Shown one piece after another: positions 1 through 64,000 of a DNA stretch of 64,000 nt. A program made the translations under genes and the position numbers. The notes under the pieces are model-generated. The model worked only from the letters and a program-made list of their open reading frames with translations, had not been told where the DNA came from and did not search any database. Origin of the DNA: Larkinella terrae (GTDB taxonomy: Bacteria > Bacteroidota > Bacteroidia > Cytophagales > Spirosomataceae); NCBI RefSeq assembly GCF_009668025.1, contig NZ_WJXZ01000021.1, positions 1 through 64,000 on the forward strand, in the 5' to 3' direction. Numbering within the stretch: position 1 is the stretch's first letter; each line of letters starts with the position of its first letter.

Positions 1-88
1 CCTCTTCCCATACCGAACAGAGCCGTTAAGCCCCGTTACGCCGATGGTACTGGAGTCACTTCCGGGAGAGTAGGTTGCCGCCACCACA
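1..88 (+). rRNA. rrf: 5S ribosomal RNA, 3' part
   Basis: The first bases carry the conserved 5S core (CCGAACAGAGCCGTTAAG and CGCCGATGGTACTG) and the closing stem GAGAGTAGGTTGCCGCCA. The 5' end lies outside the window. It is presumably the last gene of an rRNA operon, since a strong terminator follows directly. The exact mature 3' end is uncertain by a few bases. Confidence 0.93.
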
Positions 89-96
89 GAATGCCA

Positions 97-127
97 GGTC
101 CGTATCCACCGATACGGACCTTTTTTT
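97..127 (+). terminator. Intrinsic terminator of the rRNA operon
   Basis: A perfect 10-bp stem (97-106 with 111-120, GGTCCGTATC) with a CACC loop is followed by seven T residues. Confidence 0.93.
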
Positions 128-387
128 GGGCCTTACGGTTGCTGAATATATTTAAAGTTATATTTATTCATTGATTTATAACGTTGGTTAATGCATTACG
201 TTGCTACCTGTTCGCTCTCCACTTTTTAGATTCCGAGTTGATAAAAACGAGTAGTTTACCTTTCATCTTTGAAAAACCACTAGTTCATCCGGAAAATCAG
301 CCGCTTCGCGCCTTAATTCTTGGTAAAAAGCTCATTTACATCCACCTTTGCCACGCTATATCCGCACGAACAATCAGTGAAAAACTC
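128..387. other. Intergenic region with no supported gene
   Basis: AT-rich DNA between the rRNA terminator and the tetR operators. A 73-codon frame (184-405) begins with TTG, has no family resemblance and overlaps the operator region, so it is not called. It probably holds the efflux operon promoter, but no clear TAnnTTTG box was found. Confidence 0.5.
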
Positions 388-442
388 AGGAAACTACGAA
401 CTTAAAATTAGTTTCCTAAGTTTATGACTTAAAATAGTCATA
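388..442. promoter_or_regulatory. Two dyad operators upstream of tetR
   Basis: Dyad 1 is AGGAAACTA (388-396) with TAGTTTCCT (409-417). Dyad 2 is TATGACT (423-429) with AGTCATA (436-442). Both carry the direct repeat ACTTAAAAT (400-408 and 427-435). The dyad centres are 30 bp apart, about three helical turns. Dyad 2 ends five bases before the start codon. Placement and symmetry suit autorepression by the TetR protein; this is inference. Confidence 0.6.
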
Positions 443-447
443 TATCA

Positions 448-1080
448 TTGGAACTTAAAGAGCGAATTCTGGTAAAAGCTGAAGCTCTATTTTGGAAATT
501 CGGTACCCGTAGTATTACAATGGATGATATCTCCCGTGATATCGGTATTTCCAAAAAAACTCTGTATCAGCACTTTACCGATAAGGATGATATTGTTTAT
601 CAAGTCATCCTGTATCGGCTGGATAAAAACCGGGAAAATGTGAATTGCCGAATGGCGACCGCTCATGACCCCATCGAAGAGATTCTGCTTGCCTCAGAGA
701 TCATGCGGCAATATCTGGCCGAGATGAATCCGGCATTATTCATCGATATACAGCGTCATTACCCGCGAGCGTGGGAGGTATGTACCGAGTTCAAGGAAAA
801 GTTTTTGCTCGAATCGATTCGGACCAATCTGAAAAAAGGCATTGAGCAAGAATTGTATCGATCAGAAATTGATGTGGAGATCATGGCTCGTTTGCGCGTT
901 GAATTGATGCGTGTGGCCTTTGATACTGATGTGTTTCCCAGAGCATTGACGGGAATGATCGAAGTTCAGATTCAATTGCTTCATCATTTTGTACGAGGAA
1001 TACTTACTGAAAAAGGATTACTTATCTACAACCAATATGTTCAAAAACATCAGAATAACCCCGCCATTACGACCTTGTAG
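448..1080 (+). CDS. TetR/AcrR family transcriptional regulator
   Basis: 210 residues with an N-terminal helix-turn-helix at about 22-45 (TMDDISRDIGISKKTLYQHF), the signature of TetR repressors. The C-terminal half is variable and should bind a ligand. The start is a TTG just downstream of a dyad operator; no ATG fits in frame upstream. The 3' end overlaps the outer-membrane channel gene by 44 bp, and an adaptor and RND pump follow, so it should control this efflux operon and probably itself. The pump substrate cannot be told from sequence. Confidence 0.9.
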   Translation: MELKERILVKAEALFWKFGTRSITMDDISRDIGISKKTLYQHFTDKDDIVYQVILYRLDKNRENVNCRMATAHDPIEEILLASEIMRQYLAEMNPALFIDIQRHYPRAWEVCTEFKEKFLLESIRTNLKKGIEQELYRSEIDVEIMARLRVELMRVAFDTDVFPRALTGMIEVQIQLLHHFVRGILTEKGLLIYNQYVQKHQNNPAITTL

Positions 1081-2449
1081 GTCAATTTATAGTTTCTTCT
1101 TAACAATTGGTGTGTTTGGATCGGCGATGGCCCAGACGCCTACCGCATTTTCACTGAACGAAGCCATTAATTTTGCCACTCAACAAAACATCAACGTCAA
1201 GAACACGCATTTGGATGCGTTGAGTGCCGAAGCCCGGATTAAAGAGCTTAAAGGATTAGCGCTGCCGCAAGTCAATGTGAATGGAACGGTTACTTACAAT
1301 GCGATCATTCAGAAATTCATCTTTCCGGCGGGCGGTTTTGGCGCTCCGGCCGATTCGACAGGTGGCGGTGGTGATAAAGATGCCGTAACGGCTATTCCTT
1401 TTGGGGTTAAACTCCAAGGAAATGTGGCCGCCACAGTTAATCAGTTGATTTTCGATGCTTCTTACAAAATCGGATTGAAAGCGGCTGCAACGTACCGCGA
1501 ACTGGCCCAGAAGAACATTACGGCTTCTAAAATTAATGTAGCAGAACAGGTTGCGAAAGCCTATTACGGGGTTTTGGTGAGCGAAGAACGAATCAAGTTG
1601 CTGGATCTGAATATCTCGCGCGTCGATACGCTGTTACGCGAAACCCGGAGCATGAACGGCCAGGGATTTGTGGAAAAAATTGACGTCGATCGGCTGGAAG
1701 TTCAATTAAACAACCTGAAAACCGAGCGGCAAAACGTCAAAAATCTGGTTGATCTGAGCTACAATTTATTGAAGTTTCAGATGGGATTGCCCATCAACTC
1801 GCCTATTCAATTGACAGACAAAATAGAGTCGTACAGCCAGAAGGATTTGGATCAGGCAGCGGCTTCGGATGCTGCTTTTGATTATGGGCAACGGATCGAG
1901 TTTTCGACCTTACAAACGCAGGTTACGCTGGCTGATCTGGATTACCAGAACATTGGAAAGCAATATTACCCGCGATTGACCGCCAGTGGTACGTACGGCC
2001 ACAACAACGGTCGTAACAATTTTACCGATTTCTGGACAACCCAGTGGTTTAACTCCGCTGCTATTTCGCTGAATCTTAACATACCGGTTTTTGACGGTTT
2101 TCAGAAAAAATATGCCGCACAGCAACGGAAAATCACGGTCGACAAAGCGCGTCAGAGCGGTGAACTGCTGAAAAATTCGATCGATCTTCAAATCAAGCAG
2201 GCAACCGTCACGCTGTCGAATAACCTGCAAACCCTCCAGAATCAGAAACGGAACATGGATCTGGCGCAGGAAGTGGTGCGGGTTACGCGGATTAAGTACA
2301 AGGAAGGGGTTGGCTCCAACATTGAAGTGTTGAACGCCGAGACGTCTTCGCGCGAAGCCCAAACCAATTATTTCGCGGCTTTGCTGGATTACATGATTAC
2401 GAAAGTCGATCTGGATAAAGCCTTAGGAAAACTCTACACCGGTCAATAA
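1037..2449 (+). CDS. TolC-family outer membrane efflux channel
   Basis: About 470 residues. The ATG at 1037 is chosen because it gives a normal signal peptide ending in GSAMAQ before the mature start QTPTAFSLNEAI; the longer frame from 989 adds nothing recognisable. The first TolC repeat opens with FSLNEAINFATQQN, and long helical stretches rich in Q, L, N and K follow, with VARITRIKYKEG-like text near the C terminus, as in OEP proteins. It should form the trimeric outer-membrane duct for the pump encoded downstream. Its start overlaps the regulator gene, which implies one transcript. Confidence 0.92.
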   Translation: MFKNIRITPPLRPCRSIYSFFLTIGVFGSAMAQTPTAFSLNEAINFATQQNINVKNTHLDALSAEARIKELKGLALPQVNVNGTVTYNAIIQKFIFPAGGFGAPADSTGGGGDKDAVTAIPFGVKLQGNVAATVNQLIFDASYKIGLKAAATYRELAQKNITASKINVAEQVAKAYYGVLVSEERIKLLDLNISRVDTLLRETRSMNGQGFVEKIDVDRLEVQLNNLKTERQNVKNLVDLSYNLLKFQMGLPINSPIQLTDKIESYSQKDLDQAAASDAAFDYGQRIEFSTLQTQVTLADLDYQNIGKQYYPRLTASGTYGHNNGRNNFTDFWTTQWFNSAAISLNLNIPVFDGFQKKYAAQQRKITVDKARQSGELLKNSIDLQIKQATVTLSNNLQTLQNQKRNMDLAQEVVRVTRIKYKEGVGSNIEVLNAETSSREAQTNYFAALLDYMITKVDLDKALGKLYTGQ

Positions 2450-2499
2450 CTACCCTTCTATTTCACACTGTTCAAGGCAGTTTTACGAATTAACCAAAG

Positions 2500-3633
2500 A
2501 TGAAAACATATTACGCAATCGGATTAGCAACGACCTTATTGATGTCCTGCTCCTCGGGAGAGAAAAAGACGGATTTAGCGTCTAAAAAGCAGGAGTTAGC
2601 CGATCTGAAATCCCAGCAAACCGAGCTATCGACGAAAATCAAAGCGTTGGAAGCCGAAGTCGGCAAACTCGATCCGAAACAGGCCGAGCAGGTCAAAGTA
2701 AAAGAAGTGACCGTAGCGCCCCTGGCGGCAACTACCTTCAAGCATTTTGTCGAATTACAAGGCGCAATCGACGCGAAAAATAACGTACAGGTAAGTCCGA
2801 AATCGGGCGGATCCGTTACGGCGGTTTACGTAAAAGAAGGTGACGCCGTAAAAGCCGGTACGGTTTTGGCCAAAATCGACGACCAGATTCTGCGGGAATC
2901 CCTGGAAGAAGTAAAGAACCAACTCACGCTGGCGAATACGGTTTTCGAAAAACAGTCCAATCTGTGGAAGCAGCAGATCGGCACGGAAATTCAGTATCTG
3001 CAGGCAAAAAACAACAAGGAAGGTCTTGAAAAACGGCTGGCAACGCTGAACGCGCAACTTTCGCAGTCGAGTGTTACCTCGCCAATTTCCGGCGTTGTGG
3101 ACCGTGTGAATGTCAAAGCGGGCGAAACCGCCATGCCGGGCGTGGGCATTGTAAACGTGGTGAACCTGTCGCAGCTGAAAGTAACGGCGAAAGTGGCCGA
3201 CACGTATGCGGGCAGCGTGCGCCGAGGCGATGCGGTGGTGGTTCGGTTCCCGGACATTAACAAGGAACTGACGACCCGGATTAGCTTCGTTTCGACGACG
3301 GTTGATCCGCTCAGCCGGACGTTTACGATCGAGGCTCCACTGCCGTCGGACAACAGCCTGAAACCGAACATGCTGGCTCAGGTCAAGATCAATGACATTT
3401 CGAAAGCGAAAGCCATCGTGATCAACCAGAACATGGTTCAGAGCACCGAAAACGGCCAGTTGGTGTACGTCGCGGTGAACGAAAATAACAAGAAAGTAGC
3501 TAAGGCCCGTCAGGTAAAAACCGGTCTGAGCTACGGTGGTCAGATCGAGATTACGAACGGATTGCAATCGGGCGATCAGCTTATTACGCAAGGTTATCAG
3601 GAGTTAGTTGACGGACAACCGATCAACTTCTAA
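2500..3633 (+). CDS. RND efflux periplasmic adaptor (HlyD/AcrA family), lipoprotein
   Basis: 377 residues. A lipobox LLMSC puts the lipid-modified cysteine at residue 17. A predicted coiled coil follows (about 25-65, rich in K, E, L, Q), then the biotinyl-lipoyl-like half motifs around VQVSPKSGGSVTAVYVKEGD and SPISGVVDRVNVKAGE that bracket the helical hairpin, and a C-terminal beta domain. It links the inner-membrane pump to the channel. It sits 50 bp after the channel gene and 39 bp before the pump gene. The extra N-terminal coiled coil is typical of Bacteroidota adaptors. Confidence 0.93.
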   Translation: MKTYYAIGLATTLLMSCSSGEKKTDLASKKQELADLKSQQTELSTKIKALEAEVGKLDPKQAEQVKVKEVTVAPLAATTFKHFVELQGAIDAKNNVQVSPKSGGSVTAVYVKEGDAVKAGTVLAKIDDQILRESLEEVKNQLTLANTVFEKQSNLWKQQIGTEIQYLQAKNNKEGLEKRLATLNAQLSQSSVTSPISGVVDRVNVKAGETAMPGVGIVNVVNLSQLKVTAKVADTYAGSVRRGDAVVVRFPDINKELTTRISFVSTTVDPLSRTFTIEAPLPSDNSLKPNMLAQVKINDISKAKAIVINQNMVQSTENGQLVYVAVNENNKKVAKARQVKTGLSYGGQIEITNGLQSGDQLITQGYQELVDGQPINF

Positions 3634-3672
3634 GTTCCCTTTTTCATTAGTGGCTATAAACCAATCAATGCC

Positions 3673-6600
3673 ATGAAATTTGAACAATATAAAACCCTGG
3701 GTTTCACCAACTGGTGCGTAGAAAACCGGACGGCCATTTACATCTTTACGATTATTATTACGCTGGGTGGTCTGGTGGTTTACAATAACCTGCCGAAGGA
3801 ACAATTCCCGGACATTAAAGTGCCCCAGATTTACATCAATACGATTTACCTCGGAACGGCTCCGGCGGATGTGGAAAACACCATCAACAAGCCAATCGAG
3901 AAACAGCTGAAGTCGATCAACGGGGTTAAAAAGATCAAGTCGAACGCCTTACAGGACGTATCGGTTATTCTGGTCGAATTTAACCCGGATGTGCAGATTC
4001 CGGATGCCTTACAACGGGTTCGGGATGCCATCGACAAAGCCCGGCGCGATTTGCCGCAGAAAGTTGACAGCGGCCCGACGGCGCAGGACGTGAACTTCTC
4101 GGAGTTTCCGATCATGAATGTCAACCTGGCGGGTAATTTCTCGCTGAAACAGTTGAAGGAATACGCCGAAGATTTGCAGGATGGGATTGAAGCCATGCCG
4201 GAAATCAGCCGGGTGGACATCGTTGGTGCGTTGGAGCGCGAAATCCAGATCAACGTGGATTTGCCCAAAATGCAATCGGCCGGTCTGGCGTTCTACGACA
4301 TTCAGCAGGCGGTTCAGGGCGAAAATATTAACGTCTCGGGTGGTGAACTCAACGTTGACGGTGTTCGTCGGACGCTGCGGGTTAAGGGCGAATTTAACGC
4401 CGTACAGCAATTGCAAAACCTCCAGATCCGGACGTCAACGGGCGCAACGGTTCGGCTGGGTGACGTGGCCAATGTACAGGATAGCTTCGAAGAGCAGCAG
4501 GATTTTGCCCGTTTGAACAACAAATCAGTCGTAACGCTGAACGTCATCAAACGCTCGGGTGCTAACCTGATTTCGGCTTCGGATAAAATTGAAAAAGTAA
4601 TTGAGGACTACAAGGAAACCCGGTTTCCGCAAGGGTTGGAAATTAAAGTAACCGCCGACCAATCGGAACGGACCCGTGCGGATTTGCACGACCTGGTCAA
4701 CACGGTTATTCTCGGTTTTATCTTCGTGGTATTGGTTCTGATGTTCTTCATGGGCGTCCGTGATGCCATTTTCGTGGGTCTTTCCGTGCCGCTGTCGGCG
4801 CTGGTGGCCTTCGTTTGTATGCCGATTGTTGGCCCGGTCGTGGGTACGGTTTTTACGCTGAACACCATCGTCCTGTTTGCCTTCCTGCTTGGGTTGGGTC
4901 TGGTTGTTGACGACGCCATTGTGGTGATTGAAAACACGCACCGGTTGTTCAACCTGAACAAAGACTGGGATATCAAGCAATCGGTGAAAGCAGCCGCGGG
5001 TGAAGTGTTTATCCCGGTTTTGTCCGGTACGCTGACCACCATTGCGCCTTTCTTTCCGCTGCTGTTCTGGCCGGGAATTGTGGGTGAATTTATGAAGTTT
5101 CTGCCGTTGACGCTGATTCTGACGCTGTTCTCGTCTCTGTTCGTGGCTTACGTGATGAACCCGGTTTTTGCCGTGACGTTCATGAAACGGCACGACGACG
5201 ATCACCACGAGGACAATCAGGGTTTCCAGCCGATTCGTCGGCCATTGATCATCATGGCGGTTTTGACCGTTCTGGGTTACCTGATCGACCGTGGACTTGG
5301 GAATTTCATGGTGCTTTTCATGGTTCTGTACGTATTCAACCACTATATCCTCACCCCGAAAGTTATCGTTCCGTTCCAGGAAGGGCTGTTGCCGCGACTC
5401 AAAAACGGGTATCGGAAACTGATTTCCTGGGTTTTGGTGGGCTGGCGGCCCGTCGGTGCGATTGTCAGCATGGTGGCCCTGCTGTTCGTCACTTTCTTTT
5501 TGATGGGCATCGTGCAGCCGAAAGTCATCTTCTTCCCGAGTGGTGATCCGGATTACATCTACGTATACAATGTGATGCCGATCGGGACAGACGCCCGCAT
5601 AACGGACTCGGTAACGAAAATCATTGAAAAACGCGTTTTCGCGGTACTTGATAAGCACAAGGCTACTGACATCGTTAACTCGGTGATTGCCAACGTGGGT
5701 AAAAATGCCGGTGACCCGTTCAATCCGGATCGCTCGGATACGCCCCACAAATCGAAAGTGACGGTGGCATTTGGCAAAAAAGAAGACCGGCGCGGCATTT
5801 CGTCCGAAATGTTGCTGAACGAAGTTCGGACGGCGATGCAGGGTATTCCGGGAACGGAAATCTCAGTGGAACGCGAAAACAACGGTCCGCCGACCGGAAA
5901 ACCGATCGCGATTGAAATCGCCGGGGATGACTTCAAGGTGTTGCAAAGTCTCGAAAAACAGGTTCGGCAGAAAATTGCGCAGTCCGGTATTCAGGGAATC
6001 GATCAGTTGAAGTCGGATCTGGTGACCAACAAACCGGAAATTGTGATCAACATCGACCGCGAAAAAGCCGAACGCGAAGGTATTTCGTCGGCGCAGGTGG
6101 CGATGGCGGTTCGGACGGCCTTGTTCGGTCTGGAAGTCTCGAAATTCCGCGACGACAAGGACGAATACCCGATTATGGTTCGGTTAAAACCGGACGACCG
6201 CAGCCAGATTGAGCGGCTGTTGAGCCTGAATATCGTGTACCGGGATATGAACATGGGCGGTCAGCTGCGGCAGGTGCCGATTCAGTCGGTTGCCAACATC
6301 AGCTATTCGACCACGTTCAGCCAGATCAACCGGCAAAATCAGGAGCGGGTTATTACCCTCGGTTCGGACGTTGTGCCGGGTTACAACGCCAACGAGATTG
6401 TAGCCCAGATTCAGCAACTGATCACCGATGTTGAGGTTCCGAACGGTTATGCCATTCGGATGGGTGGTGAGCAGGAAGAGCAACAGGAATCGATGGTGTT
6501 TTTGATGTCGGCGTTCGGGATGGCCATGTTGCTGATCTACCTGATCCTGGCGACGCAGTTCAACTCCGCCGTCAAACCGGTCATCATCTTCTTCACGATC

Positions 6601-7098
6601 GTGCTGTCGCTGATCGGGGTGTTACTGGGCTTTATGATTGCCGGAAAAACGTTCTCCATTATCATGTCCGGGGTTGGTATTATCGCTCTGGCGGGTATTG
6701 TGGTGAAAAACGGTATTCTGCTTATTGAATTTATTGAAGAACTCCGGGATCGGGGAACACCCCTGCGGGAAGCCATCATCGAGGGTGGTGCCATCCGTCT
6801 GACCCCGGTTTTATTGACCGCTTCAGCGGCTGTATTAGGGCTGGTGCCGCTGGCATTGGGCCTGACGATCGACTTCGTAGGTCTGTTCCGGGATTTTGAT
6901 CCGCACGTCGTCATTGGAGGTGACAGCGCCGTATTCTGGAATATTCTGGCCTGGACCATTATTTACGGGTTAACATTTTCGACGGTTTTAACGTTAATCA
7001 TCGTGCCGTGTATGTATTGGGTCAGCGAAAAGATTAAAGGCCGGGTGAAAAGAACCGTATCCCAACCGGAACGGGAGCCCGAATTAGTAAACGAATAA
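3673..7098 (+). CDS. RND efflux transporter permease (HAE-1/AcrB type)
   Basis: 1141 residues, about 100 more than AcrB. Family marks include PKEQFPDI near the N terminus, the TM4 motif LGLVVDDAIVVIENTHR with its paired aspartates, and GIVVKNGILLIEFIEEL in the second half. It is a proton-driven trimeric exporter working with the adaptor and channel above. The excess length is largely a segment at about 515-565 between TM6 and TM7: a His/Asp-rich stretch (HDDDHHED) and two further hydrophobic stretches before FQEGLLPRLKNGYRK. Last gene of the operon; a terminator follows. Confidence 0.95.
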   Translation: MKFEQYKTLGFTNWCVENRTAIYIFTIIITLGGLVVYNNLPKEQFPDIKVPQIYINTIYLGTAPADVENTINKPIEKQLKSINGVKKIKSNALQDVSVILVEFNPDVQIPDALQRVRDAIDKARRDLPQKVDSGPTAQDVNFSEFPIMNVNLAGNFSLKQLKEYAEDLQDGIEAMPEISRVDIVGALEREIQINVDLPKMQSAGLAFYDIQQAVQGENINVSGGELNVDGVRRTLRVKGEFNAVQQLQNLQIRTSTGATVRLGDVANVQDSFEEQQDFARLNNKSVVTLNVIKRSGANLISASDKIEKVIEDYKETRFPQGLEIKVTADQSERTRADLHDLVNTVILGFIFVVLVLMFFMGVRDAIFVGLSVPLSALVAFVCMPIVGPVVGTVFTLNTIVLFAFLLGLGLVVDDAIVVIENTHRLFNLNKDWDIKQSVKAAAGEVFIPVLSGTLTTIAPFFPLLFWPGIVGEFMKFLPLTLILTLFSSLFVAYVMNPVFAVTFMKRHDDDHHEDNQGFQPIRRPLIIMAVLTVLGYLIDRGLGNFMVLFMVLYVFNHYILTPKVIVPFQEGLLPRLKNGYRKLISWVLVGWRPVGAIVSMVALLFVTFFLMGIVQPKVIFFPSGDPDYIYVYNVMPIGTDARITDSVTKIIEKRVFAVLDKHKATDIVNSVIANVGKNAGDPFNPDRSDTPHKSKVTVAFGKKEDRRGISSEMLLNEVRTAMQGIPGTEISVERENNGPPTGKPIAIEIAGDDFKVLQSLEKQVRQKIAQSGIQGIDQLKSDLVTNKPEIVINIDREKAEREGISSAQVAMAVRTALFGLEVSKFRDDKDEYPIMVRLKPDDRSQIERLLSLNIVYRDMNMGGQLRQVPIQSVANISYSTTFSQINRQNQERVITLGSDVVPGYNANEIVAQIQQLITDVEVPNGYAIRMGGEQEEQQESMVFLMSAFGMAMLLIYLILATQFNSAVKPVIIFFTIVLSLIGVLLGFMIAGKTFSIIMSGVGIIALAGIVVKNGILLIEFIEELRDRGTPLREAIIEGGAIRLTPVLLTASAAVLGLVPLALGLTIDFVGLFRDFDPHVVIGGDSAVFWNILAWTIIYGLTFSTVLTLIIVPCMYWVSEKIKGRVKRTVSQPEREPELVNE

Positions 7099-7116
7099 CT
7101 AACTGTATTGAACCGA

Positions 7117-7150
7117 AAAACCCACAGTGTCTGTTTACGCTGTGGGTTTT
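7117..7150 (+). terminator. Intrinsic terminator of the efflux operon
   Basis: AAAACCCACAG (7117-7127) pairs with CTGTGGGTTTT (7140-7150), giving an 11-bp stem with a 12-base loop that ends in a T run. Confidence 0.85.
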
Positions 7151-7165
7151 CTATTTTCGACTGCT

Positions 7166-8443
7166 ATGAACCGTATCGTTCTTTTTTTCATTGTATCCGC
7201 CATTTTACTCCTGATTGACTGGTATGTTTTTCAGGCCATCAAAACCGTCACCCGCTCGACTTCCGAAGCCACGCAACGCACTGTTCAGTACATTTACTGG
7301 GGTTTTACGGCGGTTACCATCATCACTTACCTGACCATGCAATTGCTGCCGCCCGACGCCGTCGGACGGGTCACGCGCGGTTTTATCTGGTCGGCGATTC
7401 TGATTCCGTATTTTTCGAAAGTATTCGCCATACTATTCATTTTCGTAGATGATCTGGGCCGGTTTGTCCGCTGGGTGGCATCGCTTTTCTACCGACCCGA
7501 TATCCGGGCCGCCGTAAATGACACGACGCAGGCCACCATTCCGGCCACGAACGTGATTCCGCGTTCCGAGTTTCTGATGAAAACCGCCCTGATTGCGGGT
7601 TCGGTGCCGCTGGTGGCCTTTACATACGGGATTGTTTCGGGCGCCCACGATTACCGCATCCGACGCATCAAACTACCGCTCAAAAACCTGCCATCGAGTT
7701 TCGATGGACTGAAAATTGCCCAGCTTTCGGACATTCATTCGGGAAGTTTTTTTAATAAAGTCGCGGTGAAAGGCGGGGTTGAAATGCTGTTGCGGGAAAA
7801 ACCGGATCTGGTTTTTTTTACCGGCGATCTGGTGAACAACACCGCCGATGAGGTTGAGGATTACATCGATATTTTTGATAAAGTAAAAGCGCCGATGGGT
7901 GTTTTCTCAACGCTGGGCAATCATGATTACGGCGATTACGTAAATTGGTCGAGTCCGCAGGCAAAAAAGAAAAATCTGGAGACGCTGAAAGCCGCCCACA
8001 AGCAACTCGGCTGGAACCTGATGATGGACGAAAACCACATTTTAGAACAAAATGGCGACAAAATCGCTTTAATTGGTATTCAAAACTGGGGCTCGGGCCG
8101 CTGGCCCAAATACGGCGATCTGGCAAAAGCGCGGAAAGGCACCGAAGACTACCCGGTTAAGCTCTTGTTATCCCACGATCCCAGCCATTGGGATGCGCAG
8201 GTCCGGCCGGAATTTCCAGATATCGATGTCCAGTTCGCGGGTCATACCCACGGCATGCAGTTTGGCGTCGAAATTGGAAACGTTCGCTGGAGTCCCGCGC
8301 AATACGCCTATAAACAATGGGCCGGACTATATCAGGAAGGCCAGCAATACCTGTACGTCAACCGGGGATATGGTTATTTAGGGTATCCGGGCCGGGTCGG
8401 CATCCTGCCGGAAGTCACCATTTTTGAATTGAAGAAAGGGTGA
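7166..8443 (+). CDS. Membrane-anchored metallophosphoesterase
   Basis: 425 residues from the ATG at 7166; an upstream frame start at 7127 lies inside the terminator hairpin and is rejected. About four hydrophobic N-terminal segments are followed by a calcineurin-like domain with all metal-binding blocks in order: LSDIHSG, FTGDLVNN, LGNHDYGDY, LLLSHDPSHWD and FAGHTHGMQFG. The architecture matches YkuE/YaeI-like phosphoesterases that act on phospholipid headgroups or other phosphoesters at the membrane; the substrate is unknown. Followed by a short intergenic inverted repeat. Confidence 0.92.
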   Translation: MNRIVLFFIVSAILLLIDWYVFQAIKTVTRSTSEATQRTVQYIYWGFTAVTIITYLTMQLLPPDAVGRVTRGFIWSAILIPYFSKVFAILFIFVDDLGRFVRWVASLFYRPDIRAAVNDTTQATIPATNVIPRSEFLMKTALIAGSVPLVAFTYGIVSGAHDYRIRRIKLPLKNLPSSFDGLKIAQLSDIHSGSFFNKVAVKGGVEMLLREKPDLVFFTGDLVNNTADEVEDYIDIFDKVKAPMGVFSTLGNHDYGDYVNWSSPQAKKKNLETLKAAHKQLGWNLMMDENHILEQNGDKIALIGIQNWGSGRWPKYGDLAKARKGTEDYPVKLLLSHDPSHWDAQVRPEFPDIDVQFAGHTHGMQFGVEIGNVRWSPAQYAYKQWAGLYQEGQQYLYVNRGYGYLGYPGRVGILPEVTIFELKKG

Positions 8444-8447
8444 ACTA

Positions 8448-8572
8448 TGATTACGGTGATCTTTTTGATTACAGTGATTAGAGTTCATTCAACGAGCAGT
8501 GAAAATAGTCAATTCTGCGAACCCAGAAGTCGCAAATTAAAATCAACTTAATCAAGAAAATCACTGTAATCA
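8448..8572. repeat. Intergenic inverted repeat with 9-nt phased units
   Basis: Four consecutive 9-mers start with TGAT (8448-8483: TGATTACGG, TGATCTTTT, TGATTACAG, TGATTAGAG). The 14-mer TGATTACAGTGATT (8466-8479) has a perfect inverted copy at 8559-8572. It fills the gap between two tandem genes and is one of the palindromic loci grouped in the findings. Confidence 0.85.
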
Positions 8573-8576
8573 TCGT

Positions 8577-9422
8577 ATGAAAAAGCTCTTACTCTTTGCC
8601 AGCGGACTGTTTGTCTCGCTGACGTCTTTTGGCCAGGCCGCCTGCTGCGACCAACCCGTAGCCGATGTATCCAATGACATGGCCTTATTGGCCAGTAATC
8701 GTTCATTTGTGATGTTACACGAAGAACCGCTGCCATTTACGTTTCACAGCGCGGCTGGTGAAATGGTGAAATTTAAAACACCGGACGGTAAGGAAGCCAA
8801 CGGTTTTTTGCTGAAAGCACCGAAAGAAACCAACAAATGGCTGTTTGTGTACCAGGAATGGTGGGGTCTGAACGACTACATTAAACAGGAAGCTGAAAAG
8901 CTCTATGGCGATCTGAAAGACGTTAACGTGCTGGCGGTCGATATGTACGACGGCAAAGTGGCCACGACCCGCGAGGAGGCTTCAAAACTGGTTCAGGTGC
9001 CGCGCGAACGGCTGGGAGCCATCATGCAGGGTGCGATTGCGTACGTGGGGCCACAGGCGCAAATTGCCAGCGTAGGCTGGTGTTTTGGGGGTGGCATGTC
9101 GTTGCAGTCGGCGATTCTGGCCGGAAAACAAACCGTTGGCTGCGTGATGTATTACGGCCAGCCGGAAAAAAATGTTGAAAAACTGAAAACCCTGAATACA
9201 GATGTGCTGGGTATTTTCGGCGCAAAAGACACCGGGATTCCGCCCGCAGCGGTTTCTGAATTCGAGAAAAATATGAAGGAAGCAGGTAAGGAAACATCGA
9301 TCAAAATGTATGATGCGCCCCACGCTTTTGCCAATCCGAGTAACCCGGGTTACAACAAGGAAGCGACTGCCGATGCCTATCAGATTACCCTCGATTACCT
9401 GAAAAAGCACCTGAAAGTTTAA
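8577..9422 (+). CDS. Exported dienelactone hydrolase family protein
   Basis: 281 residues with a signal peptide (MKKLLLFASGLFVSLTSFGQ). The alpha/beta-hydrolase core shows the nucleophile elbow GWCFGGG with cysteine in place of serine, as in dienelactone hydrolase, then the acid residue in FGAKDTGIP and the histidine in DAPHAFANP, so the catalytic triad is complete. The block YQEWWGLNDYIKQEAEKL is the family N-terminal signature. It probably hydrolyses an ester or lactone in the periplasm; the substrate is unknown. It starts four bases after the inverted repeat. Confidence 0.9.
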   Translation: MKKLLLFASGLFVSLTSFGQAACCDQPVADVSNDMALLASNRSFVMLHEEPLPFTFHSAAGEMVKFKTPDGKEANGFLLKAPKETNKWLFVYQEWWGLNDYIKQEAEKLYGDLKDVNVLAVDMYDGKVATTREEASKLVQVPRERLGAIMQGAIAYVGPQAQIASVGWCFGGGMSLQSAILAGKQTVGCVMYYGQPEKNVEKLKTLNTDVLGIFGAKDTGIPPAAVSEFEKNMKEAGKETSIKMYDAPHAFANPSNPGYNKEATADAYQITLDYLKKHLKV

Positions 9423-9543
9423 GTTCAGGAGCGGAGGTTTCGGCTAAAAAATCGAACAACTTTTTTGGTTTATGCGTTAAACCTATATGAACCAAACCAG
9501 TCTAACAGGCATCAGAAGTTTGAAACTGTAGACTGTTAACATC

Positions 9544-9825
9544 ATGAAAACGCATAATCTGATTTCAATGCTGTTGATTGCGGTGATTGGTATCTTTCTG
9601 ACCAGTTGTGCGCCCACAGTAGGTGTAAGGGCCGATTATGGCTATGGACCAAGTTACGGATATGGATACAATCCGTATCGGTATGGTTACCGTCGACCGG
9701 TTATTGTAACGCCCCCGCCACGAGTGGTTTACCGGTCTTCCCCCCGGCGATCTTATCGGAATAATTACTATCGGGGTCCGCAACAATATAGTTATCGTTC
9801 ACATCGGGGTCGTGGACCGCGGTAA
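9544..9825 (+). CDS. Small Tyr/Gly/Arg-rich lipoprotein
   Basis: 93 residues. A lipoprotein signal ends in FLTSC (Cys22). The rest is low complexity: Tyr-Gly repeats (YGYGPSYGYGYNPYRYGY), a proline patch (TPPPR) and an arginine-rich tail. No enzymatic domain is visible. Similar small Tyr/Gly-rich lipoproteins are common in Bacteroidota envelopes, but I cannot name a function. It has its own strong terminator, so it is likely a single-gene transcript. Confidence 0.75.
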   Translation: MKTHNLISMLLIAVIGIFLTSCAPTVGVRADYGYGPSYGYGYNPYRYGYRRPVIVTPPPRVVYRSSPRRSYRNNYYRGPQQYSYRSHRGRGPR

Positions 9826-9831
9826 AAATAG

Positions 9832-9861
9832 AAAAACCGTCTCGCAAGGGGCGGTTTTTTT
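9832..9861 (+). terminator. Intrinsic terminator after the small lipoprotein gene
   Basis: AAAAACCG and following bases (9832-9843) pair with 9848-9859 around a GCAA tetraloop, ending in a run of seven T. Confidence 0.9.
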
Positions 9862-9957
9862 GTGACATTGGATGGTGATAAAAGAAAAACTTTACCATCT
9901 TTATGTACTTTTAGCGTGACAATACGTTTAAAGAGGTGTAGTAGAGCAAAGACAATC

Positions 9958-10167
9958 ATGAAAAAGCTATTGGTGCTGGGTATAACCGTGAGTATGATGC
10001 TTCCGCTGGAAGCGCCGGTGGAAGCGGCCGTTGTAAAATCAGCCAACAGCGAACTAAAAAGTGAGTTAATCTTCAAGCGGAAGAAAGCACGCGGCTATCG
10101 GAAGAAAAAAGGCTTTATGTGGGGGTTATTCCGCGGAAAAAACTCCTGTAGTTGCCCAAAACATTAG
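9958..10167 (+). CDS. Small basic exported protein of unknown function
   Basis: 69 residues from the ATG at 9958, which gives a signal peptide (MKKLLVLGITVSMMLP, cut near VEAA); the frame open from 9862 is too long at the N terminus and overlaps the upstream terminator. The mature part is short and very basic (KRKKARGYRKKKG) and ends with a CSCPKH motif that could bind metal or form a disulfide. I do not recognise a characterised family. It is flanked by terminators on both sides, so it is probably transcribed alone. Confidence 0.7.
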   Translation: MKKLLVLGITVSMMLPLEAPVEAAVVKSANSELKSELIFKRKKARGYRKKKGFMWGLFRGKNSCSCPKH

Positions 10168-10195
10168 AATTCACTTATCGTAAATTGTACTTATG

Positions 10196-10216
10196 GCCGG
10201 GGCAACCCGGCTTTTT
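10196..10216 (+). terminator. Intrinsic terminator after the small basic protein gene
   Basis: GCCGGG (10196-10201) pairs with CCCGGC (10206-10211) across a GCAA loop, followed by five T. Confidence 0.82.
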
Positions 10217-10270
10217 GTTTTTCAGTAGGTTAATAAATTGTAAAATACTGCTATTCAGCTAAAAATTCCG

Positions 10271-10278
10271 TATCTTTG
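10271..10278 (+). promoter_or_regulatory. Bacteroidota -7 promoter box for typA
   Basis: TATCTTTG matches the TAnnTTTG consensus of the Bacteroidota primary sigma factor. The -33 element is weak. Transcription should start near 10285, giving a leader of about 100 nt before typA. Confidence 0.65.
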
Positions 10279-10387
10279 CGGCTTAATTGAGAGGACAACA
10301 GAAAACCATCGGAAAACTATCCTGTTAAAAAATCAGACACCTACAGTCTATTATCTATTGTACCGGCTCTTTTATATCTGACACTGT

Positions 10388-12202
10388 ATGCAATCCATTC
10401 GCAACATAGCTATTATAGCACACGTTGACCACGGTAAGACGACCCTGGTCGACAAAATTATTCATGCTTCGAAGATCTTTCGGGATAATCAGGAATTCGG
10501 CGATCTGATTCTGGACAACAACGATCTGGAACGGGAACGGGGAATCACGATTGTCTCGAAAAACGTGTCGGTTCGGTACAAAGATGTCAAAATTAACATC
10601 ATCGATACTCCGGGCCACTCCGATTTCGGGGGTGAGGTGGAACGCGTTCTGAAAATGGCCGACGGCGTTTGCCTGCTCGTCGATGCGTTTGAAGGCGCCA
10701 TGCCGCAAACCCGGTTTGTGTTAAGCAAAGCCCTGCAGCTGGGCCTGAAACCGATTCTGGTCATCAACAAAGTTGACAAGGAAAACTGCCGGCCGGAAGA
10801 AGTGCACGAGGAAGTATTCGACCTGATGTTTAACCTCGGCGCTACGGAAGAACAGCTGGATTTCCCGACGGTTTACGGTTCCTCGAAACAGGGCTGGATG
10901 GGCCCGGACTGGCAAACGCCGACCGACAACATTACGTACCTGCTGGATACGATTGTGGAAACGATTCCGCCCGCGCCGGTCGTGGAAGGAACGCCCCAGA
11001 TGCAGATTACGTCGCTCGACTATTCGGCCTTCGTGGGTCGGATTGCCATCGGTCGGGTCGTGCGCGGCACCCTGAAAGAAGGCGCGAACATGGCCCTGGT
11101 AAAAGCTGGTGATGTGATCAAGAAAGTTAAGATCAAAGAATTACAAACGTTTGAAGGGCTTGGCAAACAGAAGGTTGCGGAAGTACAGTGCGGAGATATC
11201 TGCGCCGTAACCGGTCTGGAAGATTTCGAGATCGGCGATACGCTGACCGACGCCGAAAAACCGGAAGCTCTGGAGCGAATTGCGGTGGATGAGCCAACGA
11301 TGAACATGTTGTTCACGATCAACAACTCGCCGTTTTTTGGTAAGGAAGGCAAATTCGTTACCTCGCGTCACCTCCGGGATCGCTTATACAAGGAAATTGA
11401 GAAAAACCTCGCCCTGCGCGTGGAGAATACCGACAGCGAAGACCGGTTTCTGGTTTACGGACGCGGAATTCTGCACTTGTCGGTTCTGATCGAAACCATG
11501 CGTCGCGAAGGTTACGAGCTGCAGGTGGGCCAGCCCCGGGTTTTGTATAAATATGACGACCACGGAAATCGCCTGGAACCGGTCGAAACGCTGGTCGTGG
11601 ACGTACCGGAAGAAACCGCCGGAAAAGTAATCGAGCTGGCCACGCAGCGGAAAGGCGAACTGCTGATTATGGAACCGAAAGGCGATTTGCAGCATCTGGA
11701 ATTCGAAATTCCGTCGCGCGGATTGATCGGTTTGCGCTCCAACGTCCTGACGGCTACGTTCGGGGAAGCCGTGATGACCCACCGGTTTAAGAGCTTTGAG
11801 CCCTACAAAGGCGCGATTCCGGAGCGGATCAACGGTTCGTTGATTTCGATGACCAGCGGCTCGGCAACGGCGTATTCAATCGATAAACTACAGGATCGGG
11901 GGATTTTCTTCATCGAACCCGGCGACGAAATTTATACCGGTCAGGTGATTGGCGAACACAACCGCCAGAACGACATCGTGGTGAACGTACAAACGGCGAA
12001 ACAATTGACGAACATGCGGGCTTCCGGTTCGGATACCAACGTGCGGATTGCGCCGAAAGTATCGTTCTCGCTGGAAGAGTCGATGGAATACATCCAGAAA
12101 GATGAGTATCTGGAAGTAACGCCGAAGTCGATGCGGATCCGGAAAATTTACCTGGACGAAAACGAGCGGAAACGCAACCAGAATAAATTTGAAATGGCCT
12201 GA
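10388..12202 (+). CDS. typA: Translational GTPase TypA/BipA
   Basis: 604 residues, the usual length. The EF-G-like GTPase domain shows G1 AHVDHGKTTL, the switch region ERERGITI, G3 DTPGHSDFGGEV and G4 NKVDK. Domains II, III and V follow, and the BipA-specific C-terminal domain ends in NQNKFEMA. It binds the 70S ribosome and supports 50S assembly and growth at low temperature or under stress. It stands alone, with a TATCTTTG promoter and a roughly 100-nt leader upstream and a strong terminator downstream. Confidence 0.97.
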   Translation: MQSIRNIAIIAHVDHGKTTLVDKIIHASKIFRDNQEFGDLILDNNDLERERGITIVSKNVSVRYKDVKINIIDTPGHSDFGGEVERVLKMADGVCLLVDAFEGAMPQTRFVLSKALQLGLKPILVINKVDKENCRPEEVHEEVFDLMFNLGATEEQLDFPTVYGSSKQGWMGPDWQTPTDNITYLLDTIVETIPPAPVVEGTPQMQITSLDYSAFVGRIAIGRVVRGTLKEGANMALVKAGDVIKKVKIKELQTFEGLGKQKVAEVQCGDICAVTGLEDFEIGDTLTDAEKPEALERIAVDEPTMNMLFTINNSPFFGKEGKFVTSRHLRDRLYKEIEKNLALRVENTDSEDRFLVYGRGILHLSVLIETMRREGYELQVGQPRVLYKYDDHGNRLEPVETLVVDVPEETAGKVIELATQRKGELLIMEPKGDLQHLEFEIPSRGLIGLRSNVLTATFGEAVMTHRFKSFEPYKGAIPERINGSLISMTSGSATAYSIDKLQDRGIFFIEPGDEIYTGQVIGEHNRQNDIVVNVQTAKQLTNMRASGSDTNVRIAPKVSFSLEESMEYIQKDEYLEVTPKSMRIRKIYLDENERKRNQNKFEMA

Positions 12203-12203
12203 A

Positions 12204-12235
12204 AAAAAGCCCCGGCAACACCGCCGGGGCTTTTT
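12204..12235. terminator. Bidirectional terminator between convergent genes
   Basis: GCCCCGGC (12209-12216) pairs with GCCGGGGC (12223-12230), extended by A and T tracts on either side. It can stop both typA (+) and the minus-strand gene ending at 12238. Confidence 0.92.
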
Positions 12236-12237
12236 AA

Positions 12238-12828
12238 TTAAAAACTTAACCCTAATCGAAACGCAATTCGGTTATACACCCGGTTTTCAATCTTGTAGAT
12301 TTCGTTCCAGGCCAGCGGTTTATCGGCTTCGGCTTCCTGCCGTTTGTAGCTCAGTGACAGAATAAAATTGGCGTTCTGCGGTCGGCCGATTCGAAAACCA
12401 ATGCCGGGCGAAATAACCCAGCCACCCCGGGTTTCGTACCCGGTTGGATCTTCGTTCAGCCACGTAAACCCGTAGCCTGTATCGAGGCTCGTAAATACCC
12501 GCAGGTTCTTCTTTCCGGGTTGCGCCAAATCGTAGCGGACGCCCGCGCAAACCGGCATCAACAAGGCCGAATTGTACCAATCAACGCCCACCGTCGCGCC
12601 CAACGCCAGTTTGGGCCTAAGCTGAACTCCGTTAAAAGTCTGCGCGGTGATGTTCTGCCGCTTACTGACGTTTTCAGAGATGTTAGTCACATTGTAACGA
12701 ACTTGCCCGAATAAGAGGCCAAATTCAGTCATGTTCGTAAAAACGGGCTTAAAAGCGGTTTTTTGCGCGTAAACCGGAACGGTGAGCAAGCACCATAGCC
12801 AGACGGTTTTGCCAACGATCTTTTTCAT
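12238..12828 (-). CDS. Outer-membrane beta-barrel protein of unknown function
   Basis: 196 residues with a signal peptide cut after VPVYAQ. The mature part alternates polar and hydrophobic residues in short strands with many Gly, Tyr and Phe, and ends in RLGLSF, a terminal phenylalanine typical of barrels inserted by BamA. No ligand-binding motif is apparent. The gene is the last of a minus-strand set and lies 12 bp after the LVIVD-repeat lipoprotein gene, so the two are probably co-transcribed. Confidence 0.75.
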   Translation of the reverse strand: MKKIVGKTVWLWCLLTVPVYAQKTAFKPVFTNMTEFGLLFGQVRYNVTNISENVSKRQNITAQTFNGVQLRPKLALGATVGVDWYNSALLMPVCAGVRYDLAQPGKKNLRVFTSLDTGYGFTWLNEDPTGYETRGGWVISPGIGFRIGRPQNANFILSLSYKRQEAEADKPLAWNEIYKIENRVYNRIAFRLGLSF

Positions 12829-12840
12829 ACATCATGACGG

Positions 12841-14145
12841 TTAGCTGGCCGGATACGGACGTTGAACGGGAATTTTGCTCAGCAGCTTCAGCTTGCGCGG
12901 ATTGCTGTAGTCGTACTGGTAAAAACCGTCCTGACCGATCAACAACAACGATTTGCCCAGCGGAATCACATCGTAAGCATTGAATCCTTCCAGATGCTCC
13001 AGCTCGTCGATTTTCATTGCATCGCTGGCGTTGAATGTCTTTAAACCGTAAGCGCCTTCGCAGATGAACAGGTTCGGGAAATCAATACCTAAACCGTGCG
13101 GATTCTTCATCGGGTAGGATTTCAGTAAGCGGGGGCTATACAGGTTCGATACATCCACGACATCCAGTTGGTTGGTAAAACCCTGGCAGGTAGTACCCGA
13201 GCGCAGCGTCACGTAGGCTTTGTCTTCGTAAACCACCACCGGATCGCAGACGCGGGCGTGGTCGAAAGTCGACATCCGCACCGGTTTTTCGGGATTGCTG
13301 TTGTCAAAAATCAGCATGCCGGTTTGCGAACCGATAAACAGTTTGTCTTTGTACGGAAAAATCGTTTCGATGCCCCAGCCCATGCTGATTTTGTTGCCTT
13401 TTTTCGGATCCGCTGGCGTTTTGATGTCAAACAACTGCATGTCGGCCTGGCTGACGGTGTATAAATAATTGTCGTACAGGGTAAACCGGGCCATCGAGCC
13501 GCCCGTTCCGTTCGTACTCGGAGCGGGGGCATTGGAACCGCTCAGGGCCGAGTTGAAATTTTGAACAAAACCGCCCCGGCTATCAAAAACCGCACAATTG
13601 GCGCATCCGCCGTTGGTAACCCCACTTTCGCAATCGGTACTGACGGTTTGGGTGACGTATTCAACCTTCTGGTCGTTAATCAATTCCTGCTGGGTGTTCA
13701 AACTCCAGTAGCCGCCGTCGAACTGGCCGTTCTGAAAAACGTCTTTGACCCGATTGATTTCACGAATATTTTGCGGATCGCTGATGTCGAATGCCACCAG
13801 ATCCATAAAACTGTCGGCATAAAGGACGTTGTTACGGATCGCCATGTCGCCGTTACCCGGAATGCGCAGAAAAGCGACGGTTTTGGGCGACGACGGGTTC
13901 CGGTTATCGATTACGTGAATCCCTTCCTTGATTTCGTTGATCAGTAAAAAACCGTCTTTGGTGTAAATCTTGCCGGGATTAACGAGCGTTCGGGCGGGTT
14001 CGGTCTGCACACCCTGGCGAACCTGGGCGAGCGTAAATGTTCGGGGCGTGAATTGTCGGAAAGTGCGGGTTTCTTTGCATTTATCGGTGCAGCCATTCAA
14101 GCCCACCAATACAATACCGAGCAGAAAGTAGAGTGTACGTCTCAT
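12841..14145 (-). CDS. LVIVD-repeat lipoprotein
   Basis: 434 residues. The signal peptide ends in the lipobox LNGC (Cys19). The mature part contains several LVIVD-type beta-propeller repeats, visible as MDLVAFDISDPQNIREI, MQLFDIKTPADPKKG and LDVVDVSNLYSPRLL, each a short blade ending in DxSxPxxP-like text. Such proteins sit on the outside of the outer membrane in Bacteroidota; the function is not established. A CESGVTNGGCANC segment near residue 165 may hold a disulfide or metal. The following gene encodes a barrel protein, a plausible partner. Confidence 0.85.
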   Translation of the reverse strand: MRRTLYFLLGIVLVGLNGCTDKCKETRTFRQFTPRTFTLAQVRQGVQTEPARTLVNPGKIYTKDGFLLINEIKEGIHVIDNRNPSSPKTVAFLRIPGNGDMAIRNNVLYADSFMDLVAFDISDPQNIREINRVKDVFQNGQFDGGYWSLNTQQELINDQKVEYVTQTVSTDCESGVTNGGCANCAVFDSRGGFVQNFNSALSGSNAPAPSTNGTGGSMARFTLYDNYLYTVSQADMQLFDIKTPADPKKGNKISMGWGIETIFPYKDKLFIGSQTGMLIFDNSNPEKPVRMSTFDHARVCDPVVVYEDKAYVTLRSGTTCQGFTNQLDVVDVSNLYSPRLLKSYPMKNPHGLGIDFPNLFICEGAYGLKTFNASDAMKIDELEHLEGFNAYDVIPLGKSLLLIGQDGFYQYDYSNPRKLKLLSKIPVQRPYPAS

Positions 14146-14213
14146 AGTAACAGGTTGTTTAGGTATACGTCTGACAGACCCGGTTGACTATGAAAGAGTT
14201 GGAATATACCAAC

Positions 14214-14248
14214 AAAAAATTGCCCGGCAGGCAGAGCCGCCGGGCAAT
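14214..14248 (-). terminator. Intrinsic terminator (minus strand)
   Basis: A perfect 10-bp stem, ATTGCCCGGC (14219-14228) with GCCGGGCAAT (14239-14248). Read on the minus strand it is followed by a T run. It ends the 14274-14705 transcript. Confidence 0.88.
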
Positions 14249-14273
14249 CCGGTTTTGCACAATGAATCAGAGG

Positions 14274-14705
14274 TCAAAGTTTTCGATATTCGTACGTTGC
14301 TCCGTCGGCCAGAATGCCACCATTGGGAGCGCGTTCGTATAATCGTAGTATGTTTTCCTGAATCCGATACGGTTGATACGTCGTATTCGGGTAGTAAATG
14401 GCAGTGGTAAAACCGGCAATGTTTTCAATTTTGGCGGTTGTGTACGAACCTTTTTCTTCTTCCTGGCCGTTTCTCAGCCGGTTGAACGTTCCGTCGCTGT
14501 TGTAATTCAGCGTTTCCGTATAACCGGCTTCCTGCGGAGTTGCCGTCTTGCCCGTCAACCCGTACCGGATCTGGGTCAATTCCCATTTTCCGCTTAGCTG
14601 CGTATCCAGTTCCGGCGAAGGAGACCCATCTTTCGATGGACTGCAGGCTGCCAGCGAACAAAAGGCGAAAATCGCAATGACTAACGTGTTTCGTAACGGG
14701 TTCAT
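14274..14705 (-). CDS. Small lipocalin-like lipoprotein
   Basis: 143 residues with the lipobox CSLAAC (Cys20). After a short linker the fold begins with LSGKWELTQIRYG, continues with LNYNSDGTFNRL and closes with NILRLYERAPNGG, the order of strands seen in the lipocalin-like DUFs of Bacteroidota. It may bind a small hydrophobic ligand or act structurally; nothing more specific can be said. It lies downstream of the serpin and a second small lipoprotein on the same strand, with a 70-bp gap that shows no strong terminator. Confidence 0.72.
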   Translation of the reverse strand: MNPLRNTLVIAIFAFCSLAACSPSKDGSPSPELDTQLSGKWELTQIRYGLTGKTATPQEAGYTETLNYNSDGTFNRLRNGQEEEKGSYTTAKIENIAGFTTAIYYPNTTYQPYRIQENILRLYERAPNGGILADGATYEYRKL

Positions 14706-14775
14706 ACATCAAAGAGTGGAGGAGACCGGCTGGTGTGGAGGTACCGGCCTCGCTCTTTTTGTTATTCAGGTTGTA

Positions 14776-15234
14776 TCATTTTTCTTTTTCGTAAACCAGC
14801 ACACCCGGCGTTTCCCCTTCGGCAAACAAGCGGAGCTGATTCCCCGTCAGTTCATATCGTTTAACCGCCTGCAGCTGCTTGAAATAAGTAAACTCAAACT
14901 GCATGGCTTCCGGCGAACCGGCCATTTTTGTACTCCCAATTGCGCTGACCTGCACCTGATCGGAGCCCGTAGTGCCAATAATCGCTCCGAAATACTGGTT
15001 AACCGACGAACGCCCGCCAACTTGATAGGCAATCCGGGTTTTTCCTTCACTAGTAGCCGAATCGGGTGTCAGCACCAATGTCACTTCATAGTTGGAAGCG
15101 GGTGCAACGAGTTTATAGGTTCCGGTGGCGTTGGTGGCTGACAACGGTTGTATGGTTGAATCCGAACTGGTTTGACGGTTACAGGAAGCGGCTATGAACA
15201 AAACCGCGGAAACCAGCGTGATGATCAGTTTCAT
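14776..15234 (-). CDS. Small lipoprotein, META/HslJ-like, coupled to the serpin gene
   Basis: 152 residues with a lipoprotein signal (FIAASC, Cys18). The mature part (NATGTYKLVAP to GVLVYEKEK) is an all-beta domain whose opening and final LTGNQLRLFAEGE strand resemble META/HslJ domains; that assignment is tentative. Its ATG overlaps the serpin stop codon by four bases (ATGA), so translation is probably coupled. Both proteins carry lipid-anchor signals and should sit together in the envelope, which suggests a joint role in protease control or stress protection. Confidence 0.7.
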   Translation of the reverse strand: MKLIITLVSAVLFIAASCNRQTSSDSTIQPLSATNATGTYKLVAPASNYEVTLVLTPDSATSEGKTRIAYQVGGRSSVNQYFGAIIGTTGSDQVQVSAIGSTKMAGSPEAMQFEFTYFKQLQAVKRYELTGNQLRLFAEGETPGVLVYEKEK

Positions 15235-16481
15235 GGCAGCGTCGTTTCGGGATTGACAATTTTACCCATAAACAGCACCGAACCGGTTCCTTTCTCGGTG
15301 ATCAGCACAACGAACGGGCGGTCGCAATAGAGCGAAGGCCCCGCCGACGTAACCTCAACGCCAATGCTCGTTACAGCTGCGGCTTCGGTTCCTTTTTCAT
15401 CGACGGCGACAAACGTGTTTTGCTTCACAAAACTTACTTTCAAACCTTGTCCTTTACTGATACCGGAAAAATCCGCACCGTCCGTAAAAGCCGTTGGCAT
15501 GCCCATTTTAGCCAGTTCGTCGTTGAGGTTGGTTTCGTATTCCAGCGTGAATTTTGGTAAACCCACGGCCACTTTGCTTTCCTGCATCGCTTCCTGCAGG
15601 CTGGCCCATTCCGTTGCGTTCAATCCGTTGATGAGCGCATCCGCCGAAGAGTTCTGGCTGGGCAACAAAACCGTCATTGTATAAGTCCCGTCGCCGTAAG
15701 GCAATTCAAAAGCACCGTAAGTCGGGCGGAAAGCGTGACGAAGACGGGTGTTCATGCTCATCATTTTCACCGTTTTTTCGGAACCCGAAACCAGTTTAAA
15801 GGGTGAGTCATACGTGTTCTTCGTCTCGAACTGGTATTTCCAGTCGCCTTTGAAATACAGGGCGTTCAGCAAAAACAGAACCTGCTGCCCATTGATTTCG
15901 GTAATTACCTTCTTGATTTTCGCGTTGGTGTTATCGCTGGCCCATTGATTGATTTTGTTGATAACCGGCGTCGGATTGCTAAAATCCTCGCCGGAAATCT
16001 GGGCATTGAAGGTGTTTTTCGTTGCGTCGAGGTACGACGGTTCAACGGAAAAACCGTTGCGGTACCAAAGTGAATTGGCCAGTTTTGTTGTTACTTTCGG
16101 ATCAGCGGTAGGCAGTCCTTTGATTAAAAACTCATAGGTTTGGTTGGCGTCGGCCAGCGAAACTCCTTCCAGGTGCATCGCCTTTTTCATTTCGTCTGCC
16201 GTCGAACCGCCCGCTCCGTTCAGCAACATCCCGAGAGCCATGTGCAGACTCAGCGGAGAGACAAAAATATTCTCCCCCGGTTTTTGCTGTTCGTTGACGG
16301 TTTTTAGAAAGTCGAACGAAAAATCATTGGTTTTTTGAGCGAACAGCCGGGCCTCCGGATTGGGTTTTAAACCGCCGGTTCCCGGAGCTTCAGGGACGCT
16401 ATCGTTCCGGCAACCAGCCGTGGTTGCCCACAAAGCCGTTGCCATAAACAGGCTGGAAAAATAGGTTAATCGTCTCATCAC
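15231..16481 (-). CDS. Serpin (serine protease inhibitor), lipoprotein
   Basis: 416 residues, full serpin length. A lipobox TTAGC follows the signal peptide. Serpin marks include FVSPLSLHMALGMLLNGA, LYFKGDWKYQF and the terminal DRPFVVLITEKGTGSVLFMGKIVNP. The hinge EKGTEAAAVT (from about residue 362) has the small residues needed for loop insertion, so the protein should be inhibitory. Aligned with alpha-1-antitrypsin, which has the same 29 residues from hinge E to the PF motif, P1-P1' is Thr378-Ser379. It should trap serine or cysteine proteases at the cell surface. Confidence 0.95.
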   Translation of the reverse strand: MMRRLTYFSSLFMATALWATTAGCRNDSVPEAPGTGGLKPNPEARLFAQKTNDFSFDFLKTVNEQQKPGENIFVSPLSLHMALGMLLNGAGGSTADEMKKAMHLEGVSLADANQTYEFLIKGLPTADPKVTTKLANSLWYRNGFSVEPSYLDATKNTFNAQISGEDFSNPTPVINKINQWASDNTNAKIKKVITEINGQQVLFLLNALYFKGDWKYQFETKNTYDSPFKLVSGSEKTVKMMSMNTRLRHAFRPTYGAFELPYGDGTYTMTVLLPSQNSSADALINGLNATEWASLQEAMQESKVAVGLPKFTLEYETNLNDELAKMGMPTAFTDGADFSGISKGQGLKVSFVKQNTFVAVDEKGTEAAAVTSIGVEVTSAGPSLYCDRPFVVLITEKGTGSVLFMGKIVNPETTLP

Positions 16482-16503
16482 AAATCGGTTTTGTTATACC
16501 AAG

Positions 16504-16515
16504 TTGAGCGCTCAA
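16504..16515. promoter_or_regulatory. 12-bp palindrome upstream of the serpin gene
   Basis: TTGAGCGCTCAA is a perfect palindrome 23 bp before the serpin start, flanked by TTGTTAT and TAACAA, which also pair. It may be an operator or a hairpin in the leader. Confidence 0.45.
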
Positions 16516-16632
16516 TAACAAAGACCTGATCTGGAGTGAATTGGTTGGAAGCGAGTGAAAAAAAAGTGAATAAAAATGAAAAAATGGGAATAATATCATC
16601 AATGGAGGAGGGCAAGCAGGTAAAAAACCGCT

Positions 16633-18339
16633 TTAGAAGTGATAGTTTAACCCGAATCCGACACCGATGGCCTGTGGACGAACGTTCAACTGGGCGTTCG
16701 ATTCGGTTCCGTCTTGCAGCGCCTGTTGATAGGAACCGGTCAACGAACCTGACCAGTGGTGGGTCGGATGGTAATTAACCCGTAAACCTGCCGTGCCAGC
16801 CATCGACATAGGCCGATAAATCTGGTCTTCCGGATTGACTTCCAGCGTTCCGTTGATCGTATTTTTCAGGAACAGGTTCGCCATCAAACCGCCCAGAATG
16901 GAATAGCTGATCTTGCGATCGGGCAAAATGTGGTAACCAAGCTGAACCGGAATCTGCATGTACTGGAAGTTGTTCGAGACAACCTGATCGGCCGGGGTAA
17001 CGACCAGATTCGACATATTGGATAAACCGTTCTTGTCGGCCACCAGCGAAGATCCAACACCCTGATTATTGGCCGGAGCTGGGGAAGACGCCAAAGGAAG
17101 TGACGTATTGCTGTTCCGAATCGCGTTGACGAGCACGTTTTCTGTCTGATTGGTGAACATATTTGTGACCGACGCATTGTTTTGCGTCTGCGACCGACCG
17201 TTCAAATACTGAATCCCGGCTTCGACCGACCAGTGTTTGCTGAACTGAACGCCGGAGCTGGCTTGCCACGCCATCGAGATTTGGGCCTGATTCTGGAGCA
17301 GGGTTGTACTGGGCAGTCGACTGGCGGCCTGAATGGAATTGTAAGCAACACTGGCCTGATTAAGACTCGAGTGAACAGCCGCCATCGGATTGAATGACAT
17401 TGGCGTAGCCGTTAAAGCCGCCCAGTATTCTTTTTTGGAACGTCCCTTATCCTGCGGTTCGATGGCCGCCAACGCTGTTTCGGGAGCACGGTACCAGATA
17501 ATCCGGCTGATGGGAGCCGGATTTTTCGAAACCGGCTGTTTACTTTTTACAAACGAAGCCTCATAAGCCAGGCGTGTATCCGCCAGCTGACTGGCGGTTT
17601 CGTCCACCCTGACAGCGGGCGAGGCCCCTGTCAGCGGTTCGCGTTTGGTCTTCGATTTTACCAGTAATTGACGGTCTGCAGTAGACTTCTTCAACGGTTG
17701 CTTCCGGGTTGGAAACCGCTTCGCCATTTGGTCATCACTCGGTTTTGGTTCCAAACGAGCCAACCGCTCATCGGTTTTCGGCAAGCTTTTCACCGACCGC
17801 CGGGCCAGACGCCGTTCCGTAGTGGCCGGTTTTCTATTTCCCGATAAAGCCGACTGATCTTTAATAATTCCGTCGATCGTTGTAGCGGTTTCCGAACGTT
17901 CCAGTTCCGGCGCCGTTGGTGTGCCGGATGTATTTTTTCCGGCGCCGGTCCGGCGGGTAGTTGCCAGCATTTCCTCCGTTTCCGGGGTGTTGCCGGTCGT
18001 TGATTTCTCGTTGGATGAAGTGTTGGCTGGAAGGGAAGACGGTTTTTCCGTTTTTGCCAGTTGTTCGGATTGTACGGTTTTATCGGCCACCGGACGGTTT
18101 GTGTCCGTACTTTCAATGTACTGCGTTGCCCACCAACCGACTAAAAGCGTAATAATGGCCGCAGCCGCACTGTAAACCCAGGGTTTTGCCCGGGGCCAGA
18201 GGGGTATTACCGGTTCGGCTTCTTCCTCGTCCAAGCGACGGGAAATGCTGTCCCAAAGCCCTTCGGAGGGGCTTTCTTCAGCATTTTCGAAGATGCTTCG
18301 CCATTCTTCGTTTAACTGTTCTTCTTTAGAGAGACTCAT
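16633..18339 (-). CDS. Anti-sigma-like single-pass protein with C-terminal beta-barrel-like region
   Basis: 568 residues. The acidic N terminus (about 1-45, EEWRSIFENAEESPSEGLWDSISRRL in part) precedes one transmembrane segment (about 54-74, VYSAAAAIITLLVGWW). A long Ser/Thr/Lys-rich linker (about 75-270) leads to a C-terminal region with barrel-like strands ending in GVGFGLNYHF. Its start overlaps the sigma factor stop by four bases (ATGA). The arrangement suggests the N terminus binds the sigma factor in the cytoplasm. How one chain could span the inner membrane and end in a barrel is unresolved. Confidence 0.72.
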   Translation of the reverse strand: MSLSKEEQLNEEWRSIFENAEESPSEGLWDSISRRLDEEEAEPVIPLWPRAKPWVYSAAAAIITLLVGWWATQYIESTDTNRPVADKTVQSEQLAKTEKPSSLPANTSSNEKSTTGNTPETEEMLATTRRTGAGKNTSGTPTAPELERSETATTIDGIIKDQSALSGNRKPATTERRLARRSVKSLPKTDERLARLEPKPSDDQMAKRFPTRKQPLKKSTADRQLLVKSKTKREPLTGASPAVRVDETASQLADTRLAYEASFVKSKQPVSKNPAPISRIIWYRAPETALAAIEPQDKGRSKKEYWAALTATPMSFNPMAAVHSSLNQASVAYNSIQAASRLPSTTLLQNQAQISMAWQASSGVQFSKHWSVEAGIQYLNGRSQTQNNASVTNMFTNQTENVLVNAIRNSNTSLPLASSPAPANNQGVGSSLVADKNGLSNMSNLVVTPADQVVSNNFQYMQIPVQLGYHILPDRKISYSILGGLMANLFLKNTINGTLEVNPEDQIYRPMSMAGTAGLRVNYHPTHHWSGSLTGSYQQALQDGTESNAQLNVRPQAIGVGFGLNYHF

Positions 18340-18881
18340 TTCGGAATCGGACGCTCGTTCTGAATCTTTTGTTGCAGCAGCATGCGGGCACGCGAAAACT
18401 GCGATTTAGATGTACCTTCTGAAATATCTAATAATTCCGCAATCTCGGGGTGCGTATACCCTTCAATGGCGTATAAGTTAAATACGGCCTGACATCCCGG
18501 CGGGAGTTCCTGTACCATCTTCAGTAATTGCTGGTAGTGTAGACCCGATAGGCTGTCTTCCGTCTGCGGCAGTGCATTGGGTGCCACATCCTCCAGTTCG
18601 GCCTGGTTTTGCCAGGGCTTCTGCTTGCGGATGTGCTTCAGAGCCGTGTTGATCACGATGCGTTTCAACCAGGCTTCGAGCGGGCACTCAAACCGGAATG
18701 TATCAATATGCTGGAATGCTTTCACGAAGGAATCCTGCAGCACGTCCTCGGCGTCGTCCCGGTTTTTGGTATACCGTTGACTAACGACAAAGAGCTTCCT
18801 GGCGAATAACTCATAGAGTTTTCGCTGAGCAGTCCGGTCCTTATGTCGACAGCCGTCAACTAACGCTCGTTCATCCAACAT
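18336..18881 (-). CDS. ECF RNA polymerase sigma factor
   Basis: 181 residues. Region 2 is complete (RYTKNRDDAEDVLQDSFVKA, the core-binding and -10 recognition helix) and region 4 carries the helix-turn-helix EGYTHPEIAELLDISEGTSK. There is no sigma region 3, as expected for ECF factors. It is translationally coupled to the anti-sigma-like gene downstream, so the pair should form an envelope-responsive switch. Target promoters are not evident here. Divergent from the sugar isomerase gene at 19018. Confidence 0.95.
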   Translation of the reverse strand: MLDERALVDGCRHKDRTAQRKLYELFARKLFVVSQRYTKNRDDAEDVLQDSFVKAFQHIDTFRFECPLEAWLKRIVINTALKHIRKQKPWQNQAELEDVAPNALPQTEDSLSGLHYQQLLKMVQELPPGCQAVFNLYAIEGYTHPEIAELLDISEGTSKSQFSRARMLLQQKIQNERPIPK

Positions 18882-18985
18882 ACTAATTCAAACAACTGAC
18901 CCCGGTGCAGGCCCGACGGTTGGAAAGGGTCTAAAAAATTTTGCGGCTAACCCGTTGGCAACGAGCGAATATGGTTTTTAGCCAG

Positions 18986-18993
18986 TACTTTTG
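18986..18993 (+). promoter_or_regulatory. Possible -7 box for the sugar isomerase gene
   Basis: TACTTTTG fits TAnnTTTG and lies 24 bp before the ATG at 19018. The -33 element is not convincing. Confidence 0.4.
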
Positions 18994-19017
18994 AACAAAA
19001 TCTATTCCTGAATACTC

Positions 19018-19896
19018 ATGAACCGACGCACTGCCCTTCGGCAAACGATGGGTTTCATTGGCTTAAGCTCCAGTGTTTCCCTGTCCGCATTAAACTCTAA
19101 AATTAATTTAGAAAAGCCAAACAACCAACGTTTCCAGATCGGGGCCTGCGACTGGTCGATTGGTCAATCCAGCAAAATCGAGGCCTTCGATGTCGCCAAA
19201 ACCATCGGTCTCGACGGCATTCAGGTCAACATGGGTTCCGAAAAAAACGACATGCACCTGCGTCAGAAACCCCTGCAAAAAGCCTGGCGCGAAGCGGCCA
19301 AACGAACCGGCGTAAAAGTCGGCGGTCTGGCGCTGGGCGAGATGAATAACATCCCTTACAAATCCGATCCGCGGGCTGAGCAATGGGTTCAGGACAGTGT
19401 CGATGTCGCCAGGGCGCTCGGGGCCAAAAATGTCCTGATGGCGTTCTTCAACAAAGGTGATTTGAAAAACGATCCGAAAGGTACCCAAGTTGTTATTGAG
19501 CGGTTAAAAGCCGTAGCGCCCAAAGCCGAAAAAGCGGGCGTCGTGCTGGCGATCGAATCGTGGTTGAGCGCCGAAGAGCACATGGCTATCATCGACGCGG
19601 TGGCGTCGCCCGCCGTGAAAGTGTATTACGATGTTTGTAACTCCACGGTTATGGGATATGATATTTTAAAGGAAATTCGGTGGCTTGGGAAGCAGAAACA
19701 GATCTGTGAATTCCACTTTAAGGAAAACAGCTTCCTGCTCGGGCAGGGAAAAGTGAATTACCCGGAGGTTCGGAAGGCCATTGACGACATTCAGTACGCC
19801 GGTTGGGTTCACATCGAAGGTGCTGTGCCTGAGGGGAAAAACATGTTGGAAAGTTACACTTATAATAATAAGTTTGTAAGAGAAATTCTGGCGTAG
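19018..19896 (+). CDS. Exported sugar phosphate isomerase/epimerase family (TIM barrel)
   Basis: 292 residues. The N terminus NRRTALRQTMGFIGLSSSVS looks like a twin-arginine signal. The xylose-isomerase-like TIM barrel follows: QIGACDWSIG, GLDGIQVNMGSE, VLAIESWLSAEEH (metal-binding Glu), VYYDVCNS (metal-binding Asp), CEFHFKEN (His) and YAGWVHIEGA (Glu). All four metal-ligand blocks are present, so it should be an active isomerase or epimerase. The substrate is unknown. The next gene encodes a cytochrome-linked dehydrogenase, and such pairs are common in sugar-catabolic sets. Confidence 0.88.
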   Translation: MNRRTALRQTMGFIGLSSSVSLSALNSKINLEKPNNQRFQIGACDWSIGQSSKIEAFDVAKTIGLDGIQVNMGSEKNDMHLRQKPLQKAWREAAKRTGVKVGGLALGEMNNIPYKSDPRAEQWVQDSVDVARALGAKNVLMAFFNKGDLKNDPKGTQVVIERLKAVAPKAEKAGVVLAIESWLSAEEHMAIIDAVASPAVKVYYDVCNSTVMGYDILKEIRWLGKQKQICEFHFKENSFLLGQGKVNYPEVRKAIDDIQYAGWVHIEGAVPEGKNMLESYTYNNKFVREILA

Positions 19897-19910
19897 GCCA
19901 ATTTGGTAAC

Positions 19911-20000
19911 TGTTCCACGGTTTTCTAGAATAACCACTTATTATAATAAGTTTATTAGTCCTTAAATGTTGTTTTTCAGGTAATTATTCCACGTGGAACA
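19911..20000. repeat. Intergenic inverted repeat with TGTTCCACG ends
   Basis: TGTTCCACG (19911-19919) and its perfect inverse CGTGGAACA (19992-20000) bracket the gap. Inside is the 14-bp palindrome CTTATTATAATAAG (19937-19950), and the right arm contains the palindrome TTCCACGTGGAA (19987-19998). The 11-mer CGTGGAACAGT (minus strand, 19909-19919) recurs at 36593-36603. Confidence 0.65.
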
Positions 20001-20007
20001 CTTGAAT

Positions 20008-22941
20008 ATGAAACTCACTATCCCTAACCCGACCCGGTTTTTAAGTACATCCATTCTGCTCGGAAGCCTCCTTGGATGGAGTATCAAGGTACAACGATCA
20101 GGCCATTCAGCAGGCCTGAGCCCGGAAGCTGCTGAATCAAATCGGCGAGGTTCGTTCATCGCGGCCGACTCCAACAAGCTGTATTTGCCCGACGATCTGG
20201 AGGCTACGGTCTGGGCCGAAGCGCCCATGTTTTACAATCCGACTAACATAGACGTTGACGCGAAAGGCCGGATCTGGGTGACGGAAGCCGTCAACTACCG
20301 CAACTTTAACAACAAACCCGGCACCCGGCTCGACCATCCGGAAGGGGAGCGGGTGATGATTCTGGAAGACACCAACGGCGACGGAAAAGCGGATAAAGCG
20401 AAGGTATATGTGCAGGACAAAGACCTGGTTTCGCCCCTGGGCATTGCGGTCATCGGCAACAAAACCATCGTGTCGGCGGCCCCGAATCTGGTTATCTACA
20501 CCGACGAAAACGGCGATGACAAACCCGATAAAAAAGAAGTTTTCCTGACCGGTTTTGGCGGACTCGATCACGATCACTCGCTGCATGCGCTGGTGGCCGG
20601 TCCCGACGGGAAGTGGTACTTCAACACCGGAAACGCCGGGCCGCACGTCGTCAAAGATAAGGCTGGCTGGACACTTCGGTCGGGCAGTATTTACACCGGC
20701 GGCACGCCTTACAATACCACCAACAAAGGCAACATGATCAGCGACGACGGCCGGATCTGGGTGGGCGGTTTAGCGCTTCGCATCAACCCCGACGGAACCG
20801 GGCTGAAAGTGATGGGTCATAACTTTCGGAACAACTACGAAACCGCCCTCGATTCCTACGGCAATATGTGGCAGAACGACAACGACGACCAAGTCGTGGC
20901 GTGTCGGACGAGCTGGCTGATGGAAGGCGGCAACATGGGTTATTTTAGTCAGGACGGTACCCGGTTCTGGCAGGGCGATCAACGACCTGATCAGGACATT
21001 CCTACCGCGCACTGGCACCAGGAAGATCCGGGCGTGGTTCCGGTGGGCGATATCAGCGGAGCCGGTTCGCCAACGGGTATGGTTTTTTACGAAGGCGACG
21101 AGCTGGGTTCCAAGTACCGGGGTTTGCTGCTGAGTTGCGAAGCGGGTCGGAACGTTATTTTCGGCTATCGGCCCGAACCGCAGGGCGCAGGCTACCGCAT
21201 GCCCCGTATGGACTTTATCAGCACGTTTCCCAAAGTGGACGAAGACTACAAATGGAATGACATCCGGGAAGACATCCGCAAATGGTTTCGGCCCAGCGAC
21301 GTGGCCGTCGGAACGGATGGCACGCTGTACATCGCCGACTGGTTCGATCCGGTAGTGGGCGGTCACCAGATGAAGGACAAAAAAGGGTATGGTCGCATTT
21401 ACCGCATCACGCCCAAAGGGAAAAACCTGAAAGCGCCGGTGATCGATACCGACGATACGAAAGGTCAGATTCTGGCATTGACCAATCCGTCGACCAACAT
21501 TCGCTTGCTGGGTTTTGAAAAATTGAAAGCACAGGGCGATAAGGCCGTTAAACCGGTCGCCAAACTTTTAACGGCCTCGAATCCGTACCACCGCTCGCGG
21601 GCCATCTGGCTGCTTTCGCAACTCGGACCCAAAGGCCGGAAAGAAGTGGAAGCCTTGCTGAAGTCGGATCAGGTAGATTTGCGGATTACGGCTTTTCGGG
21701 CCTTGAAGCAGGTTCAGCCCGACGTAGTGGCGCTGGCGCGGCAAATGGTTGATGATCCATCTCCGGCCGTGCGTCGGGAAGTGGCCATTGCGTTGCGGGA
21801 TGTGCCGTTTGAGCAGTGCAAGGATTTGCTGGTGAAACTGGCCAACAGCTACGACGGAACCGACCGGTTTTACCTGGAAGCTCTCGGGCTGGCGGCTGAT
21901 AAAAAAGAAGAAGCACTTTATGCGGCTTTAAAGCCGTCGATTCCGGCCAACCCGGTACAATGGGATCAGAAAACCGCAAACCTGATTTGGCGGCTTCATC
22001 CGGCCAGTACAGCGGAGTTGATGAAGCAGCGGGCTTTGGCCCCAACCCTGACCGCTGATGCCCGTAAACAGGCCATTGTGGCCCTTGGATTCATTAAAGA
22101 TCCGGCGGCTGCCAACGCGATGGTAGAACTGACGAAACAGGGCGATAAATCCATTGCGAAACAGGCCGACTATTGGGTCGAATTCCGGCGGGCGAACGAT
22201 TGGGCCAATTTGCTGGATTGGGACAAAGTGCTGCCCTCCAAATTGTCGAAAACGGAACAACAGGCGCTGGCGATGCGGCAAAAGCTGATGGAGGAGTACA
22301 CCAGCGCAGAGGATAAAGTGAAACTGGCAAAAGAAATGGCGGTGAGCCCGGAAGGTGGAAAATTACTGGTTGGTCTGGCAGCCGAGAAAAAATTGCCCGA
22401 CAATCTGAAACCAGTTATCAGCGAAGTAATTTTTACGAATCCGGATCAGAGCGTGCGAACGATGGCAGGTGATTATTTTACGCGTCCCGGCGGTGCAGGA
22501 AATTTATCCATGACCAGAATTGCGGCTTTGAAGGGTGACGAAGCCGCTGGCTTATCGGTCTTCAAAGCGAACTGTACAACTTGCCACCGGCATGGGAAAC
22601 TGGGCAAAGACATTGGGCCGGAGCTAACGAAGATTCACCAGAAGTTTGACCGAAACGGTTTACTTGATGCAATCCTGAATCCGAGTGCGGGGTTGGCGTT
22701 CGGCTACGAACCCTGGCTGATTACAACCAAAAATGGCCAGACGTACTACGGTTTTCTGATCAGTGACGGCCAGGATGCTATCGTAGTGAAAGATGCCGCC
22801 GGACAGAAACACACCATTTCGACCGGCCAGATTGTTTCCCGCAAGCAATACAGCACCAGCCTCATGCCCGACCCGTCGTCACTGGGCCTGTCGGAACAGC
22901 AATTGGCGGATTTGGTAGCGTATTTACTGAAGGGAAATTAA
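20008..22941 (+). CDS. Membrane-bound dehydrogenase-like protein: propeller, HEAT repeats, cytochrome c
   Basis: 977 residues from the ATG at 20008; a GTG five codons upstream lies inside the inverted repeat. Order of parts: signal-anchor, an N-terminal beta-propeller of the PVC-type membrane-bound dehydrogenase family (from LPDDLEATVWAEAP to about residue 480), HEAT-like repeats (about 490-800), and a C-terminal cytochrome c domain with the haem motif CTTCH (856-860) and a distal SLMPDP methionine. It should oxidise a sugar or alcohol in the periplasm and pass electrons to the respiratory chain. The substrate is unknown. Confidence 0.9.
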   Translation: MKLTIPNPTRFLSTSILLGSLLGWSIKVQRSGHSAGLSPEAAESNRRGSFIAADSNKLYLPDDLEATVWAEAPMFYNPTNIDVDAKGRIWVTEAVNYRNFNNKPGTRLDHPEGERVMILEDTNGDGKADKAKVYVQDKDLVSPLGIAVIGNKTIVSAAPNLVIYTDENGDDKPDKKEVFLTGFGGLDHDHSLHALVAGPDGKWYFNTGNAGPHVVKDKAGWTLRSGSIYTGGTPYNTTNKGNMISDDGRIWVGGLALRINPDGTGLKVMGHNFRNNYETALDSYGNMWQNDNDDQVVACRTSWLMEGGNMGYFSQDGTRFWQGDQRPDQDIPTAHWHQEDPGVVPVGDISGAGSPTGMVFYEGDELGSKYRGLLLSCEAGRNVIFGYRPEPQGAGYRMPRMDFISTFPKVDEDYKWNDIREDIRKWFRPSDVAVGTDGTLYIADWFDPVVGGHQMKDKKGYGRIYRITPKGKNLKAPVIDTDDTKGQILALTNPSTNIRLLGFEKLKAQGDKAVKPVAKLLTASNPYHRSRAIWLLSQLGPKGRKEVEALLKSDQVDLRITAFRALKQVQPDVVALARQMVDDPSPAVRREVAIALRDVPFEQCKDLLVKLANSYDGTDRFYLEALGLAADKKEEALYAALKPSIPANPVQWDQKTANLIWRLHPASTAELMKQRALAPTLTADARKQAIVALGFIKDPAAANAMVELTKQGDKSIAKQADYWVEFRRANDWANLLDWDKVLPSKLSKTEQQALAMRQKLMEEYTSAEDKVKLAKEMAVSPEGGKLLVGLAAEKKLPDNLKPVISEVIFTNPDQSVRTMAGDYFTRPGGAGNLSMTRIAALKGDEAAGLSVFKANCTTCHRHGKLGKDIGPELTKIHQKFDRNGLLDAILNPSAGLAFGYEPWLITTKNGQTYYGFLISDGQDAIVVKDAAGQKHTISTGQIVSRKQYSTSLMPDPSSLGLSEQQLADLVAYLLKGN

Positions 22942-22965
22942 TCTGTCATTACGCGGCTTGTTCTT

Positions 22966-23091
22966 GAACTGGGATTACGCGGATTAAACCGGGCCGCCGG
23001 AGCGGGATTAACTATGATTGGCTGCCGCAATCTTTTATATCCCAGTTAATCCCGCTCCGGCGGCCCGGTTTAATCCGCGTAATCCCAGTTC
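22966..23091. repeat. Perfect 48-bp intergenic inverted repeat
   Basis: Positions 22966-23013 and 23044-23091 are exact inverse complements over 48 bp, with a 30-bp loop. The arms contain internal near-repeats (GGGATTACG, CGGATTAAA, GCGGGATTA). The right arm ends within the stop codon of mpl. It lies between convergent genes and may act as a bidirectional 3' hairpin, but neither side ends in a T run. Confidence 0.97.
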
Positions 23092-24448
23092 AGGACAGGT
23101 TCAGGTTCAATCCACCAAACGTTCCCGAGCTCATGAGCAGAAAAACCGTCGGTTGGCCGTTGTTCTGGTTTTTCAGAAAAGTCTCTAATTCTGCTGAGTC
23201 GGTAAAAACCTGCAAATCGGGGCGGTCGAAAGCCGTGGCGATGTCAGCCGCGTCAATTGGGTCGAGGTGTTTTACTTCCAGCGTGTGCGGGCTGTAGAAA
23301 ACCACGGGCACATCAGCTTTGTCCAGTTTATCGCGGTATTGGTTCAGGCAGGTTTTGTTCAGCAGGCTGCTAAAGGTGTGCAGCTCAACCGCAGCCACCA
23401 GACGCCGGTCGGGAAACTGCGCTTTTACCGCGGCCGTGGTTGCTTCTACTTTAGAAGGCGCGTGGGCAAAATCCCGGAAAACCAGGGTAGAACCATCGTC
23501 TTTTACTTTTTCCAGCCGCTTGTGCGCGCCTTTGAAGCTCTGGATGGCGGCATAGAACATATCTTCCGTAATCGCCAAGTGGTCGCAGATGGCCAGCGCC
23601 CCGCTGATGTTTTTCATGTTGTGTTCGCCAAAAACCAAAACCGGTACGTGGCCGTGGTTTTTCGTAACCAGTACGGTTTTGCCGTTTTCGATCCGGTACG
23701 GATGCACATCGTACGGCTGGCGGGTCACATCTTCCCGTTCTTTCAGGGCAATGACGTCCAGCATATCGTCCGTATCATCGAAAACAATCGTGCCGGATTT
23801 CGACATCGCGTCGGCCAGCAATTCAAACTGGTGGACATACTGATCGTAGGTTGGATAAAGATTGACGTGATCCCAGGCAATGCCGCTGATCAGCACCATG
23901 TGCGGGTGATAATGCAAAAACTTCGGCCGGGGGTCGGTAGGTGAGGTGCCGTATTCATCGCCCTCAATGACGATAACCGGGGCGTTGGTGGTTAGCTTCA
24001 CCATCGTATCGAAACCTTCAATCTGCGCGCCAACCAAATAATCGAAATGACGATGATGGTACTGCAAAACGTGAAGAACCATCGCCGTGATCGTGGTTTT
24101 GCCGTGGCTACCGGCAATGACGACGCGCTGTTTGTTCTGACTTTGCCGGAACACAAATTCCGGGTACGAATAAACCGGCAGATTCAGCTCCTGCGCTTTC
24201 AGCAGCTCGGGATTGTCGGCCCGGGCGTGCATGCCCAGAATAACCGCATCGAGACCGCCGTGGATCGCGTCGGCATTCCAGCCAGTTTGCGCGGGTAATA
24301 AACCATATTTTTCGAGTCGGGTTCGTGAGGGTTCGTAAATATCGTCGTCGGAGCCCGTGATGTGGTGTCCTTGCTGGTGCAGCGCAATGGCCAGATTGTG
24401 CATGACGCTGCCGCCGATGGAGATAAAATGAATGGTCTGTGGCTTCAT
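23090..24448 (-). CDS. mpl: UDP-N-acetylmuramate:murein tripeptide ligase (Mpl)
   Basis: 452 residues, the usual length. A Mur ligase with an N-terminal nucleotide-binding fold (FISIGGSVMHNLAIAL), the P-loop VIAGSHGKTTITAM, the central IEGDEYGTS block that distinguishes Mpl from MurC, ISGIAWDHVNLYPT, and the C-terminal domain with FRDFAHAPSKVEAT. It attaches recycled L-Ala-D-Glu-meso-DAP tripeptide to UDP-MurNAc in the cytoplasm, saving cell-wall peptides. Together with murQ at 60.5-61.3 kb this indicates active peptidoglycan recycling. Confidence 0.96.
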   Translation of the reverse strand: MKPQTIHFISIGGSVMHNLAIALHQQGHHITGSDDDIYEPSRTRLEKYGLLPAQTGWNADAIHGGLDAVILGMHARADNPELLKAQELNLPVYSYPEFVFRQSQNKQRVVIAGSHGKTTITAMVLHVLQYHHRHFDYLVGAQIEGFDTMVKLTTNAPVIVIEGDEYGTSPTDPRPKFLHYHPHMVLISGIAWDHVNLYPTYDQYVHQFELLADAMSKSGTIVFDDTDDMLDVIALKEREDVTRQPYDVHPYRIENGKTVLVTKNHGHVPVLVFGEHNMKNISGALAICDHLAITEDMFYAAIQSFKGAHKRLEKVKDDGSTLVFRDFAHAPSKVEATTAAVKAQFPDRRLVAAVELHTFSSLLNKTCLNQYRDKLDKADVPVVFYSPHTLEVKHLDPIDAADIATAFDRPDLQVFTDSAELETFLKNQNNGQPTVFLLMSSGTFGGLNLNLS

Positions 24449-24780
24449 TCTTTCAAATTTGTGCCGCTAAAAATACAAGTTCTTTTGGTTTGAACGCGAA
24501 AAGTCAAAAAACGATGCGGAGAAAACCGCCCGGTTCTGGCAGAACGTCTCAAGAACAAACATAAAATTTAACATACATTCCCGAATCAAAAACCGTGTTT
24601 TTTCGTTTTCCCTATTGCAAACAGACATTCATTCAGCAGCTTGACAATCAGGCGCGCACACTGCGTTACATTTTGTTTTTGTAAACCGGTTCCTGCCCCG
24701 TTGCAAAGCTGCTCTTTTTATGCCATTTTCGCAGTCTTTTTTCAAAACCAACAAAACTCTTTTATGCTTCTGCCGAAAGG
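24449..24780. other. Intergenic region between divergent mpl and arginine decarboxylase genes
   Basis: 332 bp that must hold both promoters. TACATTTTG near 24667 and, on the minus strand, TATTTTTAG near 24470 resemble -7 boxes but do not match fully. No ORF, repeat or terminator was seen. Confidence 0.5.
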
Positions 24781-26271
24781 ATGAAAAGCTACAACGACCT
24801 GATCGAACAGACCTTTGAATTTCCGACTCTCGAATTCAAAGTGGAGAACAATAACCTGCTGTTCAACAATGTTCCTTTGATGGATATCATCAAGCAGTAC
24901 GGAACTCCGCTCAAGCTGACGTATTTGCCCAAAATTACGGAGCATATTGAACACGCCCGGCTGCTGTTTAAGAACGCGATGAAGCGGTATAATTACAAAG
25001 GCACGTATACCTACTGCTACTGCACGAAGTCGTCGCATTTCCGTTTTGTACTGGAAGAAGCTTTAAAGAATAAAATCCACCTGGAAACCTCGTCGGCGTT
25101 CGACATTCCGATTATCCGGGAGCTGTATAAAACCGGCAAGATTGATAAGAATACGTTCATCATCTGCAACGGTTATAAACGGCCGCTCTACACGCAGTAC
25201 ATCAGCGAACTGCTGAACGAAGGCTACAATGTGGTGCCGGTTTTGGATAACCTGAAGGAAATCGAAGCGTATGAAGATTCGGTGACGGCCGAAACCGTCA
25301 ACCTGGGCATTCGGATTGCTACGGACGAAGAACCAAACTTTGCATTTTATACATCCCGGCTGGGCATTCGTTACAGCGACATCAATGAACTTTATCGCTC
25401 CAAAATTCAGAACAGCGACAAGTTCAAGCTGAAAATGCTGCACTTTTTTATCAATACCGGGATCAAAGACAGCGCCTATTATTGGAGTGAGTTGAGCCGG
25501 TTTATGTATAAATACTGCGAATTGCGCAAAATCTGCCCCGATCTGGACTCGATCGATATTGGGGGCGGGATGCCGATTCAGACCTCGTTTCAGTTCACGT
25601 ACGACTACCAGGCAATGGTAGATCAGATTGTGGAAAGCATACAGTGGATCTGCAACAAGAGCAATGTTCCGGTGCCGCACATCTTTACGGAGTTCGGCAG
25701 TTATACGGTAGGAGAGAGTGGCGCCGTTATATACAAAGTGATCGACCAGAAACTGCAAAACGACAAGGAATTGTGGTACATGATCGACGGTTCGTTCATT
25801 ACGCAACTGCCGGATTCGTGGGGTCTGGGTCAGAAATACATCATGCTTTCGGTCAATAACTGGGATAATCCGTACCAGAAAGTTAATCTGGGCGGTTTAA
25901 CCTGCGACTCGCATGATTTTTACAATACGGAAGCCCACAGCGCCGACTTATACCTCCCGATTTTTGAACGGGATACGGAAGATCAGTATATTGGGTTTTT
26001 CCACACGGGTGCCTACCAGGAGTCGCTGGGCGGTTACGGCGGTATTCAGCACTGCCTGATTCCGGCTCCGCAGCACGTGATTGTGGATCGGGATAGCGAA
26101 GGTAAACTGACCACCCGGCTTTTTGCGCCCGAGCAGGATAGTGAAGTGATGCTCAAAATTCTGGGCTACCAGCAGACCGCTACGCCGGTAACGCTTGAAA
26201 TCGAAGCCGCGAAAGCCGCCGAAGAGGAAGAAGAGCAACCCGTGGAAGAATTAGAAAAACAAGAGAATTAA
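24781..26271 (+). CDS. speA: Arginine decarboxylase, PLP fold type III
   Basis: 496 residues. The alanine-racemase-like barrel begins IIKQYGTPLKLTYLPKI and carries the PLP lysine in YCYCTKSSHF; the phosphate-binding glycines are in DIGGGMPI, and the active-site cysteine that completes the dimer interface is in GLTCDSHD. It resembles the short biosynthetic arginine decarboxylases of Bacteroidota rather than the roughly 650-residue E. coli SpeA, and should make agmatine for polyamines. The C-terminal tail is strongly acidic (EEEEEQPVEELEKQEN), a feature I cannot explain. Ornithine or diaminopimelate as substrate is less likely. Confidence 0.88.
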   Translation: MKSYNDLIEQTFEFPTLEFKVENNNLLFNNVPLMDIIKQYGTPLKLTYLPKITEHIEHARLLFKNAMKRYNYKGTYTYCYCTKSSHFRFVLEEALKNKIHLETSSAFDIPIIRELYKTGKIDKNTFIICNGYKRPLYTQYISELLNEGYNVVPVLDNLKEIEAYEDSVTAETVNLGIRIATDEEPNFAFYTSRLGIRYSDINELYRSKIQNSDKFKLKMLHFFINTGIKDSAYYWSELSRFMYKYCELRKICPDLDSIDIGGGMPIQTSFQFTYDYQAMVDQIVESIQWICNKSNVPVPHIFTEFGSYTVGESGAVIYKVIDQKLQNDKELWYMIDGSFITQLPDSWGLGQKYIMLSVNNWDNPYQKVNLGGLTCDSHDFYNTEAHSADLYLPIFERDTEDQYIGFFHTGAYQESLGGYGGIQHCLIPAPQHVIVDRDSEGKLTTRLFAPEQDSEVMLKILGYQQTATPVTLEIEAAKAAEEEEEQPVEELEKQEN

Positions 26272-26288
26272 AATAGCACAATTTTTGC

Positions 26289-26324
26289 CCTGTCCACAAA
26301 AACCGCCCGGTTTTTGTGGACAGG
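26289..26324 (+). repeat. Tight 17-bp hairpin between the decarboxylase and a small lipoprotein gene
   Basis: CCTGTCCACAAAAACCG (26289-26305) is exactly inverse to 26308-26324. With a four-base loop the stem is 16 bp. No T run follows, so it is more like an RNA processing or stability element than a plain terminator. Confidence 0.85.
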
Positions 26325-26343
26325 AAACTAACTAAAAAGTAAG

Positions 26344-26475
26344 ATGAAAAAGATCGGTATCGTAGTAGGTCTGGTTGCCCTGGTTTCGCTCGGTTCGTGT
26401 GCACGCAGAGCGTGCCCGGCGTATGACAGCGAGTTGCAGCCAAAAAAACAGGCTTCGGTTGAGCAGGTTGCGTAA
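26344..26475 (+). CDS. Tiny lipoprotein (43 residues)
   Basis: The frame from ATG 26344 to TAA 26475 encodes 43 residues with a textbook lipoprotein signal: MKKIGIVVGLVALVSLGSC, lipid cysteine at 19. The mature part is about 25 residues and contains RACPAYD followed by a Lys/Gln-rich tail. Very small lipoproteins with a CPAY-type motif occur in other Bacteroidota; no function is known to me. It lies 20 bp after the tight hairpin and ends one base before the convergent phosphatase gene, so it is probably the last gene of the decarboxylase transcript. Confidence 0.72.
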   Translation: MKKIGIVVGLVALVSLGSCARRACPAYDSELQPKKQASVEQVA

Positions 26476-26997
26476 TTAACCGATTGCGCTGACCACCATT
26501 TTCGACGCTTCCAGCAGATTGGTCGCCTGTTGATCCCCGACAGGTGATTTTGGTTTTTCGTGCGTGATGTGTACGGTACGGACGCCGACGCGTCGACCCG
26601 CCTGAATATCCCGCAGGGCGTCACCGATAATCCACGATTGGGTAACGTCGATGTTGTATTTGGCGATGGCTTTTTCCAGCATCAGCGAATTCGGTTTTCG
26701 CAGCAACGACTGCGTGTCGAAATCGGGGTGGTGCGGACAATAATAAATATCGTCAATCAGGTTGCCACATTGTTCCTGTAGGTATTGGTGGCACCGCATG
26801 ACGTCGGTGCGGGAATACAAACCCCGCGCAATCCCGGCCTGATTCGTCACCACAATCAGGAGATAGCCCGCATCTTTCAGTAGTTGTAAGCCCTCAACTA
26901 CTCCGTTCGGAATAATAAAGTCTTCGATCCGGTAGACGTAATCCGTCCGGTCTTCGTTTAAAACACCGTCCCGGTCCAGAAAAATACACTTGCTCAT
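26476..26997 (-). CDS. gmhB: HAD-IIIA phosphatase, GmhB-like (heptose bisphosphatase)
   Basis: 173 residues. HAD motif I is IFLDRDGVLN, motif II is VVTNQAGIARG, and the late motif is WIIGDALRDIQAGRRVG, so the catalytic aspartates are present. The protein matches D-glycero-D-manno-heptose-1,7-bisphosphate 7-phosphatase, needed for ADP-heptose and LPS core. Oddity: the zinc loop keeps CPHHP but the second cysteine pair usually found before RKP is replaced (QSLLRKP), so zinc binding is probably altered. A related histidinol-phosphate phosphatase role is possible because his genes lie nearby. Confidence 0.82.
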   Translation of the reverse strand: MSKCIFLDRDGVLNEDRTDYVYRIEDFIIPNGVVEGLQLLKDAGYLLIVVTNQAGIARGLYSRTDVMRCHQYLQEQCGNLIDDIYYCPHHPDFDTQSLLRKPNSLMLEKAIAKYNIDVTQSWIIGDALRDIQAGRRVGVRTVHITHEKPKSPVGDQQATNLLEASKMVVSAIG

Positions 26998-27099
26998 TGT
27001 GTGGAAATGCGTTATTTGGCGGAAATGATCTCAAAACCGCACGTAATTCTGTGCAAATTGAACTTTAATCTCAATAAATAGAAATAAAAGAATAAAATT

Positions 27100-27123
27100 T
27101 TACTTTTTGTTAACAAAAAGTAA
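27100..27123. promoter_or_regulatory. Perfect 24-bp palindrome upstream of an OmpA-family gene
   Basis: TTACTTTTTGTT (27100-27111) is followed directly by its inverse complement (27112-27123), centred on GTTAAC. It lies 54 bp before the most upstream start codon. With no loop it suits a dimeric DNA-binding protein better than an RNA hairpin. Confidence 0.6.
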
Positions 27124-27176
27124 CTAAAACAGTGTTCCCAGCGACGCTGTTATCCTAGTACAACGACCAAGATGGG

Positions 27177-28250
27177 ATGAATGACATGATGAAACGATGG
27201 TTATTGATGCTATGGCTGGTCGGTCTGACCACTCCACTGGTTGCCCAGGGACCGAAAATTATCCAGCGTGATCTGAATCCTCCGCAGGTTGCGGGATCTC
27301 ATAGTGGCTCTATTACTAAAATAGAATATACGCAACATAAAATGATTGTTCATTTTATGTCGGAGAACAATGAGCATGCTACTCTTTACGGGCCAGGACA
27401 CAAAAATAGCTGGCGATTATATGATACATTAAGGAGGAAAGAATATGCAATGCTCTATATAAAAAACGTTCGGGTTAACGGTGAATTAGTGGTGCCGATT
27501 ATTGATAAGCCAGAAGGGGAAGAATTCGTGAATGCCAGACAGCTATCCTGTGAGATTCATTTTGAGCGACCTGGGAAAGATACTCGGTCAATTGATATGA
27601 TTGAGGAAGGTATACGACAGTATAAAAGGCAGACTCCGTATGGTTATAACGCGCAATGGCCTTATAACATCTACAACATTAGGGTGTTGGCTTACAAAGA
27701 CGACATGCGGAATTCAAAACCGCCCGTTCAGAAACCGGTGGTAAAACCGAAGACGAACCCGGCTACTCCACCTACCCAACGAACCACTCCAACCACTCCA
27801 AAACCGGCTCCGAAAGATTCGGTGGTTGCCGAGGCTCCGCCGAAAGTGTCGCCAAGCCCAAAACCGGTTGAAAAAGTAGAAAACTTTGGTTCCAAAGTCG
27901 AAGCAGGCCGGACCTATCGCCTGAATAACCTGTTATTCAAGCAATCGGCGTACGAAATTGAGCCCACGTCGTATCCCGAACTCGATTCGCTGGTCGCGAT
28001 CATGAAGCGTAATCCGGCAATGGAAATCGAACTAGCTGGCCATACCGACAACGTGGGCGATCCGAAATTAAACGTTGCCTTGTCGAAGAAACGCGTCGAT
28101 GCCGCCAAAAGCTACCTGACAAACCACGGAATCGATCCAACGCGGATTCAAACGCAGGCCTACGGCGGCAGCCGCCCTATTGCCGATAATTCGCGCGAAG
28201 AAACCAAGCGGCTGAACCGACGCGTGGAGGTAAAGATATTGAAGGAATGA
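27177..28250 (+). CDS. OmpA-family protein with unknown N-terminal domain
   Basis: Up to 357 residues; ATGs at 27177, 27186 and 27189 are all possible, and 27189 gives the cleanest signal peptide (MKRWLLMLWLVGLTTPLVAQ). An uncharacterised domain (about 25-180) is followed by a Pro/Thr/Lys linker (about 185-225) and an OmpA C-terminal peptidoglycan-binding domain (LAGHTDNVGDPKLNVALSKKR, RRVEVKIL). It should tie the outer membrane to the cell wall. The N-terminal domain region is visibly AT-richer, with ATA and AGA codons rare in its neighbours, while the OmpA part is normal. Confidence 0.88.
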   Translation: MNDMMKRWLLMLWLVGLTTPLVAQGPKIIQRDLNPPQVAGSHSGSITKIEYTQHKMIVHFMSENNEHATLYGPGHKNSWRLYDTLRRKEYAMLYIKNVRVNGELVVPIIDKPEGEEFVNARQLSCEIHFERPGKDTRSIDMIEEGIRQYKRQTPYGYNAQWPYNIYNIRVLAYKDDMRNSKPPVQKPVVKPKTNPATPPTQRTTPTTPKPAPKDSVVAEAPPKVSPSPKPVEKVENFGSKVEAGRTYRLNNLLFKQSAYEIEPTSYPELDSLVAIMKRNPAMEIELAGHTDNVGDPKLNVALSKKRVDAAKSYLTNHGIDPTRIQTQAYGGSRPIADNSREETKRLNRRVEVKILKE

Positions 28251-28335
28251 AAAATGTAAAATGAAGAATGTTAAATGTAAAAGTAGGCTGGCGTGTCCAA
28301 AACACTTTTACATTTAGCATTCTTCATTTTACATT
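28246..28335. repeat. Heptad-phased inverted repeat, 31-bp arms
   Basis: Arms 28253-28283 and 28305-28335 match at 30 of 31 positions; the one difference is a G.U pair in plus-strand RNA. The left side is five consecutive 7-mers beginning AATG (28246-28280: AATGAAA, AATGTAA, AATGAAG, AATGTTA, AATGTAA). The first contains the stop codon of the OmpA gene. The right arm stops four bases before the valS stop codon. Confidence 0.95.
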
Positions 28336-28338
28336 CTT

Positions 28339-31035
28339 TTACAGTGCCGCCAGGTTTTCTTCCAGCGTTTTGATTTTGGTTTCGGCGTCGGCCAGTTTCT
28401 GGCGTTCGCGCTCGATAATTTCCGGTTTGGCGTTGGCGACAAACTTCTCGTTCGAGAGCTTTTTCAAAACCGATTCCAGAAAGCCCTTCGTGTAAGTCAG
28501 TTCCTTTTCGATGTTGGCGCGTTCCTGCTCGACATCAATTTCACCGGCGATGTTGACGAAAAACTCGGTGCTCCTGATCAGAAACGAAACGCCCTCGGCT
28601 TTTTCGGAAACGTAATTCACCTCAGAAACGATGGCCAGCTTCTGAATCAGGCTTTCCAGCGGTTGAAAACGGGCCGGATCATCGGTTTTGATCGCCAGCG
28701 GCAGGGCGGTTTTCGGACTGATCAGCTTGGTGTTACGAATGTTCCGAATGGATGAAATGATGTCGAACAGCAGGTCAAAATCAGCCAGAACGGTTTTGTC
28801 GACAACACCAGCGGTCGGATAGTCGGCCACACAGATGCTTTCGCCCGGTTTCCGTTCACTGATTTCCTGCCAGATTTCCTCCGTAATGAACGGCATGAAC
28901 GGATGCGCCAGCTTCATCAGGCGCTCGAAGAAGTCAATCGTGGCGTCGTAGGTCACCTGATCGATCGGTCGGACCTGATCCTGCTGCTCGTAACCCGGTT
29001 TGATCATTTCGAGGTATTGCGAACAGAAATCGTCCCAGATCAGCTTGTAAACCGTTTGCAGCGCATCCGACATCCGGTATTTGCTGAAATGGTCTTCCAG
29101 TTCGATCAGCGTTTGGTTCAGTTTCGATTCAAACCACAAAACCGCCAGCGGTTTTTCGGTAACCGCCGAATCCGAACTGACTTTCCAGCCTTTTACCAGC
29201 CGGAAGGCGTTCCAGATTTTGTTGCAGAAATTCCGGCCCTGTTCCACCAACTTCTCGTCATACAGCAAATCATTCCCCGCCGGCGAGCTGAACAACATGC
29301 CCGTCCGGACGCCATCGGCGCCAAACAGCTCGATCAGATCGAGCGGATCGGGCGAGTTGCCGAGCGATTTCGACATTTTGCGGCCCTGTTTATCGCGGAC
29401 AATCCCGGTCAGGTAAACATTCTGGAACGGTTCGCGGCCTTTGTATTCGTAACCGGCAATGATCATTCGGGCTACCCAGAAGAATAGAATTTCCGGGGCC
29501 GTTACCAGGTCGTTGGTCGGGTAATAATAATCGAGATCGCCCGGTGCGGCTTTGGGGTCGTTCGCATCGTTCGACGGCAGAAAAACCGACATCGGCCAGA
29601 GCCAGGACGAAAACCAGGTGTCCAGCACGTCCTCATCCTGCGTAAGATCGGTTTCGCTCAGGGCGAACAGCTGAAATTTGTCACGGGCGATCCGCAGCGC
29701 GTCCTTTTTGGTTTTGGCAACGATGATCGTGCCGTCTTTCATGTAAAACGCCGGAATCCGGTGGCCCCACCAGAGTTGGCGGCTAATACACCAGTCGTGT
29801 ACGTTCTCCATCCACGAGCGGTACATATTTTTGAACTTGGCCGGATGTAGCTGAATGGTGTCATTCATGACGTTTTCCAACGCCGGTTTCGACAAATCGC
29901 CCATTTTCAGGAACCACTGCAGCGACAACTTCGGCTCGATCACAGCGTTGGTACGTTCCGAAAAACCGACATTCGACTTGTAATCTTCCGCAACCACCAG
30001 GTGACCCGTTTCTTCCAGTTGTTTGATGATGGCTTTCCGGGCGGCAAACCGATCAACGCCCACAAAAATCCGGGCTTTTTCGTTCAGCGTACCATCGTCG
30101 TTCAGAATGTCGATAACGGGCAGGTTGTGCTTCACGCCCAGCGCGTAGTCATTCGGGTCGTGGGCGGGCGTTACTTTCAAACATCCCGTACCAAAATCCA
30201 TCGTGACGTAGTCGTCCGTAATGATCGGAATTTCCCGGTTAATCAGCGGAATCAGGACTTTTTTGCCGTGTAAATGCGTATACCGTTCATCGCTCGGATT
30301 GACGGCAATTGCCACATCGGCCATAATTGTTTCCGGCCGTACCGTGGCAATCGTAACGTAGCTCGGGGCAGAGGGCATAGGGTCCGGGGATTCATCACCC
30401 ATTGCCCTCTGCCCTGAACCCTCTGCAACCTCATACCGAATGTAACACAGCTTCTGCTGGACTTCCTTCGTGATGACCTCTTCGTCCGAAACCGCCGTGC
30501 GGCCCTGCGGATCCCAGTTGACCATCCGGATACCCCGGTAAATCTGGCCTTTGTTGTACAGATCGACGAACGTGTCAATGACAGCATCATACAAAACCGG
30601 TTCCATCGTGAAGCGCGTCCGGTCCCAGTCGCAGGACGCACCGAGTTTCCGCAGCTGCTTCAGGATAATTCCGCCGTATTTATGGGTCCATTCCCAGGCG
30701 TGTTCGATGAATTTCTCCCGGCCAATGTCCTTTTTATTGATTCCCTGATCCTTCAGCATTGCCACGACCTTCGCTTCCGTGGCAATGGACGCATGGTCGG
30801 TTCCCGGCACCCAACAGGCGTTTTTGCCCTGCATCCGCGCTTTCCGAATCAGCACATCCTGAATCGTGTTGTTTAGCATGTGGCCCATGTGCAATACGCC
30901 CGTCACGTTCGGGGGCGGAATGACGATGGTATACGGTTCGCGCTCGTCGGGAGTGGAATGGAAAAAGCGGTTTTCCAGCCAGTACTGGTACCACTTTTCC
31001 TCAATGTCTTTCGGATTATACGTCTTTGAAATCAT
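28339..31035 (-). CDS. valS: Valyl-tRNA synthetase
   Basis: 898 residues from the ATG at 31035, chosen because [19 protein letters not shown] is the normal ValRS start; the frame continues upstream only through a repeat. Class I motifs HMGH (about 49-52) and KMSKS (about 553-557) are present, as are the editing-domain block [11 protein letters not shown], the [15 protein letters not shown] block, and a C-terminal coiled coil from about 830. It charges tRNA-Val. Residues 204-224 are encoded by a heptad-phased inverted repeat (see separate entry), an in-frame insertion in a loop of the editing domain. Confidence 0.97.
30364..30426. repeat. Heptad-phased inverted repeat inside valS, in frame
   Basis: Arms 30366-30383 and 30397-30414 are inverse over 16 of 18 bases. 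GGG recurs every seven bases at 30366, 30373, 30380 and 30387, and CCC every seven at 30398, 30405, 30412 and 30419. The 63 bp equal 21 codons and give a Gly/Ser/Pro-rich segment ([20 protein letters not shown]) between the strand CYIRYEV and the conserved [12 protein letters not shown]. Close bacterial ValRS have only a short turn here. Confidence 0.85.
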
Positions 31036-31042
31036 GTCAACG

Positions 31043-31111
31043 GAGAGGTGAGAGGTGAGACAAGAGAGTAAAGACTCATCGAAACCCAAAGTCTTTACTC
31101 TCTTGTCTCAC
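31043..31111. repeat. Heptad-phased inverted repeat between divergent valS and DUF72 genes
   Basis: A perfect 22-bp pair, 31055-31076 with 31090-31111, and a 13-base loop. The left side is four 7-mers in phase (31043-31070: GAGAGGT, GAGAGGT, GAGACAA, GAGAGTA). The 20-mer at 31057-31076 recurs inverted at 45374-45393. It sits between two start codons, so here it cannot be a 3' terminator. Confidence 0.93.
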
Positions 31112-31225
31112 TTCTCTTGTCTATTTCTTCTATTTCTTCCACAAAATTAGTCAATTCAGAACGGGCACGAAAACGAAATACCGGGTTTGGTAGTTTTACG
31201 TTGGCACTACCATCCCTTTTTACGC

Positions 31226-32152
31226 ATGGATTTTGGAAAATTGCCTTCCGTTGATAAGGTCGACTTTACACTATCACCCGATCATCCGTTCAATCAGACG
31301 GTTTGGGACAAGGTGGAACCGACGGCCGTTCCGGAGGTATACATTGGCGGACCGGTTTGGGCGAACAAAGATTACATCGGCCGCATTTATCCGTCCCAGG
31401 CCAAAGAGAAAGATTTCCTGCATTACTATACCCGGCAATTTAATACGATCGAACTGAACAGCACCCACTACCACAGTCCGACGCCGGGTATGATCGAAAA
31501 ATGGAAATCCGAAGCCGCCGACTCGCCGGTTCGTCCCCGGTTTGTGTATTGCCCGAAATTTCCGCAGGCCATCAGCCACGACCGGGCGTTGGTGGCCACT
31601 GAGTTGCTGACAGAAGAATTTGTCAATGCGGTTTTGAGTCTGGAAGAATTTCTGGGAACGACCTTTCTGCAACTGCCGCCGACGTTTGGACCGGATAAAT
31701 GGCCGGTTTTGGAAACCTACCTCAAAAACCTGCCCGACGATCTGGAAGTGGCTGTCGAATTCCGGCACCCCGACTGGTTTCGCGACCCGGTGATCTGGCA
31801 ACGAACGCTCGAAAAACTATCGGCACTCCACCGCGATTTGGTCATCACCGACGTGGCCGGTCGGCGCGATGTGGTGCACATGAGCCTGACGAGCCCGACG
31901 CTGGTGTTGCGATTTGTTGCCAACGAGGGCCACCCGACGGACTACAGCCGCGCCGATGCCTGGATAGACCGGCTCAAAATCTGGTTTGAAAACGGACTGC
32001 AAAAAGCCTATCTGTTCATCCACGGCGGGGGCGACAACGACACCGCGCCCGAACTCATCCGTCATTGGGTACGGCAACTCAATGCCGTTTGCGGTCTTAA
32101 TTTGCAGGAACCGAACATCCGCCCGGAAATCGTTCAGGGAAGTTTGTTTTGA
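31226..32152 (+). CDS. DUF72 family protein (TIM-barrel, YecE-like)
   Basis: 308 residues from the ATG at 31226; the frame extends upstream without a good start. The DUF72 signature is clear: VYIGGPVWANKDYIGRIYPSQAKEKDFLHYYTRQFNTIELNSTHY in sections, then VYCPKFPQAISHD, LQLPPTFGP and VAVEFRHPDWF. The fold is a TIM barrel and no reaction has been firmly established for the family. A terminator follows at 32290. It is divergent from valS across a heptad-phased inverted repeat. Confidence 0.9.
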   Translation: MDFGKLPSVDKVDFTLSPDHPFNQTVWDKVEPTAVPEVYIGGPVWANKDYIGRIYPSQAKEKDFLHYYTRQFNTIELNSTHYHSPTPGMIEKWKSEAADSPVRPRFVYCPKFPQAISHDRALVATELLTEEFVNAVLSLEEFLGTTFLQLPPTFGPDKWPVLETYLKNLPDDLEVAVEFRHPDWFRDPVIWQRTLEKLSALHRDLVITDVAGRRDVVHMSLTSPTLVLRFVANEGHPTDYSRADAWIDRLKIWFENGLQKAYLFIHGGGDNDTAPELIRHWVRQLNAVCGLNLQEPNIRPEIVQGSLF

Positions 32153-32289
32153 TTTTAGCATCAGCCGGTTTACATTTGTCCCATGAATCCCGCAAAAACC
32201 GTTCGTAACCATCATCATTCTGTCTGTTAGCACGGCAGAACGGATGCGTTTTTGGGGTTGAAGAAAGAAACAACGAATTCCCGATACCA

Positions 32290-32320
32290 AGCCCGGTTCT
32301 GCTTCAGAGCCGGGCTTTTT
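32290..32320 (+). terminator. Intrinsic terminator upstream of hisH
   Basis: AGCCCGGTTCTG (32290-32301) pairs with CAGAGCCGGGCT (32305-32316) over 12 bp with one G.U, followed by a T run. It ends the DUF72 transcript, leaving very little room for a separate hisH promoter. Confidence 0.9.
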
Positions 32321-32321
32321 C

Positions 32322-32393
32322 GTACTCCGGAGCGTTGCTCCGGTGAATCGTTATTTGCAGCTTAAAAATCACCGGAGCAACGCTCCGGCGTAC
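32322..32393. repeat. Inverted repeat before hisH (CCGGAGC palindromes)
   Basis: Arms 32322-32346 and 32369-32393 match at 24 of 25 positions. Each arm contains the small palindrome CCGGAGC-N3-GCTCCGG, so the site can fold as two small hairpins or one long one. The right arm ends four bases before the hisH ATG. The same palindrome is repeated just after hisH. Confidence 0.93.
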
Positions 32394-32396
32394 AAA

Positions 32397-32984
32397 ATGA
32401 AAACCGTCATTATCAAATACAACGCCGGAAACGTGCAGTCGGTGATGTACGCGCTGGAGCGCATCGGCGCCAGCTACCTGCTGACCGACGATGAAGCCGA
32501 AATCCGTTCGGCCGACAAAGTCATTTTCCCGGGCGTGGGCGAGGCCAGTACGGCCATGGCCTATTTGCGCCAGCGCGGCCTGGACAAAGTGATTCCGTCG
32601 CTGAAGCAGCCGGTTTTGGGAACCTGCGTGGGCATGCAACTGCTCTGCCGGTATTCGGAGGAAGGCGACACGACCTGCATGGGCGTGTTCGACGTTGATG
32701 TCCGGCGGTTTGACCAAAAGCCCGGTTTTAAAGTGCCGCATATGGGCTGGAACAACCTGACCAACCTGCAAGGTCCGCTGACCGAAGGCTTACCCGAGAA
32801 TGCCTATGTGTATTTCGTGCACAGCTACTGCGCCGATATTTCTCCGGAAACCACAGCGGTTTGTGACTACGTCCGGCCATTCAGCGCTATGTTGCAAAAA
32901 GATAATTTTTACGCAGCCCAGTTTCACGCCGAGATCAGCGGGAACATCGGGCAACGCATTCTGGAAAATTTTTTGAAATTGTAA
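32397..32984 (+). CDS. hisH: Imidazole glycerol phosphate synthase, glutaminase subunit HisH
   Basis: 195 residues from the ATG at 32397; upstream codons lie inside the repeat. A class I glutamine amidotransferase with nucleophile cysteine in LGTCVGMQLL and the His/Glu of the triad in QFHAEISG, where alanine replaces the usual proline of FHPE. It releases ammonia from glutamine for HisF to make imidazole glycerol phosphate and AICAR. It is first in the hisH-hisA-hisF-hisIE set, but related palindromic repeats enclose it on both sides. Confidence 0.95.
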   Translation: MKTVIIKYNAGNVQSVMYALERIGASYLLTDDEAEIRSADKVIFPGVGEASTAMAYLRQRGLDKVIPSLKQPVLGTCVGMQLLCRYSEEGDTTCMGVFDVDVRRFDQKPGFKVPHMGWNNLTNLQGPLTEGLPENAYVYFVHSYCADISPETTAVCDYVRPFSAMLQKDNFYAAQFHAEISGNIGQRILENFLKL

Positions 32985-32985
32985 T

Positions 32986-33058
32986 GTACACCGGAGCGTT
33001 GCTCCGGTAATGGTTTAAGATATAAACAAATACTCACCGGAGCAACGCTCCGGTGTAC
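32986..33058. repeat. Inverted repeat after hisH (CCGGAGC palindromes)
   Basis: Arms 32986-33008 and 33036-33058 are perfect inverse complements over 23 bp. They carry the same CCGGAGC-N3-GCTCCGG core as the locus before hisH. It starts one base after the hisH stop codon and ends five bases before hisA. Confidence 0.95.
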
Positions 33059-33063
33059 GACAT

Positions 33064-33786
33064 ATGCACATTATACCCGCCATCGACCTGATTGAAGGCA
33101 AAGCCGTCCGGCTGACGCAGGGCGATTATAATCAGAAGAAAGAATACAACGCCCGGCCACTCGAAGTGGCGCAGCAATTTGAAGATGCCGGTTTGACCCG
33201 CCTGCACCTGGTGGATCTCGACGGTGCGAAGGCAAAGCGCGTGGTCAACTGGAAAGTATTGGAGCTGATTGCCGGAAAAACCAATCTTCACATCGATTTT
33301 GGCGGGGGCGTTCAATCCGACGACGACCTACGGATGGTTTTGGAATGCGGGGCCAAACAGGTGACGGGCGGGAGTATTGCCGTCAAAAAACCGGATGTTT
33401 TTGAAAAATGGCTCTCAACATTTGGCTCGGAAACCATTATCCTGGGCGCGGATGCGAAAAACGAGAAAATTGCCGTCAGCGGCTGGGAGGAAGATACGAA
33501 GGTCTGGGTGTACGATTTTGTGGAAAATTACGTCGAAAAGGGCGTGAAATATGTTATCAGCACCGACGTGGCCAAAGACGGTTTGCTGGAAGGGCCTTCG
33601 TTCGATTTATACCGTAATTTGCAGGACCGGTTTCCGGATCTGAACATCATCGCCAGCGGGGGCGTCAGCGGGTTGCAGGACCTCGAAGTACTGGCAGATA
33701 TGAACCTATTCGGCGTTATCGTCGGCAAAGCGATTTACGAAGGCCGGGTGACGCTGAAGGAGTTACAAAAATTTAATGAGCAATGA
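33064..33786 (+). CDS. hisA: Phosphoribosylformimino-5-aminoimidazole carboxamide ribotide isomerase HisA
   Basis: 240 residues. Half-barrel symmetry is evident, with the catalytic aspartates in IPAIDLIEGKAVRL and ISTDVAKDG and phosphate-binding glycines in DFGGGVQ and ASGGVSG. It catalyses the Amadori rearrangement of ProFAR, the fourth step of histidine synthesis. The gene lies between two intergenic inverted repeats in what otherwise looks like one operon. Confidence 0.96.
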   Translation: MHIIPAIDLIEGKAVRLTQGDYNQKKEYNARPLEVAQQFEDAGLTRLHLVDLDGAKAKRVVNWKVLELIAGKTNLHIDFGGGVQSDDDLRMVLECGAKQVTGGSIAVKKPDVFEKWLSTFGSETIILGADAKNEKIAVSGWEEDTKVWVYDFVENYVEKGVKYVISTDVAKDGLLEGPSFDLYRNLQDRFPDLNIIASGGVSGLQDLEVLADMNLFGVIVGKAIYEGRVTLKELQKFNEQ

Positions 33787-33790
33787 AACG

Positions 33791-33863
33791 CAATGAATAA
33801 TGAATAATGAACAATGAATTGCGTGCGTTACCCCTTTCATTGTTCATTATTCATTATTCATTG
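33791..33863. repeat. Heptad-phased inverted repeat between hisA and hisF
   Basis: Arms 33791-33818 and 33836-33863 are perfect inverse complements over 28 bp with a 17-base loop. The left arm is four 7-mers in phase (33792-33819: AATGAAT, AATGAAT, AATGAAC, AATGAAT). It begins four bases after the hisA stop and ends ten bases before the hisF ATG. Confidence 0.96.
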
Positions 33864-33873
33864 TCCATTAGAC

Positions 33874-34635
33874 ATGCTAACCAAACGCATCATCCCTTGC
33901 CTCGACATCAAAGATGGCCGGACGGTCAAGGGAACGAATTTTATTAACCTTCGCGACGCGGGCGACCCGGTGGAACTGGGCGCTATTTATGCCCGGGAAG
34001 GTGCCGACGAACTGGTTTTTCTGGACATTACGGCGACGGTTGATGAACGCAAGACGCTCATCGAACTGGTGCGGAAAGTGGCGCATACCGTCAATATTCC
34101 GTTTACGGTTGGGGGCGGTATTTCGTCGATTGCGGATGTTTCGGCCCTACTCAATGCAGGAGCCGACAAAATTTCGATCAATTCTTCAGCAGTTCGCAAT
34201 CCCGGTTTGGTGGATGAACTGGCACAGGAGTTTGGTAGTCAGTGTATTGTGGTAGCCATTGATACCCGGTTTGTTGACGGCGAACACATTGTGCATACGC
34301 ACGGCGGTCGGCGGCCCACGGAATTACGGACCATTGCCTGGGCGCGGGAGATCGAAAGCCGGGGCGCGGGCGAAATCCTGCTGACGTCGATGGACACGGA
34401 CGGAACCAAAGCCGGTTTTGCGCTTGACCTCACGGCGCAGATTTCGGGCGCGGCCAACATCCCGGTCATTGCGTCGGGCGGAGCCGGTTCGATGGAACAT
34501 TTTGTGGATGTGTTTACCACCGGAAAAGCCGATGCCGGTTTGGCCGCCAGTATTTTTCACTTCAAGGAAATTGAAATTCCGGCTTTGAAAGGCTACTTAC
34601 GAAATAAAGGAATTGAAGTTCGTTTAACGGATTAA
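33874..34635 (+). CDS. hisF: Imidazole glycerol phosphate synthase, cyclase subunit HisF
   Basis: 253 residues from the ATG at 33874, giving the universal start [20 protein letters not shown]; the longer frame reads through the repeat. Catalytic aspartates are in PCLDIKDG (Asp11) and [10 protein letters not shown] (Asp130), with phosphate-binding GGGIS and ASGGAGS loops. It joins ammonia from HisH to PRFAR. Two bases separate it from hisIE, so these two are certainly co-transcribed. Confidence 0.97.
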
Positions 34636-34637
34636 TC

Positions 34638-35243
34638 ATGAATACAGAAATAGATTTTGCGAAAAACCCGGATCACCTCATTCCGGCCGTTATTCAGGAT
34701 ACTGAAACCGGTAAAGTGCTGATGCTGGGCTACATGAACGAGGAAGCCTACGAAAAAACCCGGCGGGAAAACATCGTTACGTTCTATAGCCGCAGTAAGC
34801 AACGGCTTTGGACCAAAGGCGAAACCTCCAATAATTTTCTGCACGTTCGGGAAATTCTCTTTGATTGTGACGGGGACACTTTACTGATCAAAGTCCAGCC
34901 CGCCGGACCCACCTGCCACACCGGCGCCGATACCTGTTTCGACGAAGTCAATCAGGGAAAAGGGCTGTTTCTCAATTATTTACAGGGTATCATTCGGGAT
35001 CGGAAACAAAATCCGACCGAAAAATCCTACACTTCATCGCTCTTCAGAAAAGGCGTCAATAAAATTGCGCAGAAAGTGGGCGAGGAGGCCGTTGAACTGG
35101 TCATTGAAGCCAAAGACACCAACGACGACCTGTTTAAAGGCGAGGCCGCCGACTTGTTGTACCACTATTTAATCCTTCTCGAACAGAAAAATATTGACCT
35201 GGACGATGTGATTGCGGTATTGCAGCAGCGGCATGTCAAATAA
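34638..35243 (+). CDS. hisIE: Bifunctional phosphoribosyl-AMP cyclohydrolase / phosphoribosyl-ATP diphosphatase HisIE
   Basis: 201 residues. The N-terminal HisI domain carries VLMLGYMNEEAYEKT, the metal-binding aspartates in FDCDGDTLLIKV and the zinc cysteines in PAGPTCHTGADTCF. The C-terminal HisE domain (from about 110) has the four-helix Glu-rich MazG-like motif KVGEEAVELVIEAKD. The fusion performs steps 2 and 3 of histidine synthesis. It ends the histidine set here; hisG, hisD, hisC and hisB are not in the window. Confidence 0.96.
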   Translation: MNTEIDFAKNPDHLIPAVIQDTETGKVLMLGYMNEEAYEKTRRENIVTFYSRSKQRLWTKGETSNNFLHVREILFDCDGDTLLIKVQPAGPTCHTGADTCFDEVNQGKGLFLNYLQGIIRDRKQNPTEKSYTSSLFRKGVNKIAQKVGEEAVELVIEAKDTNDDLFKGEAADLLYHYLILLEQKNIDLDDVIAVLQQRHVK

Positions 35244-35256
35244 TTTGGCAAACAAT

Positions 35257-35328
35257 GGTTGAAAGTTTACGGTTTGAAGGTTGGAGTTGCCTATTTTTTC
35301 ATACAACTTTAGCCGTCAAACTTTAACC
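35257..35328. repeat. Imperfect inverted repeat after hisIE
   Basis: The left part (about 35257-35283) and the right part (about 35303-35328) pair with small gaps. The left side has near-repeats about every seven bases (GGTTGAA, AGTTTAC, GGTTTGA). The 12-mer AAAGTTTACGGT (35262-35273) recurs exactly at 51376-51387. Confidence 0.65.
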
Positions 35329-35340
35329 TTTAAACGTGTT

Positions 35341-35676
35341 ATGGGCCTCATCATACGCATACTGATCAGCGCAGTCGCTGTTATTGTTGCCAGTTATCTT
35401 ATTCCGGGTGTCAGTGTCGATGGTTTCGGGACGGCTTTGATCGTCGCCATCGTATTGGGTTTACTGAACGCTTTTCTGAAACCCATCCTGGTTTTTCTGA
35501 CCATTCCGATTACCATCATCACGCTGGGCCTCTTTTACCTGGTCATTAACGTCCTGATGGTGTACCTGACGGATTATCTGATTGCCGGTTTCCACGTGAG
35601 CGGTTTTATCACGGCCTTATTGTTCAGTATTCTGGTATCCATCGTAACCTGGGTGATCGATTCGATTGTCGGTTAA
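35341..35676 (+). CDS. Small four-helix membrane protein, phage holin family 4 (superfamily IV)
   Basis: 111 residues from the ATG at 35341; the extra N-terminal frame reads through a repeat. Four hydrophobic helices with short turns (VSVDGFGTALIVAIVLGLLN and ITLGLFYLVINVLMVYLTDY) match the Phage_holin_4_2 family (YvlD-like). Despite the name these are chromosomal membrane proteins of unknown role, and nothing phage-like is nearby. It follows hisIE but is separated by an inverted repeat, and it has its own terminator. Confidence 0.88.
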   Translation: MGLIIRILISAVAVIVASYLIPGVSVDGFGTALIVAIVLGLLNAFLKPILVFLTIPITIITLGLFYLVINVLMVYLTDYLIAGFHVSGFITALLFSILVSIVTWVIDSIVG

Positions 35677-35692
35677 TATGCCTTTTTGCAAT

Positions 35693-35725
35693 AAAAAAGT
35701 CAGGCCGGACGGTCTGACTTTTTTT
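35693..35725 (+). terminator. Intrinsic terminator after the holin-family gene
   Basis: AAAAAAGTCAG (35693-35703) pairs with CTGACTTTTTT (35714-35724), an 11-bp stem ending in a T run. Confidence 0.9.
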
Positions 35726-35782
35726 ATTCTCCACGGGCAATCATAACTTTTCTGACGTAAGTCAGTTGTTAGAATGAATGAT

Positions 35783-35790
35783 TAGCTTTG
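35783..35790 (+). promoter_or_regulatory. Possible -7 box very close to a start codon
   Basis: TAGCTTTG fits TAnnTTTG and ends only six bases before the ATG at 35797. If used, the transcript would be nearly leaderless. Confidence 0.4.
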
Positions 35791-35796
35791 CACTCT

Positions 35797-36576
35797 ATGA
35801 AAAAAATACTGTCCATACTCCTTGTTATCCAGATCGTTAGCCTCCAGTATGTGCGGGCGCAGTGCGATCCGGCCACACCCCAGCAAAATGCCGCCTACGA
35901 AAAGGTGGTGAAAGAATTGCAGAACCAGTTCAAGAAAAACCCACCGGCGGGTGACTGGAAAATTTTTGACGAGCGAAGTTCGCTGGGGAAACTGGAACTG
36001 AGCGATGAATATGGCAAGATTTTCCGCATTTGTGGCGATCGCTATGACCTCTCTTTCCAGCGAACTTCGGCGGCTAATCAGCAGAAAGCCCGCGCCGACA
36101 GCGCAAAAGCCATCGGTGACACAACTACGCAGCAACAGCGATCTTTTGTGATGAGCACCGACTCGGTTTACAAAGAATCAGACCCTAACCGCACCGGCGA
36201 TATGGCGCAGTCCACCGTCGATATTAATGTAGAGATGAATGCCGGAAATTACCGGGTCGAGGAGCCCATCAGCAACCGGTTTGCGGCATCGTATAAAGTT
36301 ATTCCGGTCAACGGCGCCCCGCTGGCGCTTCAGATTACGCTGAAACCCAACGACGCCGGAATTGCGGCCCGACCTGAAACTGTGGTTCTGCTTGGCAATT
36401 GGAAAAACAACCTTCAGAAGAACCCGCGGGGCGACAAGCTCTACCATTATTCGTACAAAAAAGGCGGTACGATGATCGAAAACCTGATTGTGACCATCAA
36501 GGCGCCATTCGACGTGGCCAACGAAATCGTCAAGAAAATCGACTGGCAGGCGCTTAGCAATACCTTAACAAAATAG
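35797..36576 (+). CDS. Exported protein of unknown function
   Basis: 259 residues from the ATG at 35797 (an ATG three codons upstream overlaps a probable -7 box). A signal peptide ends in QYVRAQ. The mature part has an acidic and basic helical start (about 30-60), a Gln/Ser-rich middle (ADSAKAIGDTTTQQQR) and a C-terminal domain of mixed strands ending DWQALSNTLTK. No known domain is recognised. It lies between a terminator and a run of 13-bp tandem repeats. Confidence 0.75.
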   Translation: MKKILSILLVIQIVSLQYVRAQCDPATPQQNAAYEKVVKELQNQFKKNPPAGDWKIFDERSSLGKLELSDEYGKIFRICGDRYDLSFQRTSAANQQKARADSAKAIGDTTTQQQRSFVMSTDSVYKESDPNRTGDMAQSTVDINVEMNAGNYRVEEPISNRFAASYKVIPVNGAPLALQITLKPNDAGIAARPETVVLLGNWKNNLQKNPRGDKLYHYSYKKGGTMIENLIVTIKAPFDVANEIVKKIDWQALSNTLTK

Positions 36577-36612
36577 CCGCATGGAATAGCCGCGTGGAAC
36601 AGTCGCATGAAA
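36574..36612. repeat. Three tandem 13-bp near-repeats after a stop codon
   Basis: TAGCCGCATGGAA (36574-36586), TAGCCGCGTGGAA (36587-36599), CAGTCGCATGAAA (36600-36612). The first copy begins with the TAG stop of the upstream gene. The 11-mer CGTGGAACAGT (36593-36603) is shared with the inverted repeat at 19.9 kb. Confidence 0.8.
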
Positions 36613-36640
36613 TGTCGGTTCACAATCGTATTATTGTGGA

Positions 36641-37195
36641 ATGAAAAGCATTGTCGTCTATTGCGGGTCGAATCCCGGTACGAATCCTCTTTACAAAGAA
36701 GTTGCGGAAGAATTAGGGCAGAAATTTGCGGAAAAGGAAATCCGGCTCATCTACGGCGGTGGTAACATCGGGCTGATGCGGGCCGTTGCCGATGCGGTTT
36801 TGCTGAATGGCGGGCAGGTAACGGGCGTTATCACCAACTTTCTGGCCGAGTTGGAAGTGGCTCACGAAACCCTGACCGAACTGCACTTTGTTGAAACGAT
36901 GCACGAGCGGAAGTTCAAGATGGTGCAATTTGCCAAAGGCGTTATTGCGCTGCCCGGCGGCTACGGCACGTTCGACGAATTATTCGAAATCCTGACCTGG
37001 CGTCAACTTCAGCTTTACAACGGCCCGGTCGCGATTCTGAACATCAACGGATTTTATGATTTGTTGCTGCAACAACTGGATCGGATGGTCACTGATGGTT
37101 TCCTGAAAGCCGAAAACCGGGAATTACTTATCGTCTCGGAAACGATCGACGACGTCCTGCAAAAAATCGAAGAATTCTGGGAGCAGGCGATTTAA
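36641..37195 (+). CDS. LOG family protein (TIGR00730-type nucleoside phosphoribohydrolase-like)
   Basis: 184 residues. A Rossmann-like fold opening IVVYCGSNPGTNPLY, then IYGGGNIGLMRAVADAVL and the diagnostic motif LPGGYGTFDELFEILTWRQL, with the catalytic arginine and glutamate in ERKFKM and GTFDE. Members cleave cytokinin riboside or AMP-type nucleotides to base and ribose 5-phosphate; the bacterial role is often nucleotide salvage. The stop codon overlaps that of the convergent small membrane protein gene by four bases (TTAA). Confidence 0.9.
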   Translation: MKSIVVYCGSNPGTNPLYKEVAEELGQKFAEKEIRLIYGGGNIGLMRAVADAVLLNGGQVTGVITNFLAELEVAHETLTELHFVETMHERKFKMVQFAKGVIALPGGYGTFDELFEILTWRQLQLYNGPVAILNINGFYDLLLQQLDRMVTDGFLKAENRELLIVSETIDDVLQKIEEFWEQAI

Positions 37196-37416
37196 ATATC
37201 GTAGTCGGAGGGATTCGAGAATTGTACGAGCAGGAAAAAGGTGAAGGCTGCGACGAATAACCAACCGATTATCAGGCCGTTGGTCAGGTAAACATACCCG
37301 AAAACCAGGCCTGTCAGACACAACACCACGTTGATCAGCAACCGCCATAATTCGCGCTGTGATGACACGGCCTGGAAAGGCGTGTACTTCTTTTTTCTTT
37401 TTCGAAAGGGATCCAT
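37192..37416 (-). CDS. Small two-helix membrane protein of unknown function
   Basis: 74 residues. A basic N terminus (MDPFRKRKKKYTPFQ) leads to two hydrophobic helices (about 27-45 and 48-66) and a short polar end. Positive-inside charge predicts both ends in the cytoplasm. No family is recognised, but the charge pattern and the exact four-base stop-to-stop overlap with the LOG gene make a real gene likely. It lacks any visible terminator of its own. Confidence 0.65.
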   Translation of the reverse strand: MDPFRKRKKKYTPFQAVSSQRELWRLLINVVLCLTGLVFGYVYLTNGLIIGWLFVAAFTFFLLVQFSNPSDYDI

Positions 37417-37611
37417 CTCACTAGATATAACTACGGGTATAAAGTTTAAAAAAATATTTATATTATCTCGATTTGTATTGCTTATTTTATAAAATTTCGT
37501 AGCAAAAATTGAGCCGATTCCTTATTCTGGCATTTGATTTGACCTCAAGTTCCGATAAACTAATCCGGATACGTTCTTCGTTCTTATTCTATTAACTTCT
37601 ACGCCGTACCA

Positions 37612-39189
37612 ATGAAATTTCGGGAGCATGCGCTGATGGGGCTTTTTGTGGCATTAACACCACTAGCCGTAGCCCAGCAGACGACTACATCGAAAATTGA
37701 AAATCTGGGGAATCAGGTCAATTCGGAATACAATGAGGTCAATCCGGTTATTTCACCCGATGGCCGAACCCTGTTTTTCGCCCGCATCAGTCATCCGCAA
37801 AACACGCACGGAAACAAGGGCAGTCAGGATATCTGGTATTCGGAACTAAGCCCGGGAAACACCTGGGGTCCGGCCCGGCGAGTGGCTTCACCGCTCAACA
37901 AGGATGAGTATAATTGCGCATACAGCATCACGCCCGACGGCAATACGATGCTGATCAAGGGCGCGTATACGAACGGTAACTATGAAACGCGCGGTTTTTC
38001 GACAAGTAAAAAAACCGCTTCGGGTTGGTCGGCCCCGCAAAAACTCAATATTCCCGGTTACGAGCGAATCAGCAAGGGACAATACGATTGCGGTTATCTG
38101 TCGGCCGACGGCAAAGTGCTGGTGATGGCTTTCAGCGAGAAAAAGAATAGTAAAGAAGATGATATCTACGTTAGTTTTCGGCAGAAAGACGGTTCGTGGA
38201 GTAAACCGTTGAATCTCGGGCCGGAAATCAATACCGACGGCACCGAAACCACGCCCTTTCTGGCGGCCGACGGCGCAACGCTGTATTTTTCGAGCGATCG
38301 GCCCGGCGGTTCGGGGAGTAACGACATTTACGTTTGCAAGCGCGTCGATAAAACCTGGAAACACTGGTCAAAACCGGTTAATCTGGGGCCAACGATCAAT
38401 ACCGATGGGTACGATGCCTATTATTCGGTGGCGGCTTCCGGCGAATATGCCTACATGACGAGCTTTAAAAATACGCTGGGCAAAGGCGATATTGTGCGGA
38501 TTAAACTCATCGACACCGCCAACCCGGACGACAAAACCGTTCCGCAGGAAACCCGCCCCGATCCGGTGGCGCTGGTGAGTGGCAAAGTGATCGACCAGAA
38601 AACCGGTAAACCCATCGAAGCGCGGGTCGTTTACCAAACCCTGCCCGATGGCGCCGAAGCCGGTGAAGCGACCTCCGACCCGGTGACGGGCGAATACAAA
38701 ATCGTGTTGCCCTACGGAAAAATCTACAGCATGCGGGCCATTGCGCCCAATTTTATTGCCGAGGGCGGAAACATCGACCTGAAAGAAGCCAAAGGTTTTC
38801 AGGAAATCAGCGGGAAAGAGTTGAAACTGATCCCGATTGAAGTCGGGCGGGCGGTTCGGTTGAACAACATTTTCTTCGACGTGGGTAAAGCAACCCTCCG
38901 CGACGAGTCATTTCCGGAACTGGACCGGATGGTGACGACGTTCAACGAGAATCCGAAAATGAGCGTGGAAGTTGGCGGGCACACAGACAATACCGGTTCC
39001 AACGAAATCAACCTGAAACTCTCCCAGGATCGGGCAGACGCCGTCCGTGAATACTTCATCGGCAAAGGCATCGAGCCCGACCGCATCGCCAGCAAAGGCT
39101 ACGGCGAAGCCAAACCCGTCGCTACCAACGACACCGAAGAAGGCAAACAAACCAACCGGCGCGTGGAGTTTGTGATCAAGAAGAAATAG
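37612..39189 (+). CDS. PD40/TolB-like propeller with OmpA domain
   Basis: 525 residues with a signal peptide ending in LAVAQ. PD40 (WD40-like) repeats fill about 25-290 (PVISPDGRTLFFARIS, YSITPDGNTMLIKG, TPFLAADGATLYFSSDRPGG). A carboxypeptidase-regulatory-like beta domain follows (VSGKVIDQKTGKPIEARVV, about 320-415), then an OmpA peptidoglycan-binding domain (VGGHTDNTGSNEINLKLSQDR, RRVEFVIKK). The architecture matches PorE/SprE-neighbour type envelope proteins of gliding Bacteroidota, where related proteins serve the type IX secretion system; that role here is only a possibility. Confidence 0.9.
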   Translation: MKFREHALMGLFVALTPLAVAQQTTTSKIENLGNQVNSEYNEVNPVISPDGRTLFFARISHPQNTHGNKGSQDIWYSELSPGNTWGPARRVASPLNKDEYNCAYSITPDGNTMLIKGAYTNGNYETRGFSTSKKTASGWSAPQKLNIPGYERISKGQYDCGYLSADGKVLVMAFSEKKNSKEDDIYVSFRQKDGSWSKPLNLGPEINTDGTETTPFLAADGATLYFSSDRPGGSGSNDIYVCKRVDKTWKHWSKPVNLGPTINTDGYDAYYSVAASGEYAYMTSFKNTLGKGDIVRIKLIDTANPDDKTVPQETRPDPVALVSGKVIDQKTGKPIEARVVYQTLPDGAEAGEATSDPVTGEYKIVLPYGKIYSMRAIAPNFIAEGGNIDLKEAKGFQEISGKELKLIPIEVGRAVRLNNIFFDVGKATLRDESFPELDRMVTTFNENPKMSVEVGGHTDNTGSNEINLKLSQDRADAVREYFIGKGIEPDRIASKGYGEAKPVATNDTEEGKQTNRRVEFVIKKK

Positions 39190-39205
39190 AGTGCAATGAG
39201 TTATT

Positions 39206-39291
39206 TCGCGGAGTTGAGCGGAGAAAAAAGGAGTTAAGCGGAGGTTATTTTTTCTCTGCTTAACTCCTTTTTTCTCCGCTCAACTCCGCGA
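39206..39291. repeat. Inverted repeat with 38-bp arms and 10-nt phase
   Basis: Arms 39206-39243 and 39254-39291 match at 37 of 38 positions; the odd pair is G.U in plus-strand RNA. The loop is 10 bases. Units repeat every ten bases (GCGGAGTTGA, GCGGAGAAAA, AAGGAGTTAA, GCGGAGG). It lies between convergent genes. Confidence 0.96.
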
Positions 39292-39307
39292 TACAACCCC
39301 CAACCGA

Positions 39308-39925
39308 TCAAATTTTCCCGTCTTTCGGGTAATTCGCATGGGCTTTTATTTTCCGGATTTGCCGCAGGTGCCGGTCGACGTGGCCCCATTGGTAAATGTA
39401 CACCTGGTGCATGTTGCGCGGATTGTCGCCAGCCGCTGTGAATTCGAATTGCGCCCGCATATCGACCTTGGTTTTTTCGGCAAAAGCGATGGCCTGCTCG
39501 CGGAGCCGCAGAAAAAAAGTCAGGTTATCTTTCCCCCGAATAAAACCGGTCGGTTTTGACAGGTCCGACGCCTTGTGGGGCGTATCTTCCATGATAAAAT
39601 TCTGGTAATAACTGTCGGGCCGACTGGTCTGGTTCAACTCCGGCTGCGGTTTGTTGCGGGTTCCGACGCTGATTTCCCGGGCCCAGATAATTTCCCAGAG
39701 CGCCAGGTGTTCAACGACTTCGGCAATCGACCAGCGGTCGGGCGATTCGTGAAAGTGCCATTGGGCGTCGGTCAGGTTTTCGGTTTCGCGAACGATTTCA
39801 TCGCGCGTCCGTTTCAGGTTTTCAACAGTGTACTTCTGATCAGCTTCGGTCCAGAGCTTCGATTGAGACTGTGCAATAAGCGGCATAAAAGCCGTAAAAA
39901 AGAGAATAGGTGCAATGAATTTCAT
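39308..39925 (-). CDS. Exported DinB-family (putative metal-dependent) protein
   Basis: 205 residues with a signal peptide cut after PLIAQS. A DinB four-helix bundle follows, with the usual metal-ligand histidines in AEVVEHLALWE and YQWGHVDRHLRQI. DinB-like proteins are a broad family with thiol-transfer or hydrolase members, and most Bacteroidota exported forms are uncharacterised. It is convergent with the PD40-OmpA gene across a long inverted repeat. Confidence 0.85.
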   Translation of the reverse strand: MKFIAPILFFTAFMPLIAQSQSKLWTEADQKYTVENLKRTRDEIVRETENLTDAQWHFHESPDRWSIAEVVEHLALWEIIWAREISVGTRNKPQPELNQTSRPDSYYQNFIMEDTPHKASDLSKPTGFIRGKDNLTFFLRLREQAIAFAEKTKVDMRAQFEFTAAGDNPRNMHQVYIYQWGHVDRHLRQIRKIKAHANYPKDGKI

Positions 39926-40112
39926 GGTGTGAATCGTTTTTTGGTTTGAGACTCAAAATTACGACCCACCGAAACGGCAGAATTGTACGTTTGCGACATC
40001 CTGAGCGTGCCAGCTTTGAAATTTTACGGGTGCGATGGGCATAAAAAACATCGGATCGAGCCAGATAAGCCCGATCCGATGTCAGTAGTGTTGTAAAGGA
40101 AAAGCGAAACCG

Positions 40113-40859
40113 TTAATCCAGCCCTGGTCGCAGAAAGGACCGTGCTTCCGGAAAAGCCGCTTCCATTTGCCGCCGGATGCGATCAAGCAATACCAGCATA
40201 TCCAGCACATCATCGGTTTTTTCAGGATAGTTTTCCAGCAGCGTATGCCAGGCCAGCAACGAATGGTCAATGCTGACCAGCACCAGTTTGGCTTTACCGT
40301 TGAAATAGGCCCGCAGCGTGGTATCGTTCGCCGGGCTGGTGTTGATCTGCAAAGCCGAGACCACTTTAACGGGAATCAGGGTCCGATACCATTTAATAAC
40401 TTCCCAGGCATCTTTGAGTGAAAGCAGCAGCGCGTCGGCGGCTTCCTGCGGTCGTAAACCCAGATTTACCTCAAAGGCTTGCTGGTGAGCCGCTTGTTCC
40501 AGGAGATCTTTTTCCTGCTGCAGCCAGGCGGCTGTCTGACGCAGGTAATCGTCGCACAACGCGGCAATTGGGTTCCGCAGGGGCTCGTTAGACCGTAGAA
40601 CGATGGCTTTGGTTTCCTGCTCGATGGCCTGGTGTTCGGGTAAAAGTCGTTGCTGACGCACTTTGTCGACGTAGGATTTAGTCAATTCCAGCGTTTCCAT
40701 TAACCTTTTAACCAGGGTTTCCGCATCTATGTTCGACTGTTTTAATCCGTTGGGATACTGGGAGGCAAAATTCAGGCACTGTTGGGTAAACGCACAGCGT
40801 TCACACCACGAATTACAGTAATTGTAAATACCGGGTATCGGCTCTGCTTCTTTATTCAT
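40113..40859 (-). CDS. Cysteine-rich N-terminus helical protein of unknown function
   Basis: 248 residues, no signal peptide. The N terminus has a compact cysteine cluster, YNYCNSWCERCAFTQQCLNF (C-x3-C-x2-C-x5-C), suited to an iron-sulfur cluster or zinc. The remainder is almost all helical (about 45-240), with a GLRPQEAADALLLSLKDAWE helix. I do not recognise the family. It stands alone between a DinB gene and a long AT-rich gap. A cytoplasmic metal- or redox-sensing role is a guess only. Confidence 0.72.
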   Translation of the reverse strand: MNKEAEPIPGIYNYCNSWCERCAFTQQCLNFASQYPNGLKQSNIDAETLVKRLMETLELTKSYVDKVRQQRLLPEHQAIEQETKAIVLRSNEPLRNPIAALCDDYLRQTAAWLQQEKDLLEQAAHQQAFEVNLGLRPQEAADALLLSLKDAWEVIKWYRTLIPVKVVSALQINTSPANDTTLRAYFNGKAKLVLVSIDHSLLAWHTLLENYPEKTDDVLDMLVLLDRIRRQMEAAFPEARSFLRPGLD

Positions 40860-41112
40860 GATTTATAGGTAGTTACGGTAATTTTATAAAATTAGTAAGA
40901 TCAAGGAGCGCTAACTAACATATAAGATTGTTGGTGAATTTACATTTTTTGAGTTATAAAGCAAATAGGTTTTGTATAATAAGTACAAATATTTTGCCAA
41001 TTCAGAAAAAAAGGAGCAAGTATTTGGTAATTGCCGAAATGAATGCTTTTGAATAAATGGCACTTTAACGGGTTGCTAATCAGTCGGCAATGGCATTTTC
41101 GGCGGGAAAGGC
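40860..41112. other. AT-rich intergenic region
   Basis: Very AT-rich DNA. An imperfect dyad joins GCCGAAATG near 41033 to CATTTTCGGC at 41094-41103. No gene or terminator was found. Confidence 0.5.
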
Positions 41113-41120
41113 TACTTTTG
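41113..41120 (+). promoter_or_regulatory. Possible -7 box
   Basis: TACTTTTG fits TAnnTTTG, 119 bp before the ATG at 41239. A 26-codon frame (41169-41249) in the leader overlaps that ATG and could be a leader peptide, but there is little support. Confidence 0.4.
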
Positions 41121-41238
41121 ATCGTCTGTTCATCAGACTATGCAACAACAGATTGTCGGTTTACGACGATGGAAGCCGCAGCAGATTGGCACAGCGATCA
41201 AATTCCCGATTTTTATAACCAGCAGAAACAGGTACGAA

Positions 41239-42069
41239 ATGAGCGTTAAAACCGTAAGTATTTTAGGATGTGGCTGGCTGGGTTTCCCGCTGGCAGAGAA
41301 ATTACTGGATGACGGATATCTTGTAAAAGGAAGTACGACTTCGAAAGAAAAGCTCCCGATTTTCTGGAAACGAGGACTAAAACCGTACGAATTAAACTTT
41401 AATCCGGAACCGGAAGGCGAGGATTTGGCGGATTTTTTCGATACGGATGTGCTGATTATCGATATTCCGCCCAAAGCCGGAAAACAGGGCGATCAGTTTC
41501 ACCCGCAGCAGATTCAGGCCGTGGCTGATGGGCTGCGGAAAACCGGGGCCCATGAGCCGTATATACTATATGTCAGCTCGACGTCGATTTACCCGGATCT
41601 GAACCGCGAAGTCGTTGAGAATGATGTCGTAACGCCCGATCAGTCGGTAGCACCGGCTTTTGTCGAAGCGGAACAAACGATTCTGGCACTGGGAAATTCG
41701 ACGGTTTTGCGGTTCGGCGGTTTGCTGGGCTACAACCGGATTCCGGGGCGTTACGTAGCCGGAAAACAGGGGCTGACCACGGGTTTGGTTCCGGTCAATT
41801 ACATTCACCGCGACGACGGCGTCGGCGTCCTGTACGCGTTGGTAAAAAATCCGCAACCGGGCCAGACGTTCAACGTCGTGTCGCCCGAACACCCGACCCG
41901 GGAAGCCGTCTACCGTAAAAACTGCGACGATTTCGGGTACGAAACGCCAACTTTTGCGGAACCGCCGGAACCCGAGGCTTTTAAAATCGTCAGCCCCGCC
42001 AAATTGATAGCCGCGATTGATTATCAATTTGAGTACGAAAATCCGCTTGCTTTTTATTACGAACCCTAA
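41239..42069 (+). CDS. NAD(P)-binding protein, SDR/epimerase-like (YeeZ type)
   Basis: 276 residues from the ATG at 41239, where the Rossmann motif GCGWLGFPLAEKLL follows directly; the frame is open upstream to 41140 but the extra 33 residues look non-natural. Further marks are VLIIDIPPKAG, YVSSTSIYPD, LRFGGLLGYNR and VNYIHRDDGVGVLYAL, as in extended SDR proteins. The catalytic Tyr-Lys pair of true epimerases is not clear. The substrate is unknown. The stop overlaps that of the convergent TonB receptor gene by four bases. Confidence 0.85.
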   Translation: MSVKTVSILGCGWLGFPLAEKLLDDGYLVKGSTTSKEKLPIFWKRGLKPYELNFNPEPEGEDLADFFDTDVLIIDIPPKAGKQGDQFHPQQIQAVADGLRKTGAHEPYILYVSSTSIYPDLNREVVENDVVTPDQSVAPAFVEAEQTILALGNSTVLRFGGLLGYNRIPGRYVAGKQGLTTGLVPVNYIHRDDGVGVLYALVKNPQPGQTFNVVSPEHPTREAVYRKNCDDFGYETPTFAEPPEPEAFKIVSPAKLIAAIDYQFEYENPLAFYYEP

Positions 42070-44393
42070 AATTTCCACTTCAGCCGTACCGAAATAGTCC
42101 GGCCCGGATCATCAGCGTAATACCGAAACCGGTTCAGGTAATCGCGGTAAACCGTATTGAACAGGTTATTGACGGTGAGTCCGACATCGACCTGGTGGTT
42201 TTTGGAAACCGGCAGCGCAAATCCGGCGGTCAGGTTCCAGAGCGAATACGCGGGCGGAGGGGGCAGAAAATCGCTGTTGGCAGGGACCCGGTTTTGCCGC
42301 GCGACCCACAGATTTCCGATGCCCGCGTAAGCGTCCCGCCATTTGCCCACTTTGCCGAAATCATACCGCAACCCGTTTTCCCAGCGGTTAGGGGGCGTCA
42401 TCACGATGGGCTGGTTGAGCTTCGTATCCTGAACATACAGCAGTGAGAGTTTGGACGTTCCGCTCAACTTGGCGAACAAACTGGCCTCAATTCCGACATC
42501 CAGCCCGGCGTAGAGCGCATCAGTCTGCGTATATTTAAACGACGGGAAAGCCCCCCGGATGGTCAGGATCGGTTCGGCCTGCGGTTTCAGATAAATATAA
42601 TCCTGAATGGTATTGTAGAAAAAACCGATTTCAGCCTGCACGCGCTTCCCGGAATAGTTCGTGCTGAGATTCAGGTTATAAGCCACTTCGGGCCGAAGAT
42701 TGGAGTCGCCGAGTTCGTAAGCAGCCGCGCCGTGGTGAACGCCGTCGCTGAACAATTCGCTGACGTTGGGCGCGCGCCAGGACGTTCCGGCGTTGAAGCG
42801 CATCGACCACTGCTCCGACACGGTGTAGGTTGCGCCAACAGTTCCCGAAAAATTCTGAAAGACGTAAAGCGGTTTTTGCAGCACTTTGTTTTCGTACCGG
42901 AACACCTGCATGTGGCGGTAATCGTAGCGCAGTCCGGCTTCGTATTCCCAGCGGTTTTGCTTCAGTTTTTCAATCCAGAAAATACCGGCGTTGTAGGTCC
43001 GGAAATTCGGAATCAGCGGACGGCCATTCATGATATTGTACTGATAAAAACCGCTGATTCCCAGGCTTCCGGTTAGTTTACTGGCAACCGGTTTGTGTTC
43101 AAACACGAGATCGCCGGTGTAGGTCGTCAGCCGAAACCGGAGTTCGGGGCGGTTCAGGGCCGCCAGCGAATCGTTTTTGGGTCGGTGCAGGTCATACTCC
43201 ATCCGATCGTCGAATTGCCGGGCCAGCGTCAGGCTCAGATCGCCCCCGGAAGCCGGTTTCCAGTCGGTTTTCCACTTCAGTAAATCGTGCGAAATTTGTT
43301 GGTAGGGTCGCCCGATGACATACGAAAAACCGGATTTAATGAACGGTTCGCCATTTTCCAAAACCGCCTGCAAGTCCGTTAAACTCCCGATGTGTGAGCC
43401 CGAAAAGATGCCAATCCGGCTTTTAAAACGGCTGTAATAAAGTTCGGACCGAAACCGCGTGGCCCGGTAGCCCAGCGAACCCGAGAAATTCTGTTCGGAA
43501 ATACCGGTATTATCCAGAAAATAACCCGGCGTGCGGATATTTCCGCCCCGCTTGATGGTTCCCTGCACCCGCCAGCCGAAGCCTTTGCCAAAACCGCCTT
43601 CGGTTTGCAGCGAAGCCACGCCCTGGCGACCGTTGGTGAAACCGACCAGATTCAGCTCGCCATGCACGGTTTTGGTGGTGGGCAGGGGCGCGGGCTCCAC
43701 AAGAATAACCCCGCCGATGGCATCCGAACCAAACCGAACACCCGCAGCGCCTTTGATGACCGAAATGCGATTGGCCACGAAGGGATCAATTTCCGGGGCG
43801 TGTTCCGAGCCCCACTGCTGGCCTTCCTGCCGGATGCCGTTGTTCAGAATCAGAACGCGGTTGCTGTGCATGCCGTGGATAACCGGTTTGGCAATCGACG
43901 AGCCGGTTTGCAGGGTCGTTACGCCGGTGATATTGCGTAAGGCGTCGCCGAGCGATTGCCCCCGAGTCTGGTCGAGGCTTTTTCCCTCCAGTTGCGAAAC
44001 CATCTGGCTGCTCAGGGCGGCCGTGCGCTGGGCCGTTACATCCACGTCTTTCAGGTGAATATCGTCTTCGGTCAGCAATACATTTTGCTCCGAAGTATGC
44101 ACCAGCGTGACGGATTGGGCTATTTCGCGGTAACCGAGTATGCGACTGATGAGAGTGTATTGGCCCTGACACAACTGGTCGATCCGGTAATGTCCATCGG
44201 CATCGGAAACGGTTCCTTTTTGCAATTCTTTAATAAACACGGCCGCGCCGGGAATTGGCTGACGGCTGTCTTTGTCGAGCACTACGCCTTTAATGAAACA
44301 GTCACACGGTTCCTGTGCGAAAGTGGGGCATAAAATGCACACCAGAATCGAAGTAAGCAAATAAACAAAATGGATGCGGCTATTTGTGTTCAC
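42066..44393 (-). CDS. TonB-dependent receptor, possibly zinc uptake (ZnuD-like)
   Basis: 775 residues from a GTG at 44393, which gives a signal peptide cut near CPTFAQ; a TTG at 44426 is possible. A carboxypeptidase-regulatory-like domain (KGVVLDKDSRQPIPGAAVFI) precedes the plug (RGQSLGDALRNITGVT, RNQG-like HGMHSNRVLILNNGIRQEGQ and the SEHAPEIDPF block) and a 22-strand barrel ending in RLKWKF. The HAPEIDPF region resembles ZnuD-type receptors, and the upstream dyad is of Fur/Zur type, so zinc is the best guess; haem or another metal complex is possible. Confidence 0.88.
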   Translation of the reverse strand: MNTNSRIHFVYLLTSILVCILCPTFAQEPCDCFIKGVVLDKDSRQPIPGAAVFIKELQKGTVSDADGHYRIDQLCQGQYTLISRILGYREIAQSVTLVHTSEQNVLLTEDDIHLKDVDVTAQRTAALSSQMVSQLEGKSLDQTRGQSLGDALRNITGVTTLQTGSSIAKPVIHGMHSNRVLILNNGIRQEGQQWGSEHAPEIDPFVANRISVIKGAAGVRFGSDAIGGVILVEPAPLPTTKTVHGELNLVGFTNGRQGVASLQTEGGFGKGFGWRVQGTIKRGGNIRTPGYFLDNTGISEQNFSGSLGYRATRFRSELYYSRFKSRIGIFSGSHIGSLTDLQAVLENGEPFIKSGFSYVIGRPYQQISHDLLKWKTDWKPASGGDLSLTLARQFDDRMEYDLHRPKNDSLAALNRPELRFRLTTYTGDLVFEHKPVASKLTGSLGISGFYQYNIMNGRPLIPNFRTYNAGIFWIEKLKQNRWEYEAGLRYDYRHMQVFRYENKVLQKPLYVFQNFSGTVGATYTVSEQWSMRFNAGTSWRAPNVSELFSDGVHHGAAAYELGDSNLRPEVAYNLNLSTNYSGKRVQAEIGFFYNTIQDYIYLKPQAEPILTIRGAFPSFKYTQTDALYAGLDVGIEASLFAKLSGTSKLSLLYVQDTKLNQPIVMTPPNRWENGLRYDFGKVGKWRDAYAGIGNLWVARQNRVPANSDFLPPPPAYSLWNLTAGFALPVSKNHQVDVGLTVNNLFNTVYRDYLNRFRYYADDPGRTISVRLKWKF

Positions 44394-44436
44394 TTTCAGG
44401 TAATTACAGAAATTAACGAGCAGCAAAAATAGATTT

Positions 44437-44455
44437 TTTGCAACTAGGTTGCAAA
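44437..44455. promoter_or_regulatory. Fur/Zur-like operator dyad upstream of the TonB receptor gene
   Basis: TTTGCAAC-TAG-GTTGCAAA is a perfect 8-bp dyad with a three-base centre, 44 bp before the chosen start codon. The length and spacing suit a Fur-family dimer. The identification as Zur is inference from the receptor type. Confidence 0.6.
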
Positions 44456-44804
44456 TTCGACTCGGTTAATTGTGTGATCGGTCAGCGATCCCGCTCCATA
44501 GAAAGTGCATAAAAACCTTGTTTATGCGTTGTTTATACGTTTTGTTTAACTAAATTTGGAAAAGGTTAAACAAAGTGTGGCGCATGATTCCACACACTGT
44601 GGTATTTTTTCCACAAATCGTTCTTTGACACCGTTTGGCACAGTTGTCCCGTTCCCTCGGTTGATGATTTATAAGTTGCTGATATTCAGGTTTTTGAACT
44701 TGTCTTTTTGGGGTTTGAAAAAATAATCAGCGGGTTTGGTTGCATTCTTGACTAGTTGATAGGCATACAAGGTTCAACACAAACGACTTAACGACTTATA
44801 GATC
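44456..44804. other. Intergenic region before the carotenoid sigma factor gene
   Basis: About 350 bp with CCACACACTGTGG (44590-44602) as a small palindrome and two T-rich stretches. It must hold the sigma factor promoter; no clear TAnnTTTG box was found. Confidence 0.5.
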
Positions 44805-45317
44805 ATGACAGCACTTGAATTTACCTACAACATCGGCAAAGTTTCAAAGTCGCTGAAGCCATTTGCTCTGCGTTTAACGAAAGATGTTGAAGATGCAAAT
44901 GACTTATTGCAGGACACTTTATTGAAAGCGTTTACAAACCGCGATAAATATACGGATGGTACGAACCTGAAAGCCTGGTTGTATACCATCATGAAAAATA
45001 CGTTCATCACCAACTATCAGCGGATGGTGCGGAAAAACACCTTCATCGACACGACGGATAACCTGCACTACATCAACTCGATGGACAGCAGCACCGACAA
45101 CACCGCTTATTCATCGTTCGCACAGGACGACATTAACCGGGCCGTCAACTCGCTGGAAGACACTTACCGGACACCGTTTATGATGCACTTCCGGGGCTTC
45201 AAATACCACGAAATTGCTGCCCGTCTGGATATCCCCATTGGAACCGTTAAAAACCGCATCCACATTGCTCGCAAAGAGCTGAAAGATCGGCTGAAAGTAT
45301 ATGCCTATCAGGCGTAA
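44805..45317 (+). CDS. ECF RNA polymerase sigma factor of the carotenoid locus
   Basis: 170 residues. Region 2 has DVEDANDLLQDTLLKAF and LKAWLYTIMKNTFITNYQR; region 4 has the helix-turn-helix GFKYHEIAARLDIPIGTVKNR. The same type of sigma factor is found directly upstream of crtI and crtB in many Cytophagales, so it probably controls pigment synthesis in response to light or oxidative stress. No anti-sigma gene is adjacent. Three hairpins, two of them terminator-like, separate it from crtI. Confidence 0.93.
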   Translation: MTALEFTYNIGKVSKSLKPFALRLTKDVEDANDLLQDTLLKAFTNRDKYTDGTNLKAWLYTIMKNTFITNYQRMVRKNTFIDTTDNLHYINSMDSSTDNTAYSSFAQDDINRAVNSLEDTYRTPFMMHFRGFKYHEIAARLDIPIGTVKNRIHIARKELKDRLKVYAYQA

Positions 45318-45407
45318 TAGAGAATAGAGGTTAGACAAGAGAAGAAAGACGAAGTAATTGAGTGCATCAAACAAGTCTTTACTCTCTTGTCTCTCTTCTA
45401 ACTTCTC
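45315..45407. repeat. Heptad-phased inverted repeat after the sigma factor gene
   Basis: Arms 45333-45350 and 45375-45392 match at 16 of 18 positions. Five consecutive 7-mers end in AGA (45315-45349: TAATAGA, GAATAGA, GGTTAGA, CAAGAGA, AGAAAGA); the first holds the TAA stop codon. The right arm carries the 20-mer also found at 31057-31076. Confidence 0.88.
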
Positions 45408-45456
45408 AAAAAGACATTGATTGAGTAGTTTTTGGTTAAAAAAGAGGAAGGTTCCG

Positions 45457-45487
45457 AAAAGTTAGATGGTTTCCGTCTAACTTTTTT
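45457..45487 (+). terminator. Terminator-like hairpin 1 before crtI
   Basis: AAAAGTTAGA (45457-45466) pairs with TCTAACTTTT (45476-45485), ending in six T. Confidence 0.85.
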
Positions 45488-45498
45488 GGTTAGAGACG

Positions 45499-45525
45499 AG
45501 ACGGATTTTTCAATCCGTCTTTTTT
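45499..45525 (+). terminator. Terminator-like hairpin 2 before crtI
   Basis: AGACGGATT (45499-45507) pairs with AATCCGTCT (45512-45520) with a TTTC loop and a T run to 45525. Only 52 bp remain before the crtI ATG, so read-through or a promoter inside this short space is needed. Confidence 0.88.
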
Positions 45526-45577
45526 GCGTTTATTACCCGACAATTTTACTGAATACCCTCCTGGAGGCTGGATTTGT

Positions 45578-47050
45578 ATGTCAAAAAAAGTTATTGTTAT
45601 TGGTGCCGGTTTTGCCGGTTTATCGGCGGCTACCAGTCTGGCGGCCAAGGGTTTTGAGGTGACGGTTCTGGAGAAAAACAATCAGGCGGGCGGACGGGCC
45701 CGGCAATTTCAGCAGGCCGGTTTTACGTTCGACATGGGCCCCAGCTGGTATTGGATGCCCGATGTGTTTGAAACCTATTTTGGCCGGTTTGGCAAAAAGC
45801 CGTCAGATTATTACAATCTTGTCCGGCTCGATCCGTCGTATTCGGTCATTTTTGGTACTGACGACGCCGTGAGCCTGCCCGCCGGAATTGAAAAACTGCA
45901 GGCGGTTTTTGAGGAAATAGAACCTGGCGCTGGTGGGCGCTTGCTCGATTTCCTGAAACAGGCGGCTTATAAATACGAGGTCGGAATTAATCAGTTCGTC
46001 TGGAAACCGAGTCGGCGGATTTCGGAATTCATGAGCCTGCAACTGCTGAAAGACGTCATGCGGCTGGATGTTTTCCAATCTTTTTCCAGCCATGTTCGTA
46101 AATACTTCCAGCACGAGCGGTTGTTGCAGCTAATGGAGTTCCCGATTTTGTTTCTCGGAGCTACGCCCGCAAACACCCCGGCCATGTACAGCCTGATGAA
46201 TTACGCCGAAATTTCGAAGGGCACCTGGTATCCGATGGGCGGCATGTACGAAATCGTGAAAGCGATGGTGAAGCTGGCCGAGGAAAAGGGCGTGACGATC
46301 TTGTTAAACCATCCGGTTAAACAAATTAGTGTAACAAATGGTATAGCCAACAAGGTCGAAACCTATCAGGGAGTGTTCGAAGCCGACGTGGTGGTGGCCG
46401 GAGCCGATTACCAGCATGTCGATAGTCAGTTGCTGACGCCGGACTACCGAAACTACTCCGATCCGTACTGGAACAGCCGGGTGCTGGCCCCGTCGTCGCT
46501 GCTGTTTTATCTGGGAGTCGACAAGCGATTACCGCGTTTGCAGCACCACAACCTGTTTTTTGACGAAGATTTCGGTTTACACGCCGTCGAGATTTACGAA
46601 AAACCGCAGTGGCCGACCAAACCCCTGTTTTACGTTTCGGCACCGTCGAAAACCGATCCGGGCGTGGCTCCGGCGGGAATGGAGAACTTATTTATTCTGA
46701 TTCCGGTCGCGCCGGACCTGAACGACCCGGACGAAACGCGCGAACGGTATTACCACATGGTGATGGAACGGCTGGAAGCGTATGTGGGCGAAACTATTCG
46801 AGATCACGTGATTTTTAAACGAAGTTATGCCCATAGCAACTTCATCGCTGATTATCACGCCTTTCGGGGCAATGCGTACGGGCTCGCAAACACGCTGCGC
46901 CAAACGGCAATTTTAAAACCGGGTTTGAAAAACCGGAAGGTCAACAACCTGTTTTATACCGGCCAGCTCACGGTTCCGGGGCCGGGTGTACCGCCGTCGC
47001 TGATATCCGGGCTGGTGGTAGCCGACGAAGTGGCGAAGGAGTTTGGGTGA
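45578..47050 (+). CDS. crtI: Phytoene desaturase CrtI
   Basis: 490 residues from the ATG at 45578, preceded by a purine-rich GGAGG. The N-terminal FAD motif VIVIGAGFAGLSAATSLAAKG and EKNNQAGGRARQF are complete, with the CrtI block FDMGPSWYWMPDVFE and the C-terminal LFYTGQLTVPGPGVPPSLISG. It desaturates phytoene to lycopene or a related product at the membrane. It is followed by crtB 78 bp downstream and preceded by an ECF sigma gene, the usual carotenoid locus of this group. Diapophytoene desaturase is the main alternative but less likely. Confidence 0.95.
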   Translation: MSKKVIVIGAGFAGLSAATSLAAKGFEVTVLEKNNQAGGRARQFQQAGFTFDMGPSWYWMPDVFETYFGRFGKKPSDYYNLVRLDPSYSVIFGTDDAVSLPAGIEKLQAVFEEIEPGAGGRLLDFLKQAAYKYEVGINQFVWKPSRRISEFMSLQLLKDVMRLDVFQSFSSHVRKYFQHERLLQLMEFPILFLGATPANTPAMYSLMNYAEISKGTWYPMGGMYEIVKAMVKLAEEKGVTILLNHPVKQISVTNGIANKVETYQGVFEADVVVAGADYQHVDSQLLTPDYRNYSDPYWNSRVLAPSSLLFYLGVDKRLPRLQHHNLFFDEDFGLHAVEIYEKPQWPTKPLFYVSAPSKTDPGVAPAGMENLFILIPVAPDLNDPDETRERYYHMVMERLEAYVGETIRDHVIFKRSYAHSNFIADYHAFRGNAYGLANTLRQTAILKPGLKNRKVNNLFYTGQLTVPGPGVPPSLISGLVVADEVAKEFG

Positions 47051-47128
47051 TTGGTTTTACTTGAAAAAGAGTGTGAATAGCTGTTCCGGCGACTGATGCG
47101 CGATGGTTCAGCCCAGCAAAAAACGTTT

Positions 47129-47965
47129 ATGATCGAGTTATTTAATCGAAGTGCGTTAGAATGTAGTAAGCTGATTACTGAACGGTACAGTACTTCATTT
47201 ACGCTGGGTATCAAGACTTTGGATCGGAAATTTCATTTTCCGATCTATGCCGTGTACGGTTTTGTCCGGTATGCCGATGAGATTGTGGACACGTTTTACG
47301 ACCACGATCAAAAGTATCTGTTGGACAAGTTTAAAAAAGACACTTACGAAGCCATCGAAACCGGAATCAGCCTGAACCCAATCCTGCATTCGTTTCAGGG
47401 CGTTGTTAAAACCTACAGCATTGATCGGAAATTGATCGATGCGTTCCTGAAAAGCATGGAAATGGACTTGTATTGCAACGAATACACGGACAACAGCTAC
47501 CAGGAATACATTTATGGCTCGGCGGAAGTGGTGGGGCTGATGTGTCTGCGGGTGTTTTGCGAGGGCGATTCGGCGATGTTTGACCGGCTGAAAGAACCGG
47601 CGCGCAAGCTGGGAGCGGCTTTCCAGAAAGTAAATTTTTTGCGCGACCTCAAGAGCGATTACGTCGACCGGGGCCGGATTTATTTCCCCGGCGTTGATTT
47701 CAACGATTTTACCAAAGACGCCAAACGGCTCATCGAAGCCGATATTCAGCGGGATTTTGACGAAGCATACGCCGGGATTCTGAATCTTCCACGCGGAGCC
47801 CGGATGGGCGTTCATCTGGCCTATACCTACTACCAGACGCTGTTCAACAAAATCAAGCAGGTGCCGGCGTCGCGGATTCAGGAAGAGCGGGTGCGGGTGC
47901 CGGACGTGAAAAAAATTGCCTTGCTGGCGCAGACTTACATGCGGTTTCGCTGGAGCGGAATGTAA
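47129..47965 (+). CDS. crtB: Phytoene synthase CrtB (squalene/phytoene synthase family)
   Basis: 278 residues from the ATG at 47129 (MIELFNRSALECSKLITERY). The two aspartate motifs that bind Mg-diphosphate are YADEIVDTF (about 50) and LRDLKSDYVDRGRIYFP (about 170). It condenses two geranylgeranyl diphosphates to phytoene, the substrate of CrtI. A bidirectional terminator follows, so crtB ends the transcript. Confidence 0.95.
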   Translation: MIELFNRSALECSKLITERYSTSFTLGIKTLDRKFHFPIYAVYGFVRYADEIVDTFYDHDQKYLLDKFKKDTYEAIETGISLNPILHSFQGVVKTYSIDRKLIDAFLKSMEMDLYCNEYTDNSYQEYIYGSAEVVGLMCLRVFCEGDSAMFDRLKEPARKLGAAFQKVNFLRDLKSDYVDRGRIYFPGVDFNDFTKDAKRLIEADIQRDFDEAYAGILNLPRGARMGVHLAYTYYQTLFNKIKQVPASRIQEERVRVPDVKKIALLAQTYMRFRWSGM

Positions 47966-48003
47966 AAACAACAGCCGGACACTCTCGCATCCGGCCGTTT
48001 TGA
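47963..48003. terminator. Bidirectional terminator after crtB
   Basis: GCCGGA (47974-47979) pairs with TCCGGC (47990-47995), flanked by A/T tracts; each strand ends in a T-rich stretch. It lies between convergent genes. Confidence 0.8.
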
Positions 48004-48015
48004 TGAATACCGGTT

Positions 48016-48438
48016 TTAATTCTGGTCCAGAATCACCCGTTGCAATCTTGTTTTAATATCAAATTTTTGGGCTATCCGGGTTCCTCCCGAGCGGATTTCA
48101 AAACCGTAAGTTCCATCCTGCAACGTCGACAGATCAAAGGTCGTGATGCGGAGCGCGTGATGAGAATACGTGTTCGCGTATAAAATCTCCCGATCACTGC
48201 TGATAATAAACACATCGACGGCGTCGTGGAGGGCTAGCAGCGGCTGCGTAACTTCGAGCCGGAATCGCAGGTTTCCCACTTCTTTAAAAGACAACTGCAT
48301 GGCCGACTCCGTTTTCGCATTTTCGCTGATTGCTTCCGGCGTTTGAGCGCGGACGGTGTTCATCAGCAGCAGACTCATCAAGGCCAGCAACAGCAAGCCC
48401 GGTTTCCGGTTTTTCAGAATGTAAATTTTCCTTTTCAT
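48016..48438 (-). CDS. Exported protein with a Por-sorting-like beta domain
   Basis: 140 residues from the ATG at 48438; the frame extends twelve codons further without a better start. A basic N terminus and a long hydrophobic stretch end at MNTVRAQ. The mature part ends with STLQDGTYGFEIRSGGTRIAQKFDI, which has the look of the small beta-sandwich domains at the ends of type IX secreted proteins, but here it is free-standing. Function unknown. Confidence 0.7.
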   Translation of the reverse strand: MKRKIYILKNRKPGLLLLALMSLLLMNTVRAQTPEAISENAKTESAMQLSFKEVGNLRFRLEVTQPLLALHDAVDVFIISSDREILYANTYSHHALRITTFDLSTLQDGTYGFEIRSGGTRIAQKFDIKTRLQRVILDQN

Positions 48439-48671
48439 GGTTGTATTAAGTTTTAATAAATGGACAAAGTGCAATTAATTAATTGGTAAATACGATCAAC
48501 CTTAGAATAATATTTTGATAAATAAATTTATAACTTATTTGTATACAGTGTGTTGCCGGAAACTAACGTTCACTAAAGTTGTTTTTATTATTATTGTTTA
48601 TGCCGGAATTATTCAATAAAAACCGGTTTTTTACAAGTACTCCCCTGAATAGTGAAATGAGATTTTAACCG

Positions 48672-48679
48672 TATCTTTG
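48672..48679 (+). promoter_or_regulatory. Bacteroidota -7 promoter box for gatB
   Basis: TATCTTTG, the same sequence as before typA, 32 bp before the ATG. The -33 element is weak. Confidence 0.65.
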
Positions 48680-48711
48680 CGGTTTACAGTTTTATACTAC
48701 AATACAGGTTC

Positions 48712-50211
48712 ATGGTTTCTGAAACGGCTGAAAAGACGGTATCTGCAGCGATGCTGGCCAAATACGAGTTGGTAATTGGTCTGGAAGTTCACTGCCAGCT
48801 CCTGACGGCAACGAAAATCTTTGCCGCCGATTCCAATCAGTTTGGCAGCGATCCGAACACCAACATCAGCGTCATCACGCTGGGGCATCCGGGCACCTTG
48901 CCCAAACTCAACCGCAAAGCCGTCGAACTGGCGGTTCGCATGGGAGTAGCCTGTCAATCAGCGATTACACAATACAATGTCTTTGCCCGCAAAAACTATT
49001 TTTATCCCGACCTGCCGAAAGGTTACCAGTTGTCGCAGGATAAAACGCCGGTTTGCGTTGGGGGTCGGGTGCCGGTAAAATTTAGGGACGCCAGCGGAAA
49101 TCTGATCGAGAAAGCGGTTTTTCTGCACCACATTCACCTGGAAGAAGACGCCGGAAAATCGATTCACGACGGCGACTGGCATACCTCGCTGGACTACAAC
49201 CGCGCCGGAACGCCCCTGATCGAGATGGTGACCGACCCGACTATCCGCAGTGCCGAAGAAGCGGCAGCCTACCTGACCGAAGTCCGGCGGCTGGTTCGGT
49301 ACCTGGATATTTGCGATGGAAATATGGAGGAAGGCTCGCTGCGTTGCGACGTGAACATTTCCGTGCGTTTGTGGGGCCAGGAAGAGTTTGGGACGAAAGT
49401 CGAGATCAAAAACATGAATTCCATCCGCAATGTGCAGCGGGCGATCGATACGGAATTCCGGCGGCAGGTCGAAACGGTTGAAAACGGCGGAACAATTGTG
49501 CAGGAAACCCGGATGTTCGACGCTAACACGGGCCTGACGTACGGCATGCGGATGAAGGAAACGATGAACGACTACCGGTATTTTCCGGACCCGGATCTGA
49601 GCCCGGTTATTATTTCGGACGAATGGCTGTCCACTATTCGCGCCCAGATGCCCGCGTTGCCGAAAGAACGGTTTGAAAAGTTACTGAACCACTACGGTTT
49701 GCCGGAATACGACGCGACCTTGATCGCCGATGTGAAAGAACTGGCGGATTATTTTGAAGCGGTTTGCCAGCAAACGACGAATTATAAGGCGGTTTCCAAC
49801 TGGATTATGGGCCCCGTAAAAGCCCATTTGACCGAAAAATCGCTCCGCGATGGCCAGTTTTCGCTTTCGGCCGGACGGCTGTCGGAATTGATTAATTTGG
49901 TAGATTCAGGAAAAGTAAGTTTCTCGACGGCCAGCCAGCGGATTTTTCCGGTTTTGATCGAGCAGCCGGAAAAGTCACCGGAACAGGTGGCGCAGGAACA
50001 GAATTTGCTCCAAAACAGCAATACCGATACGTTGCAAACGTTGGTAGATGAGGTGCTGGCAGCCTGGCCCGATAAAGTAAAAGAGTACAAAAAGGGTAAA
50101 AAAGGATTGCTGGGCCTGTTTGTTGGCGAAGTAATGAAAAAATCGAAAGGCAGCGCCGACCCGAAATTGACCAATGAATTGCTGCAAAAAGCATTGTCGT
50201 CTCCGTTATAA
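48712..50211 (+). CDS. gatB: Asp-tRNA(Asn)/Glu-tRNA(Gln) amidotransferase subunit B
   Basis: 499 residues, slightly longer than usual because of about 15 N-terminal residues before YELVIGLEVHCQL. The signature LPKGYQLSQDKTPVC and the tRNA-binding helices (MRMKETMNDYRYFPDPDL, LRCDVNISVR) are complete. The C-terminal YqeY-like tail domain is present. With GatA and GatC, not in this window, it converts Glu-tRNA(Gln) or Asp-tRNA(Asn) to the amide. Twelve bases separate it from the thioredoxin-like gene. Confidence 0.97.
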   Translation: MVSETAEKTVSAAMLAKYELVIGLEVHCQLLTATKIFAADSNQFGSDPNTNISVITLGHPGTLPKLNRKAVELAVRMGVACQSAITQYNVFARKNYFYPDLPKGYQLSQDKTPVCVGGRVPVKFRDASGNLIEKAVFLHHIHLEEDAGKSIHDGDWHTSLDYNRAGTPLIEMVTDPTIRSAEEAAAYLTEVRRLVRYLDICDGNMEEGSLRCDVNISVRLWGQEEFGTKVEIKNMNSIRNVQRAIDTEFRRQVETVENGGTIVQETRMFDANTGLTYGMRMKETMNDYRYFPDPDLSPVIISDEWLSTIRAQMPALPKERFEKLLNHYGLPEYDATLIADVKELADYFEAVCQQTTNYKAVSNWIMGPVKAHLTEKSLRDGQFSLSAGRLSELINLVDSGKVSFSTASQRIFPVLIEQPEKSPEQVAQEQNLLQNSNTDTLQTLVDEVLAAWPDKVKEYKKGKKGLLGLFVGEVMKKSKGSADPKLTNELLQKALSSPL

Positions 50212-50223
50212 CAGTCAGGGAAA

Positions 50224-51372
50224 ATGAAAACAAATCGGATTGGATTCGTCGTTTTAATGGGCCTGGCGATGCCGCTGGCGGTTTTGGCCCAGACTGCCGG
50301 TAAAGAATTTACGGTAAGTGGTACGGTGCAAAACGCCAAACCGGGCAGTAAAGCGTACCTGGAAACCAACGAACAGATTTCGCGAAAGATTGACTCCGCC
50401 CAGATCGACGCTTCAGGAAAATTCGCCCTGAAAGGCCGTGAATTGAACGGCGGGAGTTTTTATAAACTGAATCTGGGCAACGGGCAGGTGTCGAGTTTGT
50501 TGGTAGAAGGCGGTGAAAATCTGACGGTTATGGCCGACGCCAACGATAAAAGCAAGACACAGGTAACGGGCTCCGTTAACATGGAGTTTTACCCGAAAAT
50601 TGTGGCCATCGACACCGAAATGCGGGAAAAGCACAAGGTTTGGCAGAAACGGGCCGCGGCAGCCGCGCAGAAAGACGATTTCAAAGCCGGTCAGGCCATC
50701 GATCAGGAAGTAGTTACCGAAAATCAGAAGGTGATCGAAACCGTCAAGGCGATGATTCCGCAGATGGGTACGGCGAGCGTGGCCATGATCGCCCTGAAAT
50801 ATTTGGATCCGAAAGAGCATTTTGCCCTGTACGAATCGCTGGCGCAAAAAATGCAGGAGGCCAACAAAACCGGTAAGCAGGTAACGGCTTTTATCGATTT
50901 TGTGAAAACGATGAAGGCGGAGCAAAGCGCGCAGGCCAATCAGGTCGCCGTGGTGGAAGGCGCTACGGCACCGGATGTTACGCTGGAAAATGCGGAAGGC
51001 AAGGCGATTAGCCTTTCGTCGTTGCGGGGCAAATACGTGCTGATCGATTTCTGGGCGTCGTGGTGCGGGCCGTGTCGGCAGGAAAACCCGAATGTGGTTC
51101 GGATGTATAACAAATACAAGGAAAAGGGATTTGAAGTTTATAGTATCTCCCTCGACGACAGCCGGGACAAATGGCTGAAAGCTGTTCAGACCGACGGCAT
51201 GATCTGGACCAACGTGCTGGGCAAAAAGAACGGAGCTTCCCCCGTAGCCATTCAATATTCAATTCAGGTCATTCCGACCACTTTTTTGCTGGATAAAGAA
51301 GGACGAATCATCGCCAAAAACCTCCGTGGCCCGGCGCTGGAGCAAAAACTCGGCGAAATTCTGGATAAATAA
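50224..51372 (+). CDS. TlpA/ResA-like thioredoxin lipid-free exported protein with DUF4369 domain
   Basis: 382 residues with a signal peptide cut after AVLAQ. An N-terminal DUF4369 beta domain (FTVSGTVQNAKPGSKAYLE, about 25-120) and a helical middle lead to a thioredoxin domain (about 240-380) with the redox motif FWASWCGPCRQENP and the cis-proline block VIPTTFLLDKEGRI. It should reduce or form disulfides in periplasmic proteins. It probably shares a transcript with gatB, and an inverted repeat follows. Confidence 0.93.
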   Translation: MKTNRIGFVVLMGLAMPLAVLAQTAGKEFTVSGTVQNAKPGSKAYLETNEQISRKIDSAQIDASGKFALKGRELNGGSFYKLNLGNGQVSSLLVEGGENLTVMADANDKSKTQVTGSVNMEFYPKIVAIDTEMREKHKVWQKRAAAAAQKDDFKAGQAIDQEVVTENQKVIETVKAMIPQMGTASVAMIALKYLDPKEHFALYESLAQKMQEANKTGKQVTAFIDFVKTMKAEQSAQANQVAVVEGATAPDVTLENAEGKAISLSSLRGKYVLIDFWASWCGPCRQENPNVVRMYNKYKEKGFEVYSISLDDSRDKWLKAVQTDGMIWTNVLGKKNGASPVAIQYSIQVIPTTFLLDKEGRIIAKNLRGPALEQKLGEILDK

Positions 51373-51375
51373 GTA

Positions 51376-51477
51376 AAAGTTTACGGTATTCGGTTTTCTG
51401 TTTACGGTGGCTAACGCACGCTTTTAGAATGCGTCAGCCTACCGAAAACCGTAAACTGAAAACCATAAACTGAAAAC
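51376..51477. repeat. Heptad-phased imperfect inverted repeat before proC
   Basis: The right side is five 7-mers ending in AAAC in exact phase (51443-51477: CGAAAAC, CGTAAAC, TGAAAAC, CATAAAC, TGAAAAC). The left side has the inverse pattern (TTTACGG, TATTCGG, TTTTCTG, TTTACGG from 51381). AAAGTTTACGGT (51376-51387) is shared with 35262-35273. It ends nine bases before the proC ATG. Confidence 0.88.
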
Positions 51478-51486
51478 CCACTGAAA

Positions 51487-52290
51487 ATGAAGATTGCTAT
51501 TGTCGGTTGCGGCAACATGGGGATGGCTTTTGCCAAATCCTTTTTGCAATATGATCTGGTAAAAAAAGACGACCTGCTGTTAATTGAAAAAAGCGCGGAT
51601 CGCTCCGAAGCGTTAAAAGCTGAAAAAACCGGGGTTGTGGTCGATACGATCAGTGCCCGCATTTCGGATTCGGATTTGATCATCTTATCCGTTAAACCTC
51701 AGGATTTTAGTAGTTTGCAGGAAGCCTTGCGGGAAACCATTCAGCCGCAACAGGTGGTGTTGTCGATCATGGCTGGGATTCCGATTGCGACCATTCAGGA
51801 GAAGCTGAACCACCGGCTGGTGATCCGCGCGATGCCCAACACCCCCGCGATGCTCGGCATGGGTATTACCGGTTTTACGGCCGCCAAAGAAGTGGACCTG
51901 AACAACCTGCGGAAAGTCGAAAACCTGATTAATGCGACGGGCCGGTCGATTTTTCTGGAAGACGAAACGATGCTCGATGCCGTCACGGCACTGAGCGGCA
52001 GCGGCCCGGCCTACTTTTACTACCTCGTTAAAGCGATGGTCGAGGCCGGAAAGCAGATGGGCTTCGATGATTCGGTGGCTTCGCTGCTCGTCAAGCAAAC
52101 GATGCTGGGCGCTTTCCACCTGATCAACAATGCCGACAAATCACTGGACGACCTGATCAAAGCCGTCGCGTCCAAAGGCGGCACGACCGAAGCGGCCCTG
52201 AAACGGTTTGAAGAAGGCGAACTGGCCGATACGCTGATTGCGGGCATCAAAGCCGCCCAAACCCGCGCTACGGAGCTTAGCAAATCATAA
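51487..52290 (+). CDS. proC: Pyrroline-5-carboxylate reductase
   Basis: 267 residues. The NADPH-binding motif IVGCGNMGMAFAKSF is at the N terminus, IIRAMPNTPAM-like text (VIRAMPNTPAMLGMGITG) is central, and the ProC signature ALSGSGPAYFYYLVKAMVEAGKQMGF precedes SKGGTTEAAL. It makes proline from pyrroline-5-carboxylate in the cytoplasm. Inverted repeats lie on both sides. Its stop codon is inside the left arm of the downstream one. Confidence 0.96.
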   Translation: MKIAIVGCGNMGMAFAKSFLQYDLVKKDDLLLIEKSADRSEALKAEKTGVVVDTISARISDSDLIILSVKPQDFSSLQEALRETIQPQQVVLSIMAGIPIATIQEKLNHRLVIRAMPNTPAMLGMGITGFTAAKEVDLNNLRKVENLINATGRSIFLEDETMLDAVTALSGSGPAYFYYLVKAMVEAGKQMGFDDSVASLLVKQTMLGAFHLINNADKSLDDLIKAVASKGGTTEAALKRFEEGELADTLIAGIKAAQTRATELSKS

Positions 52291-52386
52291 CCCTGACAGC
52301 GGCTGAAAGCCCTGTCAGCGGTTTTAGCAGTTTAGCTCAAACTATAAATTCAACCGCTGACAGGGCCTTTGGCCGCTGTCAGGGTT
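52289..52386. repeat. Inverted repeat with 35-bp arms between proC and purB
   Basis: Arms 52289-52323 and 52352-52386 are identical at 32 of 35 positions; two of the three differences are G.U pairs in plus-strand RNA. Each arm holds the near-palindrome CTGACAG...CTGTCAG. The left arm includes the end of the proC stop codon; the right arm ends three bases before the purB stop codon. Confidence 0.95.
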
Positions 52387-52389
52387 TGG

Positions 52390-53730
52390 TTAGATCCCGG
52401 TATACGTATACGGCGTAATCGCCCGCAGTTCGGTTTTTACGGAATCCGAAACATTCAGGCCGTCGATAAACCGGGCAATCGTTTCGGCGGTGATTTTCTC
52501 GTTGGTACGGGTCAAGTCCTTCAGCGCTTCGTACGGTTTGGGGTAGCCTTCGCGCCGGAGAATGGTCTGGATGCCCTCGGCGACCACGGCCCAGTTGTCT
52601 TCCAGATCGGCACGAAGGGCGGCTTCGTTCAGTTGAATTTTGCCCAATCCTTTCAAAAGTGATTTCAGCGCAATAACCGAATGCGCAAACGGAACGCCCA
52701 GATTCCGCAAAACCGTGGAGTCGGTCAGGTCGCGTTGCAGCCGCGAAATCGGTAGTTTTGCCGACAGATGCTCAAACAGCGCATTCGCGATGCCCAGATT
52801 TCCTTCCGAATTTTCGAAATCAATCGGATTGACTTTGTGCGGCATCGCCGACGAACCCACTTCGCCCGCTTTGATCTGCTGCTTGAAGTAATTCATCGAA
52901 ATATATGCCCACATATCCCGGTTGAGGTCGATCAGAATGGTATTCAGGCGTTTGAACGCATCGAGCGTGGCCGCCAGCATGTCGTAATGCTCGATCTGGG
53001 TGGTGTTCTGGCTGCGTTCCAGTCCCAGTTTTTCCACAAATCCGTCGCCAAACGATTTCCAGTCGACATCAGGATAGGCCACGTTGTGGGCGTTAAAATT
53101 ACCGGTTGCACCACCAAATTTAGCCGCAGCCGGTATGTCCGTCAGCATAAAAAGCTGTTTCTCAATTCGTTCGCAAAAAACCAGAAGCTCTTTGCCCAGC
53201 CGCGTGGGTGAGGCCGGTTGGCCGTGGGTCCGCGCCAGCATCGGTATGGTTTTCCACTTTTCCGCCAGTTCCTGCAATTTCATGAACACTTCCCGGTATT
53301 GCGGCTCAATTTCGGTTTCCAGCGCATCGCTCAGCAGCAGCGGAGTCGCCGTGTTGTTGATATCCTGCGAGGTCAGCCCAAAATGGATGAATTCGAGGGA
53401 ACTGGCGATGTTCAGATCCGTCAGTTTTTCCTTGATAAAGTATTCGACGGCCTTTACATCGTGGTTGGTTTCGCGCTCGATCTCCTTCACCCGCAGCGCG
53501 TCGGCTTCCGTAAAATTCTCGTACAAGGCGCGTAATTTCGGAAAAACCGCCCGATCGATGTCTTTCAGTTGAGGAAGTGGTAGTTCGCAGAGGTCGATAA
53601 AATACTCAATTTCGACCCGAATGCGGTAGCGAATGAGTCCCCATTCCGAAAAATAAGGGGCCAATGATTCGATCTGACGCCGGTAACGGCCATCAATGGG
53701 AGAAACTGCGGTAAGCGCGGAAAGTTGCAT
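52390..53730 (-). CDS. purB: Adenylosuccinate lyase
   Basis: 446 residues from the ATG at 53730 (MQLSALTAVSPIDGRYRRQ); a further start seven codons upstream is less likely. The fumarase/aspartase superfamily signature is GSSAMPHKVNPIDFEN, and the other active-site blocks are FGLTSQDINNTA and RTHGQPASPTRLG. It works twice in purine synthesis, releasing fumarate. The long E. coli-like form with HFGLTSQDI is typical of Bacteroidota. Confidence 0.97.
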   Translation of the reverse strand: MQLSALTAVSPIDGRYRRQIESLAPYFSEWGLIRYRIRVEIEYFIDLCELPLPQLKDIDRAVFPKLRALYENFTEADALRVKEIERETNHDVKAVEYFIKEKLTDLNIASSLEFIHFGLTSQDINNTATPLLLSDALETEIEPQYREVFMKLQELAEKWKTIPMLARTHGQPASPTRLGKELLVFCERIEKQLFMLTDIPAAAKFGGATGNFNAHNVAYPDVDWKSFGDGFVEKLGLERSQNTTQIEHYDMLAATLDAFKRLNTILIDLNRDMWAYISMNYFKQQIKAGEVGSSAMPHKVNPIDFENSEGNLGIANALFEHLSAKLPISRLQRDLTDSTVLRNLGVPFAHSVIALKSLLKGLGKIQLNEAALRADLEDNWAVVAEGIQTILRREGYPKPYEALKDLTRTNEKITAETIARFIDGLNVSDSVKTELRAITPYTYTGI

Positions 53731-53883
53731 AGGCGAAAAAAGAAACCGCAAAGTTAACGGAACCGCCCGAAACCATTCTCCAGAATAATTAAAATTCCTG
53801 TATATTGGCGGCTTTATAACAGAACGAATATTTTATTGACTTTATAGAGCTTCGTACTTTTCCTAAACCCATTCTTCTTTTGT

Positions 53884-54609
53884 ATGCAACTTTCTCCCTT
53901 CCTCGGTGAACTGGTCGGAACTTTGGTATTGATTTTATTGGGCGATGGCGTTGTCGCCAATGTGGTGCTGAAACAGACCAAAGGCGAATCGTCCGGCTGG
54001 ATTGTCATTACCACCGGCTGGGCGTTTGCCGTGACGATGGGCGTTTTTGTCGCCAAAGTGTTCGGGAGTATCGATGCGCATTTGAATCCGGCGGTCACGG
54101 TGGCTTTTGCTGTCGCCACCGGCGATTTCAGTAAAATGGCCAGTTACATTCCCGCTCAGTTGATCGGCGCTTTTTTGGGCGCGGTGCTGGTCTGGCTTCA
54201 GTATTTACCGCATTGGGCCGCCACGCCCGATCCGGGCGCGAAGCTGGCGGTTTTTTCCACCGGCCCTGCAATCCGTCATCCACTCGGTAATGTCATTAGC
54301 GAAACCATCGGCACTATCGCGCTCATCATCGGCATCGCGGGTATTTCGGCCAAAGCCCTCGGAACCATCGCCATTGGCTTAGGGCCTTACCTGGTCGGCG
54401 TACTGGTCTGGAGCATCGGTCTGTCGCTGGGCGGCACCACGGGTTATGCCATTAATCCCGCCCGCGATCTGGGCCCGCGGATTGCGCACGCAATTTTGCC
54501 GATTCCCAACAAAGGCTCGTCGGATTGGGGGTATGCCTGGGTGCCCATCGTCGGCCCGGTTCTCGGGGCGGTTTTGGGCGGTTTACTCATTCGGTGGTAC
54601 GCCTTATAA
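53884..54609 (+). CDS. glpF: Aquaglyceroporin (MIP/GlpF family)
   Basis: 241 residues, six membrane helices. Both pore motifs are present: HLNPAVTVAFA and the second NPARDLGPR, whose aspartate is typical of glycerol facilitators rather than water-only aquaporins. It should admit glycerol and water across the inner membrane. No glycerol kinase gene is nearby. TATATTGG near 53804 is a weak -7 candidate. Confidence 0.93.
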   Translation: MQLSPFLGELVGTLVLILLGDGVVANVVLKQTKGESSGWIVITTGWAFAVTMGVFVAKVFGSIDAHLNPAVTVAFAVATGDFSKMASYIPAQLIGAFLGAVLVWLQYLPHWAATPDPGAKLAVFSTGPAIRHPLGNVISETIGTIALIIGIAGISAKALGTIAIGLGPYLVGVLVWSIGLSLGGTTGYAINPARDLGPRIAHAILPIPNKGSSDWGYAWVPIVGPVLGAVLGGLLIRWYAL

Positions 54610-54617
54610 GGGCGGTT

Positions 54618-55943
54618 TTACGATTGGTTCAACTGCTTGAGTAATTTCCCAACAGCAGCATAAACCGTATCCAACTGTTCGTCCGTGATGCAATACGGGG
54701 GAAAAATATACAGCACATTCCCCAAAGGCCGCATCAAAACCCCTTCGTTGAGCAGAAACTGGTAGGCCACATCCCGGATGTTGCTGAAATAAGACCGGCT
54801 TGCGTCGCCCACATCCAGATCGAACGCCAGAATCGTCCCCTGCTGGCGGATGTTTTTTACACCCGGTTTTTGCTTCAACTGTTCCGCAAAAACCGCATGC
54901 CGATGGGCGATGCGCTGAATAGCTACCTGCGTTTCGTCGGAAAGCAACAGATCCAGGCTGGCCAGTGCCGCCGTACAGGCCAGTGGATTGGCCGTGAAGG
55001 AGTGTCCGTGGAAAAGCGTTTTGTGTTTGTTGCTGGAGAGAAAAGCGTCGTAAATTTCTTTCGTACAGGTCGTAACGCCCAGCGCCATGGTTCCACCCGT
55101 CAGCCCTTTCGACAAACTCATCAAATCCGGTTGTTCGCTCAGGTAATGAGATGCGAACAATTTGCCGGTTCGGCCAAAACCGGTCATGACTTCGTCGGTA
55201 ATGATCAGCGCCCCGTGGCTCCGGGCCAGGCTCATGAGTTGATTCAGAATTTCCGGCGCGTACATGACCATACCACCCGATCCCTGCACCAGCGGTTCTA
55301 CGATAAAAGCCGCGACTTCGTCACTTAACAGGGCCTGCAACTGCTCCAAAGCCGCCTGTTCCTGACCCGGAGCGGGGGCCGGAATGTATTCCACATCGAA
55401 CAGAAAGGGGACAAACGGAGCCGTAAAAGCACTGCGTCCACTCACCGCCATCGCTCCGAAGGTGTCGCCGTGGTAGGCATCGTCCAGCGCAATTACTTTC
55501 CGGCGCGGTTTTCCGAGGTTGTGCCAGTATTGAAATGCCATTTTGAGCGCCACTTCCACCGCCGTCGAGCCGTTGTCGGAATAGAAAATCCGGTTCTGGT
55601 TTTTCGGCAAAATCGTTAGTAAGCGCTCCGCCAGTTCGACGGCCGGCTGATGGGTAAAACCGGCAAAAATGACGTGCTCGAGTGTCTGAAGCTGTTTCGC
55701 GACCTTTTCGGCAATGTACGGATGGCTGTGTCCGTGAATGGTAACCCACCACGACGAAACCGCATCGATGTACGTTTTTCCATCCTCAGCAAATAACAAA
55801 GTGCCTTCGCCCCGCACAATCGGAATGGGCAGGGGAGCGGTTTGCATTTGCGTAAAAGGGTGCCAGATCACGGTCTGGTCGCGTTCACTCAAACCCGCAA
55901 AGTCTTCAAGACCTTGCGGGTTTTGTTCCTCTTTAACCTGCAT
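54618..55943 (-). CDS. bioA: Adenosylmethionine-8-amino-7-oxononanoate aminotransferase
   Basis: 441 residues from the ATG at 55943; a longer frame to 56057 lies inside bioD and is not used. BioA marks include WHPFTQMQ, SSWWVTIHGHSHPYIA, YHGDTFGAM, ITDEVMTGFGRTG and the PLP lysine in DLMSLSKGLTGG. It uses SAM as amino donor to make diaminopelargonate for biotin. It overlaps bioD by 11 bp, so translation is probably coupled. Confidence 0.96.
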   Translation of the reverse strand: MQVKEEQNPQGLEDFAGLSERDQTVIWHPFTQMQTAPLPIPIVRGEGTLLFAEDGKTYIDAVSSWWVTIHGHSHPYIAEKVAKQLQTLEHVIFAGFTHQPAVELAERLLTILPKNQNRIFYSDNGSTAVEVALKMAFQYWHNLGKPRRKVIALDDAYHGDTFGAMAVSGRSAFTAPFVPFLFDVEYIPAPAPGQEQAALEQLQALLSDEVAAFIVEPLVQGSGGMVMYAPEILNQLMSLARSHGALIITDEVMTGFGRTGKLFASHYLSEQPDLMSLSKGLTGGTMALGVTTCTKEIYDAFLSSNKHKTLFHGHSFTANPLACTAALASLDLLLSDETQVAIQRIAHRHAVFAEQLKQKPGVKNIRQQGTILAFDLDVGDASRSYFSNIRDVAYQFLLNEGVLMRPLGNVLYIFPPYCITDEQLDTVYAAVGKLLKQLNQS

Positions 55944-56565
55944 AAATTTCTTCCAGTAAAGCACGCATTTTGGTTGCGTACTGACTAACAAAATCATTCG
56001 TAACGCCGGTTTTCCACTCAATCCGTCCGAAACTGCGTAAACCGGTATAATTGACAATAAAATCCTCCGATGTCGGCGTTGCTGGTCCGTTAAAAACCAG
56101 GCCGAGGATCGGAATGCCGCGCCGTTGTAATGCTTCGACCGACAACAAGGTGTGATTAATACTTCCCAGATAATGTTTGGAAACCAGCAAAACCGGCAGG
56201 TTCAGTTGCTGCACCAGGTCAATATTCAGATCACGATCGTTCAGCGGGACCAGCAAACCGCCCGCCAGCTCGACCACCAGGTGATTGGAGGTTTTGGGTA
56301 ACTGAAATGCGGGAAGCGAAATTTCAACCCCATCAATGGCAGCTGCCGCGTGGGGCGATAAGGGTTCGCGGAGTCGGTACGTTTCCGGGTGAAACCGGGT
56401 AACGGAATTGGAGATGAGTCGCCGGACGGTTTCGGTATCCGAGTCTTCCAAAGCCCCGGATTGCACCGGTTTCCAGTAATCGGCCTGTAGGGCCTCCACC
56501 ACAATGGATGAGACGACGGTTTTGCCGATTTCGGTACCAATTCCGGCAATAATCAATTTACGCAT
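55933..56565 (-). CDS. bioD: ATP-dependent dethiobiotin synthetase
   Basis: 210 residues. The P-loop is GIGTEIGKTVVSS, the substrate loop YWKPVQSGALEDSDTE and the nucleotide-specific VELAGGLLVPL are present. It closes the ureido ring in biotin synthesis. It lies between bioF and bioA on the minus strand, and a short inverted repeat fills the 75-bp gap to bioF. Confidence 0.95.
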   Translation of the reverse strand: MRKLIIAGIGTEIGKTVVSSIVVEALQADYWKPVQSGALEDSDTETVRRLISNSVTRFHPETYRLREPLSPHAAAAIDGVEISLPAFQLPKTSNHLVVELAGGLLVPLNDRDLNIDLVQQLNLPVLLVSKHYLGSINHTLLSVEALQRRGIPILGLVFNGPATPTSEDFIVNYTGLRSFGRIEWKTGVTNDFVSQYATKMRALLEEIYAG

Positions 56566-56590
56566 CTGTTGACAAGTTTGATAGGAACAA

Positions 56591-56638
56591 GGATTCGACG
56601 GATTTACACGGATAAATCCGTTTTAATTCGTTTAATCT
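56591..56638. repeat. Short inverted repeat between bioF and bioD
   Basis: ACGGATTTA (56598-56606) pairs with TAAATCCGT (56613-56621), and pairing continues imperfectly outward. GGAT recurs at 9-10-base spacing (56591, 56600, 56610). The GGATT words resemble those in the 22.97-kb repeat. Confidence 0.65.
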
Positions 56639-56640
56639 GT

Positions 56641-57798
56641 TCAATCGCCACGGCGACCCGACCGCATTCCTATCTTTTGTAACGCCTGTACCAGCGCATC
56701 AATTTCGTTTTCGGAATTGAACGCGTGCAGGCAAATCCGTAGTCGTTCGCGACCCGCCGGAACCGTCGGACTCAGAATCGGCCGGATGTCGAAACCGGCC
56801 TGCTGAAGCTGGCTGGCCACCTGTCGGCAGGCATCGTTTCCGGGAACAATTAACCCCAGAATCGGGCTTTCGGCCGATGTCCACTCGGTTTGCGGCAACT
56901 GTTCCTGAATCTGCTGCTGAAAATACGCCCGCAAGGAATGTAACCGCGCGATTAGCGGTTCATTTTCCGGCAAAAACCGGTAAACACACCGGATTGCCAG
57001 CAGACTATGCGGAGGCAAAGCCGTTGAATACACGAACGAACGGGCAAAATTAATCAGAAAATCGCGCAATGCGGTCGAGCCAACGACAGCCGCCCCGTGA
57101 ACGCCCAGTGCTTTTCCAAAGGTATGAACCCGGGCGAACACCCGGTTTTGCAAACCAAGCGCCTGGACCAGCCCTTCGCCTTTGGGGCCAAAAACGCCTG
57201 TTGCGTGGGCTTCATCGACAATCAAAGCGGCCTCATAACGCTCGCACAAATCCACGATTTCGGGAAGCGGAGCCAGATCGCCGTCCATCGAATAAACCGA
57301 TTCAATGGCGACGAAAACCGTGCCGGTGGCACGTTGTAAGCGGTTTTCCAGATCGGCGAGGTCGTTATGCTTAAATTTAAACCGACTGGCAACGCTCAAC
57401 CGGGCGCCATCGATCATGCTGGCGTGAATCAATTCGTCGGTCAGGAGCGTGTCGCCCCGCTGCGGTAAGCAGGCTAATAAGCCCACATTTGCATCATAAC
57501 CGGAATTGAAAATCAGCGCGGCTTCGGTTTCGTGAAAAGCGGCAATTTCGGTTTCAAGTTCTTCGGCCAGCGCCGAATTTCCGGCCAGCAATCGGGAACC
57601 GGTCGAGCCATTAAGCAAACTGGAATGGGAGCGTATGGCTTCTTCGATGGCATGTCGTAAAACCGCCGACCGCGCCAATCCCAGGTAATCATTGGAACAA
57701 AAATCAAGTACGTTTTCGGGCTTTTTTAGCGACCGGAGCAGCCCGGCAGCCCGGCGTTTTTCCAGTAATTCCTGAATAGACTTTTCAGCTCTTATCAC
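56641..57798 (-). CDS. bioF: 8-amino-7-oxononanoate synthase
   Basis: 385 residues beginning with GTG. The alpha-oxoamine synthase family is shown by FCSNDYLGLA, GSTGSRLLAGN, FNSGYDANVGLL, LIVDEAHATGVFG and the PLP lysine in VHTFGKALGVHGA. It joins pimeloyl-ACP or -CoA with alanine. It is the first gene of bioF-bioD-bioA; bioB and bioC are not in the window. DnaA boxes lie just upstream of it. Confidence 0.95.
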   Translation of the reverse strand: MIRAEKSIQELLEKRRAAGLLRSLKKPENVLDFCSNDYLGLARSAVLRHAIEEAIRSHSSLLNGSTGSRLLAGNSALAEELETEIAAFHETEAALIFNSGYDANVGLLACLPQRGDTLLTDELIHASMIDGARLSVASRFKFKHNDLADLENRLQRATGTVFVAIESVYSMDGDLAPLPEIVDLCERYEAALIVDEAHATGVFGPKGEGLVQALGLQNRVFARVHTFGKALGVHGAAVVGSTALRDFLINFARSFVYSTALPPHSLLAIRCVYRFLPENEPLIARLHSLRAYFQQQIQEQLPQTEWTSAESPILGLIVPGNDACRQVASQLQQAGFDIRPILSPTVPAGRERLRICLHAFNSENEIDALVQALQKIGMRSGRRGD

Positions 57799-57850
57799 CT
57801 TATTCTCAGATTATTCCCAAAGGCCGACAGAAGGGTAACGGCGAAAAAAA

Positions 57851-57960
57851 TGTGGACAAATGGGATGAAATCAAGACTTATCCACACCCAGGTGTGGATA
57901 AGTGGATCTGTATTATATTTTTTGTATATAAAAGTTATCAAAATGGTAACAATTTGATAA
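57851..57960. other. DnaA-box cluster with AT-rich DNA, candidate replication origin or DnaA-bound regulatory site
   Basis: Two perfect DnaA boxes face each other, TTATCCACA (57878-57886) and TGTGGATAA (57893-57901), and form a 12-bp hairpin with a two-base centre. A third near-match, TGTGGACAA, is at 57851-57859. An AT-rich stretch (57908-57970) follows, with the inverse pair TTATCAAA (57935-57942) and TTTGATAA (57953-57960). No T run marks it as a terminator. Confidence 0.5.
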
Positions 57961-58014
57961 ACAATTTATCCGGTAATTGGTTACGCTTCACTTTGCAAAG
58001 CCGGAGAAAACCGC

Positions 58015-59406
58015 CTACACATCTTTGATGCGGGTGGTTCCGCCAACTGCCAGACTGATGTCGACCGGTTTATTGGTTTTCCAGGAACCACCCGTAAAAT
58101 CTGGCACATCAATGGAATTGGAACGATGCGCCACCGACCATTCGCTGAGCGGCCCAATGCTGCTCCAGAGGGCGGCATCGTATACATCCTGATCGAGCGG
58201 CAGACCGTTGCGCAGGCAGTCGATCAGCCGCCAGTCCATCAAAAAGTCCATCCCGCCGTGTCCGCCGACCTGCTTGGCCAGTTCGCCCACGCGCTTGACG
58301 ATCTCCGGTTGGTATTTTTTCTCCAGTTCCTGGTATTCCTTTTCCGGCAGCCATTCGTGCCCCGTCGAAATCCGGCCGGGCAGCGGGTATTTCTGGGCGC
58401 TGGCTTTGGTGCCGCTGATCAGGTGAAGCCGGGAGTAAGGGCGCGGAGAACTGACGTCGTGCTGCAACATGATCGTGCGGCCTTTCTTCGTCCGAATGGT
58501 GGTTGTGTTCATGTTCCCCCGAAACGATTTTCCCTTGTATTGTTTGAAATAATCGTCGGTTTTGGCCAGTTCCTCCGCTTTTTTGGCGAGCATGAAATCG
58601 TTGCTGGACATCGAGATCAGGTAATCCATCTGATCTCCCCGGTTAATGTCTAGTACCTGCGCAATGGGACCCAAACCGTGGGTTGGATACAGGTTGCCGT
58701 TGCGCTGGTTTTCTTTCAGCCGCCAGAGGTCGTAACGTTTACTTTTATCGAAAAGCGAATCAAAGATGTCGTGAATGTACGCGCCTTCAACGTGGACAAT
58801 ATCCCCGAAAAAGCCCTGACGTGCCATATTGAGCGTCAGTAGTTCGAAGAAATCGTAGCAGCAATTTTCCAGCATCATGCAATGCTTTTTGGTGCGCTCG
58901 GAGGTTTCCACCAGTTTCCAGCAATCCTCGACGGTTGTGGCAATCGGAATTTCGCAAGCCACGTGTTTGCCCTGTTCCATCGCGTACAAGGCCATCGGCG
59001 CGTGCAGATTCCAGGGCGTGCAGATGTAAATCAGGTCAATATCTTTCCGGTCGCAGAGGGTTTTCCAGGCATCTGCTTTGCCGCTGTAAAAAGTGGGACG
59101 GTGAGTGGTTTTTTCCAGCAATTTCCGGGCCTCCTCGACGCGCTCCGGCCGAATATCGCAAACCGCCTGAATGACTACGTTTTCCAGGTGAACAATTCGC
59201 TGAAGCGCGCCCGTTCCCCGGTTTCCAACCCCGATGTACCCAATCCGAACCGTATCGATTTTGGGCGCACTAAAACCGCTCATGTTAAACACCTGGGGGC
59301 GCGGGGCGGGGGGCATTGGAGTCAGACCGTAGCTTAATTGACCGGTAGTGAGTCCGGCACCGGCTAAACCGGTCAGTTTCAGGAAGTCACGGCGTTGCTT
59401 TTTCAT
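58015..59406 (-). CDS. Gfo/Idh/MocA family glycosidase, GH109-like (alpha-N-acetylgalactosaminidase)
   Basis: 463 residues from the ATG at 59406, with a twin-arginine signal (KKQRRDFLKLTGLAGAGL). The NAD-binding motif is IGYIGVGNRGTGAL. GH109 marks include YICTPWNLHAPMA, YPTHGLGPIAQ and GGHGGMDFLMDWRLIDCLRNG. GH109 enzymes use NAD to break the glycosidic bond by oxidation-elimination, removing alpha-GalNAc. The enzyme should be exported folded with its cofactor. It is on the same strand as the MDR gene and murQ, possibly one amino-sugar set. Confidence 0.88.
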   Translation of the reverse strand: MKKQRRDFLKLTGLAGAGLTTGQLSYGLTPMPPAPRPQVFNMSGFSAPKIDTVRIGYIGVGNRGTGALQRIVHLENVVIQAVCDIRPERVEEARKLLEKTTHRPTFYSGKADAWKTLCDRKDIDLIYICTPWNLHAPMALYAMEQGKHVACEIPIATTVEDCWKLVETSERTKKHCMMLENCCYDFFELLTLNMARQGFFGDIVHVEGAYIHDIFDSLFDKSKRYDLWRLKENQRNGNLYPTHGLGPIAQVLDINRGDQMDYLISMSSNDFMLAKKAEELAKTDDYFKQYKGKSFRGNMNTTTIRTKKGRTIMLQHDVSSPRPYSRLHLISGTKASAQKYPLPGRISTGHEWLPEKEYQELEKKYQPEIVKRVGELAKQVGGHGGMDFLMDWRLIDCLRNGLPLDQDVYDAALWSSIGPLSEWSVAHRSNSIDVPDFTGGSWKTNKPVDISLAVGGTTRIKDV

Positions 59407-59478
59407 GGGTATCGGGTTTCGCAAAACGGGCTTGTCCGGGCCGATTTGACGCGGAAGCAGAAACTTAAGAAGAATTCT

Positions 59479-60507
59479 TCAGGAAACCTGCAAAACCAGC
59501 TTCCCAAACTGTTTTCCGCTCTCTATTTTGCGCAGCGCCAGTTCCGCTTCGGCCAGCGGCATAATCTCGTCGATGACCGGAACGAGCTGGTGTTTTTCCA
59601 CAAACCGGACCATATCGGCGAATTCAGCTTCGGTTCCCATCGTGGTTCCGTGGATGTTCAACTGCTTGAAAAATACCTTGGAAGGCGCTACGTCCGTGAT
59701 GTTACCGGTCGTTCCGCCGTAAAAAACGATCCGTCCGCCCGGCGCGGCCACATCGACCAGTTTGGCAAAACCGGGTCCGGCAGCACTGTCGATGATCACG
59801 TCGAAAAAACCGCCTTTGCCACCGCCGGTTTGGGCCAGCAGTGTTTTCGCCCAGTCGGCCTCCCGGTAATTGATGCCGCCCGTTGCACCCAATTCCTGCG
59901 CGCGTTGCAGTTTTTCTGCCGAACCGGACGTTACCCAGACTTCGGCCCCGGCCGCTTTGGCAAATTGCAGCGCGGCTAACGCTCCTCCGCCACCAATACC
60001 GGTGATCAGAACGCGCTCGGGTTGGCCCGTTGGATTTTGCGCCAATCCGGCCCGGGTCATGAGTGCGCGCCAGGCCGTCAGACCCGTGAGTGGGAGAGCA
60101 GCAGCCTGTTGGAAAGAAAGATGTTGTGGTTTTCGGTGGAGGTATTTGACTTCAATTTTGACGTATTCGGCGAAGGTTCCGTTGTCGGGCATGCCCAGAA
60201 TCTTGAAATCCGGTCCGTAAAAATGCGGGCTAGGCCCCCAGTTCAGCGCCGGATTGATGATCACCTCCTCGTTTTTCCAGGCCGGATCGACGCCCTCGCC
60301 CAGCTCGACCACCACTCCCGCGCCGTCGGAACCCAGCACGACGGGGAGCTTCATTTTGGGGTATAAACCGTGCTGCACGTAAACATCCCGGTGGTTGATG
60401 GCCGCAGCCTTGATCTGGACAATCGCTTCGCCCGGCCCGGCTACCGGTTTTTCCATATCGATGTATTGCGCAAACTCGTGAAGCCCGGGTTGAAAAATTG
60501 CCTTCAT
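59479..60507 (-). CDS. Zinc-binding-family alcohol dehydrogenase / quinone oxidoreductase (MDR)
   Basis: 342 residues. The N-terminal GroES-like part has INHRDVYVQHGLYPKMKLPVVLGSDGAGVV; the Rossmann part has VLITGIGGGGALAALQFAKAAG. The catalytic-zinc cysteine and histidine are not in their usual places, so it is more like the zinc-free quinone reductases. The substrate is unknown. Its start overlaps the murQ stop by four bases (ATGA), so the two are coupled. Confidence 0.9.
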   Translation of the reverse strand: MKAIFQPGLHEFAQYIDMEKPVAGPGEAIVQIKAAAINHRDVYVQHGLYPKMKLPVVLGSDGAGVVVELGEGVDPAWKNEEVIINPALNWGPSPHFYGPDFKILGMPDNGTFAEYVKIEVKYLHRKPQHLSFQQAAALPLTGLTAWRALMTRAGLAQNPTGQPERVLITGIGGGGALAALQFAKAAGAEVWVTSGSAEKLQRAQELGATGGINYREADWAKTLLAQTGGGKGGFFDVIIDSAAGPGFAKLVDVAAPGGRIVFYGGTTGNITDVAPSKVFFKQLNIHGTTMGTEAEFADMVRFVEKHQLVPVIDEIMPLAEAELALRKIESGKQFGKLVLQVS

Positions 60508-61316
60508 TTTTCCGAATTAGTATTGACGTTCAAAACCGCATTCCGTACACTGCCGTATTTGGCGAGTAACTCTTCGGCCCGTTCGCGCGACACACCGGTT
60601 TCACTCATGACCATGTTGGCCGCCCGGATTTTCAGTTTGTGGTTCGTCAATTGCATATCGACCATTTTGTTGCCTTTCACCCGACCCAGCTGAATCATCA
60701 CCGAGGTTGAAATCATGTTCAGAACCAGCTTCTGCGCCGTTCCGGATTTCATGCGTGTGCTGCCCGTCACAAATTCCGGCCCAACGACCACTTCGACCGG
60801 GAATTCGGCGGCTTTGGCCACGGCTGATCCGGGATTACAAACGACGCAGCCCGTCAGCACACCGGCTTCGCGGGCTTTCTCTAAACCGCCGATCACGTAG
60901 GGTGTCCGGCCCGATGCCGCAATGCCGATAAGCGTGTCCAACTGATCGATGTGAAAAGCCTGCAAATCCTTCCAGGCCTGCTCCGAATCATCTTCTGCGT
61001 TTTCAACAGCACTGCGGATGGCGCGGTCACCACCGGCAATGATACCGACCACCAGATCCGGCGAAACTCCATACGTTGGCGGGCATTCCGACGCATCAAC
61101 AATTCCCAGCCGACCGCTCGTTCCGGCACCAATATAGAACAACCGGCCTCCTTCCTTCATTCGTTTGACGATCGCCGTCACCAGGGCTTCGATTTGCGGA
61201 ATGGCTTTCTCAACCGCCAAAGGAACGGTTTTGTCTTCATTATTGATACTGGTCAGCAAGGTCTGCACGGACATTTGCTCCAGGTGGTCGTAATGGGATG
61301 CGTTTTCGGTAATCAT
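60504..61316 (-). CDS. murQ: N-acetylmuramic acid 6-phosphate etherase
   Basis: 270 residues. The SIS domain shows FYIGAGTSGRLGIVDASECPPT, with the catalytic glutamate region in AVENAEDD and the MurQ block GPEFVTGSTRMKSGTAQK. It cleaves the lactyl ether of MurNAc 6-phosphate to GlcNAc 6-phosphate, a step of cell-wall recycling. Together with Mpl it indicates a working recycling route. It lies first on the minus strand, divergent from ilvD. Confidence 0.96.
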   Translation of the reverse strand: MITENASHYDHLEQMSVQTLLTSINNEDKTVPLAVEKAIPQIEALVTAIVKRMKEGGRLFYIGAGTSGRLGIVDASECPPTYGVSPDLVVGIIAGGDRAIRSAVENAEDDSEQAWKDLQAFHIDQLDTLIGIAASGRTPYVIGGLEKAREAGVLTGCVVCNPGSAVAKAAEFPVEVVVGPEFVTGSTRMKSGTAQKLVLNMISTSVMIQLGRVKGNKMVDMQLTNHKLKIRAANMVMSETGVSRERAEELLAKYGSVRNAVLNVNTNSEK

Positions 61317-61365
61317 AGTATAGTGCTATTTCTTGTCTATCAAAAGTACAATCATTTATATTCTA

Positions 61366-61377
61366 ACTATGCATAGT
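61366..61377. promoter_or_regulatory. 12-bp palindrome between divergent murQ and ilvD
   Basis: ACTATGCATAGT is a perfect palindrome in the shared promoter region, a possible operator for either gene. Confidence 0.4.
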
Positions 61378-61481
61378 AAAAAAAAATGCTAAAAAACCGG
61401 GCAAATCGCTTGACAATTTTATTTCAATTTTTTTCCTTTGAAACAAAATACGCTTTCAGCGAATTTTCGCTAATCGAGATT

Positions 61482-63191
61482 ATGACCACTATAGCAACCG
61501 AAAAAGAAGGCCAATTAAACCGGTACAGCGCCACCCTTACTCAGGAAGTTAGTAACCCTGCCGCTCAAGCCATGCTCTACGGCATCGGCCTGACGGAGGA
61601 AGACATGCAGAAACCCCAGATCGGGATTGCCAGTGCCGGTTATGATGGCAACCCGTGCAACATTCACCTGAATGGGCTGGCGGCTTACGTTAAAAAAGGC
61701 GTCAACGAAAGCGGTTTGGTGGGCTTGGTGTTCAACACGATCGGGGTTTCCGACGGGATGACCAACGGGAACGACGGCATGTCGTACTCGCTGCCGTCGC
61801 GCGATCTGATCGCGGATTCGATTGAAACCGTGGTGCATGCCCAGTGGTATGACGGCGTGATTGCGGTGGTGGGTTGCGATAAAAACATGCCCGGGGCCTT
61901 GATGGCCGTAGGCCGGTTAAACCGCCCGGCAATTCTGGTGTACGGCGGCACGATCCGGTCGGGGAGCTATAAAGGACAAAAATTAGACATTGTGTCGGCG
62001 TTTGAAGCGTACGGTAAAAAAGTAGCCGGAAACATCAGCGACGAAGATTATAAAGGCGTCATCCAGAATTCGATTCCGGGTGCGGGTGCCTGCGGAGGGA
62101 TGTATACCGCCAACACGATGGCATCGTCGATGGAGGCCATGGGATTAAGCCTGCCTTACAGTTCATCGTTTCCGGCCACGCACGAAGGCAAACAGGAAGA
62201 GTGCCGCAAAATCGGTGCCGCCATGATGAACCTGCTGGCCAGGAACATTCGCCCCCGCGACATCATGACCAAAAAGGCGTTTGAAAATGCGATGACGGTG
62301 GTGATGGCACTTGGCGGTTCGACGAATGCGGTTTTGCATTACCTCGCCATTGCCAAGTCGGTCGGGGTTTCGCTGACGCTGAAAGATATTCAGGACATCA
62401 GCGACCGGACACCGTACCTGGGTGATCTGAAACCGAGCGGCAAGTATTTCATGGAAGATGTGCTGGCGATTGGGGGAGTTCCGGCGGTGATGAAATACCT
62501 GTACAAAGAAGGATACATTCACGGCGATTGCCTGACGGTGACGGGAAAAACCGTTGCCGAAAATCTGGAAGAAGCACCGGATCTGGATTTTGAAACCCAG
62601 AACATTATCCGGCCACTGTCGAACCCGATCAAGAAAACCGGTCACATTCAGATTCTGTACGGCAACCTGGCGACGCAGGGCGCCGTTGCCAAGATTACCG
62701 GCAAGGAAGGCGAACGGTTTGAAGGCATTGCCAAAGTGTGTGAGCGCGAAGAACAGCTCCTGGAATTCATCCAGAAAAGAGAAATTAAGGAAGGACACGT
62801 GGTCGTGATTCGCTACGAAGGCCCGAAAGGTGGCCCTGGAATGCCCGAAATGCTGAAACCAACATCGGCGATTATGGGTCTGGGTCTGGGCGATAAAGTG
62901 GCGTTGATTACCGACGGGCGGTTTTCGGGCGGAACGCACGGTTTTGTAGTGGGCCACATTACGCCCGAAGCGCAGGAAGGCGGCAATCTGGCGCTGGTTC
63001 GCGACGGTGACAAAATCACGATCGACGCTGTCAACAACGTCATTCACATGCACGTTTCGGACGAAGAACTCGCTGAACGCCGGGCGAACTGGACAGTTCC
63101 ACCCCTGGAAAAAGCCGCCGATCACGGTATCCTGCGGAAATACGTAAAACTGGTCAGTTCGGCGAGCGAAGGCTGCGTAACCGATGCGTAG
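61482..63191 (+). CDS. ilvD: Dihydroxy-acid dehydratase
   Basis: 569 residues from the ATG at 61482; the open frame upstream crosses the promoter region. Iron-sulfur cysteines lie in [14 protein letters not shown] and [14 protein letters not shown], and the C-terminal [18 protein letters not shown] is typical. It makes the keto acids of valine and isoleucine and the pantothenate precursor. It is followed 57 bp later by ilvB, so the branched-chain genes form an operon that leaves the window. Confidence 0.96.
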
Positions 63192-63248
63192 ATAAGAAAT
63201 ATAAAGTGAGTCTTCATCAGCGGTACTATTTTTTAAACAGACAATACG

Positions 63249-64000
63249 ATGAATACAACGGTCAGTGAATTAACAGCAGAAGAACCCCAACCGGCGGCTA
63301 AGTTGATTAAACCCCTGACGGGGGCCGAAGCCCTGATGCAGGCGCTGGTGGAAGAGGGCGTAGAAACCATTTTTGGCTACCCCGGCGGGGCTATTATGCC
63401 AGTCTACGACGCTTTGTACGATTATCAGGATCGTCTGAACCATATTCTGGTGCGGCACGAGCAGGGCGCGGCCCACGCTGCCGAAGGCTACGCCCGCATC
63501 ACGGGCCGGGCAGGCGTCTGTCTGGTTACCTCAGGACCGGGTGCTACGAACCTGGTGACCGGAATTGCCGACGCGCAGATCGACTCCACGCCGATGGTGT
63601 GTCTGATCGGGCAGGTCGGTATGAAACTGCTGGGAACCGACGCGTTTCAGGAAACCGACGTGATTGGCGTAACGATGCCGATTACGAAATGGAACTACCA
63701 GATTACGAGTGCCGACGAGATTCCAGAAATTGTCGCGAAAGCCTTTTACCTCGCGCAATCGGGTCGGCCGGGGCCGGTGGTGATTGATATTACGAAGAAC
63801 GCGCAGCAGGAGCTGATGAAAAAACCGTTCTCGTACAAAAAGTGCGAGAAAGTACCCAGCTACCGCCCGCGTCTGGTGCCGAAACAGGAGCAGCTGGAAA
63901 AAGCTGCTGAACTGATCAATAAGGCCAAAAAACCGTACATGCTGGTCGGCCACGGCGTGCTGATTTCCAAAGCCGAGCAGGAACTGATCGCGTTTGTCGA
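63249..64000 (+). CDS. ilvB: Acetolactate synthase large subunit, 5' part
   Basis: The frame is open to the window end, so only 250 residues are seen. After a 20-residue leader-like start, the TPP-enzyme N-terminal domain reads GAEALMQALVEEGVETIFGY, PGGAIMPVYDALYD, and HEQGAAHAAEGYARITGR with the catalytic glutamate, then GPGATNLVTGIADAQIDSTP. It makes acetolactate or acetohydroxybutyrate from pyruvate. The small subunit and ilvC are expected downstream. Confidence 0.95.
   Translation, partial: MNTTVSELTAEEPQPAAKLIKPLTGAEALMQALVEEGVETIFGYPGGAIMPVYDALYDYQDRLNHILVRHEQGAAHAAEGYARITGRAGVCLVTSGPGATNLVTGIADAQIDSTPMVCLIGQVGMKLLGTDAFQETDVIGVTMPITKWNYQITSADEIPEIVAKAFYLAQSGRPGPVVIDITKNAQQELMKKPFSYKKCEKVPSYRPRLVPKQEQLEKAAELINKAKKPYMLVGHGVLISKAEQELIAFV

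What the first reader, a model, noticed from the sequence alone, without database searches (positions are those of the whole stretch)
8448..56638. A dense system of intergenic palindromes with internal 7-nt phase
Seen: at least 14 gaps hold a long inverted repeat of about 50-125 bp (8.45, 19.9, 22.97, 28.25, 31.05, 32.3, 33.0, 33.8, 35.26, 39.2, 45.3, 51.4, 52.3 and 56.6 kb), roughly one per 4 kb, plus one inside valS and a related tandem repeat at 36.6 kb. At six or seven loci the arms are runs of near-identical 7-mers in strict phase (AATGnnn at 28.25 and 33.8 kb; GAGANNN at 31.05; nnnnAGA at 45.3; nnnAAAC at 51.4; GGGnnnn in valS). Other loci have a phase of 9 or 10. The sequence is different at most loci, so no single consensus repeat (REP, MITE) describes them; only the architecture is constant. 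They occur between tandem, convergent and divergent genes, so termination alone does not explain them. Heptanucleotide STRR repeats of cyanobacteria are the nearest known comparison. The mechanism that makes private, phased, inverted sequences is unknown to me.
Basis: partly seen in the sequence, partly recalled or inferred. Interest (0 to 1): 0.9.

Follow-up and report, generated by a model that had tools for sequence, protein, structure and literature searches.

The report
Self-mirroring heptad hairpins between genes
Between the genes of Larkinella and some related bacteria sit many small hairpin-shaped DNA repeats, often built from 7-letter units, whose two halves stay mirror images while the sequence itself is rewritten or swapped, which makes them a natural test bed for how DNA palindromes arise and persist.

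Summary
The observation largely holds. Inverted repeats are at 12 of 14 named gaps; a 7-nt phase is confirmed at 28.25, 31.05, 33.8, 45.3, 51.4 kb and in valS. In 864 kb of this Larkinella genome there are 131 noncoding hairpins against 0-1 per shuffle, with arm autocorrelation peaks at 7, 14, 21 nt; more distant Cytophagales have fewer and no such peak. 'Private' is wrong: the sequences are dispersed families. Several unphased ones are REP/REPIN-like and match palindromes beside RAYT-type genes. Many phased ones share an apex GCTNNCGC, clearest in a sister genus. Gaps keep a hairpin across species while its arms often change family. Mirrored double changes (transversions at least as common as transitions), inverted spacers at four slots and no G-U excess favour polymerase template switching in DNA over RNA-level selection. 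Whole hairpins come and go. What moves them, and why the step is 7, stay open. Verdict: small dispersed palindromes, probably mobile, kept mirror-perfect by template switching; a new variant of known REP and heptad-repeat kinds.

The parts
8447..8571 (.). Imperfect palindrome, GATTACNGTGATT type; near-empty in G005, larger palindrome in G006
22962..23095 (.). 57-nt-arm palindrome (GGGATTAA type, weak lag 9); the slot holds other families in G003, G005, G006, with an inverted spacer between G005 and G006
28246..28338 (.). AATGNNN heptad hairpin; same family in G003 and G006 with mirrored arm changes; decamer family in G005
30363..30417 (.). In-frame heptad palindrome inside the valyl-tRNA synthetase gene; not present in this form in G003, G005, G006
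31040..31116 (.). GAGANNN heptad hairpin; other family in G005
32318..32397 (.). REPIN-like CCGGAGCG pair; absent in G003, G005, G006; matches palindromes on both sides of the Y1-like gene of L167 (G008)
32986..33058 (.). Second REPIN-like CCGGAGCG copy; GAGANNN heptad hairpin in the same gap of G003, G005, G006
33783..33869 (.). AATGAAT heptad hairpin; CTCCGCTCAACTCCGCG family in the same gap of G003 and G006
39200..39297 (.). GGAGTTNAGC hairpin (lag 10, 20-nt unit); arms differ among four species yet stay mirrored
45319..45404 (.). AGANNNN heptad hairpin found in this gap in seven of the eight relatives compared, not G007
48680..48712 (.). Slot nearly empty in the window; GTTTACG hairpin present in G002, G003, G005, G006, G008; short GGTTTACAGTTT remnant in the window
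51379..51482 (.). GTTTACG heptad hairpin with apex GGCTGACGC / GCGTCAGCC; member of a dispersed family
52289..52386 (.). CCCTGACAGCGG palindrome, directly after a stop codon; related palindrome at G000:C6:171894
56596..56641 (.). ACGGATT decamer element, weak in the window; spacer in opposite orientations among relatives

Best explanation
These are small, dispersed, palindromic repeats of intergenic DNA, of two overlapping sorts: (a) REP/REPIN-like palindromes, several matched to palindromes beside RAYT-type (Y1) genes, and (b) heptad-armed palindromes, many with an apex of the type GCTNNCGC. They behave like non-autonomous mobile hairpins: whole elements appear, vanish or are replaced by another family in the same gap, mostly just behind a stop codon. 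SHOWN: dispersal, shared gaps, family replacement, mirrored change of both arms, spacer inversion, heptad arrays being mostly palindromic. INFERRED: the arms are kept alike because a stalled polymerase uses one arm, or its nascent copy, as template for the other (quasipalindrome template switching), which repairs mismatches and can flip the spacer; slippage by whole units shuffles and lengthens the heptads and template switching then copies the change into the other arm; new copies arrive by hairpin-targeted, single-strand transposition, RAYT-driven for sort (a), by an unknown enzyme for sort (b). NOT EXPLAINED: why the step is 7 in many unrelated unit sequences.
For: Over chance and 7-phased. 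Dispersed: the 51.4 kb element has matches in 7 of 9 Larkinella genomes, 61-79 matches in each of six of them (both strands counted, only 40 candidates scored per genome). Same gap, other family; G016 against G432, 68 orthologous gaps, hairpin in both 19, one only 13, neither 36 (Fisher p 6e-7), but arms resemble each other in only 5 of 19. Mirrored change: closest pair (flanks 93% identical) 13 mirrored against 10 one-sided, or 12 against 6 without the one replaced slot, 7 of those 12 being transversions; ten slots of more distant species 82 mirrored (54 transversions, 28 transitions) against 163 one-sided, pairwise and not independent. Passages of PMC8604942 state that template switching homogenizes arms and inverts spacers, and cite bacterial data in which it favoured transversions; PMC7202029 abstract describes the E. 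coli mechanism. Spacers inverted at 3 Larkinella slots and one G016/G432 slot. No RNA wobble excess: G-T 36 to A-C 36 in Larkinella, 30 to 44 in G016/G432. Apex with many different arm families. Whole elements gained or lost: in 12 of 13 discordant gaps the other species shows no clear arm match (score 0.38 or less).
Against: No insertion was witnessed, no target duplication established, and no enzyme was tied to the heptad sort: the five RAYT loci of G016 and G012 lack the exact core within the stretches read; one has a variant-core hairpin on one side only. Mirror identity within a copy (97-98%) is inflated because hairpins were found by requiring complementarity. Single changes outnumber mirrored ones in the distant comparisons. 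The loop test could align only 18 of 64 comparisons (12 forward, 6 inverted), and the 48.69 kb inversion is weak (22 against 10). Inversion could also be re-insertion in the other orientation. Selection at the DNA level (ssDNA hairpin recognition) would also give mirrored change without G-U excess. Gap sharing may reflect gaps that tolerate hairpins rather than replacement in place.
Confidence: 0.6

Rival explanations
1. RNA-level function: hairpins are terminators or 3'-end stabilisers; selection for base pairing keeps the arms complementary by ordinary compensatory mutation.
For: They sit close behind stop codons (median 14.5 nt from the upstream stop in tandem gaps of G016/G432) and are rarer in divergent gaps (Larkinella 5 of 65 against 93 of 414 tandem and 13 of 43 convergent; G016/G432 19 of 110 against 88 of 354 and 22 of 75).
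Against: No G-U excess among mismatches in transcript sense. Mirrored transversions at least as common as transitions. Five or more T in the 8 nt after the stem in only 12% of 103 longer hairpins, 25% of 16 small short-loop ones. Does not explain the 7-nt phase or family replacement.
Confidence: 0.15
2. All of it is REP/REPIN biology: every family is mobilised by a present or lost RAYT, and the heptad arms are degenerate spacers of REPINs.
For: All 3 RAYT genes of G000 have palindromes beside them, as do 18 of 25 further Y1-like loci read in the genus; at least 18 of the 131 hairpins carry such words (my count by eye on the list). Passages of PMC3733652 report REP dimers sitting inside longer palindromes in two species, and passages of PMC6006769 'atypical secondary structures' beside Bacteroidetes subclass 2.6 genes.
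Against: 7 of those 25 loci showed no palindrome in the stretch scanned. No Y1-like gene was found flanked on both sides by the heptad core. Heptad arms vary while only the apex is constant, the opposite of REPIN spacers.
Confidence: 0.15
3. Fold-back generator: the apex core folds on itself and primes copying of whatever DNA lies beside it, so palindromes are made from local sequence.
For: In G016 the core lies at the centre of palindromes whose arms are of many families, a few non-periodic (L261, L272, L280); some arms run on as heptads on one side only.
Against: In 12 of 13 gaps with a hairpin in one species only, the other species shows no clear copy of an arm. Arm families recur at many loci, so arms are not local host sequence.
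Confidence: 0.07
4. Chance or assembly artefact.
For: None found.
Against: Shuffles give 0-1 against 131; the same pattern occurs in several independently sequenced genomes.
Confidence: 0.01

Closest known systems
REP / REPIN elements with RAYT (TnpA-REP) transposases
   Same: Short palindromes, intergenic, close to 3' ends, in tandem and convergent gaps; several families here have matching palindromes beside Y1 genes. Passages of PMC3116915, PMC3733652, PMC6006769 seen.
   Different: Heptad-armed class: constant apex and variable phased arms, no Y1 gene flanked on both sides found; family replacement in the same gap.
Heptad repeats: cyanobacterial STRR (recalled) and TAACTGA repeats of Beggiatoaceae, cyanobacteria and five Bacteroidetes (PMC4679880, abstract and section 10 read)
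   Same: Intergenic 7-nt units, several unit sequences per genome, patchy distribution, 7-nt indels reported.
   Different: The paper describes mainly direct repeats (169 sets direct, one indirect, in one genome). Here 132 of 155 noncoding arrays of period 7 or its multiples lie in palindromes.
Small dispersed repeats (SDR) of Nostoc (Elhai et al. 2008; recalled, paper not held)
   Same: By recall: a hairpin of 21-27 nt often embedded in tandem heptads and in nested insertions. The core here is about 30 nt and sits in heptads.
   Different: Other sequence and phylum; here the heptads are mirrored around the core.
Quasipalindrome template switching (Ripley model; PMC7202029 abstract, PMC8604942 passages)
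   Same: Arm homogenization, spacer inversion.
   Different: Known as a mutation process at scattered sites; here it would shape a whole repeat class.

Membership tests
REP/REPIN (RAYT-associated) | Same palindrome beside a Y1 (RAYT) gene | tested here: met
   For GTCGCGTAGCGAC, AACCGTTTTAACGGTT, CAACCCCNNCGGGGTTG, CGTGCCGTNNGGTACNCAA families and CCGGAGCG of 32.3/33.0 kb (L167, whose Y1 score 21.9 is below the 23-bit cut-off; homologues in G008 only)
REP/REPIN (RAYT-associated) | Heptad core class beside a Y1 gene on both sides | tested here: not met
   3 + 25 Larkinella loci and 5 loci of G016/G012 read with limited flanks; one single-sided variant core near L266
REP (GTAG or CGTC tag) | Unpaired GTAG or CGTC tag at the foot of the stem | not tested
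   The core contains CGTC but inside the paired stem; GTAG-like CTACAAACAT seen by eye near the GTCGCGTAGCGAC family only
STRR / heptad repeats | Intergenic tandem 7-nt units | tested here: met
   155 of 225 noncoding arrays have period 7 or a multiple; lag-7 z 10.7, 24 in G016 core arms
STRR / heptad repeats | Direct (not mirrored) array | tested here: not met
   132 of 155 lie in palindromes; also 37 of 70 arrays of other periods do
SDR | Short constant hairpin embedded in heptads | tested here: met
   48 of the 52 G016 cores read; 47 of 48 centred in arms of 11-51 nt, one (L282) with no arm
Intrinsic terminator | Stem followed by a T-run | tested here: not met
   12% of 103 longer hairpins; termination itself not testable
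MITE | Target-site duplication | not tested
   Insertion edges lie in diverged gaps; only inspected by eye
Rfam RNA families | Match at gathering score | tested here: not met
   Window has only 5S rRNA at 1-86

The most novel reading that the evidence does not exclude
A class of mobile DNA inherited by shape rather than by sequence: a roughly 30-nt apex hairpin (GCTNNCGC type) carried in mirror-symmetric heptad arms, where the gap and the symmetry persist across species while template switching and family exchange rewrite the letters, and where newer palindromic modules settle at the apex of older ones, giving nested mosaics; the 7-nt step would be set by an unknown enzyme common to all arm families.
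Probability: 0.25. Interest if true: 0.88.

Novelty: new variant of a known kind. Interest (0 to 1): 0.72.

Why it matters
Long palindromes are usually thought unstable, yet these genomes carry one about every 4-7 kb and all nine Larkinella genomes and G016 have an SbcD-family nuclease gene. They offer natural, replicated examples of arm homogenization and spacer inversion, so the template-switch model can be tested by comparing strains. They also connect two old puzzles, heptad repeats and REP-type palindromes, in one organism, and make the question of why bacterial intergenic repeats favour 7 nt testable.

Tried and rejected
Private sequences: rejected. All REP/RAYT: rejected for the heptad class on present evidence. 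Fold-back copying of local DNA: not supported. Loss of SbcCD as the reason for tolerance: not supported, SbcD present. RNA selection: disfavoured. Strict restriction to Larkinella and nearest kin: mostly supported, but G028 of another family shows a weak lag-7 and lag-14 signal (z 2.3 and 2.8 from 9 hairpins), and G012 little (z 1.7 from 17) although it has 11 cores. RAYT number against heptad copies in nine genomes looked suggestive (G001, G004, G007 low in both) but G008 has few RAYTs and many copies; not used. Synteny of contig C6 with G008 was too broken to use. Literature: searches listed nothing describing these elements in Larkinella or relatives; the library is open-access only and one search listed 12 of 1,121 papers.
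Full report
What was checked. The window is G000:C14:1-64000 of a 7.85 Mb genome. Three same-genus genomes have contigs of the same length as named records, Larkinella knui, L. punicea and L. humicola, so the genus is Larkinella.

Over chance. A scan for ungapped inverted repeats gave 137 hairpins, 131 of them noncoding, against 1, 0 and 1 noncoding ones in three shuffles that kept dinucleotides and the coding/noncoding partition. Pooled left arms match themselves at lag 7 (0.395 against 0.287, z 10.7), lag 14 (z 8.1) and lag 21 (z 6.5), with a smaller peak at 10 (z 4.5). Of 120 arms of 16 nt or more, 42 have p below 0.05 at lag 7, where 6 would be expected; the best lag (z 2 or more) was 7 in 42, 9 in 14, 10 in 13 and another in 10. 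In 1.38 Mb from 65 of 80 named loci, hairpins per 10 kb were 2.33 in Larkinella, 1.77 in Spirosoma with Fibrisoma, 1.05 in Runella, 0.58 in Dyadobacter, Emticicia and Siphonobacter, and 0.40 in other Cytophagales; lag-7 z was 8.9, 5.3, not computed, not computed and -1.2. A weak signal in G028 (z 2.3, nine hairpins) is the exception.

Not private. The 51.4 kb element matches other places in its own genome at 79-81% identity and in sister species at up to 87%, apart from the orthologous slot in G008 at 96%. The copies read consist of units like GTTTACG, GTTTTCR, GTATTCG in varying order, with an apex GGTGGCTGACGC...GCGTCAGCCACC in most of the 30 loci (some are the same place read from both strands); within a copy the order is usually mirrored. 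A second family (at C6:218589) has many copies in G003 and G008.

Two classes. G000 has three Y1/RAYT genes (one search confirms Y1_Tnp), each with palindromes beside it that recur among the 131 hairpins. In the nine genomes, 25 further Y1-like loci were read: 18 had a palindrome in the stretch scanned, 7 had none. L167 (G008), whose Y1 score is just under the Pfam cut-off, has on both sides the CCGGAGCG REPIN of window 32.3 and 33.0 kb; G000 has no homologue of that protein, so these two would be orphans. The heptad class is different. The core GGCTGACGC N4-30 GCGTCAGCC occurs in 3 of 395 sampled Bacteroidota genomes, all of one family: 4 in G000, 11 in G012, 52 in G016 (the backward control was zero in these three and one elsewhere). 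Other Larkinella genomes were not in that sample but carry it. In G016, 48 of 52 cores were read with flanks: 47 lie centrally in arms of 11-51 nt (median 33.5 over all 48) and one has no arm; arm autocorrelation at lag 7 is z 24. Arms are of many families; a few are not periodic. In 400 kb of G016 there are 99 noncoding hairpins, some of them nested mosaics of several palindromic modules in mirror order. By a regular-expression sorting of these, a GCT..CGC-type apex occurs in 36 of 51 hairpins with a recognised heptad arm and 7 of 48 without.

Slots persist, sequences do not. In Larkinella the gaps at 22.97, 28.25, 31.05, 33.0 and 33.8 kb hold hairpins of different families in different species, and 48.69 kb is nearly empty in the window but filled in five relatives. 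In G016 against G432, 68 of 264 gaps could be matched; a hairpin is in both at 19, in one at 13, in neither at 36 (Fisher p 6e-7); arm similarity in the 19 averages 0.38 against 0.24 for random pairing, and 14 of 19 look unrelated. In L. humicola against L. punicea (flanks 93% identical) 44 of 56 gaps matched: both 10, one 4, neither 30; one of the 10 had changed family. Where one of G016 and G432 lacks the hairpin, its gap shows no clear arm in 12 of 13 cases, so elements come or go whole. Three G016 elements were in effect searched against their genome: nearest other listed copies were 89%, 85% and 81% identical, while one had a 92% match at a non-orthologous place in G432 (list truncated).

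How symmetry is kept. In ten Larkinella slots, pairwise, 1585 stem pairs were unchanged, 82 had changed on both sides and still paired (54 transversions, 28 transitions), 163 had changed on one side (55 to G-T, 40 to A-C, 68 other), 8 were broken on both, 73 fell in gaps (comparisons are not independent). In the closest pair the numbers were 262, 13, 10, 1 and 25, or 12 mirrored against 6 one-sided when the replaced slot is left out. Transversions cannot pass through a G-U step, and mismatches in transcript sense show no G-U excess: 36 to 36 and 30 to 44. Spacers could be aligned in 18 of 64 same-family comparisons: 12 forward, 6 inverted, the latter from slots 22.97, 56.6 and (weakly) 48.69; one G016/G432 slot is inverted too. 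The clearest is 22.97, where the G005 spacer is the reverse complement of the G006 spacer (score 48 against 16). Arm homogenization and spacer inversion are the two published marks of template switching at inverted repeats (PMC8604942 passages; PMC7202029 abstract).

Heptads and palindromes go together. Of 225 noncoding tandem arrays in 1.56 Mb of G000, G016 and G432, 155 have period 7 or a multiple, and 132 of those lie in palindromes; of the 70 others 37 do. This sets them apart from the mainly direct TAACTGA arrays of PMC4679880.

Context. Hairpins are rarer in divergent gaps than in tandem and convergent ones and lie close to the upstream stop, as passages of PMC3733652 report for REPs. 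T-runs follow few of them. No Rfam family matches.

Limits. Hairpins were found by requiring complementarity, so high mirror identity is partly built in; the evidence lies in what changes between species. Gene calls are greedy open reading frames. No insertion was seen happening. The enzyme for the heptad class and the reason for 7 are unknown.

Noticed in passing
window 19855-19999: The 19.9 kb inverted repeat is nearly unchanged in three relatives and is followed by a TTCCACGTGGAAC palindrome (2 matches counted on both strands, 0.12 expected); looks like a conserved regulatory site, unlike the other hairpins.
   Followed up: partly
window 30363-30417: Heptad palindrome inserted in frame in the valyl-tRNA synthetase gene, at a spot that varies in length (19-34 nt) in three relatives, reminiscent of palindromic elements inside Rickettsia genes (recalled).
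   Followed up: partly
G016:C12:679997, 741806, 445362 and others: Nested mosaic palindromes with modules such as CCCTTCGACAGGCTCAGGGTGACAG and GGGCCTCCGGCCCG at the apex of older arms.
   Followed up: partly
L174 (G005:C12): A divergent Y1-like gene (24.1 bits) with about 50-nt-arm palindromes on both sides, the inner part like palindromes found in G016.
   Followed up: no
G000:C6:208850-209865 (L058:8850-9865): A different repeated coding-like stretch with many 65-75% matches in G003 and G008.
   Followed up: no
window 36572-36613: A 13-nt tandem repeat (3.2 copies) without a mirror, reduced or absent in relatives.
   Followed up: no
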